Under the pieces are notes generated by a model, which saw only the letters and a list, made by a program, of their open reading frames with translations, was not told the DNA's origin and did no database searches. From Advenella sp. S44 (GTDB taxonomy: Bacteria; Pseudomonadota; Gammaproteobacteria; Burkholderiales; Burkholderiaceae_B), in contig NZ_NEXS01000009.1 of assembly GCF_002810445.1 (NCBI RefSeq), positions 62,001 through 126,000 on the forward strand: a stretch of 64,000 bases of DNA, written 5' to 3'. Shown here piece by piece: positions 1-64,000 of the stretch; within the stretch, counting starts at the first letter, position 1; each line of letters begins with the position of its first letter. The position numbers and the translations under genes are program-made.

Positions 1-290
1 AGGTATAGTTCAGGCTAGTGCTGGTGGCCAGCGGCAGTACGCTGTATCCGTAAAACGCCATCCACATGGCGCCGACGCCAAAAACGTTGCGCATAAGATG
101 CAGCCGTATACTTTTGGGCTTGAGCGATTTTCGTGTTGACACCGCCCAAAGCACGAGCAGCACGACTGATGGCAAGCCCCGGAACAAGATGACCAGCGGC
201 AGCGAGGCTGCGTGTTCGGACGCCAGTTTCACAGACGCCCCCATGATGGCGAACATGAGAGAAGCCACCAACATCCACAGTGCCTGCATG
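1..290 (-). CDS. EamA/DMT-family permease, N-terminal part (cut by window edge)
   Basis: Reading the minus strand from the ATG at 290 gives an uninterrupted frame to the window edge, about 96 residues beginning MQALWMLVASLMFAIMGASV. The start (hydrophobic helix, then GASVKLASE, then LPLVILFRGLPSVVLLVLW) matches the first two helices of EamA-type drug/metabolite transporters, which are ten-helix inner-membrane exporters. The rest of the gene lies outside the window, so substrate cannot be judged. It is divergent from htpX; the 183 bases between them must carry both promoters. Confidence 0.7.
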
Positions 291-473
291 CTAAATCCGG
301 AAATCGCTTGAAAATAAAATAACATTCTACTGCGAACAACACTGTAAAAGGACAACATAGCCCTTATATAATTGATCTGGCCTAATTCAGTTATTTTTAA
401 GCTCCCGATGTCAGACTCTTTCGGATTCCACATCTGTCATCCGGGTTGACCCCTTCCTACAAGGACCTGCTGC

Positions 474-1358
474 ATGAAACGCATTATTCTTTTCCTTATG
501 ACCAACCTCGCCGTCATGGTGGTATTGGGCATTACGCTGAACCTGTTGGGCGTGAACCGCTACATGGACGCCAATGGTATTAACATGGGCCAGCTATTGG
601 TCTTTTCTGCCGTGGTGGGTTTCGTGGGTGCCTTCATCTCTCTGCTGATGAGCAAGCCGATGGCCAAATGGTCCATGGGACTAAAGGTGATCGATCCGGC
701 TGCGCCGGCCAACCAGAACGAATGGTGGCTGGTTGACACGGTGCACCAATTGGCTGATCGCGCCGGCATTGGCCGTCCCGAAGTAGCCATCTACGAAGGC
801 GAACCCAACGCGTTTGCCACCGGTGCCTTTAAAAACGACTCACTGGTAGCCGTATCTACCGGCCTACTGCAAAACATGAGCGAAGAGGAAGTGACCGCCG
901 TGCTGGGTCATGAAGTAGCTCACATCGCCAATGGCGACATGGTAACCCTGACCCTGATCCAGGGCGTGGTCAATACGTTTGTGGTTTTCCTGGCTCGTGT
1001 CGTTGGGTATTTCATCGACCGCACGATTTTCCGTAATGAGCGCGGCGTGGGCCCCGGCTACTACATTACCGTGCTGGTCTGTGAGATCGTGTTCGGTGTT
1101 TTGGCATCCATTATCGTGGCATGGTTCTCGCGTCAGCGCGAATACCGGGCCGATGCCGGCTCTGCGCAAATGCTTGGCTCAGCCTCTCCGATGATCAATG
1201 CGCTGGCCAGACTGGGCGGCTTGAACCCTGGCAACCTGCCCAAGCAATTCGAATCGGCTGGCATTAGCGGCGGCGCCGGCGTGGCAGCCCTTTTTTCTAC
1301 CCACCCCCCCATTGAGCACCGCATCAATGCGCTGCGTGCACGTATTGCGCAGTCCTGA
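474..1358 (+). CDS. htpX: membrane zinc protease HtpX
   Basis: 294 residues, the usual length. HtpX is an inner-membrane M48 metalloprotease that degrades misfolded membrane proteins together with FtsH. Two helices lie at about residues 4-26 and 40-58. The zinc motif HEVAH is at 146-150. Two more hydrophobic stretches follow (about 160-180 and 195-220), then [11 protein letters not shown], which supplies the third zinc ligand (Glu). An AAGGAC ribosome-binding sequence precedes the ATG. The gene stands alone between divergent and convergent neighbours. Identification is firm. Confidence 0.95.
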
Positions 1359-1364
1359 TTTGTC

Positions 1365-1390
1365 GATGCCTGGCGGCCTCGCCGGGCATC
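1365..1390 (+). terminator. hairpin after htpX, weak terminator candidate
   Basis: GATGCCTGGCG pairs with CGCCGGGCATC (one T-G wobble) around a four-base loop GCCT, seven bases after the htpX stop. No T-tract follows, so it may only protect the transcript end or need Rho. Confidence 0.4.
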
Positions 1391-1454
1391 GTCCATGACC
1401 ACAGACGCACTTTGCCGTGGATGCTCATCAGTTCACGCGGATATTGTGACCCGC

Positions 1455-1831
1455 TCATTGCGCCGGACCCAGCACAAAGACCAGGTTCTTGAAGCGCTGA
1501 TAATTCAAATTGGCCGACATACCCTTTCCAATCCCGCTTTCTTTATATCCACCAAGCAAGTTCTCGACGCCGCCGGCAAAGTAGTTGTTGACAAAAACCG
1601 GACCTGTTTCAATTCGCGATACAAGTTGATGGATGTAACTTATGTGGTGTCCCCATACCACTGCAGCCAGCCCGCAGTTTGTATGATTGGTCAACACAAC
1701 ACACTCCTGGATTGATTCGAACTTACATAAAAATAAAACCGCAACCGGTCCGAAGATTTCATTGCTGCTGATAAATTCTCCTTCTCCGTTACCATAAATA
1801 CCACGCGATACAAACCGGCCTTTGCTTGTAT
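1455..1831 (-). pseudogene. aldehyde dehydrogenase, C-terminal remnant
   Basis: One open minus-strand frame encodes only the last ~120 residues of an NAD(P)-dependent aldehyde dehydrogenase. It contains EIFGPVAV, then CGLAAVVW, then TGPVFVNNY and GGYKESGIGKG, all family landmarks in the correct order, ending with a normal stop. The nucleotide-binding part and the catalytic Glu and Cys segments are missing. Upstream the frame runs straight into the 3' end of the CoA-transferase gene, so the 5' part was deleted. A few residues differ from the family norm (GVENLLGG), as expected for decay. It is probably non-functional. Confidence 0.75.
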
Positions 1832-1834
1832 ATC

Positions 1835-3082
1835 TCAGGCTCCCTTTCTGCTCGAATGGTGCACGACGCCTGCAGTGATCAGCACATCGATTTCATCGGG
1901 GCTCATACCCAGTTCGGTGCCAAGCACATCGCGGGTGTCCTCTCCCAGCGCCGGACCGGTGCATCGAATACGCCCCGGCGATTTGCTCAGTTTGGGCGTC
2001 ACGCCGATTTGACTGACACTGCCTAGCTCAGGATGTGCGACCTGCGCAATCATGTCGCACGCCCGATAATGAGGTTCTTCAAAAATATCCTCGATCGTCA
2101 ATACACGAGAGACCGGCACGCCGGCATCCTGCAGGGACTTTTCAAGCGCACGGCCGTCCTGCTGCCGTGTCCAGTCAGCTACCTCAGAGTCAATGTAGCG
2201 CATATTTTCCGCCTGTCCGCGTGCCCGGATCGTGCTATAGCGGGGATCAGCCAGAAAATCGGGCCGGTTCATTAATCTGGCAAGCCTGTCGAATGTTGCA
2301 TTGCTGTTGGCCGCAATGAGTACGAAACCGCCGCCTGCCGTTGGGTACAAACTGTTGGGCGCCATGGAGGGAAGATTCGCCCCCTGACGCATGGGCACTT
2401 TGCCCAGCTTGTCGAATGCCGGCACCAGCGACTCCATTTGCGTAAAGGCCGATTCATAAAGCGCTGCGTCAATAACCTGTCCTTCTCCCGATGCATCGCG
2501 ATGGCGAAGCGCCGCCAGAATACCGAATGCGGTGTACACAGCGGTCAGATAATCTGTGGTGGCCAGCGCGACCCGGGACGGAGGACGATCCGGATCTCCG
2601 GTCATGTGCCGCACGCCTCCAAATGCCTCGCAAATCGCACCGTAACCGGGCAAATGAGCGCTTGGACCGGTCTGCCCGTAGCCACTGATGCGTGCGTAGA
2701 TAATGGCTGGATTGAGGCGGGACATTGCCTCATAACCCAGTCCGAGTCGCTCCAGGACACCAGGACGATTGTTTTCAAGCACCACATCGGCTTTGCCGAT
2801 CAGGGCCTGGGCAAGCCTTTGACCCTCTGCGCTCTTCAAGTCCATCGCGATGGATCTTTTGCCTCGCAGTATTGAGGCGCCATAGAGCGACACCTCGCCA
2901 ACATGGCTGCCCATCTGACGCACCGGGTCGCCGTCAGGCGGCTCAATTTTTATAACGTCTGCGCCAAAATCGGCGAGTAGCCGACCGCAGGCGGGGCCGG
3001 CGATAGTGGTGCAGATTTCAATGACACGGATGCCGGTCAGTGGCGCGGCCCCGGTCTGTGCACCCGCTGTTTCCTTTTTCAT
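1835..3082 (-). CDS. CaiB/BaiF-type (family III) CoA-transferase
   Basis: 415 residues from the ATG at 3082. Family III CoA-transferases move CoA from a donor thioester to a free carboxylic acid. The N-terminus PLTGIRVIEICTTIAGPACG and the DFGADVIKIEPPDGD segment are typical, as is ISGYGQTGP. An Asp in TTDYLTA is the likely catalytic residue. A longer frame extends upstream but overlaps the biotin-carrier gene; the chosen ATG sits one base beyond the carrier stop, which fits coupled translation. It is last in an operon with a carboxylase, so it probably makes or recycles the CoA thioester that the carboxylase uses. Substrate unknown. Confidence 0.85.
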   Translation of the reverse strand: MKKETAGAQTGAAPLTGIRVIEICTTIAGPACGRLLADFGADVIKIEPPDGDPVRQMGSHVGEVSLYGASILRGKRSIAMDLKSAEGQRLAQALIGKADVVLENNRPGVLERLGLGYEAMSRLNPAIIYARISGYGQTGPSAHLPGYGAICEAFGGVRHMTGDPDRPPSRVALATTDYLTAVYTAFGILAALRHRDASGEGQVIDAALYESAFTQMESLVPAFDKLGKVPMRQGANLPSMAPNSLYPTAGGGFVLIAANSNATFDRLARLMNRPDFLADPRYSTIRARGQAENMRYIDSEVADWTRQQDGRALEKSLQDAGVPVSRVLTIEDIFEEPHYRACDMIAQVAHPELGSVSQIGVTPKLSKSPGRIRCTGPALGEDTRDVLGTELGMSPDEIDVLITAGVVHHSSRKGA

Positions 3083-3083
3083 G

Positions 3084-3311
3084 TCAGCCGTTCCTTTTAC
3101 CGACTTGACCCACCACCTGGCCGTCTTCCACTGCATCCCCTTCCTTGACATCAAGCGCCAGCAGCACGCCCTCTTCTTCACTCATGACCGGGATTTCCAT
3201 CTTCATGGATTCAACGATAAGGACAGGCTCATCGGGTGTTACCCCGGCCCCCACTTGAACGAGGATTTTCCACACGGTTCCTGTCACTTCCGAGATCAAT
3301 TCGGTTGACAT
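3084..3311 (-). CDS. free-standing biotin carrier protein (biotinyl domain)
   Basis: About 75 residues: a single biotinyl/lipoyl domain with ESMKMEIP, where the Lys of MKM is the biotinylation site. It shuttles carboxybiotin between the biotin carboxylase and carboxyltransferase encoded next to it. The ATG at 3311 has AGGAG seven bases upstream (3319-3323); another ATG at 3317 is too close to that site. Most acyl-CoA carboxylases of this type carry the domain fused to the biotin carboxylase, so a separate 75-residue carrier is notable. Confidence 0.85.
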   Translation of the reverse strand: MSTELISEVTGTVWKILVQVGAGVTPDEPVLIVESMKMEIPVMSEEEGVLLALDVKEGDAVEDGQVVGQVGKRNG

Positions 3312-3334
3312 ATTCATTCTCCTGATAGACAAAA

Positions 3335-4678
3335 TTAATTCGAAAGTATGCGCTGTGTCAGACCGGTGTCAACGTCTCCGGCCTTAAACTGGGCGCTGCC
3401 GATCACCTTCTGTATGAAGGGGATGTTATTTTTGACGCCTTCGATCACCGTGGCAGTCAATGCCTCCTGCAGCTTGCAAATTGCCTTTTCCCTGCTGTCG
3501 GCATGCACAATAAGCTTGGCGATCATCGGATCGTAGTAGGGTGTGATGACATTGCCAGCAGCAAAACCGGTTTCCACCCGGATGCCTCGACCGGCGGGAA
3601 AAGACAATGCCCGCAGTGTGCCGGGCGACGGGAAAAACCGGACCGGATCTTCGGCGTATATGCGCGCCTCGATCGCATGGCCGCGAATCGAGACGGATTC
3701 AGGCAAGACCTCGGACAAACGCTCACCGGCGGCCAGCCGAATCTGCACCTGAACCAGGTCAACTCCTGTAATTTCTTCGGTCACTGCATGTTCAACCTGG
3801 ATTCTTGTATTGGTTTCCAAAAATTGAAAATTTTCCTGCTGATCCAATAAGGTTTCGACGGTGCCAATCACGTCATACTTCATGTTCTGCAACACTTGTA
3901 CAATCTCGCTGGCCTTGGCGTTTATCAGCGCTCTGGGTATTCGCGCAGCGGGCGACTCCTCAATCACTTTCTGATGCCGCCGCTGGACCGAGCAATCACG
4001 CTCGAACAAATGGCAGGCATTGCCATAACGGTCCGCCAGAATCTGGAACTCAATGTGGCGGGGTCGTTCCATCATGCGCTCCAAGTACAGATCGGCACTG
4101 CCGAAACTGCGCAGCGCCATGGCTTTGGTTTGAACAACCGCCTTGAGCAATTGCGCATCATTGTGCACCGCCGCCATGCCGATACCACCGCCTCCGGCGG
4201 CTGCCTTTACCATGACCGGATAGCCGATCTTGGCAGCGGCTGTGCGTTGTTCATTTTCATCATCGGTCAGCAAGCCAGAGCTGGCCGCCATTGCCAGGCC
4301 AAACTCATGCATCAGCGCACGCGCCCGGGTCTTGTGGCCCATCGCATCAATCCACTGTGGGCTGGGACCGATGAAGGTGACGCCGGCCTGCATGACTTTG
4401 CGGGCAAATGCTGCATTTTCTGAAAGAAAACCGTAGCCCGGATGAACGGCATCGGCCCCACTTTGTTCCAGGACCTTGAGTATCGCGTCCTGATTCATAT
4501 AACTGTGTGCAGGATCGGCCGGTCCGATGCAGTAAGTTTCGTCCGCCAGAGCCAGATACGGCAATGACGCATCGGCCTCGGAATAGATTGCCACTGACCG
4601 TATCCCCATCTTGCGCAATGTCCGCAAAACGCGCGCAGCTATCGCTGCCCTGTTTGAAACCAGGACCTTTTGAAACAT
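3335..4678 (-). CDS. biotin carboxylase subunit of an acyl-CoA carboxylase
   Basis: 447 residues, AccC-sized. It carboxylates biotin with bicarbonate and ATP. The N-terminal biotin-carboxylase fold starts KVLVSNRAAIAARVLR, with HPGYGFLSENAAF. The ATP-grasp glycine loop is KAAAGGGGIGM, and ERDCSVQRRHQKVIEE, EHAVTEE and GHAIEARIYAEDP complete the active site. No C-terminal biotinyl domain is fused; that part is the next gene. It lies between carboxyltransferase and carrier genes on the same strand with short gaps. It is not the housekeeping AccC by context, since accB is not its neighbour. Confidence 0.9.
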   Translation of the reverse strand: MFQKVLVSNRAAIAARVLRTLRKMGIRSVAIYSEADASLPYLALADETYCIGPADPAHSYMNQDAILKVLEQSGADAVHPGYGFLSENAAFARKVMQAGVTFIGPSPQWIDAMGHKTRARALMHEFGLAMAASSGLLTDDENEQRTAAAKIGYPVMVKAAAGGGGIGMAAVHNDAQLLKAVVQTKAMALRSFGSADLYLERMMERPRHIEFQILADRYGNACHLFERDCSVQRRHQKVIEESPAARIPRALINAKASEIVQVLQNMKYDVIGTVETLLDQQENFQFLETNTRIQVEHAVTEEITGVDLVQVQIRLAAGERLSEVLPESVSIRGHAIEARIYAEDPVRFFPSPGTLRALSFPAGRGIRVETGFAAGNVITPYYDPMIAKLIVHADSREKAICKLQEALTATVIEGVKNNIPFIQKVIGSAQFKAGDVDTGLTQRILSN

Positions 4679-4761
4679 TGTTGATTACTCCAAATTCAAT
4701 GATTAATAACGAACAGTCCGGTCGCTGCGGACAGTATCAGATATCGCTATATGGCCACCGG

Positions 4762-6291
4762 TCAGTGACTCGTTGGCCAGGTGCGCATCAGATGTTCGCC
4801 AACACCGCCGGTCAGGCGCATTCCATGTATTTCCAGACTGCGGATCAGATGCGCTCGGGTCTGCGCAGGATGGATGACCGACTGCGCGCCAAAGACAGCC
4901 GCCGCATCGTAGGCAGATGTTCCTTTTGTCATTTGCTCAAGTAGTTGTTGGTATTGCACGGGATCATCTGCCTCGGTCACGCCATGCACAATCGAGACGG
5001 CCGAGCGCGGGTCCATAAAATTGACTTCTGCAGTGAACCAGTTGATCACCTCATCGGCGTTACCGCCGCCCCCCATATTCAGTACGGCCTGCCCGTATGT
5101 TTTGCGCATGACAACTGAAATTTTTGGCACAGTAACCAGAGAAATGGCGTTCATCCAGTTCATCACATGCCCGATTGCGCCCTGGCGCTCGCCTTCGACT
5201 CCGATCAAAAAGCCGGGCTGATCGACCATAAACACCAGCGGAATATTGAACGAGTCGCACAGAATCATGAAGCTGACCGCCTTGCGGCATGCCTGCGGAT
5301 CAATGGCTCCGCCTTTATGGATAGGGTTATTGGCCACAATACCGACAGAGCGGCCGCCCAACCTGGCCAATGCGGTAACGATGGACTTTCCAAACCGCGG
5401 CTTGAGCTCGAAAATCGAATCCTTGTCATAAATAAGATTCAGGATTTTTCTGACGTCATATACCTGGGCACGGGCGCTCGGTAGAATGTCCAGGATGTAC
5501 CCGATATCGTCCCCTGATCCTTCAGGAACCGGACACACGGGTGGCGGTTCGTTATGATGGCTGGGCAGATAAGACAAAAATCGTCCAATGGCGTCCAATG
5601 CTTGTTCGTCTGTGTCGACTGCGAGATCAACCATACCGGTGACCTCTGTATGCAACTTCCACCCACCCAGGGTTTCGGGGTCAACCTCTTCATTAATGGC
5701 GCGGGCAGTCAGCTTAACGCTGGATACCGCAGTAATCGCCCCCTTGCGCATAACGACGAAATCTCCCAACGCGGCATACCAGGATGATGAACCGTAACAA
5801 TGCCCCAGCACTGCAGACACCCATGGCGTTTCCCGCGTACGCAAATACTGGGTCGGCCGGTCTCCGCTGCCTACGCCCGACGCTCCCATGACATCAGGCA
5901 TGCGGGCACCGGTAGACTCTCCGAGAAAAATCATGGGCATACCATGGCGAGTCGCAACACGCTTGACATAACCAACCTTCCGGGTATTGACTGAACTGCT
6001 GGATGCCCCCATAACGGTAAAATCGTTGGACACAACGGCGACCTCTCTGCCATTGATTTTCCCGTACCCCGTTACCTTGCCGTCGGCAGCAGAGCACTCG
6101 CGCATTTCCGGCCGATTACTGGTCGCAAAAAGACCCATTTCATGAAAAGTGCCGGGATCCACCAGGCGGTCAATGCGTTGGCGCGCATTCATGACGCCTT
6201 CTTGCGCCCGCTGTTGCAGCTTGCGATCTCCCCCCATGGAAAGCACCTTGCGGCGAAGTTCTTCGTGTTCCTGTATCAAATCATCAAACAT
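4762..6291 (-). CDS. acyl-CoA carboxylase carboxyltransferase (beta) subunit
   Basis: 509 residues, the size of PccB/MmdA-type carboxyltransferases with two crotonase-like halves. The first half has GESTGARMPD and GHCYGSSSWYAALGDF. The second has GIVANNPIHKGGAID, VFMVDQPGFLIGVEGE and YGQAVLNMGGG, the acyl-CoA and biotin oxyanion-hole regions. It transfers CO2 from carboxybiotin to an acyl-CoA. Propionyl-, acetyl- or branched acyl-CoA are all possible; I cannot place the substrate-selecting residue without an alignment. Confidence 0.88.
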   Translation of the reverse strand: MFDDLIQEHEELRRKVLSMGGDRKLQQRAQEGVMNARQRIDRLVDPGTFHEMGLFATSNRPEMRECSAADGKVTGYGKINGREVAVVSNDFTVMGASSSSVNTRKVGYVKRVATRHGMPMIFLGESTGARMPDVMGASGVGSGDRPTQYLRTRETPWVSAVLGHCYGSSSWYAALGDFVVMRKGAITAVSSVKLTARAINEEVDPETLGGWKLHTEVTGMVDLAVDTDEQALDAIGRFLSYLPSHHNEPPPVCPVPEGSGDDIGYILDILPSARAQVYDVRKILNLIYDKDSIFELKPRFGKSIVTALARLGGRSVGIVANNPIHKGGAIDPQACRKAVSFMILCDSFNIPLVFMVDQPGFLIGVEGERQGAIGHVMNWMNAISLVTVPKISVVMRKTYGQAVLNMGGGGNADEVINWFTAEVNFMDPRSAVSIVHGVTEADDPVQYQQLLEQMTKGTSAYDAAAVFGAQSVIHPAQTRAHLIRSLEIHGMRLTGGVGEHLMRTWPTSH

Positions 6292-6318
6292 TTTTTATTC
6301 CAAAATTATCAAATTGAA

Positions 6319-7287
6319 TTAACGCTGTTTTGCTGCCTGCCGTAACTGAGGAACCGATTCTCCAAGCTGGTTCCATTGTTGGGATTCCTGCTTCATCTGC
6401 TCCCTGAGCTGGGCAGGAGAGGAAAATGACGCTTGCGCGCCAATGTCGGCCAGCTTTTTGGAAAAGGTGTCATCCTGGACGACGCGACGCGTCGCCTCTC
6501 CCAGCGCCTGTACAATATGGTCGGACGTCTCCGCTGGTGCCAGCAGGCCGAACCATACGCTAAGATCCAAATCGACTCCCAGCTCCTGAAGTGCAGGAAC
6601 CGACGGTAATGACGGATTGCGTTCTTTTGATGTCACAGCCAGCGCAGTCAAGCGCTCCGACTGAAGATAGCCCAGGACGACGGGCACAAGAGAAAACACT
6701 GTATCGATCTGCCCACCGATCACATCATTGGTCGCTTGCGCACCCCCTTTATATGGCACGTGCAGCAAAGGCGCCTGTGCGCGGTGCTTCGTCAACTCCA
6801 CGTACAAGCTAAGCTGGGCGCTGGATATCGTATATTTGCCTGGGGTTGCGCGCGATTTTCTGATCATTTCCTGTACATTTGCAAATGCGGAATCAGTGCG
6901 CGTTGCGATCACGAATGGCACCCTGGCAATCACGCTGACTGGCTGGAAATCGTCAATCGGGTCAAATGAAGGAACCGGCCCAAAAACGGCATTCAGCGTA
7001 GGTGTGCCACCGCCGAATAACACGGTATAACCATCGGGTTTGGCATTAGCCACGAGATTGCTTCCGATATTGGTTGCGGCGCCCGGCTTATTGTCTACAA
7101 CCACCGGCTGTCCCATTACCTGGCTCAGCTTTGCCGCAAACAGCCGGGCAATCGTATCGGTGCTGCCCCCGGCAGGATACGAAACAATCATTTGTATCGG
7201 CTTTGACGGGTAAGCCTCGTGCGCCGACGCTGTAGTTACTGACATACAACAAGCTAGGGTAACCATCCAAATCCGAAATGCCTGCAT
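6319..7287 (-). CDS. Bug-family periplasmic solute-binding protein (TctC-like)
   Basis: 322 residues with a signal peptide ending near SVTTASAHEA. The mature protein starts YPSKPIQMIVSYPAGGSTDTIAR, the hallmark of Bug receptors, which bind carboxylates in the periplasm, often for tripartite tricarboxylate transporters. GAATNIGSNLVANAKPDGYT and LHVPYKGGAQATNDVIGGQID are also family-typical. It is first in the carboxylase operon, so the pathway substrate is plausibly a small carboxylic acid taken up from outside. No TctA/TctB membrane genes are adjacent. Confidence 0.88.
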   Translation of the reverse strand: MQAFRIWMVTLACCMSVTTASAHEAYPSKPIQMIVSYPAGGSTDTIARLFAAKLSQVMGQPVVVDNKPGAATNIGSNLVANAKPDGYTVLFGGGTPTLNAVFGPVPSFDPIDDFQPVSVIARVPFVIATRTDSAFANVQEMIRKSRATPGKYTISSAQLSLYVELTKHRAQAPLLHVPYKGGAQATNDVIGGQIDTVFSLVPVVLGYLQSERLTALAVTSKERNPSLPSVPALQELGVDLDLSVWFGLLAPAETSDHIVQALGEATRRVVQDDTFSKKLADIGAQASFSSPAQLREQMKQESQQWNQLGESVPQLRQAAKQR

Positions 7288-7370
7288 TTTTATCTCCGTG
7301 AATTATCTCGTTCAAGACGAAATTTTTTGTATAGTCATTGATACAATATGATCTACCTGTTCAAAACAAA

Positions 7371-7387
7371 AGTCAACATGGTTGACT
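7371..7387. promoter_or_regulatory. perfect palindrome in the carboxylase/MarR divergent promoter
   Basis: AGTCAAC-ATG-GTTGACT is a perfect 7-bp inverted repeat with a three-base centre, 22 bases before the regulator ATG and 84 bases before the Bug gene start. Its size and place fit an operator for the adjacent MarR regulator (inference). A second small palindrome, ATTG-ATA-CAAT, lies at about 7337-7347. Confidence 0.55.
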
Positions 7388-7408
7388 AATTAAGAGTAAC
7401 GACTCATT

Positions 7409-7879
7409 ATGATTTCTGCTCGAAAAACAGCTCAATTGCGTTCAGCCCGATCCTTCGGCATAGGACGTTTGTTTCTGTTGGCGCGCCGTGATTTCTCACA
7501 ACGCCTGTCAAAAAAAATGGCTGATAAAACCGGGAATACTAACCCCATTGTAGGAGGCTCGATCCTGCCCTTTATTGATCTGGAGGGAACACGAAGCATA
7601 GAAATTGCGCGACGCGCGGGCATTTCCAAACAAGCGGTCGGCAAACTGCTTAAGGAGCTGGAGGATGCCGGTCTGGTCACGCGCTCACAGGACGAATCCG
7701 ATGGCCGTGCACAGATTATTTTTTTTACAGATACCGGCGTCGAATATTTGCTGCAAATCCATGCGTCAATTAAATCGATTGAACAAGAATATGAAGCAAT
7801 ATTGGGAAAACAAGAGCTGGGGGATTTACGTAGCAGCTTAAGCAAGCTGGCTTACGCTGAGAACGTCCTGCCCAAATAA
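7409..7879 (+). CDS. MarR-family transcriptional regulator
   Basis: 156 residues. The winged helix-turn-helix is at about 70-120: IEIARRAGISKQAVGKLLKELEDAGLV, then the wing RSQDESDGRAQIIFFTDTG. MarR proteins bind palindromes as dimers and are usually released by a small ligand, often an aromatic or CoA thioester. It is divergent from the carboxylase/CoA-transferase operon and has a palindrome in the shared promoter, so it most likely controls that operon and itself. The first ~30 residues are basic and not conserved; a later start is possible. Confidence 0.82.
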   Translation: MISARKTAQLRSARSFGIGRLFLLARRDFSQRLSKKMADKTGNTNPIVGGSILPFIDLEGTRSIEIARRAGISKQAVGKLLKELEDAGLVTRSQDESDGRAQIIFFTDTGVEYLLQIHASIKSIEQEYEAILGKQELGDLRSSLSKLAYAENVLPK

Positions 7880-7965
7880 CGCAGAAAGGAAGGGCGAACT
7901 GCCGGCACACTGCTACCCCCCTTTGCTATGGTACGGGCAGCCCTGATAATGTTATTTCGACGGAC

Positions 7966-8372
7966 TCAACGCTTTGTCAGCCAGATACGCGAGTCAAGCG
8001 CAATAAATGCCAGTCCAACGACGCGGTCGATCCGGATTTTGACAGTCTGATTACGCGAAACAGCCCCTGCCGTACTGCCGACCAACCATGGGAACGTGGA
8101 TTCGCAAACAAAACCAATGACCACATAGGCCAACCCCAGCAACAGGAAGGAAACCACCTGCTTGTCTCCTCCCACGGTGGCAAACTGGGGAAAGAATGCG
8201 GTGAAAAACAGTAGCGCTTTAGGATTGGTAATGGTTGTCAGAAAGCCGCGCATCAACAGTGAGTGCGTATTGGCTACCGGCAACGCGATCGCAGCCGGCG
8301 ATGTCTTGCTGCGCTACAGGCTGCCCCAGGAGCATTTTCAACCAGAGCCAGATCAGATAGGCGGCGCCTAAT
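7966..8372 (-). pseudogene. LysE/RhtB-type amino-acid exporter, frameshifted and truncated
   Basis: Two minus-strand frames carry successive parts of one LysE-family exporter. The upstream piece has LGAAYLIWLWLKMLLG. After a frame change near 8280 comes LLMRGFLTTITNPKALLFFTAFFPQF and a hydrophobic segment ending in a stop at 7966. The first two helices are missing. Intact LysE/RhtB proteins are about 205 residues; here about 135 remain in two frames. It abuts another broken gene at about 8375, so a deletion probably fused the two remnants. Confidence 0.8.
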
Positions 8373-8379
8373 CGTCTTG

Positions 8380-8715
8380 GGTGCCATGGTCGAAACTCCA
8401 GAAGCCATTGTGGTCGCCGGTGATATTGCAACGGTGTGGATGTGGTGTTTATCGGCCCCAACGAGCTGACCTACGCCATGGGGCATGGCAGAAACTGGCA
8501 TGCATGCGGCCCCGGTGCAGCAGGCCATCCGACACGCACTGGAAGCAGTGGCGACTGTCGGCAAATGCCCCGGCATTATCGCGCTAACGCCGGCCGATGA
8601 AGAAAAATACCGGCCCTAGGGTGCCCGCTGCTTTGCCAACGTCACCACCAGCATCGTTACGCAGACACTAGTGCAGGCTGATGCTGCGGGTCGGAACACG
8701 CGACTGCGCTACTGA
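8380..8715 (+). pseudogene. HpcH/HpaI aldolase family, C-terminal remnant with frameshifts
   Basis: Plus-strand pieces in different frames reconstruct the C-terminal half of an HpcH/HpaI class II aldolase. They are GAMVETPEAIV (the metal/substrate site ETPEA), then GVDVVFIGPNELTYAMGHG, then HAAPVQQAIRHALEAVATVG and GIIALTPADEEKYRP. An in-frame stop follows, then GARCFANVTTSIVTQ. At least two frameshifts and one nonsense codon are present. Intact members cleave 2-keto-3-deoxy acids. Clearly non-functional. Confidence 0.75.
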
Positions 8716-8744
8716 GCCTGGCGTTCAGCGCGATGGCCCTGCCG

Positions 8745-11462
8745 TCAATGCGCCTCTTCCCAGTTATTGCCGATGCCGGTTTCTGCCACAAGCGGCACTG
8801 CAAGGCTGGCCACATTGCACATCAGCCCGGGCAACGCCTGGCTGACCAGCGCCTGTTCAGCGCCCGGCACATCAAGTACCAATTCGTCATGCACCTGCAT
8901 GACCAGGCGAGAAACCAGCTTTTCCTTCTCCAGCCAGGCCTGTACCGCCACCATGGCCATTTTGATCAGATCTGCCGATGTGCCCTGCATGGGCGCGTTG
9001 ATGGCGGCCCGCTCTGCTCCGGCGCGCCGCGGTCCCTTGGCGTTGATTTCGGGCAGCCACAGGCGTCGTCCGAAAACCGTCTCCACATAACCGTTTGCCG
9101 AGGCCTCCTTTTTGATACGCGACATATAGTCGGCCACGCCCGGATAGCGGGCGAAATACCGGTCTATATACGTTTGTGCCGCATCGCGGGTAATGCCCAG
9201 GTTGGCAGCCAGCCCGAATGCGCTCATGCCGTAAATCAGACCAAAGTTAATGGCCTTGGCGGCACGGCGCTGTTCGTTATTGACCGCGTCCGGGGCAACG
9301 CCAAACACTTCGCCGGCCGTCGCGCGGTGGATATCCTCGCCTTCCTGGAACGATTTTTGCAAATTCACATCGCCCGATAAATGCGCCATAACCCGCAACT
9401 CGATCTGGGAATAGTCGGCCGAAACAATAACGCCACCATCGGATGGCACAAATGCCATGCGGATGCGACGCCCTTCTTCTGTTCTGACCGGAATGTTCTG
9501 CAGGTTGGGTTCCGATGAAGCCAACCTGCCGGTGATGACCGCTGCCTGGGCATAATCGGTATGCACCCGTCCGGTGATCGGGTTGATCATTTTCGGCAAT
9601 TTATCGGTATAGGTGGACTTGAGCTTGGCCAGACTGCGGTAGTCCAGCAGCGTACGCGGCAACGGATAGTCGGCTGCCAGTTTGGATAGCACGTCCTCAT
9701 CGGTAGAGGGCGCCCCCTTGGGCGTCTTGCGCAGTACCGGCAGGCTCATTTTGCCGAACAGAATCTCGCCCAGTTGCTTTGTCGAATTCAGATTGAAGGG
9801 CTGCCCGGCCAGCTCGTATGCCTTGTTCTCCAGCTCAACCAGCTTGGCGCCAATCTGCGCGCTTTGCTGGCGCAGCATCGCCTCGTCAATTCGCACCCCA
9901 TTGCGTTCAATCAGTGTCAACACGCGCGAGACCTGTACCTCCAGGCGATAAATGCGCTGCAGGCCTTCCTGTTCCCGAACCATGGGAGCCAGCGCCTGAT
10001 AAAGCTGCAAGGTGAAGTCGGCGTCTTCTGAAGCATAATGCGTTGCCGTTTCGATATCCACTTCATCGAAACAGATCTGCCGGGCGCCTTTACCGCAAAT
10101 TGCCTCGTAGGTGGTGCCGGTGCGCCCCAGATAACGCTGGGCCAGGTCCTGCATGCCCACGTTGCGGTGGGATTCCAGTACATACGCCATCAGCATGGTG
10201 TCATCTTCGATACCTGCCAGTACGATTCCTTCATTAAGAAAAACATGACTGTCATATTTGGCATTATGCAGGATCTTGGCCGCGCTTTCGTCCTGCAGCC
10301 AGTCGCGCATCAGGCCAAGCGTGTGCGCCTTGTCCAATTGCGTGCCCGCGCCGGTGCCGCGATGAGCCAATGGGATGTACCAGGCCGAGCCCGGCTCGAT
10401 TGCAAGTGAAATACCCACGAGGCTGGCCTGCATGGGATTCAGAGAAGTCGTCTCCGTATCGATGGCGACCCGTTCCGCCTGCTTGATCGCCTCAAAACAT
10501 GCGGTCAACTTGTCCGCCGTATCAACAGTCTGGTAATTGACCTGCACCGGCGCTTCGGGCAGATTCGGCGCCACCCGCGCATCCTGCTCGGGCACGCGAT
10601 CAGCCTGGCCGGTCAGTTCGCGCAGCCAGGTGCGAAAGCCGTAACGATCGTAGATCGCTGTCAGCGTTGGCACATCAGGAGCCCGGGGCAGCAGATCTTC
10701 TACGCCTTGCATGAATTCAGTCAGTTCGCAGTCGCGCCTGACCGTAATCAGATTGCGCGTCAGATCAAACTGCGCTATGGCGTCGCGCAGATTCTGTCCC
10801 GCAACGCCTTTAATGGCGTGGGCGTTGGCAACCAGATTGTCAATGCTGTCGTACTCATTGAGCCACTTGACCGCGGTTTTCGGCCCTACTTTGGGCACGC
10901 CGGGTATATTGTCGACGGAATCGCCGATCAGCATCAGATAGTCCACAATTCGTTCCGGTCTGACGCCGAACTTGCCAAGGACACCGGGCTCGTCCAGCTT
11001 CTCGCCGGTCATGGTATTGACAAGCGAAATATGGGAATTGACCAGTTGCGCCAAATCCTTGTCGCCAGTTGATATAATGGTGTGAATATCAGAGCGTGCG
11101 GCCATATCTGCCAGCGTCGCAATCACATCATCCGCTTCCACGCCCGGGGCAGCAATAACGGGCCAGCCCATTGCGCTTATGGCCTCGTGAATAGGACCTG
11201 TTTGCACAGCAAGATCGTCGGGCATGGGTGGCCTGTCGCCCTTGTATTCCGGGTACAAATCATCCCTGAAGGTCTTCCCTTTGGCATCAAAAATACATGC
11301 GGCATAATCCGCCTTATAATCATCAATGCATTTTCGCATCATGTTTATCACGCCATACAGGGCGCCTGTGGGCTCTCCACGCGCATTACGCAGATCGGGC
11401 ATGGCATAGAAAGCGCGGTACAAATAGCTTGATCCGTCAACAAGTAACAAGGTTTTTTTCAT
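8745..11462 (-). CDS. polA: DNA polymerase I
   Basis: 905 residues, full length. Three domains are visible. The 5'-3' exonuclease (1-290) begins LLLVDGSSYLYRAF, with GVEADDVIATLA and GDKDLAQLV. The 3'-5' exonuclease (about 320-500) has DTETTSLNP, so the catalytic Asp-x-Glu is kept and proofreading is likely active. The polymerase has SADYSQIELR, RRAAKAINFGLIYG and VMQVHDELVLDVP. It works in Okazaki-fragment processing and repair. Its ATG overlaps the ATG of the divergent LOG-family gene inside one CATG, and no obvious ribosome-binding site precedes it. Its promoter would therefore lie inside that neighbour. Confidence 0.97.
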   Translation of the reverse strand: MKKTLLLVDGSSYLYRAFYAMPDLRNARGEPTGALYGVINMMRKCIDDYKADYAACIFDAKGKTFRDDLYPEYKGDRPPMPDDLAVQTGPIHEAISAMGWPVIAAPGVEADDVIATLADMAARSDIHTIISTGDKDLAQLVNSHISLVNTMTGEKLDEPGVLGKFGVRPERIVDYLMLIGDSVDNIPGVPKVGPKTAVKWLNEYDSIDNLVANAHAIKGVAGQNLRDAIAQFDLTRNLITVRRDCELTEFMQGVEDLLPRAPDVPTLTAIYDRYGFRTWLRELTGQADRVPEQDARVAPNLPEAPVQVNYQTVDTADKLTACFEAIKQAERVAIDTETTSLNPMQASLVGISLAIEPGSAWYIPLAHRGTGAGTQLDKAHTLGLMRDWLQDESAAKILHNAKYDSHVFLNEGIVLAGIEDDTMLMAYVLESHRNVGMQDLAQRYLGRTGTTYEAICGKGARQICFDEVDIETATHYASEDADFTLQLYQALAPMVREQEGLQRIYRLEVQVSRVLTLIERNGVRIDEAMLRQQSAQIGAKLVELENKAYELAGQPFNLNSTKQLGEILFGKMSLPVLRKTPKGAPSTDEDVLSKLAADYPLPRTLLDYRSLAKLKSTYTDKLPKMINPITGRVHTDYAQAAVITGRLASSEPNLQNIPVRTEEGRRIRMAFVPSDGGVIVSADYSQIELRVMAHLSGDVNLQKSFQEGEDIHRATAGEVFGVAPDAVNNEQRRAAKAINFGLIYGMSAFGLAANLGITRDAAQTYIDRYFARYPGVADYMSRIKKEASANGYVETVFGRRLWLPEINAKGPRRAGAERAAINAPMQGTSADLIKMAMVAVQAWLEKEKLVSRLVMQVHDELVLDVPGAEQALVSQALPGLMCNVASLAVPLVAETGIGNNWEEAH

Positions 11463-11463
11463 G
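11460..11463. other. overlapping divergent start codons of polA and the LOG gene
   Basis: The tetranucleotide CATG holds both start codons: ATG at 11461 on the plus strand and ATG at 11462 on the minus strand. There is no untranslated gap between the two coding regions. The plus gene has AAGG eight bases upstream; the minus gene has no recognisable site. Confidence 0.7.
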
Positions 11464-12129
11464 TCAGTAACAAAAGCAACAACGATTCAGGGTCAGATTA
11501 ACGAGATAACAGACGAGCTGCAGACAGCGGCCGATCATCTCAAGGATTTGACCGCAGCGGTAAGCATTTTTGGAAGTGCACGGATCCGGTCAGATTCGCC
11601 CTACTATACCAAAACGCAGGAGATTAGCGGCCTTCTGGCCAAGGCCGGCTTCAATGTTATTTCCGGCGGCGGGCCCGGCATCATGGAGGCAGCCAACAAA
11701 GGCTGTCATGAAGCGGGAGGAACCAGCATCGGGCTGAACATTGAGCTGCCTCACGAGCAGAAAGACAACCGTTATCAGACCGAGAGCCTGTATTTTAAAT
11801 ACTTCGTATCGCGCAAGACCACGTTTTTCATGAACAGCGCGGGCTATATCATCATGCCCGGCGGCTTTGGCACGCTGGACGAAATGTTCGAGGCGCTCAC
11901 GCTGATCCAGACCGGCAAAGCAAGCAAGGCGCCGGTTGTCTTTGTCGGCTCCGAGTTCTGGCAGGGCCTCATGGACTGGATACGGAGCCAGCTTGTCACC
12001 AACAAACTGATTTCTGAACACGACCTGGATTTGTTCATTGTCGAAGACGATCCGCAAAAAGTGGTGGAGCATATTCAGTCATCGCACCAGCAATACGTAC
12101 TGGACGCCAGCTGTGTCGGGCTGTGCTAA
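11461..12129 (+). CDS. LOG-family protein (TIGR00730), nucleoside-monophosphate phosphoribohydrolase
   Basis: 222 residues with a Rossmann-like fold. GGGPGIMEAANKG and PGGFGTLDEMFEALTLIQTGK are the two signature motifs of the LOG (Lonely guy) family, whose members hydrolyse AMP or cytokinin ribotides to base plus ribose 5-phosphate. Bacterial relatives are often mis-called lysine decarboxylases. About 35 residues before the conserved core (AVSIFGSARI) are variable, so a later start is conceivable, but no internal ATG exists before the core and AAGG precedes this ATG. Confidence 0.85.
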   Translation: MSVTKATTIQGQINEITDELQTAADHLKDLTAAVSIFGSARIRSDSPYYTKTQEISGLLAKAGFNVISGGGPGIMEAANKGCHEAGGTSIGLNIELPHEQKDNRYQTESLYFKYFVSRKTTFFMNSAGYIIMPGGFGTLDEMFEALTLIQTGKASKAPVVFVGSEFWQGLMDWIRSQLVTNKLISEHDLDLFIVEDDPQKVVEHIQSSHQQYVLDASCVGLC

Positions 12130-12178
12130 GCGATTTGCATTGTACTGCCAAAGCGGCCATCTATCTGGCGCCGGACTT

Positions 12179-12436
12179 TTACTCCGCCTGCGGTTTCTTT
12201 TGAGGCGGCGGCCGGCAGATAACCTGCACGACCGGCACCTCTTCATTGACGGTATTGCGTGACATGATCCGCCCGTTAGCTTGAGCGCAGGCTTGTTCCA
12301 TTTTTGCCATGCATGCCGACGTATCCGTTTTACACGGCAGTATGAAGTGCAAATCATTTTCATCATAAATGGCTTTGCTCGCGCAGCCGGACAGTACCAG
12401 GGCTGCGAAAACCGGTAATATCGAATGACGAATCAT
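12179..12436 (-). CDS. small putative lipoprotein, function unknown
   Basis: 85 residues from the ATG at 12436, chosen because AGGAGG lies four bases upstream and a lipoprotein signal follows directly. MIRHSILPVFAALVLSGC has a lipobox LSGC. The mature part has three further cysteines (PCKTDTSAC, QACAQ, VICRP) and a proline/lysine-rich tail PPPQKKPQ. I do not recognise the family. It is convergent with the LOG gene, with about 50 bases between stops. Confidence 0.6.
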   Translation of the reverse strand: MIRHSILPVFAALVLSGCASKAIYDENDLHFILPCKTDTSACMAKMEQACAQANGRIMSRNTVNEEVPVVQVICRPPPQKKPQAE

Positions 12437-12678
12437 CAGGCCTCCTGTGATATTGCGACCCGGGCGACAGGTTTTTCGCTGCCGATGGGACATAATTGAC
12501 TGTTGCCGCATCATAACCCAACGTTGGCGGGCGTCGACGGCCGATATAAACACCCCCAGGGATTTATTACACAGTTTGCAAAAAATTGCACTTGTTTTCG
12601 CAGTCCCATCAGGGTTCTATGCTAAGTTCTGATCAATTTTTTACGTTTACCCTATCCTTACACCGATCAAGGCGCTTC

Positions 12679-13032
12679 ATGTCAAACAAGATCAAAACCT
12701 CTCTTATCGTCATCGGGGCCTTGCTGCTTGGCGGCTGTTCCACCGGTTTTGGAGTCAGCGTACCCCTGGTCAGTGGAGTATCCCTCGGCATTGGCAGCGG
12801 CGGCATCAGCCTGGGGACGGGAATCGGGCCGGTTGGCGCCGGCGTCGGGGTCGGTCATGGCGGACGCGTGTCTGCCGGTGCAGGTGTCGGTGTGGGCGTC
12901 GGCACCAGTATTGGCTCGGGCGCGACGGCCGGCGTGGGCACCGGTATTGGCACCAGCACCGTTATCCATGATCCGCAGGCGCCGGCCGAAGCCGCGCCAA
13001 AGGAAAAGGCCGACTTGTACGGCGGCAATTAA
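12679..13032 (+). CDS. glycine-rich putative lipoprotein
   Basis: 117 residues from the ATG at 12679 (AAGG seven bases upstream). MSNKIKTSLIVIGALLLGGC is a lipoprotein signal with lipobox LGGC. The body, about residues 25-95, is almost entirely Gly, Val, Ser, Ala and Thr in an alternating pattern (for example GAGVGVGVGTSIGSG), ending in a charged tail APKEKADLYGGN. Similar alternating glycine lipoproteins occur in Bordetella-type genomes as hypothetical proteins. The pattern suggests an extended beta or surface-associated structure; function is unknown. Confidence 0.65.
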   Translation: MSNKIKTSLIVIGALLLGGCSTGFGVSVPLVSGVSLGIGSGGISLGTGIGPVGAGVGVGHGGRVSAGAGVGVGVGTSIGSGATAGVGTGIGTSTVIHDPQAPAEAAPKEKADLYGGN

Positions 13033-13412
13033 CCTGACGACTTTTGTTGCGGGCGGGGCCTTTTCGGGGCAGAGGATCCCACAGGCACTGCTGCCTGGTT
13101 CGACTGAACACCATGTGGCCATCTCAAACGACCTAGGTTGCCATTTGCACAGGCTCATTCTGCTTTGTCCGCGCGCAACCGATTCACCGTCGCACAGGCC
13201 TGTCGCATTCGGCTGACCCATAACAGGTGCGTTATTTTGCCGCTGTTCAGCTTTTGGCAGGCGAGCAACACCCTGGCTGCTCCACACCTGCACGGCCTTG
13301 ACACCACGCTATTTCGGGCCGGACAACTTTATCCTTTGCTGCGCATATCGACCATTCACTTTTTGCCTCTTTCCGATACGATCAGGATTCCGTATTTGAT
13401 AAAGGGGGCGGC
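13033..13412. other. 380-base gene-free interval
   Basis: Between the glycine-rich lipoprotein and the LuxR gene. Short open frames here have no recognisable product or start signal. I see no tRNA, repeat or clear terminator. The right end must hold the promoter of the LuxR-type gene. Confidence 0.5.
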
Positions 13413-14114
13413 ATGTCTACTGTGGATTACGACACATTTTTGCTAGCGCAGAACGAGGCATCACAATTGGCGATGATCGAACGTGGGCTAGCCATGCTGG
13501 GATTTGACTGTTTCGATTATATTCAACGATGCCCCAGTCCCTTTACCACCTCCCGTTATCATCATTTGGGCACGATCCCCGAGGCGCTCATCCGGCTGGA
13601 CGAGCGGCATCTGATTCACGACACCATTATTCCGGCCGTCATGCAACGAAAGGCCGATCTGATCTGGGAACTAAAGGATTTTTACGCTATCCATCCGGAG
13701 CTTGCGGCAAGAAACCACCAGAACTTCTATGGTTTGTTCGCGCCAGGCACCAACCTGCAGGGAAACACCAGCTCTGTCCTGACGCTGATCCGACTGAATC
13801 GGCCGATCACCCACCAGGAACTGAACGCAAAGCTGTCGCTGTACCGATTGCTTATTTACGCCGTGCAGCACATGTGCCAACTCATCCTGGCCAGACGCCA
13901 CCGCGAACAGCTGGCAATTGAGCTTACCGCCAGACAGACCGACATTCTCAAATGGATCGCCGACGGCAAGACCAATGATGACATCGCGCATATCCTGGGC
14001 ATTTCCTCTCATACCGTCAATTACCACACGAAGCAGATCCTGGACAAGACCAGCACGCAAAGCCGACATGACGCAGCCATGAGAGCGTTTATCGCCGGCA
14101 TTATTCCGTCATAG
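13413..14114 (+). CDS. LuxR-type regulator with autoinducer-binding-like domain (solo)
   Basis: 233 residues. The N-terminal half (about 15-165) has the layout of the autoinducer-binding domain. The C-terminal half carries a LuxR helix-turn-helix, LTARQTDILKWIADGKTNDD then IAHILGISSHTVNYHTKQIL. No luxI synthase gene is nearby, so it is a LuxR solo. In the pocket region the segment HLIHDTIIPAVMQRKADLIWE keeps the Asp and Trp positions. The upstream aromatic pair usual in acyl-homoserine-lactone receptors is not evident (YHHLGTIPEALIRLD), so the ligand may differ. Promoter targets cannot be inferred. Confidence 0.82.
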   Translation: MSTVDYDTFLLAQNEASQLAMIERGLAMLGFDCFDYIQRCPSPFTTSRYHHLGTIPEALIRLDERHLIHDTIIPAVMQRKADLIWELKDFYAIHPELAARNHQNFYGLFAPGTNLQGNTSSVLTLIRLNRPITHQELNAKLSLYRLLIYAVQHMCQLILARRHREQLAIELTARQTDILKWIADGKTNDDIAHILGISSHTVNYHTKQILDKTSTQSRHDAAMRAFIAGIIPS

Positions 14115-14261
14115 AATTTTCTATTCCAGGTCCATCGCACACGGTTGGGCCGGCTAACATCTATAATAACGGGTTAACCCCATTCTTTCCGGACGCCGGA
14201 TTCGTGCCGCTCTCGTTTGCCGGCCCGCAACACATTGCGTCCTCTTTTGTGCGAACTTATG

Positions 14262-16919
14262 ATGCAGGATCACTACCACCCCACCGAACTTGAACAATCC
14301 GCCCAGCAAAACTGGCAGGAGCGTGACGCCTATCTTGTGACCGAACACGCAAAAGACGCAAGTGGCAATGAAAAGCCCAAATTCTATGCGTGCTCCATGC
14401 TGCCCTACCCTAGCGGCAAGCTGCACATGGGCCATGTCCGGAACTATACAATCAATGACATGATGGCGCGCCAGCTGCGCATGCGGGGATTCAACGTACT
14501 GATGCCCATGGGCTGGGATGCCTTTGGTATGCCCGCGGAAAATGCGGCCATCAAATCAAAGGTGCCACCTGCCAAATGGACCTATGACAATATCGCCTAC
14601 ATGAAAAAACAGATGAAGGCGATGGGACTGGCGATCGACTGGTCGCGGGAAATGTGTGCCTGCGATCCACAGTACTACAAATGGAACCAGTGGCTTTTTC
14701 TCAAAATGCTGGAAAAAGGCATTGCTTACCGAAAAACACAGGTTGTGAATTGGGACCCCGTGGACCAAACCGTACTGGCCAACGAACAGGTTATCGATGG
14801 CCGGGGCTGGCGCTCGGGCGCACTGGTCGAAAAGCGGGAAATTCCGGGCTACTACTTGCGCATTACCGACTATACCGAGGAGCTGCTGGATCAGGTCACG
14901 CACAACCTGCCGGGCTGGCCCGAACGGGTGCGTCTCATGCAGGAAAACTGGCTGGGCAAAAGCGAAGGGGTACGCTTTGCGTTTACGCATGATATCCGTG
15001 ACGAGCAGAACCAGCTGATTCAGAACGGCCGCATGTTTGTATTTACGACCCGGCCGGACACGATCATGGGCGTCACGTTTTGCGCTGTCGCGCCCGAACA
15101 CCCGCTGGCAACGCAAGCAGCGGCCCGCAATCCGGAACTGGCTGCATTTATTGAAAAATGCAAGCTTGGAGGCACGACCGAGGCCGAGATGGCTACCCGT
15201 GAAAAAGAAGGCATGCCGACCGGCCTTAACGTGATCCACCCCCTGACCGGCGATGCCATTGAAGTGTGGGTGGGTAACTATGTCCTCATGAGCTATGGCG
15301 ATGGTGCAGTCATGGGCGTGCCGGCTCATGACGAACGTGATTTTGCCTTTGCGCTTAAATATGGCCTGCCGATCAAACAGGTTGTACAGGTCGCCGACAA
15401 AGCGTTTGACAATACCCAATGGCAGGACTGGTACGCTGACAAGCAGCAGGGTCGGGTCGTCAATTCCGGCCAGTTCGATGGGCTGGACTATCGTCAGGCG
15501 GTCGACGCCGTGGCTACTGCCCTGGCCGGAAAAGGCCTGGGCGAAAAACAAACCACATGGCGACTGCGCGACTGGGGTATTTCGCGCCAGCGCTATTGGG
15601 GCACGCCGATTCCGATCATCCATTGTGAAAGCTGCGGGCCGGTGCCGGTACCCGAAGCCGACTTGCCCGTGCGCCTGCCCGAGCACTTGATTCCCGATGG
15701 CAGCGGCAACCCATTGGCAAAAGACGAAAGTTTCCTGTCGTGTTCCTGCCCCTCTTGCGGCAAGCCGGCAAGACGGGAAACCGACACCATGGACACCTTC
15801 GTCGATTCTTCCTGGTATTTCATGCGCTATACCTCAGCCGGCAACGACAATGTCATGGTGGACCAGCGCAATGATTACTGGATGCCCATGGACCAGTACA
15901 TCGGCGGTATCGAGCACGCCGTATTGCATCTTCTGTACGCGCGTTTCTGGACCAAGGTCATGCGCGACCTGGGCTTGCTTAAATTTGACGAACCATTCAC
16001 TAAACTGCTCTGCCAGGGCATGGTGCTGAATCATATCTACTCTCGCCGGACTCCACAGGGGGCCGTCGAGTATTTCTGGCCTGAAGAAGTGACCAATACG
16101 TACGACGAGAAAGGCGCCATTACCGGCGCCACCCTGAACCGAGACGGTTCGGTCGTCCAGTACGGTGGCGTAGGCACCATGTCCAAGTCCAAGAACAACG
16201 GCGTTGATCCGCAAGCGCTGATCGATACCATGGGCGCCGACACGGCAAGGTTGTTTGTGATGTTTGCCAGCCCGCCCGAGCAGACGCTAGAGTGGTCCGA
16301 TTCCGGCGTTGACGGCGCGCACCGCTTCCTGCGGCGCGTGTGGTCTATCGCCCGCGGCCTGAAAGACCGCATCCTGGCAGCGCCCGCCGAGACGCCTGAT
16401 TTTACCCAGGCCAGCAAAGCGGTCAAGAATCTGCGCCTGCAGGCCCATTCGCTGCTGCGCCAGGCCAATTATGACTATGAGCGTATTCAGTACAATACAG
16501 TCGTTTCGGCCAATATGAAGCTGCTCAATGCCATTGACGATGCCGCATTGCCAGAGGGCGCGGCAGAAGATGCGGCCCTGCGCGAAGCTACTGGAATCCT
16601 GATCCGCATGCTGTATCCGATCGTGCCGCATCTGGCTTGGCATTTGTGGAACGATCTTGGCTACGTCGAACAGTACGGCGATCTTCTTGACGCACCGTGG
16701 CCAGTCGTTGACGAAGCCGCGCTCATTGCCGACGAAATCGAACTGATGCTGCAGATCAACGGCAAACTGCGCGGCTCCATACAGATACCGAATGGCGCCG
16801 ATCGCGAACACATTGAGGCGGTCGCCAAAAGCCATCCTTCGCTGGACAAATTCCTGGAAGGACGCCCGCCCAAACGTGTTATCGTGGTTCCCGGAAAACT
16901 TGTCAATATTGTCGGTTAA
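14262..16919 (+). CDS. leuS: leucyl-tRNA synthetase
   Basis: 885 residues from the ATG at 14262 (an adjacent ATG at 14259 is equally possible). Class I signature [15 protein letters not shown] contains HMGH (HIGH motif); the KMSKS equivalent is TMSKSKNN. The editing domain (about 225-415) contains [13 protein letters not shown] Cys-rich zinc-like insertion has CESCGPVPV and SCPSCGKP. The frame extends 15 codons further upstream but that extension is not family-like. First gene of a long same-strand run to 25232. Confidence 0.96.
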
Positions 16920-16937
16920 TTTCAGCAGGTGAAAACC

Positions 16938-17507
16938 ATGGCGTACCCTACCCCTTTTTTGCGCTGGCCTCAGCTGGTGCTGGCGGCCGTCTTGCTCAGC
17001 ATGGTGCTGGTCGGCTGCGGCTTCAAACTGCGGGGTGAAAAACCGCTACCGTTTACGTCGATGTACACCAATATTGATGCGAACACGCGTTTTGGCGCAA
17101 ATTTGCGTCGCTCGCTGCAGGCCAGCTCGCCGTCGCTGCAATTCGTGGACAATGCCGGGGCGGCACAGGCAGTGCTATCGCAACTGGACAGGGAGCAATC
17201 GCAGCGTGAGGTCTCGCTCAATGCCCAGGGACAGGTTGAAGAGTACGAACTGATGCTGCGCCTGACATTTCAACTGGTATCCTCGGACGGCCAATTGCTG
17301 ATTCCGCCGTCCACGCTCACCTCTACACGCACATTACCGTACGACGAGGCCAACTCGCAAGCCAAGGACCAGGAAATGGTCACGCTTTACCAAGACATGG
17401 AAGCCCAGATGGTAGACCAACTGGTTCGGCGTATCAGCTCTGATGATGTCATTCAGGGGTATCAACAGGGTGCGGGCACGCCAGGTGATGCGCAGTTTGC
17501 CCGATAA
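16938..17507 (+). CDS. lptE: LPS-assembly lipoprotein LptE
   Basis: 189 residues. LptE plugs the LptD barrel and delivers lipopolysaccharide to the outer-membrane surface. The signal peptide ends with lipobox LVGC, then GFKLRGEKPLPF, the typical LptE start. The ATG at 16938 has AGGTG upstream; a GTG three codons earlier is less likely. Position between leuS and holA is the conserved proteobacterial arrangement. Confidence 0.92.
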   Translation: MAYPTPFLRWPQLVLAAVLLSMVLVGCGFKLRGEKPLPFTSMYTNIDANTRFGANLRRSLQASSPSLQFVDNAGAAQAVLSQLDREQSQREVSLNAQGQVEEYELMLRLTFQLVSSDGQLLIPPSTLTSTRTLPYDEANSQAKDQEMVTLYQDMEAQMVDQLVRRISSDDVIQGYQQGAGTPGDAQFAR

Positions 17508-17512
17508 ACGCA

Positions 17513-18574
17513 ATGGCCGGACAAACGCCTAACTACGAGCGCTTCATTACTGATCTGGGTAAACCGGATGCGCCTCTGCATCCGCTTTATGTCATCAGCG
17601 GCGACGAGTTGCTGCTGCGCAATGAAGCGCTGGATGCCTTGCGCGCGGCTTGCCGCCGCCAGGGATACACCGAAAGGGTCACGCTCACGCTGGCGGCCAC
17701 CGGACCGTGGCATGCCATCGAAGAAAACACCCAGTCGATCTCCCTGTTTGGCGATCGCAAGCTGATGGAAATCGAAGTGCCTACCGGCAAACCGGGTAAA
17801 ACCGGCGGCGACGCGCTGGCCGCAATGGCTACTCGCGCTGCCAACGGCGAGCTGAACGATATTTCCGTGGCGCTCATTCTGCCCCGGGCAGACCGAACCA
17901 TGTCTTCTGCAAAATGGTATACCACCGTCACGCAGCAGGCGGTGCTGGTCACCACCCCGATCATCACCCGCGAGCAGCTGCCCGCATGGATCCAGGGCAG
18001 GCTCAAACGCCAGAAGCAGCACGCCGATGCGGCAACCCTGGCATGGATCACCGATAAGGTCGAAGGCAATCTGCTGGCTGCGCATCAGGAAATCCTCAAA
18101 CTTGGCCTGCAATACCCAGAAGGCGAATTGACGCTGGATGAAGTGGAAAATGCCATACTCGACGTCAGTCGCTATAATGTCTTTGATATGAGCCATGCCA
18201 TTTTGCGCGGCGACGGCCAGCGCGCCTTGAAGGTGCTGCATGGTCTGCAGGCAGAGGGCGAAGCCCTGCCGATGGTGCTGGGCCTGCTCACTTATGACAT
18301 TCGTAATCTTTACACGCTTGCCCAGGCAAGACAGAATGGACACAATCCCAGGAATCTGACCCGCAAGCTGGGTCTGTTTCCTCCCAAGGATCAACTGATT
18401 CTCAATACGCTGGATCGGCTGCCCTTTTCCCAGATCATGGGGCTGGTGCAGCATGCCCACGATATCGATCGCCTGTTCAAGGGCTTTCCGGCAGACGGGC
18501 GACTGACCGACCCATGGCAGGAAATGGCCCGGCTCGTTCTGCGCATGGCAGAGACGTCCGTATCTACTCACTGA
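17513..18574 (+). CDS. holA: DNA polymerase III delta subunit
   Basis: 353 residues. HolA opens the sliding clamp ring within the clamp loader. It starts with the family pattern [23 protein letters not shown] and has [14 protein letters not shown], then [12 protein letters not shown] and the C-terminal collar helices ([22 protein letters not shown]). It starts six bases after lptE ends. A long open frame on the opposite strand is a shadow of its codon bias. Confidence 0.93.
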
Positions 18575-18581
18575 TTCAATC

Positions 18582-19862
18582 ATGACAACTGAAAACAGTC
18601 CAACCCCTACCCTTGAGACGCAAATGCTGGCATACGGCCAGCAGGCTAAGGCCGCCTCGCGTCTGCTGATGCGCGCCGACGACAAACAGAAGTCGGCAGC
18701 CTTGCTGCATATGGCCCATACGCTGGAAACACAGGCAGATCAATTGCGAGCAGAGAATGCGCTGGATTTGGAAAAAGCCCGTGACAACGGTCTGGAACCG
18801 GCTATGCTTGATCGCCTGACGCTGTCGGACAAGGCGCTAGGCCTGATGGCGACCGGACTGCGCCAGATCGCGGCGCTGGAAGATCCGGTTGGCAGCCGCA
18901 GTGAAACCCGAATCCGGCCTAACGGCATGCGGGTATCCAAAATGCGCATACCGCTGGGTGTCATTGGCATCATCTACGAATCAAGACCCAATGTCACGAT
19001 CGATGCGGCGGCGCTTTGCCTCAAGTCGGGCAATGCGGCGATCCTGCGCGGCGGTAGTGAAGCCTTCCGCTCCAATCAGGCGCTGGGAAAAATCATCCAG
19101 GAAGGATTAGCTCACGCGGGGCTGCCTGCGCATGCCGTGCAAACCATCAACACTACAGATCGCGCCGCTGTTGGCCAGCTGATTACCATGGCCGATTTCG
19201 TGGACGTGATTATTCCGCGTGGCGGCAAAGGACTGATCCGACGCCTGCAAGCGGAGGCAACCGTGCCCATGATTCGCCACCTTGATGGCAATTGTCATGT
19301 GTACATAGATCGCGCCGCCGATCTGAAAATGGCCCACGACATCGCTTTCCAGGCCAAGACCTATCGCTATGGTGTTTGCGGCTCCATGGAAACGCTGCTG
19401 GTCCATCAGGATGTGGCGCAGCAGGTGCTTGCGCCCCTTGCTGCTGCCTATATCGAAAAAGGCGTGCAACTTCGCGGCTGTTCCCGAACCCGGCAGCTGC
19501 TGCCGCAGGCAGATGTCGCCACCGATGAAGACTGGGCGACCGAATACCTTGCGCCCATTCTGGCCATTCGCATTGTTGACTCTATTGACGATGCCATGGC
19601 GCATATTGCCGCCTGGAGCTCGGGCCATACTGAAGCCATCGTCACAGACAGTGTCTCGGCTGCCAACCGGTTTCAGCGGGAAGTCGATTCCAGCTCTGTT
19701 TATGTCAATCTGCCGACTGTCTTTGCTGACGGATTCGAGTACGGTCTGGGCGCGGAAATCGGCATTTCAACCAATCGTCTGCATGCTCGCGGCCCAGTCG
19801 GCCTCGAAGGCCTGACAACCTATAAATGGGTACTCGAAGGCAACGGCCAATTGCGCGGGTAA
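18582..19862 (+). CDS. proA: gamma-glutamyl phosphate reductase
   Basis: 426 residues. ProA makes glutamate 5-semialdehyde in proline biosynthesis. Landmarks are [27 protein letters not shown] (as [10 protein letters not shown]), [21 protein letters not shown] and [13 protein letters not shown], which holds the catalytic Cys. The C-terminus [22 protein letters not shown] is also typical. Seven bases follow holA. The partner proB is not here. Confidence 0.95.
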
Positions 19863-19866
19863 TACA

Positions 19867-20286
19867 ATGCTTTGGATCAAATCGCTTCATATCGTGTTCA
19901 TCACTGCCTGGTTTGCCGGACTGTTTTATCTGCCACGCCTTTTCGTCAACCTGGCCCAACAACCGCAAGATGGCCCGGTCTACCCGGTCCTGCTGGGCAT
20001 GGCCAGGCGGCTGCTGCGCTTTACCACCATGCTGGCGGTTCCGGCCGTGGCGTTCGGACTGGTCCTTATGCTGCATTACAAAATCGGACTGACCAATGGC
20101 TGGCTGCACGCGAAGTTGGTGTTTGTCCTGCTGATTATCGGCTACCATCACGCCTGCTTCCGTATCTATAAAAAATTTGTACAGGGTCGCAACCAGCGCG
20201 ATCATGTCTTTTATCGCTGGTTCAATGAAATACCGGTATTGCTACTGCTGGCGGTGGTCATTCTTGTGGTCACCAAACCCTTCTGA
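19867..20286 (+). CDS. hemJ: HemJ-like protoporphyrinogen oxidase / CopD-family membrane protein
   Basis: 139 residues with four hydrophobic segments. The start LWIKSLHIVFITAWFAGLFY and the LPRLFV, WLHAKLV, GYHHACF and RWFNEIPVLLLLAVVILVV segments match HemJ (UPF0093), which oxidises protoporphyrinogen IX in bacteria lacking HemG and HemY. His in LHI and Lys in HAKL are the conserved haem-related positions. Four bases separate it from proA. Confidence 0.88.
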   Translation: MLWIKSLHIVFITAWFAGLFYLPRLFVNLAQQPQDGPVYPVLLGMARRLLRFTTMLAVPAVAFGLVLMLHYKIGLTNGWLHAKLVFVLLIIGYHHACFRIYKKFVQGRNQRDHVFYRWFNEIPVLLLLAVVILVVTKPF

Positions 20287-20297
20287 CAGGCTTAGCC

Positions 20298-21764
20298 ATG
20301 ACCGACGACAATTCCCCCCAAAATCGCAAGAAGCTCAGCCTTGCCCGTTCTCCGCGCCGCACTATCGATGATGATGAGAAGCCACGGGTGCGTTCCGGTG
20401 CGCGTGCTCGCGCGGTAGCCCAAAACCAGCTGCGCACCGGCGAAGCGAAAGCGACGCCTGCCAAACCCAGGCGGCCAATGCCCGCCGGTACCGATGCTCC
20501 TGCAGCACGTGAGCCGCGCCGGACGCTGTCTGACCGTCTCGATCGTACTGACCGTTCTGATCGTTCCCATGCATCACGCAAGGCAGACGAATCGCGCCAG
20601 CGTCCTTCGTCCCGACTGACTGAGACATTTCGCATCTTTGCGCCCTGTCCGCAGGGTTTGGAGGAAGTGCTGTGCGAGGAAATGCAGGCACTGGGGTTTG
20701 AGCACGTAGAAAAGGGGCGCGCCGGATGTGCCTTCGAAACCAACTGGACAGGCATTTTACGGGCCAACCTGTACTCGCGCCTGGCCACCCGCATTCTGGT
20801 GCAAGTGGCGCACGGCCTGGTGCTCAAGGAAGACGATATCTACGAGTTGGCCTACGACGCTCCATGGGAGCGCTGGTTCGGTGCGGAACACTCCCTGCGG
20901 GTCGATACCTCGGCCATTCAGAGCCCCATGAAAAGCCTGATGTTCTGCAATCTGAAGGCCAAAGACGGTATCTGCGACCGCCTGCGCGACCGCGAAGGCG
21001 AGCGCCCGAGCATTGATACCGTGCGACCCGATGCCAGAGTGCATCTTTTTCTGACTCGGGACTCTGGCACGCTGTACCTGGATACCTCCGGAGAATCACT
21101 GTTCAAGCGCGGCTGGCGCCTGGATAAGGGCGAAGCGCCACTGCGCGAGAACCTGGCTGCAGGCATCCTGGCTCTCTCGGGCTGGGACCCGTCCATGCCC
21201 CTGCTGGATCCATTCTGCGGTAGCGGCACCATTCTAATCGAGGCGGCCTGGATCGCGCAGGGCGTGCCTCCCGGCATTTCCCGGCCCTTTGGTTTTGAGC
21301 GCCTGCGCAACGCCGATGCCCGACAATGGTCAGCCTTGAAAGAAGACGCTTTGAGCCGCATCGCGCCCGAACTGGAAACGCCGCTGTACGGGTGCGATCT
21401 GAACCCGCATGCGCTGGAAGCGGCGCACGAAAATATGCAACGGGCCAATCTGGCGCCTGACTCCATTCAGTTCGCACGCGCCAACGCGCTGGATCTGCAA
21501 CCGCCAACGGATTCGGGCTGGCTGGTTACGAACCCACCCTATGGCGAACGATTGGATCAGCAGGACGACAGTTTCTGGCGAGACTGGTCAGCCTGCCTGA
21601 AACAGCAATTTGCCGGATGGCAGGTCCACGTGATCTCCAGCGACCTGGAACTGCCTAGAAAGCTGCGCCTGAAAGCCCGGCGCCGTACGCCGCTGTACAA
21701 TGGAGCGCTCGACTGCCGCCTGTTTTCATTTGAAATGGTTGCCGACAGCTACCGTAAACCCTGA
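20298..21764 (+). CDS. THUMP-domain class I SAM-dependent RNA methyltransferase
   Basis: 488 residues. The first ~105 are a low-complexity basic extension rich in Arg, Ser, Asp and Pro (SDRLDRTDRSDRSHASRK), then a THUMP domain (FRIFAPCPQGLEEVLCEEM onward). A Rossmann methyltransferase follows with LLDPFCGSGTILIEAAWIA (SAM site) and TNPPYGERL (the NPPY target-base motif). This is the family of RlmL's N-terminal half, which makes m2G in 23S rRNA; the exact base is not predictable here. The charged disordered extension is unusual. Confidence 0.88.
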   Translation: MTDDNSPQNRKKLSLARSPRRTIDDDEKPRVRSGARARAVAQNQLRTGEAKATPAKPRRPMPAGTDAPAAREPRRTLSDRLDRTDRSDRSHASRKADESRQRPSSRLTETFRIFAPCPQGLEEVLCEEMQALGFEHVEKGRAGCAFETNWTGILRANLYSRLATRILVQVAHGLVLKEDDIYELAYDAPWERWFGAEHSLRVDTSAIQSPMKSLMFCNLKAKDGICDRLRDREGERPSIDTVRPDARVHLFLTRDSGTLYLDTSGESLFKRGWRLDKGEAPLRENLAAGILALSGWDPSMPLLDPFCGSGTILIEAAWIAQGVPPGISRPFGFERLRNADARQWSALKEDALSRIAPELETPLYGCDLNPHALEAAHENMQRANLAPDSIQFARANALDLQPPTDSGWLVTNPPYGERLDQQDDSFWRDWSACLKQQFAGWQVHVISSDLELPRKLRLKARRRTPLYNGALDCRLFSFEMVADSYRKP

Positions 21765-21775
21765 AATCCACTTGC

Positions 21776-22309
21776 ATGAAACCTACTGCTTCCCCTGACG
21801 CGGCACTGTTGTCGCGTCGCTCTCCTTCCCGATGGCGCCTGTTTGCCTGCATGATGTATGAGGCCGTGCTGTTGTTCGGTGTCGTCTTCTTTGCCGACTA
21901 TATTTTCGACACGCTCACGCAAAGCCGCAGCGGCCTGACATTGCTTGGACCGCGGCAGGCCGTCCTGTTTGTCGCCATCGGCGTCTATTTTTTGCTGTGC
22001 TGGCGTAAGCACGGCCAGACCCTGCCCATGAAGACCTGGAATATCCGGCTCGTGGGTCGGCAAGCGATACGGCCCTCGCTGGGCCAACTGGTGTTGCGCT
22101 ATGTCCTGTGCTGGCCTGTCCCCCTGCTGGGTGCCTATCTTGTGTATCTGGCCTCGACATCGCTGGGCTGGCCTTCCGTGACCCTGTTCATTGTCTTTAC
22201 GCCGTTTCTTAATTTTGTCTACAGCTGGTTTGATCGGGACGGCCTCATGCTGCATGACAGGCTGGCCGGCACCCGCCTGGCCGATCTATCGCCGGCGGCG
22301 ATTCAATGA
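21776..22309 (+). CDS. RDD-family membrane protein
   Basis: 177 residues. The RDD domain begins RRSPSRWRLFACMMYEAVLLFGVVFF, followed by a second helix around VLFVAIGVYFLLCW, the segment GQTLPMKTWNIRLV, a third helix and the closing DRDGLMLHDRLAGTRLAD. RDD proteins are small inner-membrane proteins of mostly unknown function; some act in ion homeostasis. It starts 11 bases after the methyltransferase gene. Confidence 0.85.
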   Translation: MKPTASPDAALLSRRSPSRWRLFACMMYEAVLLFGVVFFADYIFDTLTQSRSGLTLLGPRQAVLFVAIGVYFLLCWRKHGQTLPMKTWNIRLVGRQAIRPSLGQLVLRYVLCWPVPLLGAYLVYLASTSLGWPSVTLFIVFTPFLNFVYSWFDRDGLMLHDRLAGTRLADLSPAAIQ

Positions 22310-22398
22310 TAGAATCAGAAATCCCCGGGCAGCAGGCAGGATCATTTTTGCATGCACTGCCCTATTTCTTTAGCGCCCCCGTTTCCTTACGTCCCCAT

Positions 22399-23757
22399 AT
22401 GACCGATCATTATTCGTCACTCTATAAATCATTTGAATGGCTGGTTCCCTCGGTATTCAATATAGCGGATGCCTGTTGTCACCGGTGGGCCTCCAGCCCT
22501 CATGAAGCGCGCCAGGTTGCCATTTATTTCGAAGATCAGGTAGGGCAACTTACACTGCTCACATACGGGCAACTGTCCGAAAAGGTCAATAAATTGGCCA
22601 ACGGCTTGATCCGTATGGGTGTGCAACCGCAGGACCGCGTCGCTGTTGCACTGCAACATTCTGCAGAAAGTGCCATCACTCAGCTGGCGGTTCTGACGGT
22701 GGGGGCGATCGTCGTGCCCCTGACCGCGACATTGACCAACGCCGAATACGCCGAAAGACTGCACGACTCGCAGGCACGCGTTGCCGTGGTGGACAAGCAT
22801 TCCATTACCGCGCTGATTTCCGCTGTGGATAATCAATCTCCGGTCAAGCAGATCATCGGGATTCATACCGATGACGACCGCATTATTTCCTGGCGCACCC
22901 TACTGGCGCGTCAGCCATCGACATTCACCCCGCATGTGGTCAGCGCCTCTACGCCGGCCATCCTCATCTATCCGGCCAGTGTGCCAAACGAACCGTTGCG
23001 AGGCGTGCTGCTGGATCACAGCACACTTATCGGTACGCTGCCGGGTTTTGTTGCATCGCAAAACTGGTTTCCGAAAGCAAACGATATTTTCTGGACTTCC
23101 TACGACTGGAACAGCCCCAACGGTCTGCTCAACGCGCTGCTACCCACGCTTTATTTCGGCAAATCCATTGTCGGCTGTCCGGCAGGTCGCACCATACCGC
23201 GGCTGTTCACGCTGCTTGAGCACTACCAGATTACCAATATCCACGCATCCGGGGCGGACTTGCGCCGCATTCGCGAATATCCCGATGCGCTCGAAGAGTT
23301 CGATTTGGCCATCCGCAGCATCAGCTGCCTGGACATCGACTACGATCCATCGCTGGGCCAATGGGCCAAGCAGCGCTTTGATGTGGATATCAACGTGGTC
23401 GCTGCACCGCTTGGCTTTGGCTATATCATTGGCGAAAGCCAGGAAAAATGGGCGCCTCGCCAGGGCAGCATGGGCCGTGTTTACCCCGGTCACCGAATCA
23501 CCGTCATCGACGAGGACGGCAAGCCGCTCAAAACTGGCCAAAAGGGCCGTATTGCGGTCAACAGAACAGACCAGAACGACTACCCCGACCCGGCCATTGC
23601 CTTGCATTACTGGTCCGCCGCGCAAATCCATCCCCTGCAGGCCGAGCCACAGGAGTGGATTCCCACAGCCATTCGCGGCCACATCGACAAGGACGGCTAT
23701 GTCTGGCGCGAGCCCGAGCCCGAACCTGACGCCCTTACCGGCCAGCAAGGAGAATAA
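22399..23757 (+). CDS. acyl-CoA synthetase-like protein lacking ATP-binding motifs (probable pseudoenzyme)
   Basis: 452 residues from the ATG at 22399, where family similarity begins (SLYKSFEWLVPSVFNIADAC). An ATG at 22306 overlaps the RDD stop as ATGA and would add 31 unlike residues. The fold is that of AMP-forming acyl-CoA synthetases, with ALQHSAESAITQLAVLTVGAIVVPL and the PALYHG-like LLPTLYFGKS. The phosphate loop, normally SGTTGxPKG, reads YPASVPNEPLRG. The acidic YGxTE motif reads GFGYIIGES. The TGD Asp region reads TAIRGHIDKDGYVW, where the protein stops without the C-terminal lid carrying the catalytic Lys. Adenylation seems impossible. Confidence 0.75.
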   Translation: MTDHYSSLYKSFEWLVPSVFNIADACCHRWASSPHEARQVAIYFEDQVGQLTLLTYGQLSEKVNKLANGLIRMGVQPQDRVAVALQHSAESAITQLAVLTVGAIVVPLTATLTNAEYAERLHDSQARVAVVDKHSITALISAVDNQSPVKQIIGIHTDDDRIISWRTLLARQPSTFTPHVVSASTPAILIYPASVPNEPLRGVLLDHSTLIGTLPGFVASQNWFPKANDIFWTSYDWNSPNGLLNALLPTLYFGKSIVGCPAGRTIPRLFTLLEHYQITNIHASGADLRRIREYPDALEEFDLAIRSISCLDIDYDPSLGQWAKQRFDVDINVVAAPLGFGYIIGESQEKWAPRQGSMGRVYPGHRITVIDEDGKPLKTGQKGRIAVNRTDQNDYPDPAIALHYWSAAQIHPLQAEPQEWIPTAIRGHIDKDGYVWREPEPEPDALTGQQGE

Positions 23758-23763
23758 ATCATC

Positions 23764-24285
23764 ATGGCTGTGTATCAGATTGATGAACTGGCGCCAAACA
23801 TCGACCCCACCGCTTTTATCTTTGACAGCGCAACAGTCATCGGCAACGTGACGCTGGAAAAAGATGTCAGCGTCTGGGCCAATGTGGCTATTCGCGGCGA
23901 CAACGCGCCTATTCTGATTCAGGAAGGCAGCAACGTGCAGGAAGGCAGCGTACTGCACGTGGACGAAGGTGTCCCCCTGACCATCGAAAAAAATGTCACC
24001 GTGGGCCATCAAGCCATGCTGCACGGCTGCACGATTGGCGAGGGGTCGCTGATCGGCATGCAGGCCATTGTGCTGAATAATGCACGCATTGGCAAAAACT
24101 GTATCATCGGCGCAGGCGCTATTATCACTGAAGGTAAAGTCATTCCTGACGGCTCTCTCGTTATCGGTATCGGCAAAATCGCACGTACGCTAAGCGAGGA
24201 GGAGATTGCCAATATCCATAAAAATACCGCCCATTACGTGTGGCAGGGGCAACGCTACCGCAGCGGCCTCAAGCGCCTTGCATAA
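23764..24285 (+). CDS. gamma-class carbonic anhydrase-like protein
   Basis: 173 residues made of hexapeptide repeats forming a left-handed beta-helix (for example ATVIGNVTLEKDVSVWANVAI). Metal-binding histidines are conserved in VLHVDEG and GHQAMLHGC. This is the YrdA/PaaY-type family; several members have little carbonic anhydrase activity. It follows the CoA-ligase-like gene by six bases, so the two are probably co-translated. In this window it could also matter for bicarbonate supply, but it is not in the cbb region. Confidence 0.87.
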   Translation: MAVYQIDELAPNIDPTAFIFDSATVIGNVTLEKDVSVWANVAIRGDNAPILIQEGSNVQEGSVLHVDEGVPLTIEKNVTVGHQAMLHGCTIGEGSLIGMQAIVLNNARIGKNCIIGAGAIITEGKVIPDGSLVIGIGKIARTLSEEEIANIHKNTAHYVWQGQRYRSGLKRLA

Positions 24286-24308
24286 TTCGGGCCTTTTGCC
24301 ATCCTGCC

Positions 24309-25232
24309 ATGACCACTGACCAATTACAAAAATACCTTCTTGACGACCGCAGCACCCGTATCCAGACCGTTGATCTGACCAAAACCTGGCACACCGGCCT
24401 GGCACACCAGAGCTATCCGCCGGTCGTGCGCGACCTGCTCGGAGAACTTTGTGCTGCCTCAGTGCTGCTGGCCTCGAACATTAAATTCGATGGCTCGCTT
24501 GTGTTGCAATTGCAGGGCGATGGCGCCCTGGCCCTAATCGTGGTCGAGTGTCAGTCTGACCTGAGCCTACGAGCGACCGTACAGTTGCGGCAGGAGTTTG
24601 TCGTTCCCGACAACGCCACCTTCCAGTCCCTGCTCAACAGCAACGGCAATGGCCGGTTTATTGTCATTCTGGATCCGACAGACCGACAGGAAGGCCAGCA
24701 ACCCTACCAGGGGGTGGTGCCCATGGAAGGCGATTCGGTTGCCGACGTGCTGGAGCACTATATGAAACAATCGGAACAGCTGGACACGCATATCTGGCTA
24801 GCCGCCAACGCCCAGCGCGCAACCGGTCTGCTGTTGCAGCGCTTGCCTGATCACGGCGGCACGGCCGATGACAGCGTGGCGCACCAGGAGTCCTGGCAGC
24901 GCACGCGGGTCCTGGCCCAGACCCTGACTACCCAGGAAATGCTCAGCGAATCTCCCGAAACACTGATTCATCGACTTTTCTGGGAAGAGCCCTTGCTCAC
25001 ATTCGAGCCACAACCGGTGCGCTGGTTCTGCCCCTGCACCCGGGAACGCGTGGGCAATATGCTCAAGATGCTTGGCCAGGACGAAATCGAAAACATTCTA
25101 AGCGAACAGGATAAAGTCGACATTGCCTGCAATTTCTGCGGCAAGCCATACACATTCGATGCCGTCGATTGCGCCCGTCTGTTCATCGACGGCCAGGCTC
25201 CCGAAGATCCACCCGAACCCATCGAGCATTAA
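24309..25232 (+). CDS. hslO: redox-regulated chaperone Hsp33
   Basis: 307 residues from the ATG at 24309; the longer frame overlaps the preceding gene and is not family-like. Hsp33 binds unfolding proteins under oxidative stress when its zinc centre is oxidised. The C-terminal redox switch is intact: CPC in WFCPCTRERV and CNFC in IACNFCGKPY. The core has VELCQ-like segments such as GDGALALIVVECQ. It is the last gene of the plus-strand run and a terminator follows. Confidence 0.95.
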   Translation: MTTDQLQKYLLDDRSTRIQTVDLTKTWHTGLAHQSYPPVVRDLLGELCAASVLLASNIKFDGSLVLQLQGDGALALIVVECQSDLSLRATVQLRQEFVVPDNATFQSLLNSNGNGRFIVILDPTDRQEGQQPYQGVVPMEGDSVADVLEHYMKQSEQLDTHIWLAANAQRATGLLLQRLPDHGGTADDSVAHQESWQRTRVLAQTLTTQEMLSESPETLIHRLFWEEPLLTFEPQPVRWFCPCTRERVGNMLKMLGQDEIENILSEQDKVDIACNFCGKPYTFDAVDCARLFIDGQAPEDPPEPIEH

Positions 25233-25291
25233 TTGAGCATTAACCGAGGGCCCAGCAGGCAATCGCCGCTGTTACCGATTCGCATAACAGG

Positions 25292-25326
25292 CAGCTGGTA
25301 GCTATCCAAGGCACCAGCTGTTTTTT
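25292..25326 (+). terminator. Rho-independent terminator after hslO
   Basis: CAGCTGGT pairs with ACCAGCTG (8 bp, 13-base loop) and is followed at once by six T. It lies 60 bases past the hslO stop and closes the leuS-hslO gene run. Confidence 0.75.
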
Positions 25327-25348
25327 CTCTTGTTCTCTTGTTCTCTTG
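25325..25348 (+). repeat. three tandem copies of an 8-bp pyrimidine repeat
   Basis: TTCTCTTG occurs three times in succession and continues into a degenerate pyrimidine tract to about 25390. It lies in the 314-base gap between hslO and the TadE-like gene, which otherwise holds the terminator and no gene I can support. Such tracts are prone to slippage. Confidence 0.7.
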
Positions 25349-25546
25349 TTCTGTTATTCTCTTCCTCTCTTCCCCTTTACTCCACGACTTCATTTAACCT
25401 CTTTCGTCGTTCCCGCTTTCCCTGTTCTCTTGCTGCTTCTTGCGCTCGTCAACGCCCATGGAAGACTTGCTTTCTGACGTCGCCTCTTTTGTCCAGCGCA
25501 ACAATCCACACTATACAATTACCGTTGATTTGCGCAAACTGCCGGG

Positions 25547-26584
25547 ATGAAACACCTCCTGCCAGAAACGCTTTTTACTTTCCATTTTTCCCGCAGCGCC
25601 CAGACTACGCAGGCTAACGCCGAACGATCACAAACGATGGTCGCTTGCACAGGACAGCGCGGTTTTGCTGCCGTGGAGTTTATCGTGGTCGCGATCCCGC
25701 TATTGTTTGCGGCGATGACCAGCTACGAGGTATCACGATGGTACATGACGCGCGAAGCCGTCAGCCTGGCATTGCTGGAGGCCGGGCGCGCCGGCAGCGT
25801 CAGCCACGCCAGGCCCCGGGCCATTGAAGCGGCATTCCTCAGCGCACTGACGCCACTGTATGCGCCAGCGGGCGCTTTTCGCAGTCCGCGAGATCGTATG
25901 CTTCATCAAATGAATCAATTGGAGCGCATCGGCACCAGGCGCGCATGGGATATTGCCATCGCGCATCCCGATATGGCCGAGTTTGCCGATTTCATGCAAA
26001 AAGATCTTCCCATCGCGATAAAGACGGGCAATCCGGCCATCAACAATAATTACCAGCAAAACCAGCACCAACAATATCCGCGCGGACCCACGTCGGGCAG
26101 TACGATCTACGATGCCAACACGCTGGAGCTGCATGCTCAGTATCTTTACGTGCCGGTCGTTCCGGGCATGCGTGCCCTGCTACGCACGCTGTTCGGACCG
26201 ATCAGTGAATCAGGATCGCCGCTGGCGACACATGGTGCACTTCCAATCCGCGCATCGATTACCATAGAAATGCAATCGCACCCGGTACTCTGGCAGGCTG
26301 AGGAAACCGCCCATGTGCACTATTTACATCGAAACGCATTTGCCCAACTCCCGGGAAAGGAGCAACAGCGCACGAGCGTAAAGGCGCCACCCAATAGCCA
26401 TACGGAGAACAACGTTAGCGGCCAATTAGAATCGGCAAAGAACCGCTCCGACCAATTGCCAAACCGATCCACAGCGATTGACCAAAGTCATTCGGAAAAA
26501 ACCCGATTGCCGGCTTCCGATATCCTGGCGCACAATAGCGCCGCCGAAAACAGCCTGCCTGCCGAATCGGCTTGCCTGCCTTAA
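25547..26584 (+). CDS. TadE-like pseudopilin family protein, orphan
   Basis: 345 residues. Near residues 38-60 is GFAAVEFIVVAIPLLFAAMT, a prepilin-type signal: a Gly before the cleavage site, Glu at position +5 and a hydrophobic helix. This is the TadE/TadG pattern of minor pseudopilins. The middle part (LELHAQYLYVPVVPGMRALLR) is typical of TadE-like proteins. The C-terminal ~85 residues are polar and low-complexity (many Asn, Ser, Glu). An ATG at 25637 is an alternative start. No other tad gene is near, so its assembly partners must be elsewhere. Confidence 0.65.
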   Translation: MKHLLPETLFTFHFSRSAQTTQANAERSQTMVACTGQRGFAAVEFIVVAIPLLFAAMTSYEVSRWYMTREAVSLALLEAGRAGSVSHARPRAIEAAFLSALTPLYAPAGAFRSPRDRMLHQMNQLERIGTRRAWDIAIAHPDMAEFADFMQKDLPIAIKTGNPAINNNYQQNQHQQYPRGPTSGSTIYDANTLELHAQYLYVPVVPGMRALLRTLFGPISESGSPLATHGALPIRASITIEMQSHPVLWQAEETAHVHYLHRNAFAQLPGKEQQRTSVKAPPNSHTENNVSGQLESAKNRSDQLPNRSTAIDQSHSEKTRLPASDILAHNSAAENSLPAESACLP

Positions 26585-26765
26585 CACCACAAGGGGAAAA
26601 ACAAGCAAGTCAGGCGGTCGCAAAGTCAGGGGTTCGTAAAATCGGCGAATCGTACAATCGCAAAGTCCGCAAGTCGTAAAGTCTGTGGCTCTTAATGTCA
26701 GCGGCTCGCAAAACCAGGCAAATGGGAAAAGGGATGGGAAAATAAATGGCTCACAAGAGGGCCGG

Positions 26766-26810
26766 AATATCGATAGCTGCAATATCGATGACTGCAATAT
26801 CGATGACTGC
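26766..26810 (+). repeat. 15-bp tandem repeat, three copies
   Basis: AATATCGATAGCTGC, then twice AATATCGATGACTGC, then a decayed fourth unit. It lies in the 291-base gap between the TadE-like gene and ftsB, where shorter motifs built on GCAAAGTC and CGTAAA also recur (about 26615-26720). No gene is supported in the gap. Confidence 0.8.
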
Positions 26811-26875
26811 GATATGCACTGAAATTGAAAGACATGGGAAAAGCCGTACCACACCAGGCACACCCGAAAAAACGG

Positions 26876-27313
26876 CTATTGGTGGGCAGGTTTGGGCGAT
26901 TTGGCCGGTTTTCCGGCGTCAGACTTTGCCCGGGGCCGGGCACTTGCCTTGGCCTGTGGCTTGCTCGCGACCTGGGCAGGCTTGCCTGCCTTGGGAGCGC
27001 CCGGAACTTCGTAGCTGACCGGCACCTCGGGCTGAGGCTCATTGGGCGTCAGGATCTGCACATAGGTTTCATCTTTCTTAATCATGCGCATTTCAATGCG
27101 GGCGCGATCCTCAAGCGCATCGGTGCCCGTTTTGAGATCATGAACTTCCGCTTCCATCGCATTATTGCGTGCCAGCAGCGCCCGGTTTTTTTCTTCCTGC
27201 GCCTCAAGCTGCTGCTGGAGCACGGTCACGCGCGCCCACCCTTCTTCCCCCCACCACAATGGGTATTGAATGGCAACACACGCAACCATCAGGGCAAGAT
27301 AGAGTAAGCGCAT
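26876..27313 (-). CDS. ftsB: cell-division protein FtsB
   Basis: 145 residues. One N-terminal transmembrane helix (LLYLALMVACVAIQYPLWWG), then a coiled coil (about 28-60: VLQQQLEAQEEKNRALLARN) and the conserved TGTDALEDRARIEMRMIKKDETYVQ. FtsB forms the FtsQLB complex that triggers septal peptidoglycan synthesis. A Lys/Ala/Pro-rich tail of about 50 residues follows and is longer than in E. coli (103 residues). Location directly after eno is the classic arrangement. Confidence 0.93.
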   Translation of the reverse strand: MRLLYLALMVACVAIQYPLWWGEEGWARVTVLQQQLEAQEEKNRALLARNNAMEAEVHDLKTGTDALEDRARIEMRMIKKDETYVQILTPNEPQPEVPVSYEVPGAPKAGKPAQVASKPQAKASARPRAKSDAGKPAKSPKPAHQ

Positions 27314-27343
27314 GACAAATGCTCAGTGCTCGCGCCGCAGCGC

Positions 27344-28693
<1,350 letters not shown>

Positions 28694-28857
28694 TTACTCC
28701 GCCAATCTTGTAATTTTGCATTCACCGCCAATTAAACTTGTATCCGTTTTTTACATTTTTCAGGCGGAAAACGCCAGCCGGAAAAAGGCCAAACAATCCG
28801 ATTACAACGCGCAATCGGGTTCATACAAAAAATACCCTCTTCATTAAGCCGCTACTC

Positions 28858-30504
28858 TTACTCTTGCCTTTTGCCTCGCATGCGGCGGGCACGCCTGCGC
28901 GATGACGGGGCGGCCACGGGAGTTCCAAGACTGGCAAAGCGGATCAGCGGCAACCGGTATAGCCACAGCAAGGCGATGATATTGACAACAAACACCACGA
29001 TCAGGCCCAATTCGATTGCGCCGACCATGTGCTCGCGCGCCACAAGCAGCCATGGCCGCGCGTCCTGGCCCAGGGAGGCCATCTCGGTGATCAACCCCGC
29101 CTGGCTGTCGGTCCTGACCAGCAACTGCGGGTCAGACAAGGCAGCGACCAGCTCCGGCGAACCGATTTTCCGGGCTTCTCCCTGGATGCCCAAGACAAAA
29201 TAAAAATTTACCATCGCGCCAATAATGGCTGTACCCAGCATGCCGCCAATCATGCGGATGGACTGCACCAGCGCGGTCACAATGCCCAGGTTACTGCGAC
29301 CCGACAATTCCTGGCTGAAAATGGTCAGGTTGGGCATAATAAAACCCAGGCCAATGCCGCCCAGGGTCATGTACAGCAAAAAAACCAGTTGTGGCATATG
29401 CCGGTCGTACAAAACAACGCCGGCCACAGCAATCGCCGTCAACACAAAACCGATATACAGAATCCAGTTGGGACGGGCCAGGCGAGTCACGACCCGGCCG
29501 CTAAGAATGCTTCCCACGGTAATGCACACGACCAAGGGCGTAACCAGCATACCGGCATCGTTCGGAGAATAGCCAAAGCCGCTTTGCAACAACAAGGGAA
29601 TATAGAACAGCATCCCGAACATGACAAATCCGGTCAATAACGACAAGGCGAACATAGTACTCAGGCTGCGATCGCGAAACAGCTCCAGCGGCAATAGCGG
29701 AAAGGCACAACGTCGCTCCCAGCGGATCAGGACGACAAACGCCATCACGGAAACAATGGAAAACAGGCCGACCCGCCAGGACACGCCATGCGTGGCAAAC
29801 AGCTCCACTGCCAGTTGCAGACAACCCAAAAACAGTGCAATCAGCAATGCGCCCTGCCAGTCCAGACGGATGGTCTGCTCACGCTGGTAGCGGATTAGCG
29901 GCAAGTACTGCCAAATAAAAAAAAGACTGATCAGGCCGACCGGCAGATTCACATAGAAAACCGAACGCCATCCATAATATTGTGTCAGAAAGCCGCCCAG
30001 GGAAGGACCGACAGCCGAGGCGATGCCGAAAGAAGAGCTCAGCAGAATTTGCCAGCGCAGGCGCACCTTGGCATCCGGAAACAAATCCGGCACACAGGCA
30101 AAGGCCGTGCCCACCAACATGCCGCCACCGATGCCCTGCAACGCCCTGGCCAGCACCAGTTGCGTCATGGAACCGGCCATGCCGCAAAGCATAGAGGCGA
30201 TGGTAAAAATAATGACGGACGCCACCACAAAGGGTTTGCGTCCGTAATAATCACTCAGGCGACCACAAATAGGAACAGTAATGACCGAAGCCAGTAGGTA
30301 AGAAGTACCAACCCACGCATATAGTTCAAAACCATTGAGTTCGGCGACGATGGTCGGTAAAGCGGTTCCCACAATAGTCTGGTCCAGACCGACCAGCATG
30401 CCCACGAAACAGATACCCAGCACCGCCATCAAGGACTGGCCAAACGGTAGCAATCGACCCGATGCCGATCTTTCCTCATTCACTTCGATTGTTCTGGTAA
30501 CCAT
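28858..30504 (-). CDS. MFS drug efflux transporter, DHA2 (14-helix, EmrB/QacA-like)
   Basis: 548 residues with about 14 hydrophobic segments. The first helix carries GMLVGLDQTIVGTALPTI. Loop motif A is GRLSDYYGRKPFVV, and ARALQGIGGGMLVGTAF and GPSLGGFLTQYYGWR (motif C) follow. DHA2 proteins export drugs or toxic acids using protons. No HlyD-type periplasmic partner is adjacent. It is inserted between kdsA and eno, on the same strand, where related genomes usually have these genes adjacent. The Arg-rich tail (SRRRARRMRGKRQ) is odd but not informative. Confidence 0.88.
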   Translation of the reverse strand: MVTRTIEVNEERSASGRLLPFGQSLMAVLGICFVGMLVGLDQTIVGTALPTIVAELNGFELYAWVGTSYLLASVITVPICGRLSDYYGRKPFVVASVIIFTIASMLCGMAGSMTQLVLARALQGIGGGMLVGTAFACVPDLFPDAKVRLRWQILLSSSFGIASAVGPSLGGFLTQYYGWRSVFYVNLPVGLISLFFIWQYLPLIRYQREQTIRLDWQGALLIALFLGCLQLAVELFATHGVSWRVGLFSIVSVMAFVVLIRWERRCAFPLLPLELFRDRSLSTMFALSLLTGFVMFGMLFYIPLLLQSGFGYSPNDAGMLVTPLVVCITVGSILSGRVVTRLARPNWILYIGFVLTAIAVAGVVLYDRHMPQLVFLLYMTLGGIGLGFIMPNLTIFSQELSGRSNLGIVTALVQSIRMIGGMLGTAIIGAMVNFYFVLGIQGEARKIGSPELVAALSDPQLLVRTDSQAGLITEMASLGQDARPWLLVAREHMVGAIELGLIVVFVVNIIALLWLYRLPLIRFASLGTPVAAPSSRRRARRMRGKRQE

Positions 30505-30685
30505 ACTTCCCGTTCAAAGTAAACGCCGGCATCAAACCCTGCCAGGCAAAATGGGCCGTCTGATTGATCACGCCCGCGCGCCTGACCAGTGCAGCTGCCT
30601 GACCACCGCGGCCTGGGTGACCACTGCAGACTGGCTAACCCCTCGCGCCGGTCTGACAGGAGATAGTCAGCCGCAAACCAAGCGA

Positions 30686-31543
30686 TCAGGCGCCAAACTG
30701 GTTTTCGATAAAGCCCTGCGCTTTTACGATGCGATCAATATCGGTCAGCGACTGCAACAAGGCTTCCATATGAACCAGCGGGACCGCATTGGGTCCGTCC
30801 GATAGCGCCACGGCAGGATCGGGGTGCGTCTCCATGAACAGGCCGGCCACCCCTACCGCAACCGCGGCACGCGCCAGCACCGGCACGAATTCACGCTGGC
30901 CGCCAGACGACGTACCCTGGCCGCCAGGCAACTGCACCGAATGCGTTGCATCAAATACAACCGGGCATTCGGTGGCACGCATGATCGCCAGTGAACGCAT
31001 ATCCGACACCAGATTGTTATAACCGAAAGAGGCGCCGCGTTCGCAGACCATGATATTGGAACCATCGCCGCCAGCAGCAATGGCGGCGGCCCTGGCCTTG
31101 GCTACCACCTGCAGCATGTCGGCCGGGGCCAGAAACTGGCCCTTCTTGATATTCACCGGTTTCCCGGTAGCAGCACAGGCCGAGATGAAATCGGTCTGGC
31201 GGCACAGAAACGCCGGCGTCTGCAGGACATCGACTGCGGCGGCAACGCGCTCCACCTGCGTAATATCGTGGACATCGGTCAGAACGGGCACATTCAACTG
31301 CGCACGTATATCAGCCAGAATCTGCAAGCCTTCATCCATGCCCGGTCCGCGATAGGATTTGCCCGAGCTGCGGTTTGCCTTGTCAAAGGAACTCTTGTAG
31401 ATAAAAGGGATGCCAAGTCGCTTGGTCATCTCAAGCAACGAGCCCGCGGTATCGAATGCCATTTGGCGCGACTCGATGACGCATGGACCCGCGATCAGGA
31501 AAAAAGGTCTGCTCAAACCCACATCGAAGCCGCAAAGATTCAT
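30686..31543 (-). CDS. kdsA: 3-deoxy-D-manno-octulosonate 8-phosphate synthase
   Basis: 285 residues. Condenses arabinose 5-phosphate with phosphoenolpyruvate to make Kdo-8-P for lipopolysaccharide. Landmarks are [44 protein letters not shown] and [15 protein letters not shown]. The last of these has Asn where metal-dependent enzymes have Cys (CERG..), but metal class cannot be decided from this alone. [11 protein letters not shown] and METHPDP follow. Ten bases after pyrG. Confidence 0.95.
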
Positions 31544-31553
31544 GGTGTTGTCC

Positions 31554-33341
<1,788 letters not shown>

Positions 33342-33343
33342 TC

Positions 33344-33448
33344 ATGGACCGAAAACGAAAAACCTTGCTTATGCTGCTTTGCTATGTAATCGCCTTTTTT
33401 GCGACCATTGGCCTGCTCTCGCTATGGGCAACAACACTTTATATGTGA
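33344..33448 (+). CDS. possible 34-residue single-helix membrane protein
   Basis: A short frame reads MDRKRKTLLMLLCYVIAFFA then TIGLLSLWATTLYM: a basic start followed by one hydrophobic helix, the layout of bacterial small membrane proteins. A TATAAT hexamer sits at 33311-33316, 28 bases before the ATG. The ribosome-binding site is weak (AAGAAAC). It is divergent from pyrG. No homologue is known to me; it may be chance. Confidence 0.35.
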   Translation: MDRKRKTLLMLLCYVIAFFATIGLLSLWATTLYM

Positions 33449-33500
33449 CGGGTATGTGGGATGGGTGTATGTAACGGCTCTATTTAACGCGTGTTTGTTG

Positions 33501-33539
33501 CGGTTATGTGGGACGGTTATGTGGGACGGTTATGTGGGA
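33501..33539 (+). repeat. 13-bp tandem repeat, three copies
   Basis: CGGTTATGTGGGA is repeated three times without gaps and is flanked on both sides by degraded units (TATGTGGGATGG at about 33454 and GGTTCTGTG after 33540). It lies just past the 3' end of the sirtuin gene. Confidence 0.8.
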
Positions 33540-33555
33540 TGGTTCTGTGCCATGG

Positions 33556-34428
33556 TTATACGGCCTGCAGACGTTCAGCGACACTGCCCGACAACGCAGC
33601 AGACTCTGCCAGTCCCGCGTCCAGCGCAGCCAACAACGGCGCGCACTGCGCATTCAGTTTCAGCGAAAGCACTGCATCAGCACGGGTTCTGCCCAGCGTG
33701 ATCGCCGCCACCGGCTTGCCCTGCAGCGCGGCATCGCGCACAAACCGATAGCCTGAATACACCATGAGCGATGAGCCTACCACCAGGACCGCACTGGCTT
33801 TCTCCAGCGCCTGGTATACGGTTTGTACCCTGTCGCGCGGAACCTGTTCGCCAAAGAACACCACATCAGGCTTGAGAATGCCGCCGCAGTGTTCACAAGG
33901 CGGGATGCGGAACGAAGAAAAATCAGTTTCAAGATCCACATCGCCGTCGGGCGCCATGACAGCTGTCATATTGGCCCAGGCTGGATTTTCCAGCAGCAGA
34001 CGCTGTTGATAGCCCAGCCGATCGAATAGACGACGGCATTGCATACAGACAACGTCAGCCAATGAACCGTGCAACTGCAACAGTCGGGACTGACCGGCCT
34101 GCTGGTGCAGACCGTCTACATTCTGCGTCACCAGCAATCCGGTATATCCTTTTGATTCCAGCGATTGCAGTGCACGGTGCGCAACATTCGGCTTGCCGCC
34201 GGAAAACATTGTCCAGCCAACCATACTGCGCGCCCAATAACGCTGGCGTGCGGCCTCTGTGCCCATAAACTGCGAAAATGTCATGGGCGGTGGTCGCATC
34301 CACGCACCATCAGTATCGCGATAGGCCGGAATGCCCGAATCGGTACTGCAACCGGCCCCGGTGATCACCAGCAGGCCTGCATGCTGCTGCACGAAGGCCT
34401 GCAAGTGGGCAATTGCCGACGCCGTCAT
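33556..34428 (-). CDS. SIR2-family NAD-dependent protein deacylase
   Basis: 290 residues. Sirtuins remove acyl groups from lysine using NAD. Landmarks: GAGCSTDSGIPAYRD (NAD loop), TQNVDGLHQQAG, the catalytic His in LHGSLADV, and zinc cysteine pairs CMQC and CEHC. KPDVVFFGE is also typical. The arrangement with a long C-terminal region fits class II/SIRT4-like bacterial members. Four residues of the GAGxSxxSGIP motif vary only conservatively, so it should be active. Confidence 0.92.
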   Translation of the reverse strand: MTASAIAHLQAFVQQHAGLLVITGAGCSTDSGIPAYRDTDGAWMRPPPMTFSQFMGTEAARQRYWARSMVGWTMFSGGKPNVAHRALQSLESKGYTGLLVTQNVDGLHQQAGQSRLLQLHGSLADVVCMQCRRLFDRLGYQQRLLLENPAWANMTAVMAPDGDVDLETDFSSFRIPPCEHCGGILKPDVVFFGEQVPRDRVQTVYQALEKASAVLVVGSSLMVYSGYRFVRDAALQGKPVAAITLGRTRADAVLSLKLNAQCAPLLAALDAGLAESAALSGSVAERLQAV

Positions 34429-34437
34429 GACTGGCGA

Positions 34438-34827
34438 CTATTCTGTCGTCTTGCCATCGAAGTGCTCTTCCTGTTCATCCTGTTTGGTGGCATGCACCAC
34501 GCCATCCCGATGTTCTGGCGGCCCATAGATAGTGTACAGACGCAGCGGCTGATCACCGCTGTTGATCACATTATGGCGGGCGCCGGCAGGAACAATGACG
34601 GCATCATCATCTTCGATGGCATGCGTTTGCTCATCGATCACGACCTTGCCCTTGCCCTGTTCGATCCGAAAGAACTGATCATGACCCTCATGAACCTCTT
34701 CGCCGATCTCCTCACCGGGCTGCAAGGTCATCAATACCAGTTGCAGATTCTTTCCCGTGTAAAGCACCTTGCGGTAAAGATCATTGTTGACTGTCAACTC
34801 TTCGATATCATCGACAAAACCTTTCAT
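34438..34827 (-). CDS. single-domain cupin protein
   Basis: 129 residues. The cupin barrel has PGEEIGEEVHEGHDQFFRIEQG (motif 1 with His, His and Glu-type metal ligands) and PAGARHNVINSG (motif 2 His). These ligands suggest a mononuclear metal site. Nine bases separate its stop from the sirtuin start, so the two are likely co-transcribed. The reaction is unknown; many such proteins are small isomerases, dioxygenases or binding proteins. Confidence 0.82.
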   Translation of the reverse strand: MKGFVDDIEELTVNNDLYRKVLYTGKNLQLVLMTLQPGEEIGEEVHEGHDQFFRIEQGKGKVVIDEQTHAIEDDDAVIVPAGARHNVINSGDQPLRLYTIYGPPEHRDGVVHATKQDEQEEHFDGKTTE

Positions 34828-34884
34828 ACGACATACTCCATAAAGTGAATGGATCCGCGTCAGGGATCCTATCGGCCCGGGAAT

Positions 34885-35283
34885 TTACATTTCCCAGGAT
34901 TGAAAAACGTCATTGACAAATTTAATTTCCAACACCTGCGTCCCCAGGTCGGTCTTGCCCGGACGCAACAGCCTGCCGGCAGAATCGATCATGGGTCCGA
35001 CCACCGGCACGGCACCAACCATATTGCCGGCCATATTACCGGAAGACTTGCGCGCATACTTGAGCGTAGTTTCATTATTGGAATTGCGAGTAGTGCGATC
35101 GGGCTCGCCCAAAACCTCAATGGCCTGAGCAACCGTCGTCTTGTCCCGAACCAGGTGTTTGTTGAGAAAGGCAGGATCAAAATAATCGGCGTTTCCCATT
35201 ACATCCGTCTTGCTGGGAACACTACAGGCGATCAGCCCGAAGCTGACCAGACAACCTAGCAGCAGCAAAAGCAGCTTTTTCAA
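34885..35283 (-). CDS. BamE-like (SmpA/OmlA) outer-membrane lipoprotein
   Basis: 132 residues. The lipoprotein signal MKKLLLLLLGCLVSFGLIAC is followed by the small SmpA/OmlA-type fold: FNKHLV-like FLNKHLVRDKTTVAQAIEVLGEP then YARKSSGN. A glycine-rich patch GNMAGNMVGAVPVVGPMIDSAGRLL interrupts the fold and is not found in true BamE. It is therefore a paralogue of BamE, not necessarily part of the BAM complex. Confidence 0.7.
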   Translation of the reverse strand: MKKLLLLLLGCLVSFGLIACSVPSKTDVMGNADYFDPAFLNKHLVRDKTTVAQAIEVLGEPDRTTRNSNNETTLKYARKSSGNMAGNMVGAVPVVGPMIDSAGRLLRPGKTDLGTQVLEIKFVNDVFQSWEM

Positions 35284-35378
35284 TATTGGCTCCTGAACCG
35301 GGGCTAAACCCGTTGAAGACTATCATACACCGCCTGAAAATACGCCGCCACACCGGCGGCATGTGAAGGCCTCGGCCT

Positions 35379-35470
35379 CTACACAGTGCACTTTAGGGTC
35401 TTGTGCCCTACACAGTACACCTTAGGATTTCGCCAGACAGCGTACACCTTACGGCCTTTCCCACTACACA
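35379..35470 (+). repeat. three imperfect copies of a ~27-29-base motif
   Basis: The core CTACACAGTGCACTTTAGG recurs as CTACACAGTACACCTTAGG at 35408 and as ACAGCGTACACCTTACGG at about 35437, with a last trace CTACACAAT at about 35463. The spacing varies by a few bases. It lies in the gene-free stretch 35284-36030. Confidence 0.6.
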
Positions 35471-35559
35471 ATAGAATAATTATCCCACAGTTTTTTGCGC
35501 AAATAGGAAGGCCGAGCCGGCCGCTCACAGCACGCTTGCGTAACACGTCCACTGGCGCC

Positions 35560-35630
35560 CTGGATTGAGCCAGCGCAGCCCGCTCGCGAAGCATTTGCTA
35601 AGGTTCTGGATTGAGCCTGCGCAGCACGCT
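35560..35630 (+). repeat. two copies of a 23-base direct repeat
   Basis: TGGATTGAGCCAGCGCAGCC at about 35561 and TGGATTGAGCCTGCGCAGCA at about 35604, each followed by CGCT, are 42 bases apart and differ at two positions. A shorter echo GGATTGAGGCAGG follows at about 35652. Role unknown. Confidence 0.5.
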
Positions 35631-35832
35631 TTCGGACGGTCCACGAAAACCCCGGATTGAGGCAGGTGTGCGGATGGGATTTTTCTCTAAAACTGACGGC
35701 ATTACCGAAGCTTCCGCACTAAAAATGGAAAAGCTTTCGCGCCGTACGTATGGGTTTAGGATTTTTGACAATTACCGCGTGCGAATATGGGCTAAACGCG
35801 GTTGGAATGGAGTGGTTAATCGAGTTTGGTGA
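35611..35832 (+). pseudogene. transposase C-terminal remnant, ISL3-like
   Basis: A 73-residue frame whose last ~35 residues, KLSRRTYGFRIFDNYRVRIW then AKRGWNGVVNRVW, resemble the extreme C-terminus of ISL3-type transposases (YGFRNFxNYRxRV...). The catalytic DDE part is absent. Just after the stop, at about 35841-35864, the minus strand reads GGCTCTACACCCATAGTCGG, which could be the terminal inverted repeat. It is a dead end of an insertion sequence. The family call is from memory. Confidence 0.55.
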
Positions 35833-35978
35833 ATGCCCATCCCCGACTATGGGTGTAGAGCCTCCCCCTATCTGGCGTAGAATGCCGATTATGGGGTAAA
35901 GCCCGCTGACCACCTGGCCGAACACGCGATCAGTATCATGTTTTGTCAAGATTGAGCGATGGTTCAGCCGTAGAAAAC

Positions 35979-36003
35979 AAAAAAGCCGCATCGGAGGCGG
36001 CTT
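35979..36003 (-). terminator. Rho-independent terminator of the tRNA-Asn transcript
   Basis: On the minus strand AAGCCGC pairs with GCGGCTT around a seven-base loop and is followed by more T (A-run 35979-35982 on the plus strand). It starts 28 bases past the tRNA 3' end. Confidence 0.75.
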
Positions 36004-36030
36004 AACTGCTTGGTTCTACTAAGAAATTGA

Positions 36031-36106
36031 TGGCTCCCCGAACTGGGTTCGAACCAGTGACCTGCGGATTAACAGTCCGTCGCTCTACCGACTGAGCTAT
36101 CGGGGA
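36031..36106 (-). tRNA. tRNA-Asn (GUU)
   Basis: 76 bases. The acceptor stem TCCCCGA pairs with TCGGGGA, followed by discriminator G and an encoded CCA. The D-arm is GCTCAGTCGGTAGAGC, the anticodon loop CTGTTAA has anticodon GTT, and the T-arm is CTGGTTCGAACCCAG. All arms are intact. Confidence 0.96.
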
Positions 36107-36208
36107 TCAATTAAGAAAATGATTATAGCCAGAAACCAAGCCGGGATGCAAGCCCCGTTTCCGAAAATGGCTTCTTTTTTCGTAATTGTTGCATTTGCCA
36201 TACGATAT

Positions 36209-36239
36209 AAAAAACACGCGACTTAAAAGTCGCGTGTTT
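36209..36239 (-). terminator. Rho-independent terminator after actP
   Basis: A perfect 12-bp stem AAACACGCGACT / AGTCGCGTGTTT with a four-base loop, plus three more A on the plus strand (T on the transcript). It lies 22 bases beyond the actP stop on the minus strand. Confidence 0.85.
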
Positions 36240-36260
36240 GCCTATCTCTGACAGGCTACG

Positions 36261-37979
36261 TTAATGTGCCGTAGCCCTGCTGCTGCCAATACCGGTTTCT
36301 GCCCGTACGCGCTGGGCGTCGTATGCAGCGATGTCGACAGCGGCACGCTTGCTCTTGTCCGTCACGGAGAAGAACCAGATGCCCGCAAAAGCGATGATCA
36401 TAGAGAACAACGCTGGCGATTTATACGGGAACAGTGCACTGCCCTCCGGATTGCCCAATGTGACTTCCCAAACATCGGGAGAGACGATAGTGAGCACAAC
36501 CGAAGAAATCAGTCCCAGGAAGCCCCCAATGACGGCGCCGCGCGTGGTCATTTTCTTCCACATGATCGATAGGAAAAGAACGGGGAAATTGGCCGATGCT
36601 GCAATGGCAAAGGCCAGCGACACCATGAACGCCACATTCTGCTTCTCGAACAGGATGCCCAGCAAAATAGCCAGTATACCCAGCACGAATGTCGTGATGC
36701 GGGATACGCGCAGTTCGGTGGCCGAATCCACGTTACCCTTGCGGAGCACCGACGCATACAGATCATGCGACACCGCGGATGCACCGGACAAGGTCAGCCC
36801 GGCAACCACGGCAAGAATCGTGGCAAAAGCCACCGCCGAGATAAAGCCCAGGAAAATATGTCCGCCGACTGCGTCAGCCAGATGCACCGCTGCCATGTTG
36901 GCACCGCCGATCAGACCGCCGTTTGCATCAAGAAAATCGGGGTTGGTCGAGACAAAGATAATCGCGCCAAAACCGATAATGAAAGTGAGCACATAGAAGT
37001 AGCCGATCCAGGTAGTGGCCCAGAACACAGATTTACGGGCTTCCTTGGCGTTTGGCACCGTAAAGAAACGCATCAGGATATGCGGCAGGCCTGCGGTTCC
37101 GAACATGAGCGCCATGCCGAATGAAATGGCTGAAATCGGATCTTTGATGAAGGAGCCCGGCCCCATAATAGATGTGCCTGCTGCTGCCGCCTCCTCTGGC
37201 GTCTGGCCGGCAGCCAGGGCGCCCGCCGATTTAACCTCCACGGCTTTGGCAAACATCGACTCAAAAGAGAAGTTGTTCAGTTTCATGACCATGAACGCCA
37301 TAAACGTCGCACCTGAAAGCAACATGACGGCCTTGATGATTTGGACCCAGGTGGTCGCAGTCATTCCACCAAACAGCACGTAGACCATCATCAGCACGCC
37401 CACGATGACAACAGCGAGCCAGTAGTCCAGCCCGAACAGCAGCTTGATCAGCTGACCTGCCCCGACCATTTGCGCAATCAGATAGAACAGCACGACCACG
37501 ATGGTGCCGCAAGCGGCAAAGGTACGCACCGGCATTTGAGCAAAGCGATAACTGGCTACATCGGCAAAAGTGAAACGCCCCAGATTGCGCAAACGCTCTG
37601 CCATCAGGAACATGATCACTGGCCAGCCCACCAGAAAACCAATGGAATAAATCAGGCCGTCATAGCCACTGGACATCACTTGTGCTGCAATCCCCAGAAA
37701 GGACGCAGCCGACATGTAGTCGCCCGCAATGGCCAACCCGTTCTGGAAACCGGTAATGCCGCCGCCAGCGGTGTAGAAGTCCGAAGCCGATTTGGTACGG
37801 GTTGCAGCCCACTTGGTGATAAAAAGCGTTAAACCAACAAAAACGACGAACATAATGATCGCCGTAATATTGACCTGCTGCTTGGTTGTTTCGCCAATGG
37901 CATCTGCGCCATAGGCGAAGGAAAAAAACAGGCCGGCAAATGCCATACCGATCAATAACCGCGATACGCCTTTATTCAT
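36261..37979 (-). CDS. actP: cation/acetate symporter ActP
   Basis: 572 residues, a sodium:solute symporter family member with about 13-14 helices. [37 protein letters not shown] is the typical first cytoplasmic segment (family pattern [20 protein letters not shown]). The N-terminal cleavable-looking helix ([20 protein letters not shown]) is usual for ActP. It takes up acetate and other short monocarboxylates. Its ATG overlaps the yjcH end by eight bases, the common yjcH-actP pair. Confidence 0.93.
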
Positions 37980-38292
37980 GAGTTGCCCCTACGTCATTCA
38001 ACAGGCTGCGTTCCATAGCATCAAATTTTGTATTCGCGATCAGAATATAAAGGCCGGTCAGTGCGATGATCAGGATCATCAGACCAAAGCCCACCGGAAT
38101 GCCCCAGGTCATGGCGCCGCCGCTGATGGACTGGCTAAACAACTGCTTGTCAAACGCGATAATGCCAATGAAACCGACATAGTAGGCAACCAGAATAATG
38201 ACAGAAAAGACCCAGCCATAGGTACTGCGCATTTTGGTCATTTCCTTGTATTTCGGGTTTGCCATCACCCGTTGGACGATATCGTCACTCAT
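37972..38292 (-). CDS. yjcH: DUF485 small membrane protein YjcH
   Basis: 106 residues. DUF485 pattern: [20 protein letters not shown], then two helices (about 22-44 and 60-84) and a polar tail. It is always found upstream of actP and is thought to assist the symporter. A strong GGGAGG site precedes the ATG. The promoter of the pair must lie in the 375-base leader. Confidence 0.92.
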
Positions 38293-38667
38293 GTCTTTCC
38301 TCCCAGAAAGTATTGTTAAATTTTGATCGTTGTTCTCAAATGTTTGTTATTTATACTGCTATAAAGATCGTTTTACTCGTCGCGTTCTGTTTGTGCAATT
38401 AGTGATATACCCTAGCATTACGCCTCAAACATCGTTTAAAACATTGAACCAATATCGGCTTTCCGAAAGCATTTTCTGGCGCGAACCGCGCCGATAGCGG
38501 CTAGCCATCCACTGGGTACTGTAGCCGGCTCTGCAGACCCGCCTCGGGCATGTGATTCCGCGTCTTCAAGCCATTGACTGCGCACTGGGCAAGAGTGCAG
38601 ACTTCTGACAACATATTGCTGCCAAAACAGGCGCCCGCAACCTGCGACCAACAGCGCCCGCGGTTTC
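38293..38667. other. 375-base leader of yjcH-actP
   Basis: Gene-free interval between the amino-acid-kinase-like gene and yjcH, both on the minus strand. The part next to yjcH is AT-rich and should hold its promoter. Short frames here lack start signals and similarity, and I see no repeat or strong hairpin. Confidence 0.5.
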
Positions 38668-39297
38668 TCACGCCAGAGTCAGGTCGCCAGGGTATCCGGC
38701 ATGCATCCCACTTGTGTCGCCGTTAATCAGCATGTCATGAAAACGCGCTAACTCACTTTTATGCAGGATATTGATTGGGCATGCTATCTGCTTGGCATAT
38801 CGCTCAAATTGAGGATTGAGCACGCCATCGCGAATGTGCTGCGACATGCCCGCCTTGGGAAAAAACGGCCGAGTCTTGATTAAAACAAGCCGCTCAGCCT
38901 TCAAGTGATTGGCCAGCCATGCTGCAATACAATCTGACGACATATACACCGACGTCAATTCATCAGCCTGCTCACGCATCAGATACAGCGGCATCCAAAC
39001 CGCAACGCCGCCGCGCTGCAACACATTGCGAATTGCGTTGGCATTGACGGCCGGCGTCAGCTGGGACGACAACCCGGTAAGCATCAGACCGTATTGTGCC
39101 CTGGCCAGCACCAGCATATTGTGCGTGACCAGGCTGTCGAAATCCCATTGCTTCTTCATATTGCAAATGAAATCAACACCACGCCATCGCCCCGGGACGA
39201 TGATGACGCGCCCGCCACCCAGCGTTCCAAGCTGGGACAGCCAGAGATTCAAGGTATTATCATGTGCCAAATTACCATCAAGCTTTACCACCCACAT
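38668..39297 (-). CDS. amino-acid-kinase-fold protein at the end of the mxa cluster
   Basis: 209 residues. The first third, VVKLDGNLAHDNTLNLWLSQ, VIIVPGRWRGVDFICN and then LVTHNMLVLARAQYGLMLTGL, follows the pattern of small amino-acid-kinase-fold proteins such as MfnE-type kinases found in methylotrophs and methanogens. The two glycine-rich loops are partly lost: KLDGN for KxGGS and PGRWRGVDF for PGGGxFAD. An excellent site, GGAGGGGAGT, precedes the ATG, and it lies 21 bases after the beta-propeller gene, so it belongs to the methanol operon. Its function there is unknown, and kinase activity is doubtful. Confidence 0.6.
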   Translation of the reverse strand: MWVVKLDGNLAHDNTLNLWLSQLGTLGGGRVIIVPGRWRGVDFICNMKKQWDFDSLVTHNMLVLARAQYGLMLTGLSSQLTPAVNANAIRNVLQRGGVAVWMPLYLMREQADELTSVYMSSDCIAAWLANHLKAERLVLIKTRPFFPKAGMSQHIRDGVLNPQFERYAKQIACPINILHKSELARFHDMLINGDTSGMHAGYPGDLTLA

Positions 39298-39318
39298 ACT
39301 CCCCTCCCGGCCCTCAGA

Positions 39319-40305
39319 TTATTCTTTTTTGCAGCGCGAACGCGTTACCACGATACGCGGCCCGGCATCCACCGCAATTTTTTTCAATACTTGTCCCGGC
39401 TCCAGATCCATCACAACCACTGAATCGTCGAACCATGTCGCAACGTAGGCGCGCCCGCCTGCAATAGCGACACCCTCGGGATAACGCCCAACTTTCACCA
39501 GGGTCTCGTCAACACTGCCATCGCTGCCGATCCGCTGGAGCACACCTTTTTGCTGGGCGGTCACCCATAATTGCTTGCCGTCATTGCTAATGGCAATGCC
39601 ATATGGCATGGACTGCATTTTGACGCGCCACGTCTCCTTCAACGAGTCAGCCTCCAGGCGGCTGATGGTGTTGTCCTTGACGTTGGCGACATAGACCTGA
39701 TTACCATGGGAGGCCAAGGCAAAGGGTGAAGCGCCCACCGGTATGCCCGCCAGATGCTTCCATGCACCCGTGTCGATCACTGACACTGTCGCGCTGCCCC
39801 GATCCGCGACAAACAGACGCTGGCACGCGGCGTCCAGTGTCAATCCTGCGGGCGCATCACCAACGGCGATACGCCCGGTTTCGATTCCGTCGTGCGTACT
39901 GATACGCACGACCGCATTTCCTTTCCAGTCCGATACGAAAAGAGACTGTTCGTCCGCAGATAGCACGGCGGCAAAGGGCTCTCCCGGAAAATCATAGACA
40001 GCACTGACGTGCTTGCCTTGCAGATCGAGCGCGGATATTTTTCCGCTATCGGGATGCGTCACGAAGCCGCGCTTACCATCACGGGTAACCGCAATAAATA
40101 CCGGCTTGTCGGCCACCTGGATACGTGAGACAACCTGATTGGTGTCAACATCTACAATGCTTACCGAATTGCCGTCCTGGCTGGCCACATAAACATATTC
40201 ATTTTCCCGGTCCGCCCACGCCGCCTTGGCCAAGCATAATGCAGCCAGCCCCGCCATCGCGCAACGGACGAACCAAACAAACAGGTTTATACGGCCCATG
40301 GCCAT
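39319..40305 (-). CDS. YncE-like beta-propeller protein of the mxa operon, periplasmic
   Basis: 328 residues with a signal peptide (to about AWADRE). About seven repeats of the YVTN/beta-propeller type follow: YVYVASQDGNSVSIVDVDTN, VTRDGKRGFVTHPDSGKISALD, LSADEQSLFVSDWKGNAV and so on. Related propellers accompany PQQ-dependent alcohol dehydrogenases. In some methylotrophs an mxaE gene of unknown role sits at this place after mxaD; I do not claim identity. It starts one base after the mxaD stop, so it is clearly part of the operon and is expected to act in the periplasm, perhaps in enzyme maturation. Confidence 0.8.
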   Translation of the reverse strand: MAMGRINLFVWFVRCAMAGLAALCLAKAAWADRENEYVYVASQDGNSVSIVDVDTNQVVSRIQVADKPVFIAVTRDGKRGFVTHPDSGKISALDLQGKHVSAVYDFPGEPFAAVLSADEQSLFVSDWKGNAVVRISTHDGIETGRIAVGDAPAGLTLDAACQRLFVADRGSATVSVIDTGAWKHLAGIPVGASPFALASHGNQVYVANVKDNTISRLEADSLKETWRVKMQSMPYGIAISNDGKQLWVTAQQKGVLQRIGSDGSVDETLVKVGRYPEGVAIAGGRAYVATWFDDSVVVMDLEPGQVLKKIAVDAGPRIVVTRSRCKKE

Positions 40306-40306
40306 G

Positions 40307-40834
40307 TTATTTACCCTCTATCGTTTTCTTCAGGCCGGCAAGTCCGTTCTGGTAGATTGCGGTCATCGCCGCAATTGCCGACTCATCATTAAGTGCTTCC
40401 GGTGGCTCATTGCTCGTATCGCCGCGATAGAACCGACCAATCCACGAGACTTTGCTGCCCTCGCCTTCAGCCTCAACCGAGATCGTGGATGAGTATGAGC
40501 TGACCGGGAGCGCTTCCAGGTTTTCGCCATCCATCCGATAGCTGTAGGAATGCGCCGCGGCATCGTATTCGTCCAGACTTTCCTTAATAATGCCTTTTTC
40601 CAGCGTCAGTTCGCGAACGGATCCCGCCTCGTTTCCCTTGTCTGCCGCACTGTTGCTGACATCCGGATGCCAGTTGGCGATTGCGCCAAAATCGCCTACG
40701 GTCTCCCATACCTTATCGGGCGGGGCGGCAATATTGACGGCTTCCTCAACTTTCTTGGGTGTTGGCCCATGCGCGTAAACAGGCGCCAATGTCATAGTAA
40801 AAAAAAGGGCACTAACTAATGTTGATTTAATCAA
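40307..40834 (-). CDS. mxaD: MxaD, SRPBCC-fold methanol-oxidation protein
   Basis: 175 residues with a signal peptide ending VYAHG. The mature START/SRPBCC-like domain has VNIAAPPDKVWETVGDFGAIANWHPDV and ends in a long helix (ESAIAAMTAIYQNGLAGLKK). In methylotrophs MxaD aids electron transfer between methanol dehydrogenase and cytochrome cL in the periplasm. Its ATG overlaps the mxaL stop as ATGA. Confidence 0.9.
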   Translation of the reverse strand: MIKSTLVSALFFTMTLAPVYAHGPTPKKVEEAVNIAAPPDKVWETVGDFGAIANWHPDVSNSAADKGNEAGSVRELTLEKGIIKESLDEYDAAAHSYSYRMDGENLEALPVSSYSSTISVEAEGEGSKVSWIGRFYRGDTSNEPPEALNDESAIAAMTAIYQNGLAGLKKTIEGK

Positions 40835-41928
40835 ATGAGTCTCCTTGTGGACGTGGATAAATTCGTTTCTGCCGCTGCTGTGGTTTGCTCGCCGCCGGAA
40901 CCGGACGGTGGGATTGCGCGCTTTATAAAGAACGCAGACAAGTAGTAAGCAGCCAGTAAAAGCAAAGCCAGCCCGGCGATGTAAGGGGCAAGCGGAATCG
41001 AGGTCTGTACCAGACGCTTTTTCGCGTTAGCCATGATCAGTTCAGTGAGCGCGCCAGAGTTTGCTAACGTGGTATAGGCCAAGCCATAGGTTGTGGCCAG
41101 CCCCCTGAGATGCGACTCCTTCAGTGAAGAAAAGTGTTCATTTCCGGCCGCTGCACTGGCGCCAAATGGCGCGTTTCTGGGATGCCATCCCTCACGATCT
41201 GCCGCATCTGCCGGCGGCGGGCCGCTGCGATTCTCCTGATCGACCTCATCAGCGCCAAAAAATCCAATTTGATTGCCAGTCTCGTCAAATTTCGGTATGG
41301 GCGACAGATTGGCGCCTCCTACACCAATGACCACGCCTGCGTTGCGCTCCGATTCATTATCGGCTGTCGTGGCGCCCTGCGTTGTTAACGATTGCGCCCG
41401 GACCTCGGCTTCACCCTGCATCATCATATGGCCGATTTCGGCCTGCTCTGCCGGCAGCGGCGGCGCTTCGTGCCCGTCGGTCACGAACACCAGACTGACG
41501 CCCAGGCTCTTGGCAATTTCCAGTCCTGATTCGAGCCCTTTCGTAATGTAGCTGTCGCCTTCCCATGCCATTCGCCAATCCAGCTGCTCAATTGTGGTGG
41601 ACAAAGCCGCGAAGCTTTCGCAGACCTCAATCGGCTCCAGCAACAAGAACGAGCGTCTTTCAGAAAAAACCGCCAGCCCGGCACGACTGCCGCAAGGCAA
41701 CTGGGTCAATGTCTGCTTCAACTTCGTTCGGACTTCCTGCAGCCGGGTATGCAACTTTTCTCCGACGCCATAATCCCGCACATTCATACTGCCGGTAATG
41801 TCCACGGCAAACAGAACTTCAGGCCGCTCTTGTTCGACCGCGATATGAGGCCTGAAGCAGCCTGCGATCGCTAACGCGCAGGCAACTGCCAAAAGCCAGA
41901 ATCGAAAATCGACAAGCAAGCGACGCAT
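40831..41928 (-). CDS. mxaL: MxaL, VWA-domain protein for methanol dehydrogenase assembly
   Basis: 365 residues from the ATG at 41928, which overlaps the mxaK stop as TAATG; a longer frame upstream is not family-like. An N-terminal helix (LLAVACALAIAGC) resembles a lipoprotein-like signal. A VWA domain with MIDAS start FAVDITGSMNV (D-x-T-x-S type) and LVFVTDGHEAPP follows, then a C-terminal helix APYIAGLALLLLAAYYLSAF. Known in methylotrophs to be needed, with MxaA, K, for calcium insertion into the enzyme. Confidence 0.9.
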   Translation of the reverse strand: MRRLLVDFRFWLLAVACALAIAGCFRPHIAVEQERPEVLFAVDITGSMNVRDYGVGEKLHTRLQEVRTKLKQTLTQLPCGSRAGLAVFSERRSFLLLEPIEVCESFAALSTTIEQLDWRMAWEGDSYITKGLESGLEIAKSLGVSLVFVTDGHEAPPLPAEQAEIGHMMMQGEAEVRAQSLTTQGATTADNESERNAGVVIGVGGANLSPIPKFDETGNQIGFFGADEVDQENRSGPPPADAADREGWHPRNAPFGASAAAGNEHFSSLKESHLRGLATTYGLAYTTLANSGALTELIMANAKKRLVQTSIPLAPYIAGLALLLLAAYYLSAFFIKRAIPPSGSGGEQTTAAAETNLSTSTRRLI

Positions 41929-42572
41929 TACGGCAACCCCTTTGGCAGACCCGGCAAGTCTGTCCAAAACCGTTTGGGTGCCTCCGGCGAGTCCTCATCG
42001 TCGGTCATCTCGGCCTGCGGCAGATCGCGAACCAGGCGAGATGCAATATCCAGGTTATACCGGGCACTCCAGAACGACGGATCCAGCCTTAGCGCTCTCA
42101 CATAGTAGTCTTTGGCAAGGCGTACTGAAGACGGCGCCTCGTCTGTTTTACTGCTGCCCAGAAGATCGATGGCATGTCGCAGCCGTGCATTACCCATGTT
42201 GTAAAGCGCGTAAACGGCATGGGCAATTTCCTGGGCAGATGCTGCCGAGCCAGTCTGAGAAGCCCGTCCAGCCAGAAGCTCAACCCATGGCAAGGCTTCG
42301 TCCAGCCGCCCGATTGCGGTCAAAAAACGAAGCCGGGCAAAGGCGACCTGTGGCACTGCCTGCTCGTCAACAGCGATATCGTTACGTTTTTCCAGTTTGT
42401 CAATGATGACGTTATCGGCCGTTGTTTGCTGCAGAAAAACAAGCGAGCCGATCAGCCCGGCCACGGTTGCCAGCAATCCCAGCCATAAAAACCATGTGTA
42501 TATTCGTCCCGGCGCCGGAAAGCGCAAGGCAAGGCGCTTGCGCTTAAATCCCGGACGTGAATTGTCGACCAT
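41928..42572 (-). CDS. mxaK: MxaK, methanol dehydrogenase assembly protein
   Basis: 214 residues from the ATG at 42572 (AAGGAG five bases upstream). It has a cytoplasmic basic start (GFKRKRLALRF), one helix (WFLWLGLLATVAGLIGSLVFL) and a helical periplasmic part with TPR-like segments (VRLAKDYYVRALRLDPSFWSARYNL). In methylotrophs MxaK acts with MxaA and MxaL in making active calcium-loaded methanol dehydrogenase. It overlaps the mxaC end by 29 bases. Confidence 0.88.
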   Translation of the reverse strand: MVDNSRPGFKRKRLALRFPAPGRIYTWFLWLGLLATVAGLIGSLVFLQQTTADNVIIDKLEKRNDIAVDEQAVPQVAFARLRFLTAIGRLDEALPWVELLAGRASQTGSAASAQEIAHAVYALYNMGNARLRHAIDLLGSSKTDEAPSSVRLAKDYYVRALRLDPSFWSARYNLDIASRLVRDLPQAEMTDDEDSPEAPKRFWTDLPGLPKGLP

Positions 42573-43590
42573 TTTCACTCCTTATTGCACTGCCGCCGAC
42601 CAGCCGCTGCGCACAATGGACCATCAGCAATACCGCCAGGATCACGGCAGCCAGACCGGAAAGATAGCCTGACAGATCCCTGCGCGGAATATGTTCGGTA
42701 TATTGCAGGGGCGCCTTTTCTTGTTTGTCGATTTCGGCGATCGCCTCAGCGACCTCCTCTACATTCTCGGCCTCGAAAGCCCGATACGGCACGCCCAGGG
42801 ACTTGAAGAAAATATCAAGATGGCGTTCCGGCATGGCCTGCGGAGTGTCTTTGTCCGGATCAGACGGCATATCCCCTATTCCCGGTGACCCCGGGGTTCG
42901 CAGGAACAACCAATACAAACGAATCGGGCGCAAGGCCAGCGCCTGCTTCAGCGCGTTCTGCACCCGCATATCGACTACGGCTGCACCATCGGACACCAGA
43001 AAGATGACCCGGGACGCCAGCGGGTCATTGTCCTCATCAAACTGGGACAACGCCATTGCAAGCCCGCGACCGATATCGGTATAGGACAAGCCGGGCCGAT
43101 CGATCGCATTGATGGCCGCATCAACCGCCTGCGAATTGTCGGTGAGCGGCAAGACATACATCGGCATGGTCGAGAATGCAACCATGCCGATCCGGTCCTG
43201 CTCGCGCTGCTTCGCAAATCCCTTCAACAAACGTTTTGCCGCGGCAGCCTTGGACTCTTCCTCACCAGACGGTATATCTCCGTCAAAACTGCTATTCATA
43301 CTTGAACTGCGGTCAATCAACAGCACCATATGTGCGCCTGTTCCCAGTTTCTGGATCGAGCCCCCTTTCATATGCAAGCCGGCCAGACATAGAATCAATA
43401 CCAATAAAGCCAAAAAACCCAAAATGCGCAGCAGGATGTCAACGGCTTCTGAAAGTCGATCGGATCCAGCCGTGCCAAGCCAGGGCCAGCCCGACACCCG
43501 GCGCGGACGAAGAAAGAACGGCAGCAAGCTGCCGGGAAGCAGTAACAGCATGTACGGGAAATCGACCGCAATCACGCCCAGGCCGTTCAT
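42544..43590 (-). CDS. mxaC: MxaC, VWA-domain membrane protein
   Basis: 348 residues. N-terminal helices at about 12-26 and 52-70, a VWA domain with MIDAS VLLIDRSSSMNSS (DxSxS) and VIFLVSDGAA, and a C-terminal helix LSGLAAVILAVLLMVHCA. It resembles BatA/BatB-type proteins that work with MoxR ATPases. The stop of mxaA overlaps its start by four bases (ATGA type). Role: methanol dehydrogenase maturation. Confidence 0.9.
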   Translation of the reverse strand: MNGLGVIAVDFPYMLLLLPGSLLPFFLRPRRVSGWPWLGTAGSDRLSEAVDILLRILGFLALLVLILCLAGLHMKGGSIQKLGTGAHMVLLIDRSSSMNSSFDGDIPSGEEESKAAAAKRLLKGFAKQREQDRIGMVAFSTMPMYVLPLTDNSQAVDAAINAIDRPGLSYTDIGRGLAMALSQFDEDNDPLASRVIFLVSDGAAVVDMRVQNALKQALALRPIRLYWLFLRTPGSPGIGDMPSDPDKDTPQAMPERHLDIFFKSLGVPYRAFEAENVEEVAEAIAEIDKQEKAPLQYTEHIPRRDLSGYLSGLAAVILAVLLMVHCAQRLVGGSAIRSENGRQFTSGI

Positions 43591-44513
43591 ATGCTCTTCC
43601 TTTCGGCGGCTGCCAGCCGCTTTGCGATGCCCAGCAGGGCCGCAGGAGGCAACTCGGACAACGCTCGCGTCTGGTCATCGCTAAAAAACACAAACGAGGA
43701 AGCGGCAAAAAACTGCTCAAGATCGGTTTGTACTGGTTTGAGAAATGCGTGTTGCTGCACAAACTGTGGAATGTCACCGGCCAGCAGGCGCCCATCATTG
43801 CTGACATCAAGCGCCCGATGCAACTGGATAAGGCTGTGCCGGTATGCGTCTGCGCCAGGCTTGCGCAATCGTTTTTTGATGGCGCGATGCGCACGCGCCA
43901 GCGGTCGGGCCGGGCGTCGATGAAAAGGCCAAATGCAATAGTGAACGGCAAGCGCAATCAGCCATAGCACGGTCAGCACACCCAGGCTGATAACCAGTTT
44001 CTGCAAAAACGTCTTGGCAATGGGACGTGCGGGCACATCCGGCTGGACCTGTTCGGTCAGCCCAATACCCGAATGCGCAACGCCCCTTAGCGGAGACATG
44101 AAAAAGTCCTGAGGCGGTATTCTTATTGTCTGGGACTGTCCGCCATCGGTAAAAAGCAGATCTAACTCGGGGATTTGACGCTGGTTTACATCCAGCGGTA
44201 CATAAAAAGTCTGATAGCGCAACGTCAGCGTATAGCGCAAGCCATTCTTGAATGCCTTTTCTTGCACATCCAGAGACCGAAGGTCAAGCCAGTAGTTCAG
44301 CCGTCCCGGGTGCGGCAACGACGATTGTTGTAACTTGGCTTGCTTGCTGTCGATCGTGATCGTGACCGGGATGACGTCACCCAGGATCCATCCGGCCGGC
44401 CTGGGCGCCTGTACCTGCACATTGGTTACCTGCGCACGCAAGGGATTCAATGCACCCGCAAAATATAACGCCGCAATAAAAAGCAGAAAAGGCCATATCC
44501 GTCCTCTCATCAT
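43587..44513 (-). CDS. mxaA: MxaA, methanol dehydrogenase calcium-insertion factor
   Basis: 308 residues. Signal peptide to about LRAQV, a periplasmic beta-rich part (ILGDVIPVTITIDSKQAKLQ, RYQTFYVPLDVNQRQIP), one helix (LVISLGVLTVLWLIALAVHY) and a cytoplasmic Arg-rich part ending LGIAKRLAAAERKS. It lies between mxaS and mxaC as in other mxa clusters. Mutants in methylotrophs make enzyme lacking calcium. Confidence 0.9.
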   Translation of the reverse strand: MMRGRIWPFLLFIAALYFAGALNPLRAQVTNVQVQAPRPAGWILGDVIPVTITIDSKQAKLQQSSLPHPGRLNYWLDLRSLDVQEKAFKNGLRYTLTLRYQTFYVPLDVNQRQIPELDLLFTDGGQSQTIRIPPQDFFMSPLRGVAHSGIGLTEQVQPDVPARPIAKTFLQKLVISLGVLTVLWLIALAVHYCIWPFHRRPARPLARAHRAIKKRLRKPGADAYRHSLIQLHRALDVSNDGRLLAGDIPQFVQQHAFLKPVQTDLEQFFAASSFVFFSDDQTRALSELPPAALLGIAKRLAAAERKSI

Positions 44514-44518
44514 GCCTC

Positions 44519-45388
44519 CTATCGCTCAAGCAGATACGTGTTCAGTGCCTCAATATCCAGCTGATCTGTTATTGCAAAAGGCGGGTTGACATATTGCCTG
44601 AAAATGCTGTCCAAATGTTTTCGACGCTTTTCGGCCTGGTCAAGCCAGCGCCGCTTCAGGGATGGACGCAGAATCACAAAACGGCGCCGGCCCGACTCCA
44701 GGTCGGCAAACTCGCTAAATCCCCATTCGGGTAGGTCGGCGATGGCAGTGTCCTGCAGCACAACCGGGATGACATCGTGCAATACCAGCGTTGCCAGGAT
44801 TTTTTCGATTTGTTCATCGGGGAACAGAAAATCGGAAATCAGAAAGACCAGCTTGCGTGGCCCCGCAAGGTGTTCTGCAACCTGGGCCAGACCCGCCGCA
44901 CTGTCGTCGGCCGGGCGCACTTGCGCCAGGTGGTTGATCATCTCGGTCGCGCCGGCACGATTGCGTGTCGCCACCAGGCTTGTTTGCTCATGAACCTCTT
45001 TGCCACAGGCATAGAGTCCAAAACTGTCGCCGTTGCGATGCGCCGACTGCGCCAGTACATCGCACAGTCCGGCCGCAATTGCCAGTTTGCTTGAATCGTT
45101 GTCGCGCCAGGCCATGGAGGCAGAAACATCGACCAGCGCGCAAACCGTAACGGCAACCCGAGGCTGGTACTCCCGTGAGTACCACTGACCGAAGGGGTCG
45201 CGCATGCTGCGCCGCAAGTCCAGTCTGCGAATATCCGGTGCACGCTCAAAGGGCACCAGTGCCCGGAATATGCCCGAAGCCGCACCGCCGGCGCCTGAAT
45301 GGGTGCCAGGATAAACGCTTTGCACGCGCCAGCGCAACGAGTAATCAATCATCGCTCCAGCGGAAGCGGCGTTCCCGGGCGCAGTCAT
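44519..45388 (-). CDS. mxaS: MxaS, DUF58-domain protein
   Basis: 289 residues from the ATG at 45388, which overlaps the mxaR stop (ATGA); a longer frame upstream overlaps mxaR too far. DUF58 pattern: DLRRSMRDPFGQWYSREYQPRV, then ALVDVSASMAW (a MIDAS-like DxSxS) and LVFLISDFLFPDEQIEKIL. DUF58 proteins partner with MoxR ATPases. It is cytoplasmic by lack of helices. Role in dehydrogenase maturation is known by linkage. Confidence 0.9.
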   Translation of the reverse strand: MTAPGNAASAGAMIDYSLRWRVQSVYPGTHSGAGGAASGIFRALVPFERAPDIRRLDLRRSMRDPFGQWYSREYQPRVAVTVCALVDVSASMAWRDNDSSKLAIAAGLCDVLAQSAHRNGDSFGLYACGKEVHEQTSLVATRNRAGATEMINHLAQVRPADDSAAGLAQVAEHLAGPRKLVFLISDFLFPDEQIEKILATLVLHDVIPVVLQDTAIADLPEWGFSEFADLESGRRRFVILRPSLKRRWLDQAEKRRKHLDSIFRQYVNPPFAITDQLDIEALNTYLLER

Positions 45389-46422
45389 GGGACCGCCACC
45401 GTTGAAAAGACCTGCCGGCACAGTTCCGGAACAATCGTATCGCGCCTGGGTTCGTATATGGGATTCAGAAAAATCCGATGTCCGATGGTCTCGTAAAAGA
45501 CGTCACGCACATCTTCGGGCAATACCATATCGCGGCCCTCAAGCCACGCCAAGATCCTGGCTGCCCGAACCAGCACAGCCATGCCTCGCGGACTGGCCCC
45601 GCCCTTGACGAGCCTGGCGCTATCGACGCCGGCAATCTCGATACCAGCACCGGCGGGATAGCGAATCGCCTCCCACAGCGCAACCACGTAATCCTGCAGC
45701 GCCATACTGGTCTGGATGCTTGCTTGAATCTGTACGGCCACGGCATTTAGTGCAGCATGATCCAATACACCTTCGGTAACCTCCTGGATCAATGCATCAA
45801 CATCGTGATACCGGGGATTGAAAATAAGTTCTCGTCGCAACTGCCTGTCATCGGGCGCCTGGACCGGCACTTCCATAAAAAAGCGGTCCCTGGCGGCAGC
45901 GGGCAACTCAAAGGTTTCTTCCTTCTCGATCTGGTTGCGGTCTGCGAAAACCTGCACGTTTGGCAACGGGATATCCCGGTTAAAGGCATTGACAGCTCTT
46001 TCTGCCATCAGTCTGAGTAACAGCGAATGCACTTGCGGCCTGGCGCGATTGATCTCGTTGAAGAAAAAAACCGATATGTCCTGCCCATGCGAGAGCAACG
46101 GGCCCGGCTCGACCCGGGGTCGTCCTTCTTCGTTCAGGTAGGTGTGATAAATCAAATCGGCCGGCATCAAGTCAATGGTGCCTTCCACCCGACTGTAAGC
46201 GCCCCCGATAGCACGCGCAACAGCGCGCAGCATTAGCGTCTTGCCAACGCCAACATCCCCTTCGAGCAAGACATGTCCTCTGGCGAAAACCGCAATCGTG
46301 AGCATTCGAATGGTACGCGTCTGGCCAATTGCCGCTTTTGCTACTTCCTGCTCAAACAACAGGGCTCGCTGGCGCCAATGAACCAGATCAATGCTGTCTT
46401 GGGCAGGTTCGTGAACCATCAA
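45385..46422 (-). CDS. mxaR: MxaR, MoxR-type AAA+ ATPase
   Basis: 345 residues. Walker A EGDVGVGKTLMLRAVA, sensor and Walker B region VFFFNEINRARPQVHSLLL, and VFADRNQIEKEETFELPAAA, the MoxR signature segment. It powers maturation of methanol dehydrogenase together with the VWA proteins MxaC, MxaL and the DUF58 protein MxaS. A 126-base gap with a strong hairpin separates it from mxaI, so its expression is probably lower than that of the structural genes. Confidence 0.93.
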   Translation of the reverse strand: MMVHEPAQDSIDLVHWRQRALLFEQEVAKAAIGQTRTIRMLTIAVFARGHVLLEGDVGVGKTLMLRAVARAIGGAYSRVEGTIDLMPADLIYHTYLNEEGRPRVEPGPLLSHGQDISVFFFNEINRARPQVHSLLLRLMAERAVNAFNRDIPLPNVQVFADRNQIEKEETFELPAAARDRFFMEVPVQAPDDRQLRRELIFNPRYHDVDALIQEVTEGVLDHAALNAVAVQIQASIQTSMALQDYVVALWEAIRYPAGAGIEIAGVDSARLVKGGASPRGMAVLVRAARILAWLEGRDMVLPEDVRDVFYETIGHRIFLNPIYEPRRDTIVPELCRQVFSTVAVP

Positions 46423-46498
46423 ACTCTTCTCCAGAAAGGGTCATATCAAATCAATACAAAGAGACGCCGAAATGCAGGCAACCGCTCACTGCGAACGA

Positions 46499-46524
46499 CC
46501 CTGAACCGTTGCAACGGCTCAGGG
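46499..46524 (-). promoter_or_regulatory. hairpin between mxaI and mxaR
   Basis: CCCTGAGCCGTTG pairs with CAACGGTTCAGGG on the transcript (13 bp, one G-T pair, tip in the TTGCAA centre). No T-run follows. It lies between the structural genes mxaFJGI and the accessory genes mxaRSACKLD and may attenuate or protect the upstream message (inference). Confidence 0.6.
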
Positions 46525-46548
46525 CGCGCATAGCTGCTCCATATATTG

Positions 46549-46854
46549 TTATGACGCTGGAATCTTTTTAACGTCGTATTCGAACTTGCCTGTCTTTTTA
46601 AAGTTTTCCACGCGCAGCTTGTTTCTTTCTTCCATTTTCTGAATGGTTTCCTGCTGCTTTGCCACTTCCTTGGGATCATGTTTAGGATCGTATTTGGATC
46701 CCTTCACCTGGGCTGGATATCCTGGCTTAGGCTCCCAGCAATTGCCGGGCGCCTTGCACTTTGTGCCGTCGTATGCAAAAGCACTTGCTGAACCCAGAGC
46801 CATTACGGCAGTCCCGGCCAACACAAGCGCGGAACGAATTATAGACTGTCTCAT
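46549..46854 (-). CDS. mxaI: MxaI, methanol dehydrogenase small (beta) subunit
   Basis: 101 residues from the ATG at 46854 (AGGAG upstream). Signal peptide to about SAFA, then YDGTKCKAPGNCWEPKPGYP with the two disulfide cysteines, GSKYDPKHDPKE and KTGKFEYDVKKI, all diagnostic of MxaI. It wraps around MxaF in the alpha2-beta2 periplasmic enzyme. XoxF-type (lanthanide) enzymes lack this subunit, so its presence marks a true Mxa system. Confidence 0.97.
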   Translation of the reverse strand: MRQSIIRSALVLAGTAVMALGSASAFAYDGTKCKAPGNCWEPKPGYPAQVKGSKYDPKHDPKEVAKQQETIQKMEERNKLRVENFKKTGKFEYDVKKIPAS

Positions 46855-46947
46855 CAGTTTCTCCTCTTGTATGATCACTGCCTGTCGGCAACCGCTAACC
46901 GAATATTACAGGCTCCGATTTCCCGCGTTTTAACGCAAGATCTGCTA

Positions 46948-46965
46948 TCCGCATTAAACTGCGGA
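46948..46965 (-). promoter_or_regulatory. small hairpin after mxaG
   Basis: TCCGCA pairs with TGCGGA around a six-base loop, immediately after the mxaG stop. Possibly an RNA-processing or stability element; weak. Confidence 0.35.
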
Positions 46966-47487
46966 TTATTCTTTATAAGGCTTGAAATTCTTTCGCTGCT
47001 CTTCCGTCAGCCAGGTTGCCTCCTCGGCTTCACCTGTATACAGATGCCTGACCCAGGCCATGGTATGAAGGATTTCGTCCTGAGTCAAAAACTCGTTCTG
47101 CGGGCCCATCTGGCGCGTCGCGCCCCCAAATATCACTTCAAACATGGCCTTGTCTTCTTCCAGATCGTAATGCCAGTTGCCATGATTGAGCGCCGGCCCG
47201 ATTTTCCCTTCACCAAGATGCCCGTGACAGCCTGAGCAAGAGGTATTAAAGAGATCCTTTCCTTTGGCCAACGCTTCTTTGTCTTCGTTGTATGGATTCT
47301 GTCCAGTTTGCATGAATTGCTTGACCGCAGGCGTATCGCGGCCTTCTTCCTTGCCTGATTCCAGATCCAGGGGCTCACCGGTGACAATATTAATAAAAGG
47401 CATCTGCTGGGCAACAACAGGTGCGACACAAACCGTAGCAATTGCTGCACAGCATAAAAGGCGTTTGATCAATGCTTGCTTTACCAT
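46966..47487 (-). CDS. mxaG: MxaG, cytochrome cL
   Basis: 173 residues from the ATG at 47487 (AGGAGA about ten bases upstream). Signal peptide to VVAQQ; one c-type haem site NTSCSGCHGHLGEGKIGPAL; distal MGPQNEFLT includes the methionine ligand region. Cytochrome cL is the specific electron acceptor of methanol dehydrogenase and passes electrons to the terminal cytochrome c chain. Placed as in canonical clusters, after mxaJ. Confidence 0.96.
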   Translation of the reverse strand: MVKQALIKRLLCCAAIATVCVAPVVAQQMPFINIVTGEPLDLESGKEEGRDTPAVKQFMQTGQNPYNEDKEALAKGKDLFNTSCSGCHGHLGEGKIGPALNHGNWHYDLEEDKAMFEVIFGGATRQMGPQNEFLTQDEILHTMAWVRHLYTGEAEEATWLTEEQRKNFKPYKE

Positions 47488-47544
47488 ATTTGGGTTATCT
47501 CCTGGCATTTTAATAATTTCTTTCCGAGTGCATTTGTCGGAAAA

Positions 47545-48429
47545 TTAGGACTCGATTGGAAGCATGGGGATACCCTCCTCTTCCAACACTTTTTTAATTT
47601 CTGATTGCTCCTTGGCAATCGCCTCGTTAATCTGCTTGAGCAAATCGCCGTCACTTTTTCTTACGGCTGCAGATTGTGAATAATTGAATTCAATTGTCTT
47701 GCCTTCGCCATCAGCAACTCGATCCTCCGGCACGAACTCCATTGTCAGCGGTACGCTTGAGGCTTTCACATAACGGCCAACTTCTGCGCCAAAAGCGATG
47801 GCTGCATCGGCCTTGCCCTGGATGACCTCATTGACCATTCGTGACGGATCAAGTCGCACATACTGGTTTCGCGGCGACTTGAAGTTGATCAGGGAATACA
47901 TATAGTTCATATTGGTTTCGTACTTGCCAATCGCCTTGAGTATCAGCTCGGCAGGCGATCCTACGGCCATGGCAATACTGGTCAGTTTTTCCAGTTGGTC
48001 GTCTTCCCAGTCTTTGATGTGGATATTTCGATCCGTGCGTGTTACGAACACGTAGCCGGTACGATAATAAGGTTTGGAAGTGAGCACACGATCGTCGCCG
48101 GTGTCCAGGCCCATCACCACATCACATTGATTCTTGTCCAGAAAATCGCGCACCAGGTAAATAGCGGGCTTTTCGGTGTACACAAAGACTGCCTTGCGAC
48201 CCATCGCTTTTGCGACGATATCGGCAACCTTGTTTTCGAAGCCCGAACCGTCCTTGCTGGTATAGGGATTTTCATTCGACGAAGCGCAAACGCGCAAGAT
48301 ATCCGGAGACGCGGGAACTTCGCCCTCCACTTGCTGCGCACTGCTAACTCCCGATAACAGTACCGCTACAAGCATAGCCGGCGCAGAAATACTTAAACCG
48401 GCCCATTTTCCACGCATCACTCTCAGCAT
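47545..48429 (-). CDS. mxaJ: MxaJ, periplasmic binding-protein-fold assembly factor
   Basis: 294 residues. Signal peptide to VSSAQQ; a bilobed solute-binding fold: LRVCASSNENPYTSKDGSGFENKVADIVAKAMGR (as LRVCAS...PYTS...GFENKVA), CDVVMGLDTGDDRVLTSKPYYRTGYVFV. Homologous to XoxJ. Structural work on relatives suggests it helps fold or load the large subunit. Located directly after mxaF behind a very stable hairpin. Confidence 0.94.
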   Translation of the reverse strand: MLRVMRGKWAGLSISAPAMLVAVLLSGVSSAQQVEGEVPASPDILRVCASSNENPYTSKDGSGFENKVADIVAKAMGRKAVFVYTEKPAIYLVRDFLDKNQCDVVMGLDTGDDRVLTSKPYYRTGYVFVTRTDRNIHIKDWEDDQLEKLTSIAMAVGSPAELILKAIGKYETNMNYMYSLINFKSPRNQYVRLDPSRMVNEVIQGKADAAIAFGAEVGRYVKASSVPLTMEFVPEDRVADGEGKTIEFNYSQSAAVRKSDGDLLKQINEAIAKEQSEIKKVLEEEGIPMLPIES

Positions 48430-48490
48430 ATTTGTCTCCGTTATTCCGACAATGTCGTCGTTATCTTTTCATTTCTGTTCAGTTTTAGAT

Positions 48491-48516
48491 CCCGCCATTT
48501 CCGAAGAAATGGCGGG
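48491..48516 (-). promoter_or_regulatory. very stable hairpin with UUCG tetraloop between mxaF and mxaJ
   Basis: On the transcript CCCGCCATTTC pairs perfectly with GAAATGGCGGG (11 bp) around TTCG, closed by C-G: the exceptionally stable C(UUCG)G tetraloop. It starts 19 bases past the mxaF stop and has no T-run after it. It likely stabilises the mxaF message or partially terminates, giving the dehydrogenase subunit in excess (inference). Confidence 0.75.
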
Positions 48517-48534
48517 CAATACCACTATTACTGT

Positions 48535-50454
48535 TTACTGCGCCTTAGGCTTTTCGGCCGGTTCTGCTTGAGCCGATGGTTCTGCTTTAGCCGATGTATT
48601 CGTGGCAGCATACTCTCCCGCGTCAGGGTCGTCATAAGCGCCCTTTCCGTCAAGAGAAAATACCATTACGCCACCGCCCATCGCTGTGTAGTTCTGGATG
48701 TTTTTGAAAGCACCCACTGAACCGAGACCGGCAGTCGGATCATCAAGACTAAACACCAAGCCTACACCAGGCCAGCCACCGACACCATAGAAAATGGCCA
48801 CATACTGCACACCGTCATGCATGTATGTCATTGGGTGTCCAATTACACCGGATGGCAAGCGATGTTTCCACACAAGTTTGCCATCGCGACTGTCACGCGC
48901 CTTGATAAAACCGTCAAGCGTGCCATAGAACACCAGATCGCCCGCTGTAGCCATGGTACCGCCCCAAACTGCAAAGCGCTCCATCACTTCCCAATCGAAC
49001 TTGCCGGTAATGGCGTCATAAGACTTGAGCTGACCCAGACCAACGTAGTTCTGACGATCACCCTTAGGACCAGGATACATGGTCAGTGTTGCGCCAACGA
49101 AGAACTGACCTGCGCGGTAAGGCAGCATGAACGGTTCCCAATCCATACAAATATGGTTGATGCCCATGTAGAAGCGTTCTTTCTCGGGATCGTACGAATC
49201 ATGCCCCTGGTTGTGGTAACCCATGGCAGACGGGCAGATATCGCGACCCTTGTGATCCATACGGGTGGCGAACTCAGGGTCACGCAATGGTATACCTGTC
49301 TCCAGATCCACCTTCTTGACCCAGTTCACCGTATCGTCCATCTTATCGGCAGATACCAGCTCACCGGTCTCGCGATCAAGCGTGTAGATAATGCCGTTAC
49401 GGTCAGGATGGGTCAGCAGCTTGCGCATCTTGCCATCTTTGTCTTTCTGCTCACTGAGCATCATGACGTTCACGCCAGCGTAATCCCATTCATCATGAGG
49501 TGTTTTCTGGTAAGCAAACTTGGCCTGACCGGTATCGACATCCCTTCCCCAGATTGCCATTGTCCATTTGTTGTCGCCAGGACGCATGGTTTCGTTCCAT
49601 GGAGCAGGGTTACCGGTGCCGAAGTACACCATGTTGGTGTCCGGGTCATAGGCATACCAGCCCCAGTTCGTGCCGCCGCCGATTTTCCAGGCGTCGCCTT
49701 CCCAGGTTTCAGTGCCCAGACCCTTCTGCCCGTACTGAGGTGTTTTCTCGTTAAAGTTATCGGCAAGAATAATATCCTCATCGGGACCTGTCGCATAAGC
49801 GCGCCATTTTTGTTCACCTGTTTTCACATCATAGGCAGTGACATAACCGCGCACACCCAGCTCTGCACCTGATGAACCGATCAGCACGATATCTTTGACC
49901 ACATACGGCGCGATCGTCAAAGTAGAACCGACTTTATAATCGGAGTTTTCCACTTTCCAGTGCTCTTTTCCGGTTTCCGCATCCAGCGCGACCACATGGC
50001 CGTCAAGAAGCGTCTTCAGAATCAGGGGTGGTGAATCTCCATCGCCCGGCCAGTAGCCCAGGCCGCGATTGACCACGTCACAACACGCGACAGAGCGCGC
50101 TGCCGCACTTTGTTTTGGCTCGTGCTTCCACAATATTTTGCCGGGCTCCTTGAGATCGACTGCATAGGTGGTATTGGGAAATGGTGTGTGAATATACATA
50201 ATATTATTCACAACCAGCGGCGTGCCTTCATGCCCGTTGAGCACCCCGGTTGAAAAACTCCAGGAGGGCTTGAGCGTTTTAACGTTATCAACGTTAATCT
50301 GCTTCATCGGGCTATAGTTTGTAGCACTATAGGTTTTTCCGGGAAGCACCCAGTTTTCATCGCTTTTTGAAAGCTCTATAAGTTTGTCGTTGGCATGCGC
50401 AAAGGGAAGTGCAACCCCCATTGCGAGCGTAATAGAAAGCAGTATTCGCTTCAT
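48535..50454 (-). CDS. mxaF: MxaF, PQQ methanol dehydrogenase large (alpha) subunit, calcium type
   Basis: 639 residues. Signal peptide to FAHAN, then eight tryptophan-docking repeats. The adjacent-cysteine disulfide is in [20 protein letters not shown]. The active-site segment is [14 protein letters not shown], with the catalytic Asp in WDY followed two residues later by Ala where XoxF enzymes have a second Asp for lanthanide binding. It therefore reads as the calcium enzyme. It oxidises methanol to formaldehyde in the periplasm with PQQ and passes electrons to MxaG. The C-terminal ~35 residues (Ala, Glu, Pro, Lys-rich) are an unusual extension. An inverted repeat lies at its promoter. Confidence 0.97.
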
Positions 50455-50481
50455 ATATTGTCTCCGTCCTTTTTGCTTCGA

Positions 50482-50523
50482 AGTATAGTTTCGTTATCAC
50501 AAAAGTGTCTCCAACGTGATAAC
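50482..50523 (-). promoter_or_regulatory. probable mxaF promoter with 8-bp inverted repeat
   Basis: On the minus strand GAGACA (50506-50511) and TATACT (50482-50487), 18 bases apart, look like -35 and -10 boxes, 28 bases before the mxaF ATG. GTTATCAC at 50493-50500 and GTGATAAC at 50516-50523 form a perfect inverted repeat around the -35 box. This could be an operator for a methanol or repressor response; the regulator is unknown. Confidence 0.5.
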
Positions 50524-50774
50524 ACCCCTGACAGTGCGTTTAGACTCCTCGCCCGCCTTCTTAAGCAATATCCGTACCAGTCCGGCGTTTATACAGGTAA
50601 ACCCTTAATTGAAAAACAAATATAGGCGCAAAGCGCCCTGTATCGATCATCACGCAAGCGTGTGCGAAGCGCCAAAGGCGTTGGTATTGAGAACAGTGCC
50701 CGTCGAATTTGAAACAGCTTGCCCACCCTTGCTGATTGATGTGACGCTTGCGTGACAATGTGTACCGTTAGTTG
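50524..50774. other. rest of the mxaF-cbbR interval
   Basis: Gene-free. It holds short GC hairpins of similar form (GGCGC-AAA-GCGCC at 50625-50637; CACGC-AA-GCGTG at about 50652-50663; GCGCC-AAA-GGCG at about 50677) which may terminate or separate cbbR and mxa transcription. None has a T-tract. Confidence 0.4.
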
Positions 50775-51686
50775 TCAGGCCCAGACATTAATCAATGCAG
50801 CTGCATCGCTAATGAGAAACGCCTTGAGTCCCAACGCAGCGGGCGCCAGTTTCTTGGTACGCAGATGTGCCACGCGCCATTGCCGCAGAATCGGCGTGTC
50901 GTGAATATCGAGCAAGGCGAGGTGCCCCGCCGCCAGCTCGTGACGCACGGTACGCAATGACAAAAAGGTCAGCCCCATGCCTGCCATCACCGCCTGCTTG
51001 ATCGACTCATTGCTGGGCATCTCCATCACAATGCGCGGACTGATGTTATTTTTCTGGAAAATGCTCTCCATGGTCGCGCGCGTGCCCGAGCCGGCTTCTC
51101 TGACTACAAAATCGACATCATTAAATATGGACAACGGTGCTTGGCGACGTCTTGATAACGGATGCTCCGGCGCACTCACAAATCCAAGAGGATTGGTCGC
51201 AAAGGCTTCGGACAGGCAATCGAGTCTTTCCGGGACCCTGCCGGTAATGGCAAGATCCAGTTCGTTGCGCTCCAGCATATTAAAAATCTGATCACGGTTC
51301 TGAATCTGCAGGCAGATCTCGATGCCCGGAAAACGTTTGCGAAAATGCACCAGCAGCATCGGAACAAAATACTTGGCCGTACCAACGATACCAAGGTTGA
51401 TGCGACCTCGCTGCAGCCCTTTTAAATCTTCAACGACGTCATCAAGTTGACTAAGCTGCGAAGTGGCAGCGATCGCATATTGTTCTACTTCACGACCGGC
51501 TGCAGTCAGGCGGATCTGTCTGCCATTGGCTTCTACCAGCGCGATACCCAATGCCTCTTCCATCTGTCGAAGCTGAGTGGACACGGCAGGTTGTGTCACA
51601 TGCAATTTCTCGGCTGCCTTGGATACCGACTCGGCGCGAGCAACTTCCAGGAAGGTATCGAGCTGTCTAAGTGTGTAACGTCGCAT
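50775..51686 (-). CDS. cbbR: CbbR, LysR-type activator of the Calvin-cycle operon
   Basis: 303 residues from the ATG at 51686; a longer frame upstream would run through the operator region. MRRYTLRQLDTFLEVARAES begins the helix-turn-helix, continued by VSKAAEKLHVTQPAVSTQLR. The co-inducer domain begins GRINLGIVGTAKYFVPMLL and has the CbbR-like EAGSGTRATMESIF. It is divergent from cbbL with 141 bases between starts. Co-inducers in relatives are Calvin-cycle metabolites or NADPH. It also lies next to the mxaF promoter, so it could link both pathways. Confidence 0.93.
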   Translation of the reverse strand: MRRYTLRQLDTFLEVARAESVSKAAEKLHVTQPAVSTQLRQMEEALGIALVEANGRQIRLTAAGREVEQYAIAATSQLSQLDDVVEDLKGLQRGRINLGIVGTAKYFVPMLLVHFRKRFPGIEICLQIQNRDQIFNMLERNELDLAITGRVPERLDCLSEAFATNPLGFVSAPEHPLSRRRQAPLSIFNDVDFVVREAGSGTRATMESIFQKNNISPRIVMEMPSNESIKQAVMAGMGLTFLSLRTVRHELAAGHLALLDIHDTPILRQWRVAHLRTKKLAPAALGLKAFLISDAAALINVWA

Positions 51687-51694
51687 GGTGATGT

Positions 51695-51710
51695 ATAAGC
51701 CTGTGCTTAT
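51695..51710. promoter_or_regulatory. CbbR operator candidate
   Basis: ATAAGC-CTGT-GCTTAT, a perfect 6-bp palindrome of the T-N11-A type used by LysR regulators, nine bases beyond the cbbR start. A further AT-rich half-site region (TATTTATTATTAG) follows at about 51721-51733, and TATAGT at about 51755 could be the cbbL -10 box. Confidence 0.65.
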
Positions 51711-51740
51711 GATTTCTTCGATATTTATTATTAGACCTGA

Positions 51741-53291
<1,551 letters not shown>

Positions 53292-53346
53292 ATGACAGAT
53301 GTAATCAAAGCCTGAACACTAGAACTTCACGACAAGAGAGAACATC

Positions 53347-53766
53347 ATGCGTATTACACAGGGTACTTTTTCGTTTCTTCCCGATCTGACCAACGAGCAG
53401 ATCACAAAGCAACTGCAATATTGCCTGGACAATGGCTGGGCTGTCGGCATCGAATATACCGATGATCCGCATCCACGCAATACCTTTTGGGAAATGTTCG
53501 GCAACCCGATGTTTGATCTGCGCGATGCCGCCGGCATATTGCAGGAGATCGAACAAGCGCGCAACACCTTTCCGAACCACTACATTCGAGTGACTGCTTT
53601 TGATAACACGCACACCGTTGAATCTGTAGTGATGTCGTTCATTGTCAACCGTCCCGAGAACGAACCGGGCTTTCGCCTTGTACGTCAGGAGATCGATGGA
53701 CGTCGCATGCGCTACACCATTGAAAGTTATGCCGTGACCGGCGCCGCAGAAGGCAGTCGCTACTGA
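53347..53766 (+). CDS. cbbS: RuBisCO small subunit, form IC
   Basis: 139 residues. Starts MRITQGTFSFLPDLTNEQIT and has VGIEYTDDPHPRNTFWEMFGNPMFDL, typical of red-type small subunits. The C-terminal extension (about 110-139, including EIDGRRMRYTIESYAVTGAA) forms the beta-hairpin barrel that assembles red-type enzymes without chaperone help. A GAGAGAAC site precedes the ATG. Confidence 0.96.
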   Translation: MRITQGTFSFLPDLTNEQITKQLQYCLDNGWAVGIEYTDDPHPRNTFWEMFGNPMFDLRDAAGILQEIEQARNTFPNHYIRVTAFDNTHTVESVVMSFIVNRPENEPGFRLVRQEIDGRRMRYTIESYAVTGAAEGSRY

Positions 53767-53858
53767 TATTGAACGCAAGCAGCCGGAGCGACTATCGCCC
53801 GGCATGATATCCATTAAATAGATACCCAGCCCCAGGGTCCACGCCAAAGGAGAAGATC

Positions 53859-54821
53859 ATGACGCAAACCACGCTCAATGCCGATGCGCCGGAAAAAACC
53901 CAGACAGCAAACAGTACGGCGTCGGAAGACCAGCTGGCCATTGCCCAGACCTTGCAGCAGCTCGATCGCGAACTGGTAGGCCTGGCGCCGGTCAAACAGC
54001 GCATTCGTGATATCGCCGCATTACTGCTGGTTGACAAAATGCGTGCCGAACGCGGCCTGCGTACGGGCACGCCCAGCCTGCATATGAGCTTCACGGGCAA
54101 CCCCGGCACCGGAAAAACCACGGTAGCAATGCGTATGGCGCAGATTCTGCATCGGCTCGGCTACCTGCGTCGTGGCCATCTGGTTGCCGTCACGCGTGAT
54201 GACCTGGTTGGGCAGTATATCGGACACACCGCACCGAAAACCAAGGAGGTTTTGAAAAAGGCCATGGGAGGCGTGCTGTTCATCGATGAGGCCTATTATT
54301 TATATCGTCCGGAAAACGAGCGCGACTATGGTCAGGAATCCATAGAGATCCTGCTGCAGGTCATGGAAAACAATCGCGATGATCTTGTCGTGATTTTCGC
54401 CGGCTATAAGGATAGGATGGATCGCTTTTTCTCTTCGAACCCGGGCATGTCGTCGCGCGTTGCCCACCATATTGATTTTCCGGACTACGCACCCGACGAA
54501 CTGGAAAAAATTGCAGACATCATGCTCGACGGCATGCAGTATCGCTTTGATGACCAGGCGCAACAGGCGTTTTCCCAATATATTGTCAAGCGCATGCAAC
54601 AGCCATACTTTGCCAATGCACGCAGTGTGCGCAATGCCCTGGAGCGCGCGCGCCTGCGGCATGCTTCCAGACTGATGCAAGCGCCGGACAATGTCAGCGA
54701 CACCGCCTTGCAAACCATTTGCGCCCAGGATATTCGCGCCAGTCGCGTGTTCAGCGAGGAGTCAGAGACTGGCGGCGAGCGCGACCCGGGCAGCAAACAG
54801 GAAAACAATGGGGAGACATAA
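53859..54821 (+). CDS. cbbX: CbbX, red-type RuBisCO activase
   Basis: 320 residues, AAA+. Walker [17 protein letters not shown]; Walker [23 protein letters not shown], whose last part is CbbX-typical; and sensor regions [18 protein letters not shown]. It releases inhibitory sugar phosphates from red-type RuBisCO by threading the large-subunit C-terminus and is activated by RuBP. AAAGGAGAAG precedes the ATG. Confidence 0.95.
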
Positions 54822-54822
54822 C

Positions 54823-55587
54823 ATGCTCAAAGCACTGATCTTTGATGTGGACGGGACACTGGCCGATACCGAGACCGTCCATCTACGCGCGTTCAATACC
54901 GCTTTCGTGCTGGCCGGCACGGACTGGTACTGGGACGAAGACTTATACCGGGAGTTGCTGGCCATTAGCGGCGGCAAGGAGCGCATGGCCCACTACTGGT
55001 TGTCCATTGACCCGGAAGGCGCCAGTACACTGCAGGCCGCAAGAAAAATCCGGGAAATTCACGCCATTAAGACGGAGGAATATGCGCGTCTGGTGGAAAA
55101 CGGCCAGGTCGTGTTGCGCCCCGGCATTCACAGACTGCTCATAGACGCCTATTGCGCTGGCATCCCGGTGGCCATTGCCACCACCACGACGGCGGCCAAT
55201 GTTGATGCCCTGCTGCACCATTGTCTGGGATCGGACTGGCGAAAATTCTTTGCCGCAATCTGCGATGCCAGCACCCCGGGCAAGAAAAAGCCCGAGCCGG
55301 ACGTCTACGTTCACGCCCTGGACGAGCTCGACGTGGACGCCACAAACTGCATTGCCTTCGAAGACTCGGAAAACGGGTTGCGCGCGGCGGCCAAAGCCGG
55401 CATCTCGACCATTATCACACCCACGCATTTTACCCAAGAGCAGGATTTTAATGGCGCCATGCTGGTGCTACCCCATCTGGGCGATCCCGATCTGCCGATT
55501 CCGCCTGGCAACGGCATCCATCAGACCATGGTGGACCTGTTCACGCTCAAGTGCCTGCACGCAGATCCGCTGCTCAAGGCCGGCTGA
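54823..55587 (+). CDS. cbbY: CbbY, HAD phosphatase (xylulose-1,5-bisphosphate phosphatase)
   Basis: 254 residues from the ATG at 54823, one base beyond the cbbX stop. HAD motif I FDVDGTLADTE, a cap with ISGGKERMAHY, motif II-like AIATTTTAANVDALL, motif III KKKPEPDVYVHAL and motif IV AFEDSENGLRAA. CbbY removes the RuBisCO misfire inhibitor xylulose 1,5-bisphosphate, working with CbbX. A phosphoglycolate phosphatase role is less likely. Confidence 0.92.
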   Translation: MLKALIFDVDGTLADTETVHLRAFNTAFVLAGTDWYWDEDLYRELLAISGGKERMAHYWLSIDPEGASTLQAARKIREIHAIKTEEYARLVENGQVVLRPGIHRLLIDAYCAGIPVAIATTTTAANVDALLHHCLGSDWRKFFAAICDASTPGKKKPEPDVYVHALDELDVDATNCIAFEDSENGLRAAAKAGISTIITPTHFTQEQDFNGAMLVLPHLGDPDLPIPPGNGIHQTMVDLFTLKCLHADPLLKAG

Positions 55588-55625
55588 CATATCGCCAGAC
55601 ATTGATTTACATAGAGGAAACCACC

Positions 55626-56705
55626 ATGCAAACGCAGCAACGACTTACTCTGACCCAGTTCCTGATCGACGAAAGACGGCGCTTTCCCGAGGCGGGCGGT
55701 GATTTCAACAGCGTGATCCTCAATATCGCCCTGGTTTGTCGCCGAATATCGCACACGATCGCCTGCGGCGTACTGGCCGGCGCCAACGGCAGTGCCAACT
55801 CGACCAACGTGCAAGGCGAAGAGCAAAAAAAGCTGGATGTGCTAAGCAACGACTTGTTCATCGAAGGCAATCAATGGGGTGGGCAACTGGCCGGTATGGT
55901 ATCGGAAGAACTTGATGAACCATACAGCATTCCCAAGCCGTATAGCCGCGGCCGATACCTGCTGCTGTTCGATCCTCTTGATGGTTCTTCCAATATTGAC
56001 GTCAATGTCGCTGTTGGCAGTATTTTCTCGGTGCTGCGCACGCCTGATTCACGGCGTGCAACCACGACCAAAGACTACCTTCAGCCCGGCGTAAAACAGG
56101 TGGCCGCCGGCTATGCCATCTACGGGCCCTCCACCATGCTTGTGCTGTCGGTCGGCAACGGCGTCCACGCTTTTACGCTGTGCCCGCTGGTTGGCGAATT
56201 CATGCTGACACATCCGAACCTGAAGGTTCCCCAAGACACCAATGAATTTGCCATCAATACGTCCAACAGTCGCTTCTGGGAAGATCCGGTACGACGCTAT
56301 GTTGATGAATGCATCGCCGGCAAGACGGGGGAGCGCGGCAAGGATTTCAATATGCGCTGGATTGCGTCGCTGGTCGCCGAAGCACACCGCATCCTGATGC
56401 GCGGCGGCGTGTTTCTGTATCCGCGAGACAATAAACAGCCGGCGCGTAATGGCCGATTGCGTCTGTTATATGAAGCCAATCCTATCGGCTTTATCATGGA
56501 GCAGGCCGGTGGGCGTGCCAGCACCGGCGTTGAACCGGTCATGCAAGTGGTTCCCACCGACATCCATCAGCGAATCGGTTTTATTTTCGGATCGAAAAAC
56601 GAGGTCGAGCGGATTGAGCAGTACCACCAGCATCCGCGACGCGTCGATTCGCCAAATCCGTTGTTTCATGAGCGCAGCCTGTTTACCGAATCGACGGGCG
56701 TGTGA
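55626..56705 (+). CDS. cbbF: fructose-1,6-/sedoheptulose-1,7-bisphosphatase, class I
   Basis: 359 residues from the ATG at 55626 (AGAGGAAACC upstream); a longer frame overlaps cbbY. Class I FBPase signatures are GEEQKKLDVLSND and LLFDPLDGSSNIDVNVAVGSIFS (metal site), then GGVFLYPRD, RLLYEANPIGFIMEQAGG and VPTDIHQR. It serves the regenerative phase of the Calvin cycle. Confidence 0.95.
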   Translation: MQTQQRLTLTQFLIDERRRFPEAGGDFNSVILNIALVCRRISHTIACGVLAGANGSANSTNVQGEEQKKLDVLSNDLFIEGNQWGGQLAGMVSEELDEPYSIPKPYSRGRYLLLFDPLDGSSNIDVNVAVGSIFSVLRTPDSRRATTTKDYLQPGVKQVAAGYAIYGPSTMLVLSVGNGVHAFTLCPLVGEFMLTHPNLKVPQDTNEFAINTSNSRFWEDPVRRYVDECIAGKTGERGKDFNMRWIASLVAEAHRILMRGGVFLYPRDNKQPARNGRLRLLYEANPIGFIMEQAGGRASTGVEPVMQVVPTDIHQRIGFIFGSKNEVERIEQYHQHPRRVDSPNPLFHERSLFTESTGV

Positions 56706-56809
56706 TGAAGCTACATGCACACAGCCCTTGTGGCTGCCTCTGCGGCGACAGGCACTTTTAGCGTCGCGCCGGTTATACGTCATTTTTCATTTACCAAAGG
56801 GCCAGAAAT

Positions 56810-57691
56810 ATGTCAGAACGCCACCCGATCATCTCCATTACCGGTTCTTCAGGCGCCGGAACCACGTCGGTGACCCGGACCTTCGAAAATATATTCCGCC
56901 GCGAAGGCGTCACAGCGGCTTCTATCGAAGGCGACAGCTTTCATCGCTACAACCGCGCGCAAATGAAAGAGCGGCAGGCGGCCGCCGAGAAAAACGGCAA
57001 TGCCAATTTCAGTCATTTCGGACCAGATACGAATCTGTTTGCCGAACTCGAAACGCTGTTTCGCACATACAGCGAGAGCGGCTCGGGCAAGCGACGCAAG
57101 TACCTGCACGATACGCGTGAAGCTGCCCCCTACAATCAGGAGCCCGGCACGTTCACGGCGTGGGAGGATATTCCTCCGGATACTGACCTGCTGTTCTATG
57201 AGGGGCTGCACGGCGCGGTCGTGCACAAGGACATCAATATTGCGCAATATCCGGATTTGCTGGTCGGCGTGGTGCCAGTGATCAACCTGGAATGGATACA
57301 GAAATTGTGGCGCGACAAATCGGCCAGAGGGTATTCGGCCGAAGCGGTCACAGATACCATTTTGCGGCGCATGCCCGATTATGTGAACCATATTTGTCCG
57401 CAATTTGCGCTAACGCATGTCAACTTTCAGCGGGTGCCATGCGTGGATACTTCCAATCCGTTTATTGCGCGGGACATTCCGGCGCTGGACGAAAGTTTCG
57501 TGGTCATCCGCTTTGCCAACCCCAAGGGCATTGATTTTCAGTACCTGCTCAATATGGTGCACGATTCGTTCATGTCGCGGGCCAACACCATTGTCGTTCC
57601 TGGCGGCAAAATGGAACTGGCCATGCAATTGATTTTTACGCCATTTGTCTGGCGCATGATGGAGCGCAAAAAACGCGCGACACAGGCTTGA
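56810..57691 (+). CDS. cbbP: phosphoribulokinase
   Basis: 293 residues. The P-loop is ITGSSGAGTTSVTRTFENIF; EGDSFHRYNR follows, with the proteobacterial hexameric/octameric class I layout (LFYEGLHGAVV, the Walker B equivalent, and IQKLWRDKSARGYSAEAVTDTILRRMPDY as segments). It makes RuBP from ribulose 5-phosphate and ATP. The ribosome-binding site is weak and 104 bases precede it. Confidence 0.96.
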   Translation: MSERHPIISITGSSGAGTTSVTRTFENIFRREGVTAASIEGDSFHRYNRAQMKERQAAAEKNGNANFSHFGPDTNLFAELETLFRTYSESGSGKRRKYLHDTREAAPYNQEPGTFTAWEDIPPDTDLLFYEGLHGAVVHKDINIAQYPDLLVGVVPVINLEWIQKLWRDKSARGYSAEAVTDTILRRMPDYVNHICPQFALTHVNFQRVPCVDTSNPFIARDIPALDESFVVIRFANPKGIDFQYLLNMVHDSFMSRANTIVVPGGKMELAMQLIFTPFVWRMMERKKRATQA

Positions 57692-57701
57692 GGAGAAAAC
57701 C

Positions 57702-59726
57702 ATGAATCTTGCCGAAAAAATAGGCCTTCAGGATACACGACATGCAGATGCGCTGCGCTTTCTGGCGGCCGACGCCGTAGAACAGGCGCAGTCGGGCCAT
57801 CCTGGCGCCCCCATGGGCATGGCCGATATCGCCCAGGTGCTATGGCGACAGCATCTGTCCCATAACCCGGCCGATCCGGGATGGCTTAATCGCGACCGCT
57901 TTGTGCTGTCCAACGGCCATGGCTCCATGCTGCTGTATGCCCTGCTGCATCTGACCGGCTACGATCTGCCGCTGGAGCAGATCCGGCAATTTCGCCAGCT
58001 TCACTCCGTGACGCCCGGCCACCCCGAAGTGGGTATCACGCCTGGTGTAGAGACAACAACCGGCCCGCTGGGCCAGGGCCTGGCCAATGCCGTGGGCATG
58101 GCGCTGGCAGAACAATTGCTGGCACGCCGCTATAACCGTCCCGGTCATGCCATCATCGATCATTACACCTACGTTTTTCTGGGCGACGGTTGCCTGATGG
58201 AAGGCATCAGCCACGAAGTGTGTTCGCTGGCCGGCACCCTGGGCCTGGGCAAGCTGATCTGTTTTTATGACGACAACGGAATTTCCATTGATGGCCAGGT
58301 CACAGGCTGGTTCGGCGACGACACCGTCGGACGCTTTGCGGCGTACAACTGGAATGTGATTGCCAATGTAGACGGACATGACGCAGCGGCGGTCGATGCA
58401 GCCATCCGCCAGGCAAAATCCCAGGCGTCCGAACAAGCGCGCCCTACCCTGATCTGCTGCCGCACCCATATCGGTCACGGCGCGCCAACCAAGGCCGGGA
58501 GTCACGAAGTACATGGCGCGCCGCTGGGGCCCGATGAAATCGCAGCAATGCGGGCGGCAAGAGGCTGGCGCTACGCAGAATTCGAATTGCCCCACGACGT
58601 GGTCAATGACTGGAACGCCATCGAGCAGGGCGCGAGCCGTCAACAAGAGTGGCAGCAACGCTTTGATCGCTGGCAGGCGCAATTTCCCGAGGATGCCGAT
58701 GAGCTGGCCCAGCGACTGCACGGCAACCTACCCGATGCCACACAGCAGGCGCTGGACGCCCTATTGGATACCAGCGACGCGCTTCACGGCAAAATCGCAA
58801 CCCGCAAGGCATCCCAGATCGTTCTGGAGGCCATGACCCCCACCCTGCCGGGCTTGTTCGGCGGCTCGGCCGACCTGAGCGGCTCGAACCTGACCAATGT
58901 GAAATCGTCCGTGTGGGTCAATCATCATGGCCACGGTAACTATTTAAGTTACGGCGTACGTGAATTCGGCATGGCAGCGGTCATGAACGGGCTGGCATTG
59001 CATGGCGGATTTATTCCCTACGGAGGCACGTTTTTGACCTTCTCGGATTACTCGCGCAACGCAATCCGCATGGCCGCGCTGATGAAACAACGCGTCGTCC
59101 ATGTTTTCACGCATGACTCTATCGGTCTGGGTGAAGACGGCCCGACCCATCAACCGATAGAACATATCAGTTCGCTGCGTACCATTCCCAACAACCGGGT
59201 ATGGCGGCCTTGCGATGGTGAAGAGACAGCCATTGCCTGGCAAGAAGTGCTCAAGCGCCACGACGGGCCGGGTTGCCTGGTCCTGTCGCGCCAGAATCTG
59301 ACTCCCTTTACTCGTGACAAGGCGCAACGCGATCAGATCGCACGCGGCGGCTATATCCTGCAGGACGCGGCCAATGCGCAAGCCGTGTTGATTGCCACGG
59401 GATCGGAAGTGGGCATTGCCATCGATGCCGCCAAGGCACTGGGCGAAGAAGGTATCGCGGTGCGCGTCGTTTCCATGCCTTGCGTCGAGATGTTTTATGC
59501 CCAGCCGCAAGCGTGGCGCGATCAGGTGCTCCCGCCCGAGCTGCCACGCATCAGCATCGAAGCCGGCTCCCGCTGGTTCTGGCGCGGCGTTGTCAATAAC
59601 GGCACCGTCATCGGTATCGATACCTTCGGCGAATCGGCGCCGGCCAGCCAGTTGTATGACTACTTCGGTCTTACCCCGCAGGCGGTTCGCGACGCTGTCC
59701 ATGCACAGCTCGCACTCAATCCATAG
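57702..59726 (+). CDS. cbbT: transketolase
   Basis: 674 residues. Thiamine-diphosphate site GDGCLMEGISHEVCSLAGTL with LICFYDDNGISIDG, the start HADALRFLAADAVEQAQSGHPGAPMGMADIA and the second-half THDSIGLGEDGPTHQPIEH. It moves two-carbon units in the regeneration of ribulose 5-phosphate. GAGGAG precedes the ATG, ten bases after cbbP. Confidence 0.96.
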   Translation: MNLAEKIGLQDTRHADALRFLAADAVEQAQSGHPGAPMGMADIAQVLWRQHLSHNPADPGWLNRDRFVLSNGHGSMLLYALLHLTGYDLPLEQIRQFRQLHSVTPGHPEVGITPGVETTTGPLGQGLANAVGMALAEQLLARRYNRPGHAIIDHYTYVFLGDGCLMEGISHEVCSLAGTLGLGKLICFYDDNGISIDGQVTGWFGDDTVGRFAAYNWNVIANVDGHDAAAVDAAIRQAKSQASEQARPTLICCRTHIGHGAPTKAGSHEVHGAPLGPDEIAAMRAARGWRYAEFELPHDVVNDWNAIEQGASRQQEWQQRFDRWQAQFPEDADELAQRLHGNLPDATQQALDALLDTSDALHGKIATRKASQIVLEAMTPTLPGLFGGSADLSGSNLTNVKSSVWVNHHGHGNYLSYGVREFGMAAVMNGLALHGGFIPYGGTFLTFSDYSRNAIRMAALMKQRVVHVFTHDSIGLGEDGPTHQPIEHISSLRTIPNNRVWRPCDGEETAIAWQEVLKRHDGPGCLVLSRQNLTPFTRDKAQRDQIARGGYILQDAANAQAVLIATGSEVGIAIDAAKALGEEGIAVRVVSMPCVEMFYAQPQAWRDQVLPPELPRISIEAGSRWFWRGVVNNGTVIGIDTFGESAPASQLYDYFGLTPQAVRDAVHAQLALNP

Positions 59727-59790
59727 ACTATTCGAACACAGGGTCGCGCATTCAGATTGAACGCCCCCTGTACCACTCAAGGAGATCAAC

Positions 59791-60846
59791 ATGGCCCTCG
59801 TTTCATTACGTCAACTGCTGGATCACGCGGCAGAGCACAGTTACGGCATTCCCGCCTTCAACGTGAATAATCTGGAACAGATCCAGGCCATCATGCAGGC
59901 TGCGGCCGGCACCGATAGCCCGGTCATTTTGCAGGCGTCGGCCGGCGCACGCAAGTATGCCGGAGAAGCCTTTTTGCGCCGACTAGTAGAAGCGGCCATC
60001 GAGTCCTATCCTGACATTCCGGTATGTATGCATCAGGATCACGGAGCCAGCCCCGCAGTGTGCCAGGCCTCGATTCGATCCGGGTTTTCCAGTGTGATGA
60101 TGGACGGCTCGCTGCAGGCCGATATGAAAACACCATCGACCTACGAATATAATGTCGCAGTGACGCGCCAGGTTGCCGATATGGCTCACTGCGTGGGCGT
60201 TTCGGTAGAGGGCGAGCTCGGCTGCCTGGGATCGCTGGAATCAGGCCAGGCCGGCGAGGAAGATGGCTCAGGCGCCGAGGGTATCTTATCGCATGAACAA
60301 CTGCTGACCGATCCGGAACAGGCCGCCGATTTTGTGGCCCGTACCGGAGTGGATGCGCTGGCAATTGCCATTGGCACCAGCCACGGCGCATACAAATTTA
60401 CCCGCAAGCCAACTGGCGACATTCTGGCTATTGACCGCATCCGCGCAATCCACGAGCGTATTCCCGACACACACCTGGTCATGCACGGTTCGTCCTCTGT
60501 ACCCCAGGAGTGGCTGGACATCATCAGGGCGCATGGCGGGGATATTCGCGAAACTTACGGCGTGCCGGTAGAGGAAATTTGCGAAGGCATCAAAAATGGC
60601 GTGCGCAAAGTCAATATTGACACAGATATCCGGCTGGCAATGACCGGGGCCATGCGTCGCTGCATGATGCAGGACACATCAGAATTTGATCCGCGAAAAT
60701 TCTTTAAGGAAGCCACGGCAGCCGCAAGGCAGATTTGCGAACAACGCTTTGAGGCATTCGGCTGCGCGGGTCGTGCTTCTTCCATCAAGCCGATACCGCT
60801 TGACCAGATGGCCAAGATGTACGCACAGCAGGCCAAGGCAGCCTAG
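59791..60846 (+). CDS. cbbA: fructose-bisphosphate aldolase, class II, Calvin-cycle subtype
   Basis: 351 residues. Start [29 protein letters not shown] (in segments), metal site [44 protein letters not shown] and [13 protein letters not shown]. It forms fructose and sedoheptulose bisphosphates. CAAGGAG precedes the ATG. Last gene of the cbb operon; no cbbE, cbbG or cbbK follows. Confidence 0.96.
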
Positions 60847-60897
60847 TTCTGTCACGGGGCTGGCTCCGGCGCGAGCGCATCCCCGGCAAGAATGACG

Positions 60898-60929
60898 AAG
60901 GGGCTCAATAATAAGAGCCCCTTCTTTTT
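60898..60929 (+). terminator. Rho-independent terminator of the cbb operon
   Basis: AAGGGGCTC pairs with GAGCCCCTT (9 bp, eight-base AT loop), then CTTTTT. It is 51 bases past the cbbA stop. Confidence 0.9.
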
Positions 60930-60990
60930 GGCTGTTGTGCCATACCGACACATCAGTAATACCGCTTTGACAAATCGTACTGCAATCCCG

Positions 60991-61015
60991 GGCACGTCGC
61001 AGACTGCGACGTGCC
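60991..61015 (-). terminator. perfect hairpin after frmA, terminator candidate
   Basis: GGCACGTCGCA pairs with TGCGACGTGCC (11 bp, three-base loop) ten bases beyond the frmA stop on the minus strand. There is no T-tract. With the cbb terminator it separates the convergent operons. Confidence 0.55.
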
Positions 61016-61024
61016 TGGTAGCAA

Positions 61025-62137
61025 TCAGTCGAAAGTGACCACCGAACGAATTGATTTACCTTCGTGCATCAGGTCGAAAGCTTCGTTGATCTTCTCGATT
61101 GGCATGACATGGGTAATCAGGTCATCGATGTTGATCTTGCCTTCCATATACCAGTCGACAATTTTCGGTACATCGGTGCGACCACGCGCCCCGCCAAAGG
61201 CCGAACCCTGCCAGACACGGCCGGTAACCAGCTGGAACGGCCTTGTCGATATCTCTTGCCCCGCACCGGCCACACCGATAATGGTGCTCTTGCCCCAGCC
61301 TTTATGGCAGGACTCCAGCGCCTGGCGCATCAGATTCACGTTGCCGATACATTCAAAGGTGTGATCGGCGCCGCCTTTGGTCAGGCTTACCAGATAGGGA
61401 ACGATATCGCCTTCCACTTCCTTCGGATTGACAAAATGCGTCATACCGAATTTACGCGCCAGCTCTTCGCGTGCCGGGTTGATATCGACACCGATAATCA
61501 TATCGGCGCCGGCCAGGCGCGCACCCTGTACGACGTTAAGACCGATCCCACCCAGGCCGAACACAATGACCTTATCACCAGGCTCTACCTTGGCCGTGTA
61601 GATCACGGCGCCAACACCGGTAGTCACGCCGCAGCCGATATAGCAAACTTTTTCAAAGGGCGCATCTTCGCGGATCTTGGCCAGTGCAATTTCCGGCACA
61701 ACCGTGTAATTGGAAAAGGTGGAGGTGCCCATGTAGTGGAACACATCCTCGCCATTGATCTTGAAGCGACTTGTGCCGTCAGGCATCAGGCCCTTGCCCT
61801 GGGTTTCACGAATGGCGCCGCACAGGTTGGTCTTGCGCGACAGGCAGAATGCGCAATTGCGACACTCTGGCGTATAAAGCGGGATCACGTGGTCTCCGGG
61901 CTTGAGCGTCGTTACGCCCGACCCCACTTCCACCACCACACCGGCACCTTCGTGGCCGAGAATCGCCGGGAAAATCCCTTCAGGATCATCACCGGAGAGC
62001 GTGAACATATCGGTATGACACACGCCCGAGGCTTTGATCTCCACCAGCACTTCGAATGCGCGCGGACCTTCGAGCTGAACCGTCTCTATCGTTAGCGGCG
62101 CCCCGGCTTTTGTAGCAACAGCGGCTTTTGTATCCAT
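61025..62137 (-). CDS. frmA: S-(hydroxymethyl)glutathione dehydrogenase (class III alcohol dehydrogenase)
   Basis: 370 residues. Catalytic zinc [12 protein letters not shown] and [12 protein letters not shown]; structural zinc cysteines in [34 protein letters not shown]; and the NAD fold [20 protein letters not shown] with D in GVDINPARE. It oxidises the formaldehyde-glutathione adduct to S-formylglutathione with NAD. In this window it removes formaldehyde from methanol oxidation. Preceded by AGGAG. S-formylglutathione hydrolase is not here. Confidence 0.96.
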
Positions 62138-62152
62138 TACTTCAACTCCTGC

Positions 62153-62722
62153 TTAAGATGCATGTTTTGATTTTGCAACGTGTGTTGCGATAACGTCCAT
62201 CAACGCTGGCGACAGCGCATCATAGTGAGGCAATCCCAATTCGTTCAGTCGTGCACGAATGCCATCCATTTCGGCAGGATCGGTTCCTGTTTCGATGATG
62301 GATGACACAAAGGCGGCAAACGTGGGCGCAGACCAGCCGGTCTCTGGAGACCGTTCCGTGTGAATAAAATCGAGCCCGTGAAAGGGATGCTGCGTATTTT
62401 CAATACGGCCGTACATGTGAACGCCACAACCGCTACATGCATGGCGCTGAATGGCTGCCGATTCGTCAACCACCTTGAGCTTGTCGGCATTGGCCGTCAC
62501 TTGCACTGAATCCCGGGGGACCACGGCAACCTGCGAAAACAGGGCACCGGCCGGCCGCCAGCATTTGGAGCAACCACAAAGGTGATTATGTGCCGATTGC
62601 GAGTTGACCGTGACTTCGACTCTGTCTGTCTCGCAATTGCAAACCAGCTTTCCACCGGTAAAGTTATTGTCTGTACTTGCCTGAACGCCATTGTTGACGG
62701 CTGGATGAATATTGTAACTCAT
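62153..62722 (-). CDS. gfa: glutathione-dependent formaldehyde-activating enzyme
   Basis: 189 residues from the ATG at 62722 (GGAGAC upstream). Gfa binds two zincs through [34 protein letters not shown] (as CGCSKCW) and [11 protein letters not shown], all present. It speeds formation of S-hydroxymethylglutathione, the frmA substrate; some workers regard it as a glutathione carrier. Its stop lies 15 bases before frmA, so they form one operon. Confidence 0.94.
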
Positions 62723-63191
62723 ATGTGTCTCCGGATTGGTTATGAACGGTTCTGACTTGAGCGGCCCTTCCCCATCGCGCATGCAGGCATGGCAACCGGG
62801 GCGGGCGATAACCCATTCTCAAGCAACTTCCATGCCAAACACGCCACAGTGCCCTGTCAGCACAGGGTAAACCGTAAGGCCAGGCCCAGAATCGTCCCGA
62901 TTTGTCCGTCTGTCGTCTGCCCGCCCAGGGCCTCTTCGAATCAGGAGTTGTTCAGAATACGATACAGGCTGTCCCATGCATGTATGGGTTTGACCAGCGA
63001 TTGATACATCTGCAACGCCTGTCAGCTGAAGCATAGGCGGGCGTTCGCGTGCTTCGGGCTTCGGATTGTGAACGCCGGACAGCGTGCTGCGGATGACGGA
63101 CGCCGTGCTGGCGGAGGCCGGCTTCATGCTTCATGCCACGGATTGTGGGCTGCGGGCAAGCTTGTCGTCTCGGATTGACCTGGTAGGACCG
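62723..63191. other. 469-base interval upstream of gfa
   Basis: Gene-free as far as I can see. It should contain the gfa-frmA promoter next to 62722. A 102-codon minus frame is open in part of it but has no recognisable domain or start site, so it is not annotated. Short GC-rich repeats of the form GGACG(C)CGTGCTG occur at about 63071-63120. Confidence 0.45.
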
Positions 63192-64000
63192 TCAGCTGTA
63201 CGGTCCCTTGCCAACCGCGCCAGCCAGTCGGCCCATGGTGTTGGTCAGTGCCGCAAGAACAAGCGGATCGGACGGCGTATGAGTGCCTCCCTGTATCCAC
63301 TGCATGTCTGCATTGCGCAAGTGTTGCTGCAGCAAGAACGCATTGGCCGGCGGGCAAATCCAGTCGTGAGTGCCGTGCAACAAGGTGGTATCAACCGCCA
63401 GTGTACGTAGTTGCTCCAGTAAAGTCGGCAAGTGGACAAACCCGCCGTGCTGCAGATAATGTGCCTGAATCCGATATTTATGAATAAGGCGCGAGCGAGC
63501 CTCGCTTTGGTCCCGGCTGCCTTTCTTGCTGTCCTGCGTGCTGTCCATCTGCGCGGTTGCGCTTGAATCGGCCCCTGGCGTTGCGTCGTGTCCGTTTGCA
63601 TGATTTTGGCGGGCAGACTCATCGCCCTGCGTTCCGCGGGCCGCCCTGCACTGCATCATACTGTTCATGATACCCGTTTCATACTGGCTCCATCGCAGGG
63701 CCGCATCCGATATTGCCTTCGGATCAGTGCCAAGCAGCCGGCTGGTCAGCGTTTTGAGAACCGTCTGCTTTTCGTTTTCCGTCATGGTCTCGGTCAGCGT
63801 GTGCCACGCCTGTGGAACCAGGGCACCAAGATCCTGAAAGAACCAATCCAGCTGAAGCCGGGAAGGAACAAATGCGCCCCGCAATACCAGATGACGAACG
63901 TGCCGCGCATGACTGACAGCATAAGCCAGCGCGAGATACGCCCCCCAGGAGCCGCCCACCACAGTCCAATCTGAAATCGACAAGTGTTGACGCACGCGCT
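63192..64000 (-). CDS. proline iminopeptidase, alpha/beta-hydrolase (cut by window edge)
   Basis: About 269 residues are visible; the N-terminal part lies beyond the window. The frame is open to 64000, so a GTG at 63995 is not the true start. The nucleophile elbow is VVGGSWGAYLALAYA, with Ser; HLVLRGAF and the Asp/His region VDTTLLHGTHDWICPPANA and GGTHTPSDP fit prolyl aminopeptidases (S33). Between about residues 120 and 170 is a polar low-complexity insert (many Asp, Ser, Gln, Asn), not usual for the family. Not part of the methylotrophy genes. Confidence 0.82.
   Translation of the reverse strand, partial: RVRQHLSISDWTVVGGSWGAYLALAYAVSHARHVRHLVLRGAFVPSRLQLDWFFQDLGALVPQAWHTLTETMTENEKQTVLKTLTSRLLGTDPKAISDAALRWSQYETGIMNSMMQCRAARGTQGDESARQNHANGHDATPGADSSATAQMDSTQDSKKGSRDQSEARSRLIHKYRIQAHYLQHGGFVHLPTLLEQLRTLAVDTTLLHGTHDWICPPANAFLLQQHLRNADMQWIQGGTHTPSDPLVLAALTNTMGRLAGAVGKGPYS

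Follow-up and report, generated by a model that had tools for sequence, protein, structure and literature searches.

The 64,000-nucleotide stretch of Advenella sp. S44 DNA analysed here (the window) contains what is probably a near self-contained locus for autotrophic methylotrophy, with an exchangeable methanol dehydrogenase slot and sigma-54 control. If this is right, the locus packs nearly everything needed to grow on methanol by way of CO2 into one compact genetic unit, and does so in a genus of the beta-proteobacteria that is little known for such growth; the genus would also offer a natural experiment on metal choice, where near-alike Calvin-cycle and PQQ backgrounds are combined with a dehydrogenase of either the calcium or the lanthanide type in one slot, allowing a direct test of enzyme interchangeability within one regulatory setting. 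A. kashmirensis subsp. methylica is reportedly a facultative methylotroph. The autotrophic methylotrophy of Advenella is well predicted from sequence, from which we also infer that the enzymes are active, that methanol supports growth, how the genes are regulated and how exchange took place. The features, in window coordinates, are as follows.

38668..39297, minus: amino-acid-kinase-family protein, distant MfnE relative (PF00696, 29.7 bits, cut-off 24.9)
39319..40305, minus: YVTN beta-propeller protein, PQQ-associated repeat type (TIGR02276; TIGR03866 below cut-off)
40307..40834, minus: mxaD (PF10604, Polyketide_cyc2; order in other clusters)
40831..41967, minus: mxaL (PF13519, VWA; order in other mxa clusters)
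41928..42578, minus: mxaK (matches no model; placed by tblastn and by the gene order of mxa clusters elsewhere)
42544..43590, minus: mxaC (VWA domain; order in other mxa clusters)
43587..44513, minus: mxaA (matches no model; placed by tblastn and by the gene order of mxa clusters elsewhere)
44519..45421, minus: mxaS (DUF58/VWA)
45385..46422, minus: mxaR, MoxR-type AAA ATPase (PF07726)
46549..46878, minus: mxaI, methanol dehydrogenase beta subunit (PF02315, 152.8 bits, passes Pfam)
46966..47508, minus: mxaG, cytochrome cL (TIGR03872, above cut-off)
47545..48429, minus: mxaJ (TIGR03870, above cut-off)
48535..50454, minus: mxaF, PQQ methanol dehydrogenase alpha subunit, calcium type, DEWDYAG (TIGR03075, above cut-off; motif and tree)
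50565..50579, minus: sigma-54-like promoter TGGTACGGATATTGC, upstream of mxaF
50775..51764, minus: cbbR, LysR regulator, bordering the module slot on the right (NF045990 best match, below cut-off)
51747..53291, plus: cbbL (NF003252, 790 bits, above cut-off)
53347..53766, plus: cbbS (PF00101, passes Pfam)
53859..54821, plus: cbbX, RuBisCO activase (TIGR02880, above cut-off)
54691..55587, plus: cbbY-like HAD phosphatase (HAD models; cbbY name by context)
55551..56705, plus: cbbF, fructose-bisphosphatase (NF006779, above cut-off)
56810..57691, plus: cbbP, phosphoribulokinase (NF011997, above cut-off)
57702..59726, plus: cbbT, transketolase (TIGR00232, above cut-off)
59791..60846, plus: cbbA, class II aldolase (TIGR01521, above cut-off)
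61025..62137, minus: frmA, S-(hydroxymethyl)glutathione dehydrogenase (TIGR02818, above cut-off)
62153..62782, minus: gfa, S-(hydroxymethyl)glutathione synthase (TIGR02820, above cut-off)
62823..62837, minus: sigma-54-like promoter TGGCATGGAAGTTGC, upstream of gfa
63192..64000, continuing beyond the window to 64262, minus: alpha/beta hydrolase, prolyl aminopeptidase kind

The first-pass annotation had described mxaFJGIRSACKLD, cbbR with cbbLSXYFPTA, and frmA-gfa as contiguous, and every one of these genes was indeed found as an open frame within 38668-62782. The component set of an MxaFI-type system is present (mxaI, mxaG, mxaJ and RSACKLD, with mxaA and mxaK recognised by tblastn and gene order alone). 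The residue following DEWDY is Ala in the window MxaF and Asp in the xox versions of the locus (DEWDYDG); we take DYA to denote calcium-type and DYD lanthanide-type methanol dehydrogenases. The mxa run ends with two genes additional to those named earlier, the YVTN gene and, as the final gene, the amino-acid-kinase gene, which has a counterpart in the xox version (57-61% aa) and resembles PDB 7qrh (E 4e-5); a role of this kinase in H4MPT metabolism was considered and dropped, since the genus has no fae and the NCBIfam MfnE model, whose cut-off is 300 bits, gives the protein 30. The name cbbR is given by context, because the protein scores 267 bits with the CbbR model, under its 450-bit cut-off. 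The listed frame of cbbL begins upstream, and homologues in the genus align from its residue 26 or 38.

The gene set for the single route proposed earlier, from methanol through formaldehyde, S-hydroxymethylglutathione, formate and CO2 to the Calvin cycle, was found; two of its enzymes, S-formylglutathione hydrolase (C8:106352) and formate dehydrogenase (C8:712347), are encoded outside the block, elsewhere in the genome. Genes for glutathione-linked formaldehyde oxidation, CBB and PQQ occur together at the Advenella locus. Periplasmic MxaFI, with PQQ and Ca2+, would oxidise methanol, with cytochrome cL (MxaG) as the electron acceptor. Formaldehyde would be converted by Gfa and FrmA to S-formylglutathione, from which the remotely encoded FghA and formate dehydrogenase would produce CO2 and NADH; the LysR-regulated cbb operon would fix this CO2. 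The claim that tetrahydromethanopterin genes are lacking holds genome-wide for fae alone, the gene used as the indicator of H4MPT-linked formaldehyde oxidation, which was found in none of the 10 Advenella genomes; among 14 control genomes, the same search gave matches in two, both methanogens, one of them above cut-off.

The right flank had been regarded as ordinary; this is contradicted by pqqABCDE and a gene for a sigma-54 activator, which come next, just past position 64000 (64520-70052 in extended window coordinates). The PQQ synthesis genes carry on past the supposed right end of an island. The pqqA product has 24 residues, and pqqB, pqqC, pqqD and pqqE all exceed the NCBIfam cut-offs, so that genes predicted to make the PQQ cofactor of an MxaFI-type system lie directly to the right of the window. 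The alpha/beta hydrolase gene adjoins pqqB in 13/13 compared loci holding pqqB. The activator, encoded beside pqqE, contains PF00158, GAF and HTH_8 domains, and this GAF/AAA+/Fis protein probably activates the dehydrogenase genes and gfa-frmA through conserved -24/-12 sites.

Sites similar to that of the window mxaF precede mxaF in all three mxa-bearing Advenella and in Pollutimonas bauzanensis, a sigma-54-like site precedes gfa in 6/6 Advenella loci, and both the dehydrogenase gene and gfa are so preceded in the mxa and the xox versions. Altogether, 20/20 upstream stretches of dehydrogenase genes and gfa in Advenella and Pollutimonas, which are orthologues and hence not independent, contain such a site, against 24/289 control frames of the Advenella regions. 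Over the whole window, the sites show no excess (9 vs 8.5 expected); pattern matches alone being at chance level, only the conservation across genomes lends weight. No sigma-54-like site was found upstream of cbbL in 6 loci, upstream of the gene for the activator in 10, or ahead of mxaF in the three Alcaligenes-type loci, and in Advenella and Pollutimonas none lay 450 bases or less from pqqB or pqqA.

The locus occupies an identical chromosomal site in 6 of the 10 congeners, and in all six, which are the CbbL-bearing ones, the dehydrogenase slot lies between duf485 and cbbR. It is filled by mxa genes in three species, including that of the window, and by xox genes with xoxF in the other three (G003, G004 and G007); none of the six genomes, each representing one species, has both. 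Trees of cbb, frmA, gfa and pqq agree with that of the left flank, and the left-flank, cbb and pqq trees, which G004, with many broken frames in its region, enters with gaps, group the mxa-bearing G008 with the xox-bearing G003. A split of the six by module type was rejected in the AU test (p = 0.0007 for the left flank, 0.0003 for the cbb set and 0.032 for an unlinked locus). In the tree of the unlinked locus, G007 lies closer to G005 (72-82% support) than in the other trees, and a tree of pyrG only is poorly resolved (nodes 43 and 55%). Module type and gene trees being in conflict, the module has changed more than once; the change would be either exchange or parallel loss, and we favour exchange. 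A 500-base scan of G003 against G008 gave its four highest identities, 98.0-98.9%, at actP and the 3' end of cbbR, flanking the module, versus 79.8-96.2% in the remaining steps and 88.5-92.6% between G003 and G004 in those same four steps. The duf485 gene, which separates the module from the 98% stretch at actP, differs by 10.4% between G003 and G008, so the high-identity arm is broken; the arms of both genomes are about equally distant from G004 and from the window genome. A G003 frame left of actP (21502-21891 of the joined region) that looked recombinase-like by eye matched no Pfam family and was given no weight.

The module in the duf485-cbbR slot would most likely have been exchanged by homologous recombination across the shared borders. 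We propose tentatively, as a possibility falling somewhat short of an even chance, that the slot behaves as an exchangeable allele, with mxa and xox cassettes swapped in this way and both read by one sigma-54 activator, and that the genus adapts to metal supply by cassette swaps between strains; many methylotrophs retain both enzymes with a regulatory lanthanide switch. It is rather unlikely that an ancestor carried both mxa and xox at the site and each species then lost one. Such an ancestor would agree with the fourfold-site identity of the xox genes among species, about the same as that of the flanks (60-72% vs 63-78%), and with the presence of the kinase and YVTN genes in both modules, but the gene trees would demand five or six independent losses with identical borders, 10 of the 12 border spacers compared with the other module show no match to it outside the shared border stretches, and a carrier of both modules is absent among the genomes compared. 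At fourfold sites, identity is lower in the mxa genes (39.1-46.6%) than in the flanks (49.8-57.5%), which fits an older or separate entry as much as exchange.

The genes of the locus could serve methanol and formaldehyde detoxification or energy, with the Calvin cycle used for another lifestyle, e.g., sulfur autotrophy, and the adjacency incidental; we consider this quite improbable. The article on A. kashmirensis WT001, which describes the strain as a sulfur chemolithoautotroph, also mentions methanol dehydrogenase, the synthesis of PQQ and the Calvin cycle (PMC3669393, the one paper on such genes in Advenella found among the matches listed), and two Pollutimonas genomes have xox, frmA-gfa and pqq together without CbbL; however, the arrangement is kept in 6/6 Advenella and one Pollutimonas, and the same combination in Sinorhizobium meliloti supports Calvin-cycle growth on methanol, according to PMC12628762. 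Recent gain of the entire 24-kb block as one genomic island, as suggested by the first-pass annotation, is very unlikely, and within the genus the island reading is largely refuted. The family distribution is patchy (a dehydrogenase of this class in 13/268 genomes and CbbL in 13/268 at E <= 1e-150), Alcaligenaceae MxaF nests among mainly alphaproteobacterial sequences, and GC falls to its window minimum (0.50-0.51 in 2-kb steps) across mxaI-G-J-F and cbbR. The MxaF tree, with 93 sequences (four strains twice, seven XoxF; the MxaF of G176, a short piece, excluded), was built from the nearest 80 loci and family members, so beta-proteobacterial MxaF is under-sampled in it. Against an island, close relatives share the site, as described above, with concordant cbb, pqq and left-flank trees, the block GC of 0.50-0.60 is hardly outside the 0.51-0.60 of the rest, and no integrase occurs among the block frames scanned. 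The tRNA-Asn at 36031, considered as an integration site, is kept on the left in all six genomes, whichever module they carry, and so gives no support for block insertion. Synteny across most of the family, named earlier as evidence against an island, holds for most of the genus, but the Advenella-type arrangement occurs in only 6/268 family genomes. The changing unit is the dehydrogenase module, not the whole block.

The earlier view that mxa-cbb adjacency is unusual was borne out. Among the nearest 80 MxaF loci, with flanks of up to 10 kb, cbb genes lie beside MxaF in Advenella only; weak matches to cbbR (26-29%) in four other loci (L086, L087, L089 and L096), which have no other cbb genes, were taken as other LysR regulators. 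In the CbbL search, which covered 49 of 50 loci picked out of the 80 (L046 left out), one of the 32 genomes with both MxaF and CbbL, an Advenella, has the two close together; in 27 of the 32, mxaF and cbbL are on different contigs, and as some of these are short, the two genes may lie near each other across a break. The mxaFJGIRSACKLD clusters of Xanthobacter, Ancylobacter, Hansschlegelia and Methylobacterium have an identical order where the contig extends, and their MxaF is 74-83% identical, but no cbb operon neighbours mxaF within the flanks compared; in those genomes (no Methylobacterium being in the CbbL search) CbbL is either lacking, encoded on a different contig or separated from mxaF by 0.46-1.6 Mb.

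Among published loci, the XoxF-GSH-CBB-PQQ cluster of S. meliloti pSymB, whose RuBisCO is named type IC in PMC12628762, comes nearest. A tblastn search located dehydrogenase, xoxJ, YVTN, frmA, gfa, cbb genes with cbbX, cbbR and pqqB/C/E within ~28.5 kb of pSymB, and the window CbbL is 83% identical to its CbbL. The pSymB cluster has a different gene order, is located on a megaplasmid and encodes the lanthanide enzyme XoxF, whereas the window carries the full calcium-type mxa system and no XoxF-type dehydrogenase in its slot; the pSymB stretch gave no match to the sigma-54 activator, hydrolase or amino-acid kinase at E <= 1e-5.

Closer relatives share parts of this plan. In Alcaligenes endophyticus and the Alcaligenaceae MAG bin102 (G055, G132), frmA, mxa, pqq, the hydrolase and the sigma-54 activator are clustered as in Advenella, but CbbL is lacking, gfa is unmatched at the locus and no sigma-54-like site precedes mxaF; a simple origin in which an Alcaligenes-like ancestor gained cbb between its frmA and mxaF was considered and rejected, as the frmA orientation differs. 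Pollutimonas bauzanensis and its relatives (G199-G201, G203) have frmA-gfa, the hydrolase and pqqBCDE clustered, together with an mxa or xox module, the sigma-54 activator and sigma-54-like sites. G201 and G203 are without CbbL, while in G199 and G200 cbb joins the frmA-gfa/pqq group; the mxa module and cbb are on separate contigs in G199, and in G200, where cbbT and cbbA are unmatched, gfa and pqq flank the xox module.

Every mxa, cbb, frmA and gfa gene that the first-pass annotation had assigned to the block at 38668-62722 was found in the window (bases 62001-126000 of contig C11; genome of 4.3 Mb in 17 contigs) with an open frame, and the mxa-cbb block is real and intact in sequence. Its leftmost genes encode an amino-acid kinase, a distant relative of MfnE, and a YVTN beta-propeller protein; the latter gene is followed, from left to right on the minus strand, by mxaD, L, K, C, A, S, R, I, G, J and F, where mxaA and mxaK, to which library models gave no match, were named by tblastn and by their place in other mxa clusters. 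The cbbR gene lies on the minus strand, codirectional with mxaF across a spacer of about 320 bases, the cbb operon (cbbL, S, X, Y, F, P, T and A) runs in the opposite direction on the plus strand, and the minus-strand genes frmA and gfa form the right end. The closest named locus by MxaF is that of Advenella kashmirensis W13003 (92% identity).

The right flank, described earlier as ordinary, contains instead, in order, an alpha/beta hydrolase gene of the prolyl-aminopeptidase kind, pqqA, B, C, D and E, and a gene for a sigma-54-type regulator whose domains are of the GAF, sigma-54-interaction and Fis-type HTH kinds. PqqA consists of 24 residues with an E-x3-Y pattern, and pqqB, pqqC, pqqD and pqqE each exceed the NCBIfam cut-off; since pqqA-E adjoin the block, synthesis of the MxaF cofactor is encoded at this locus too. 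The hydrolase gene adjoins pqqB in all 13 compared loci containing pqqB and, from its position, is a candidate for PqqA processing. In Pollutimonas and Alcaligenes, too, the activator is encoded close to pqq or to the dehydrogenase. Two genes located on contig C8 close the predicted pathway from methanol to CO2 at the whole-genome level. The coordinates of the hydrolase gene and of these two are:

63192-64262, extending past the window end: alpha/beta hydrolase of the prolyl-aminopeptidase type, divergent, beside pqqA/B
C8, 106352-107182: S-formylglutathione hydrolase (427 bits, above cut-off)
C8, 712347-714374: formate dehydrogenase alpha subunit (927 bits, above cut-off)

Within a set of ten Advenella genomes, the window genome included, six carry CbbL together with a dehydrogenase of this class, and the remaining four carry neither. 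The CbbL proteins of the other five carriers are 97-98% identical to that of the window, and the four non-carriers yielded no close homologue of the sirtuin encoded in the left flank. All six carriers show the order eno-MFS-kdsA-pyrG-sirtuin-cupin-actP-duf485, then the dehydrogenase module, then cbbR-cbbLSXYFPTA-frmA-gfa-hydrolase-pqq-activator. The module is of the mxa type in the window genome, G005 and G008 and of the xox type in the Advenella genomes G003, G004 and G007, and none of the six carries the two together. Models run on G003 gave the content of the xox module: xoxF, a cytochrome of the c type that is xoxG by its place, a MoxJ-like protein scoring above the TIGR03871 cut-off, a protein of 251 residues matching no model, a YVTN protein, cytochrome b561 and the amino-acid kinase. 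The same genes are present in G004 and G007. The MxaF motif DEWDYAG corresponds to DEWDYDG in XoxF, the extra Asp of which marks lanthanide use. This slot, occupied by one dehydrogenase or the other, is the more interesting fact. The block, for which the first-pass annotation had suggested acquisition as an island, is not a recent island: with either module, the locus occupies the same site in 6/10 Advenella genomes, and the cbb and pqq trees agree with that of the left flank.

Three trees (left flank, without an outgroup; cbbR-cbbLSXFP-frmA-gfa; pqqBCE with activator and hydrolase) share a branching with support of 85-100, in which G008 (mxa) pairs with G003 (xox), followed by G004 (xox), G007 (xox) and the window genome (mxa), G005 (mxa) being outermost in the trees rooted with Pollutimonas. 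The G008-G003 pair received a support of 66 in a second cbb set, and a pyrG-only tree was poorly resolved. The AU test rejected a split by module type with p = 0.0007 for the left flank after removal of roughly actP and duf485, with p = 0.0003 for the cbb set from which the first 1000 columns had been cut and, with less force, with p = 0.032 at an unlinked locus, where G008 stays with G003 and G007 goes with G005 (support 72-82). Because module type conflicts with the gene trees, more than one module change is needed, either as exchanges or as five to six parallel losses. G003 and G008, compared in 500-base steps, are 79.8-96.2% identical along the region except for four steps at 98.0-98.9%, which correspond to actP and the 3' end of cbbR and flank the differing module on both sides; G003 and G004 are 88.5-92.6% identical in these steps. 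A 216-base spacer beside duf485 is likewise 97% alike in G003 and G008, but duf485 itself, which separates actP from the module, shows a difference of 10.4%, so the left arm is broken, which speaks against a simple exchange picture. From species to species the divergence of the xox genes is similar to that of the flanks, and the mxa genes diverge more than the flanks at fourfold sites. No description of such module exchange was found in open-licence papers among the matches listed. A stretch between cupin and actP in G003 (19446-21891 of its region, L123-L124), which adjoins the putatively exchanged locus and is not shared with G008, contains, by eye, a TerC-like gene and a short recombinase-like frame matching no Pfam family.

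The joining of mxa to cbb is unusual, as the first-pass annotation had suggested. Among 80 MxaF loci (one genome per species, up to 10 kb of flank on each side), cbb genes lie beside mxaF in Advenella alone and four other loci gave a weak LysR match only, a test that bears mostly on the upstream side because mxa genes largely fill the downstream flank. CbbL is present in 32 of 49 genomes drawn from these loci; mxaF and CbbL lie less than 10 kb apart in one (Advenella), 0.46 to 1.6 Mb apart on the same contig in four and on separate contigs in 27. A family survey (268 genomes, 43 genera; CbbL at E <= 1e-150) revealed a dehydrogenase of this class in 13 genomes, CbbL in 13 and both in eight, of which seven (six Advenella and one Pollutimonas with XoxF) have them within about 11 kb; in Pollutimonas bauzanensis, mxa and cbb are on separate contigs. 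A dehydrogenase tree was built from 93 rows chosen for their similarity to the query, with four strains entered twice and seven rows being XoxF. In it, MxaF of the Alcaligenaceae cluster together (0.989) and adjoin a Hydrocarboniphaga MAG (0.991) within an otherwise mostly alphaproteobacterial set. This fits an old acquisition by the family, but other beta-proteobacteria are under-sampled in the tree. The mxa cluster of another family genome (G176, L153-L154) is in pieces, with mxaF, mxaR, mxaS and pqqB broken by decay or sequencing error.

According to PMC12628762, the XoxF-CBB route of Bradyrhizobium/Sinorhizobium, backed by growth and labelling data, involves a pSymB region of 28.5 kb that carries genes for XoxF, the GSH pathway, uptake of lanthanides, the CBB cycle and PQQ; in that region tblastn matched xoxF and xoxJ, frmA and gfa, YVTN, cbb genes, and pqqB, pqqC and pqqE. 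The Advenella locus belongs to this kind; three species have the calcium type of dehydrogenase and the other three the lanthanide type. For A. kashmirensis WT001, PMC3669393 names a methanol dehydrogenase, the Calvin cycle and PQQ synthesis among the encoded functions. The Pollutimonas genomes G201 and G203 (L146-L149) have xox, frmA-gfa and pqq together without CbbL, which may mean that methanol carbon is oxidised in them but not fixed.

Sites of the -24/-12 type (up to two mismatches, within 200 bases upstream) precede mxaF in 3/3 Advenella and P. bauzanensis, xoxF in 3/3 Advenella and 3/3 Pollutimonas, and gfa in 6/6 Advenella and 4/4 Pollutimonas, compared with 24 of 289 control frames of the Advenella regions; two of these positive control frames belong to the amino-acid kinase of the xox module, and there the site aligns with the one before mxaF. 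None was found before cbbL (six loci), the activator gene (ten loci) or mxaF in three Alcaligenes-type loci; in Advenella and Pollutimonas, none lies within 450 bases of pqqA or pqqB either. Since the sites are orthologous, not independent, and the window holds no excess of them by pattern alone, sigma-54 regulation of the dehydrogenase and gfa genes is a supported inference only.

The first-pass annotation had noted no tetrahydromethanopterin gene in the block; at genome level, all ten Advenella genomes lack fae, which marks the H4MPT route. In this fae-less genus the amino-acid-kinase gene (38668-39297; homologues in G003 and P. bauzanensis, G199) accompanies the mxa and xox modules; it also accompanies mxa in P. 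bauzanensis and, among the 80 MxaF loci, was matched only in Advenella and Pollutimonas.
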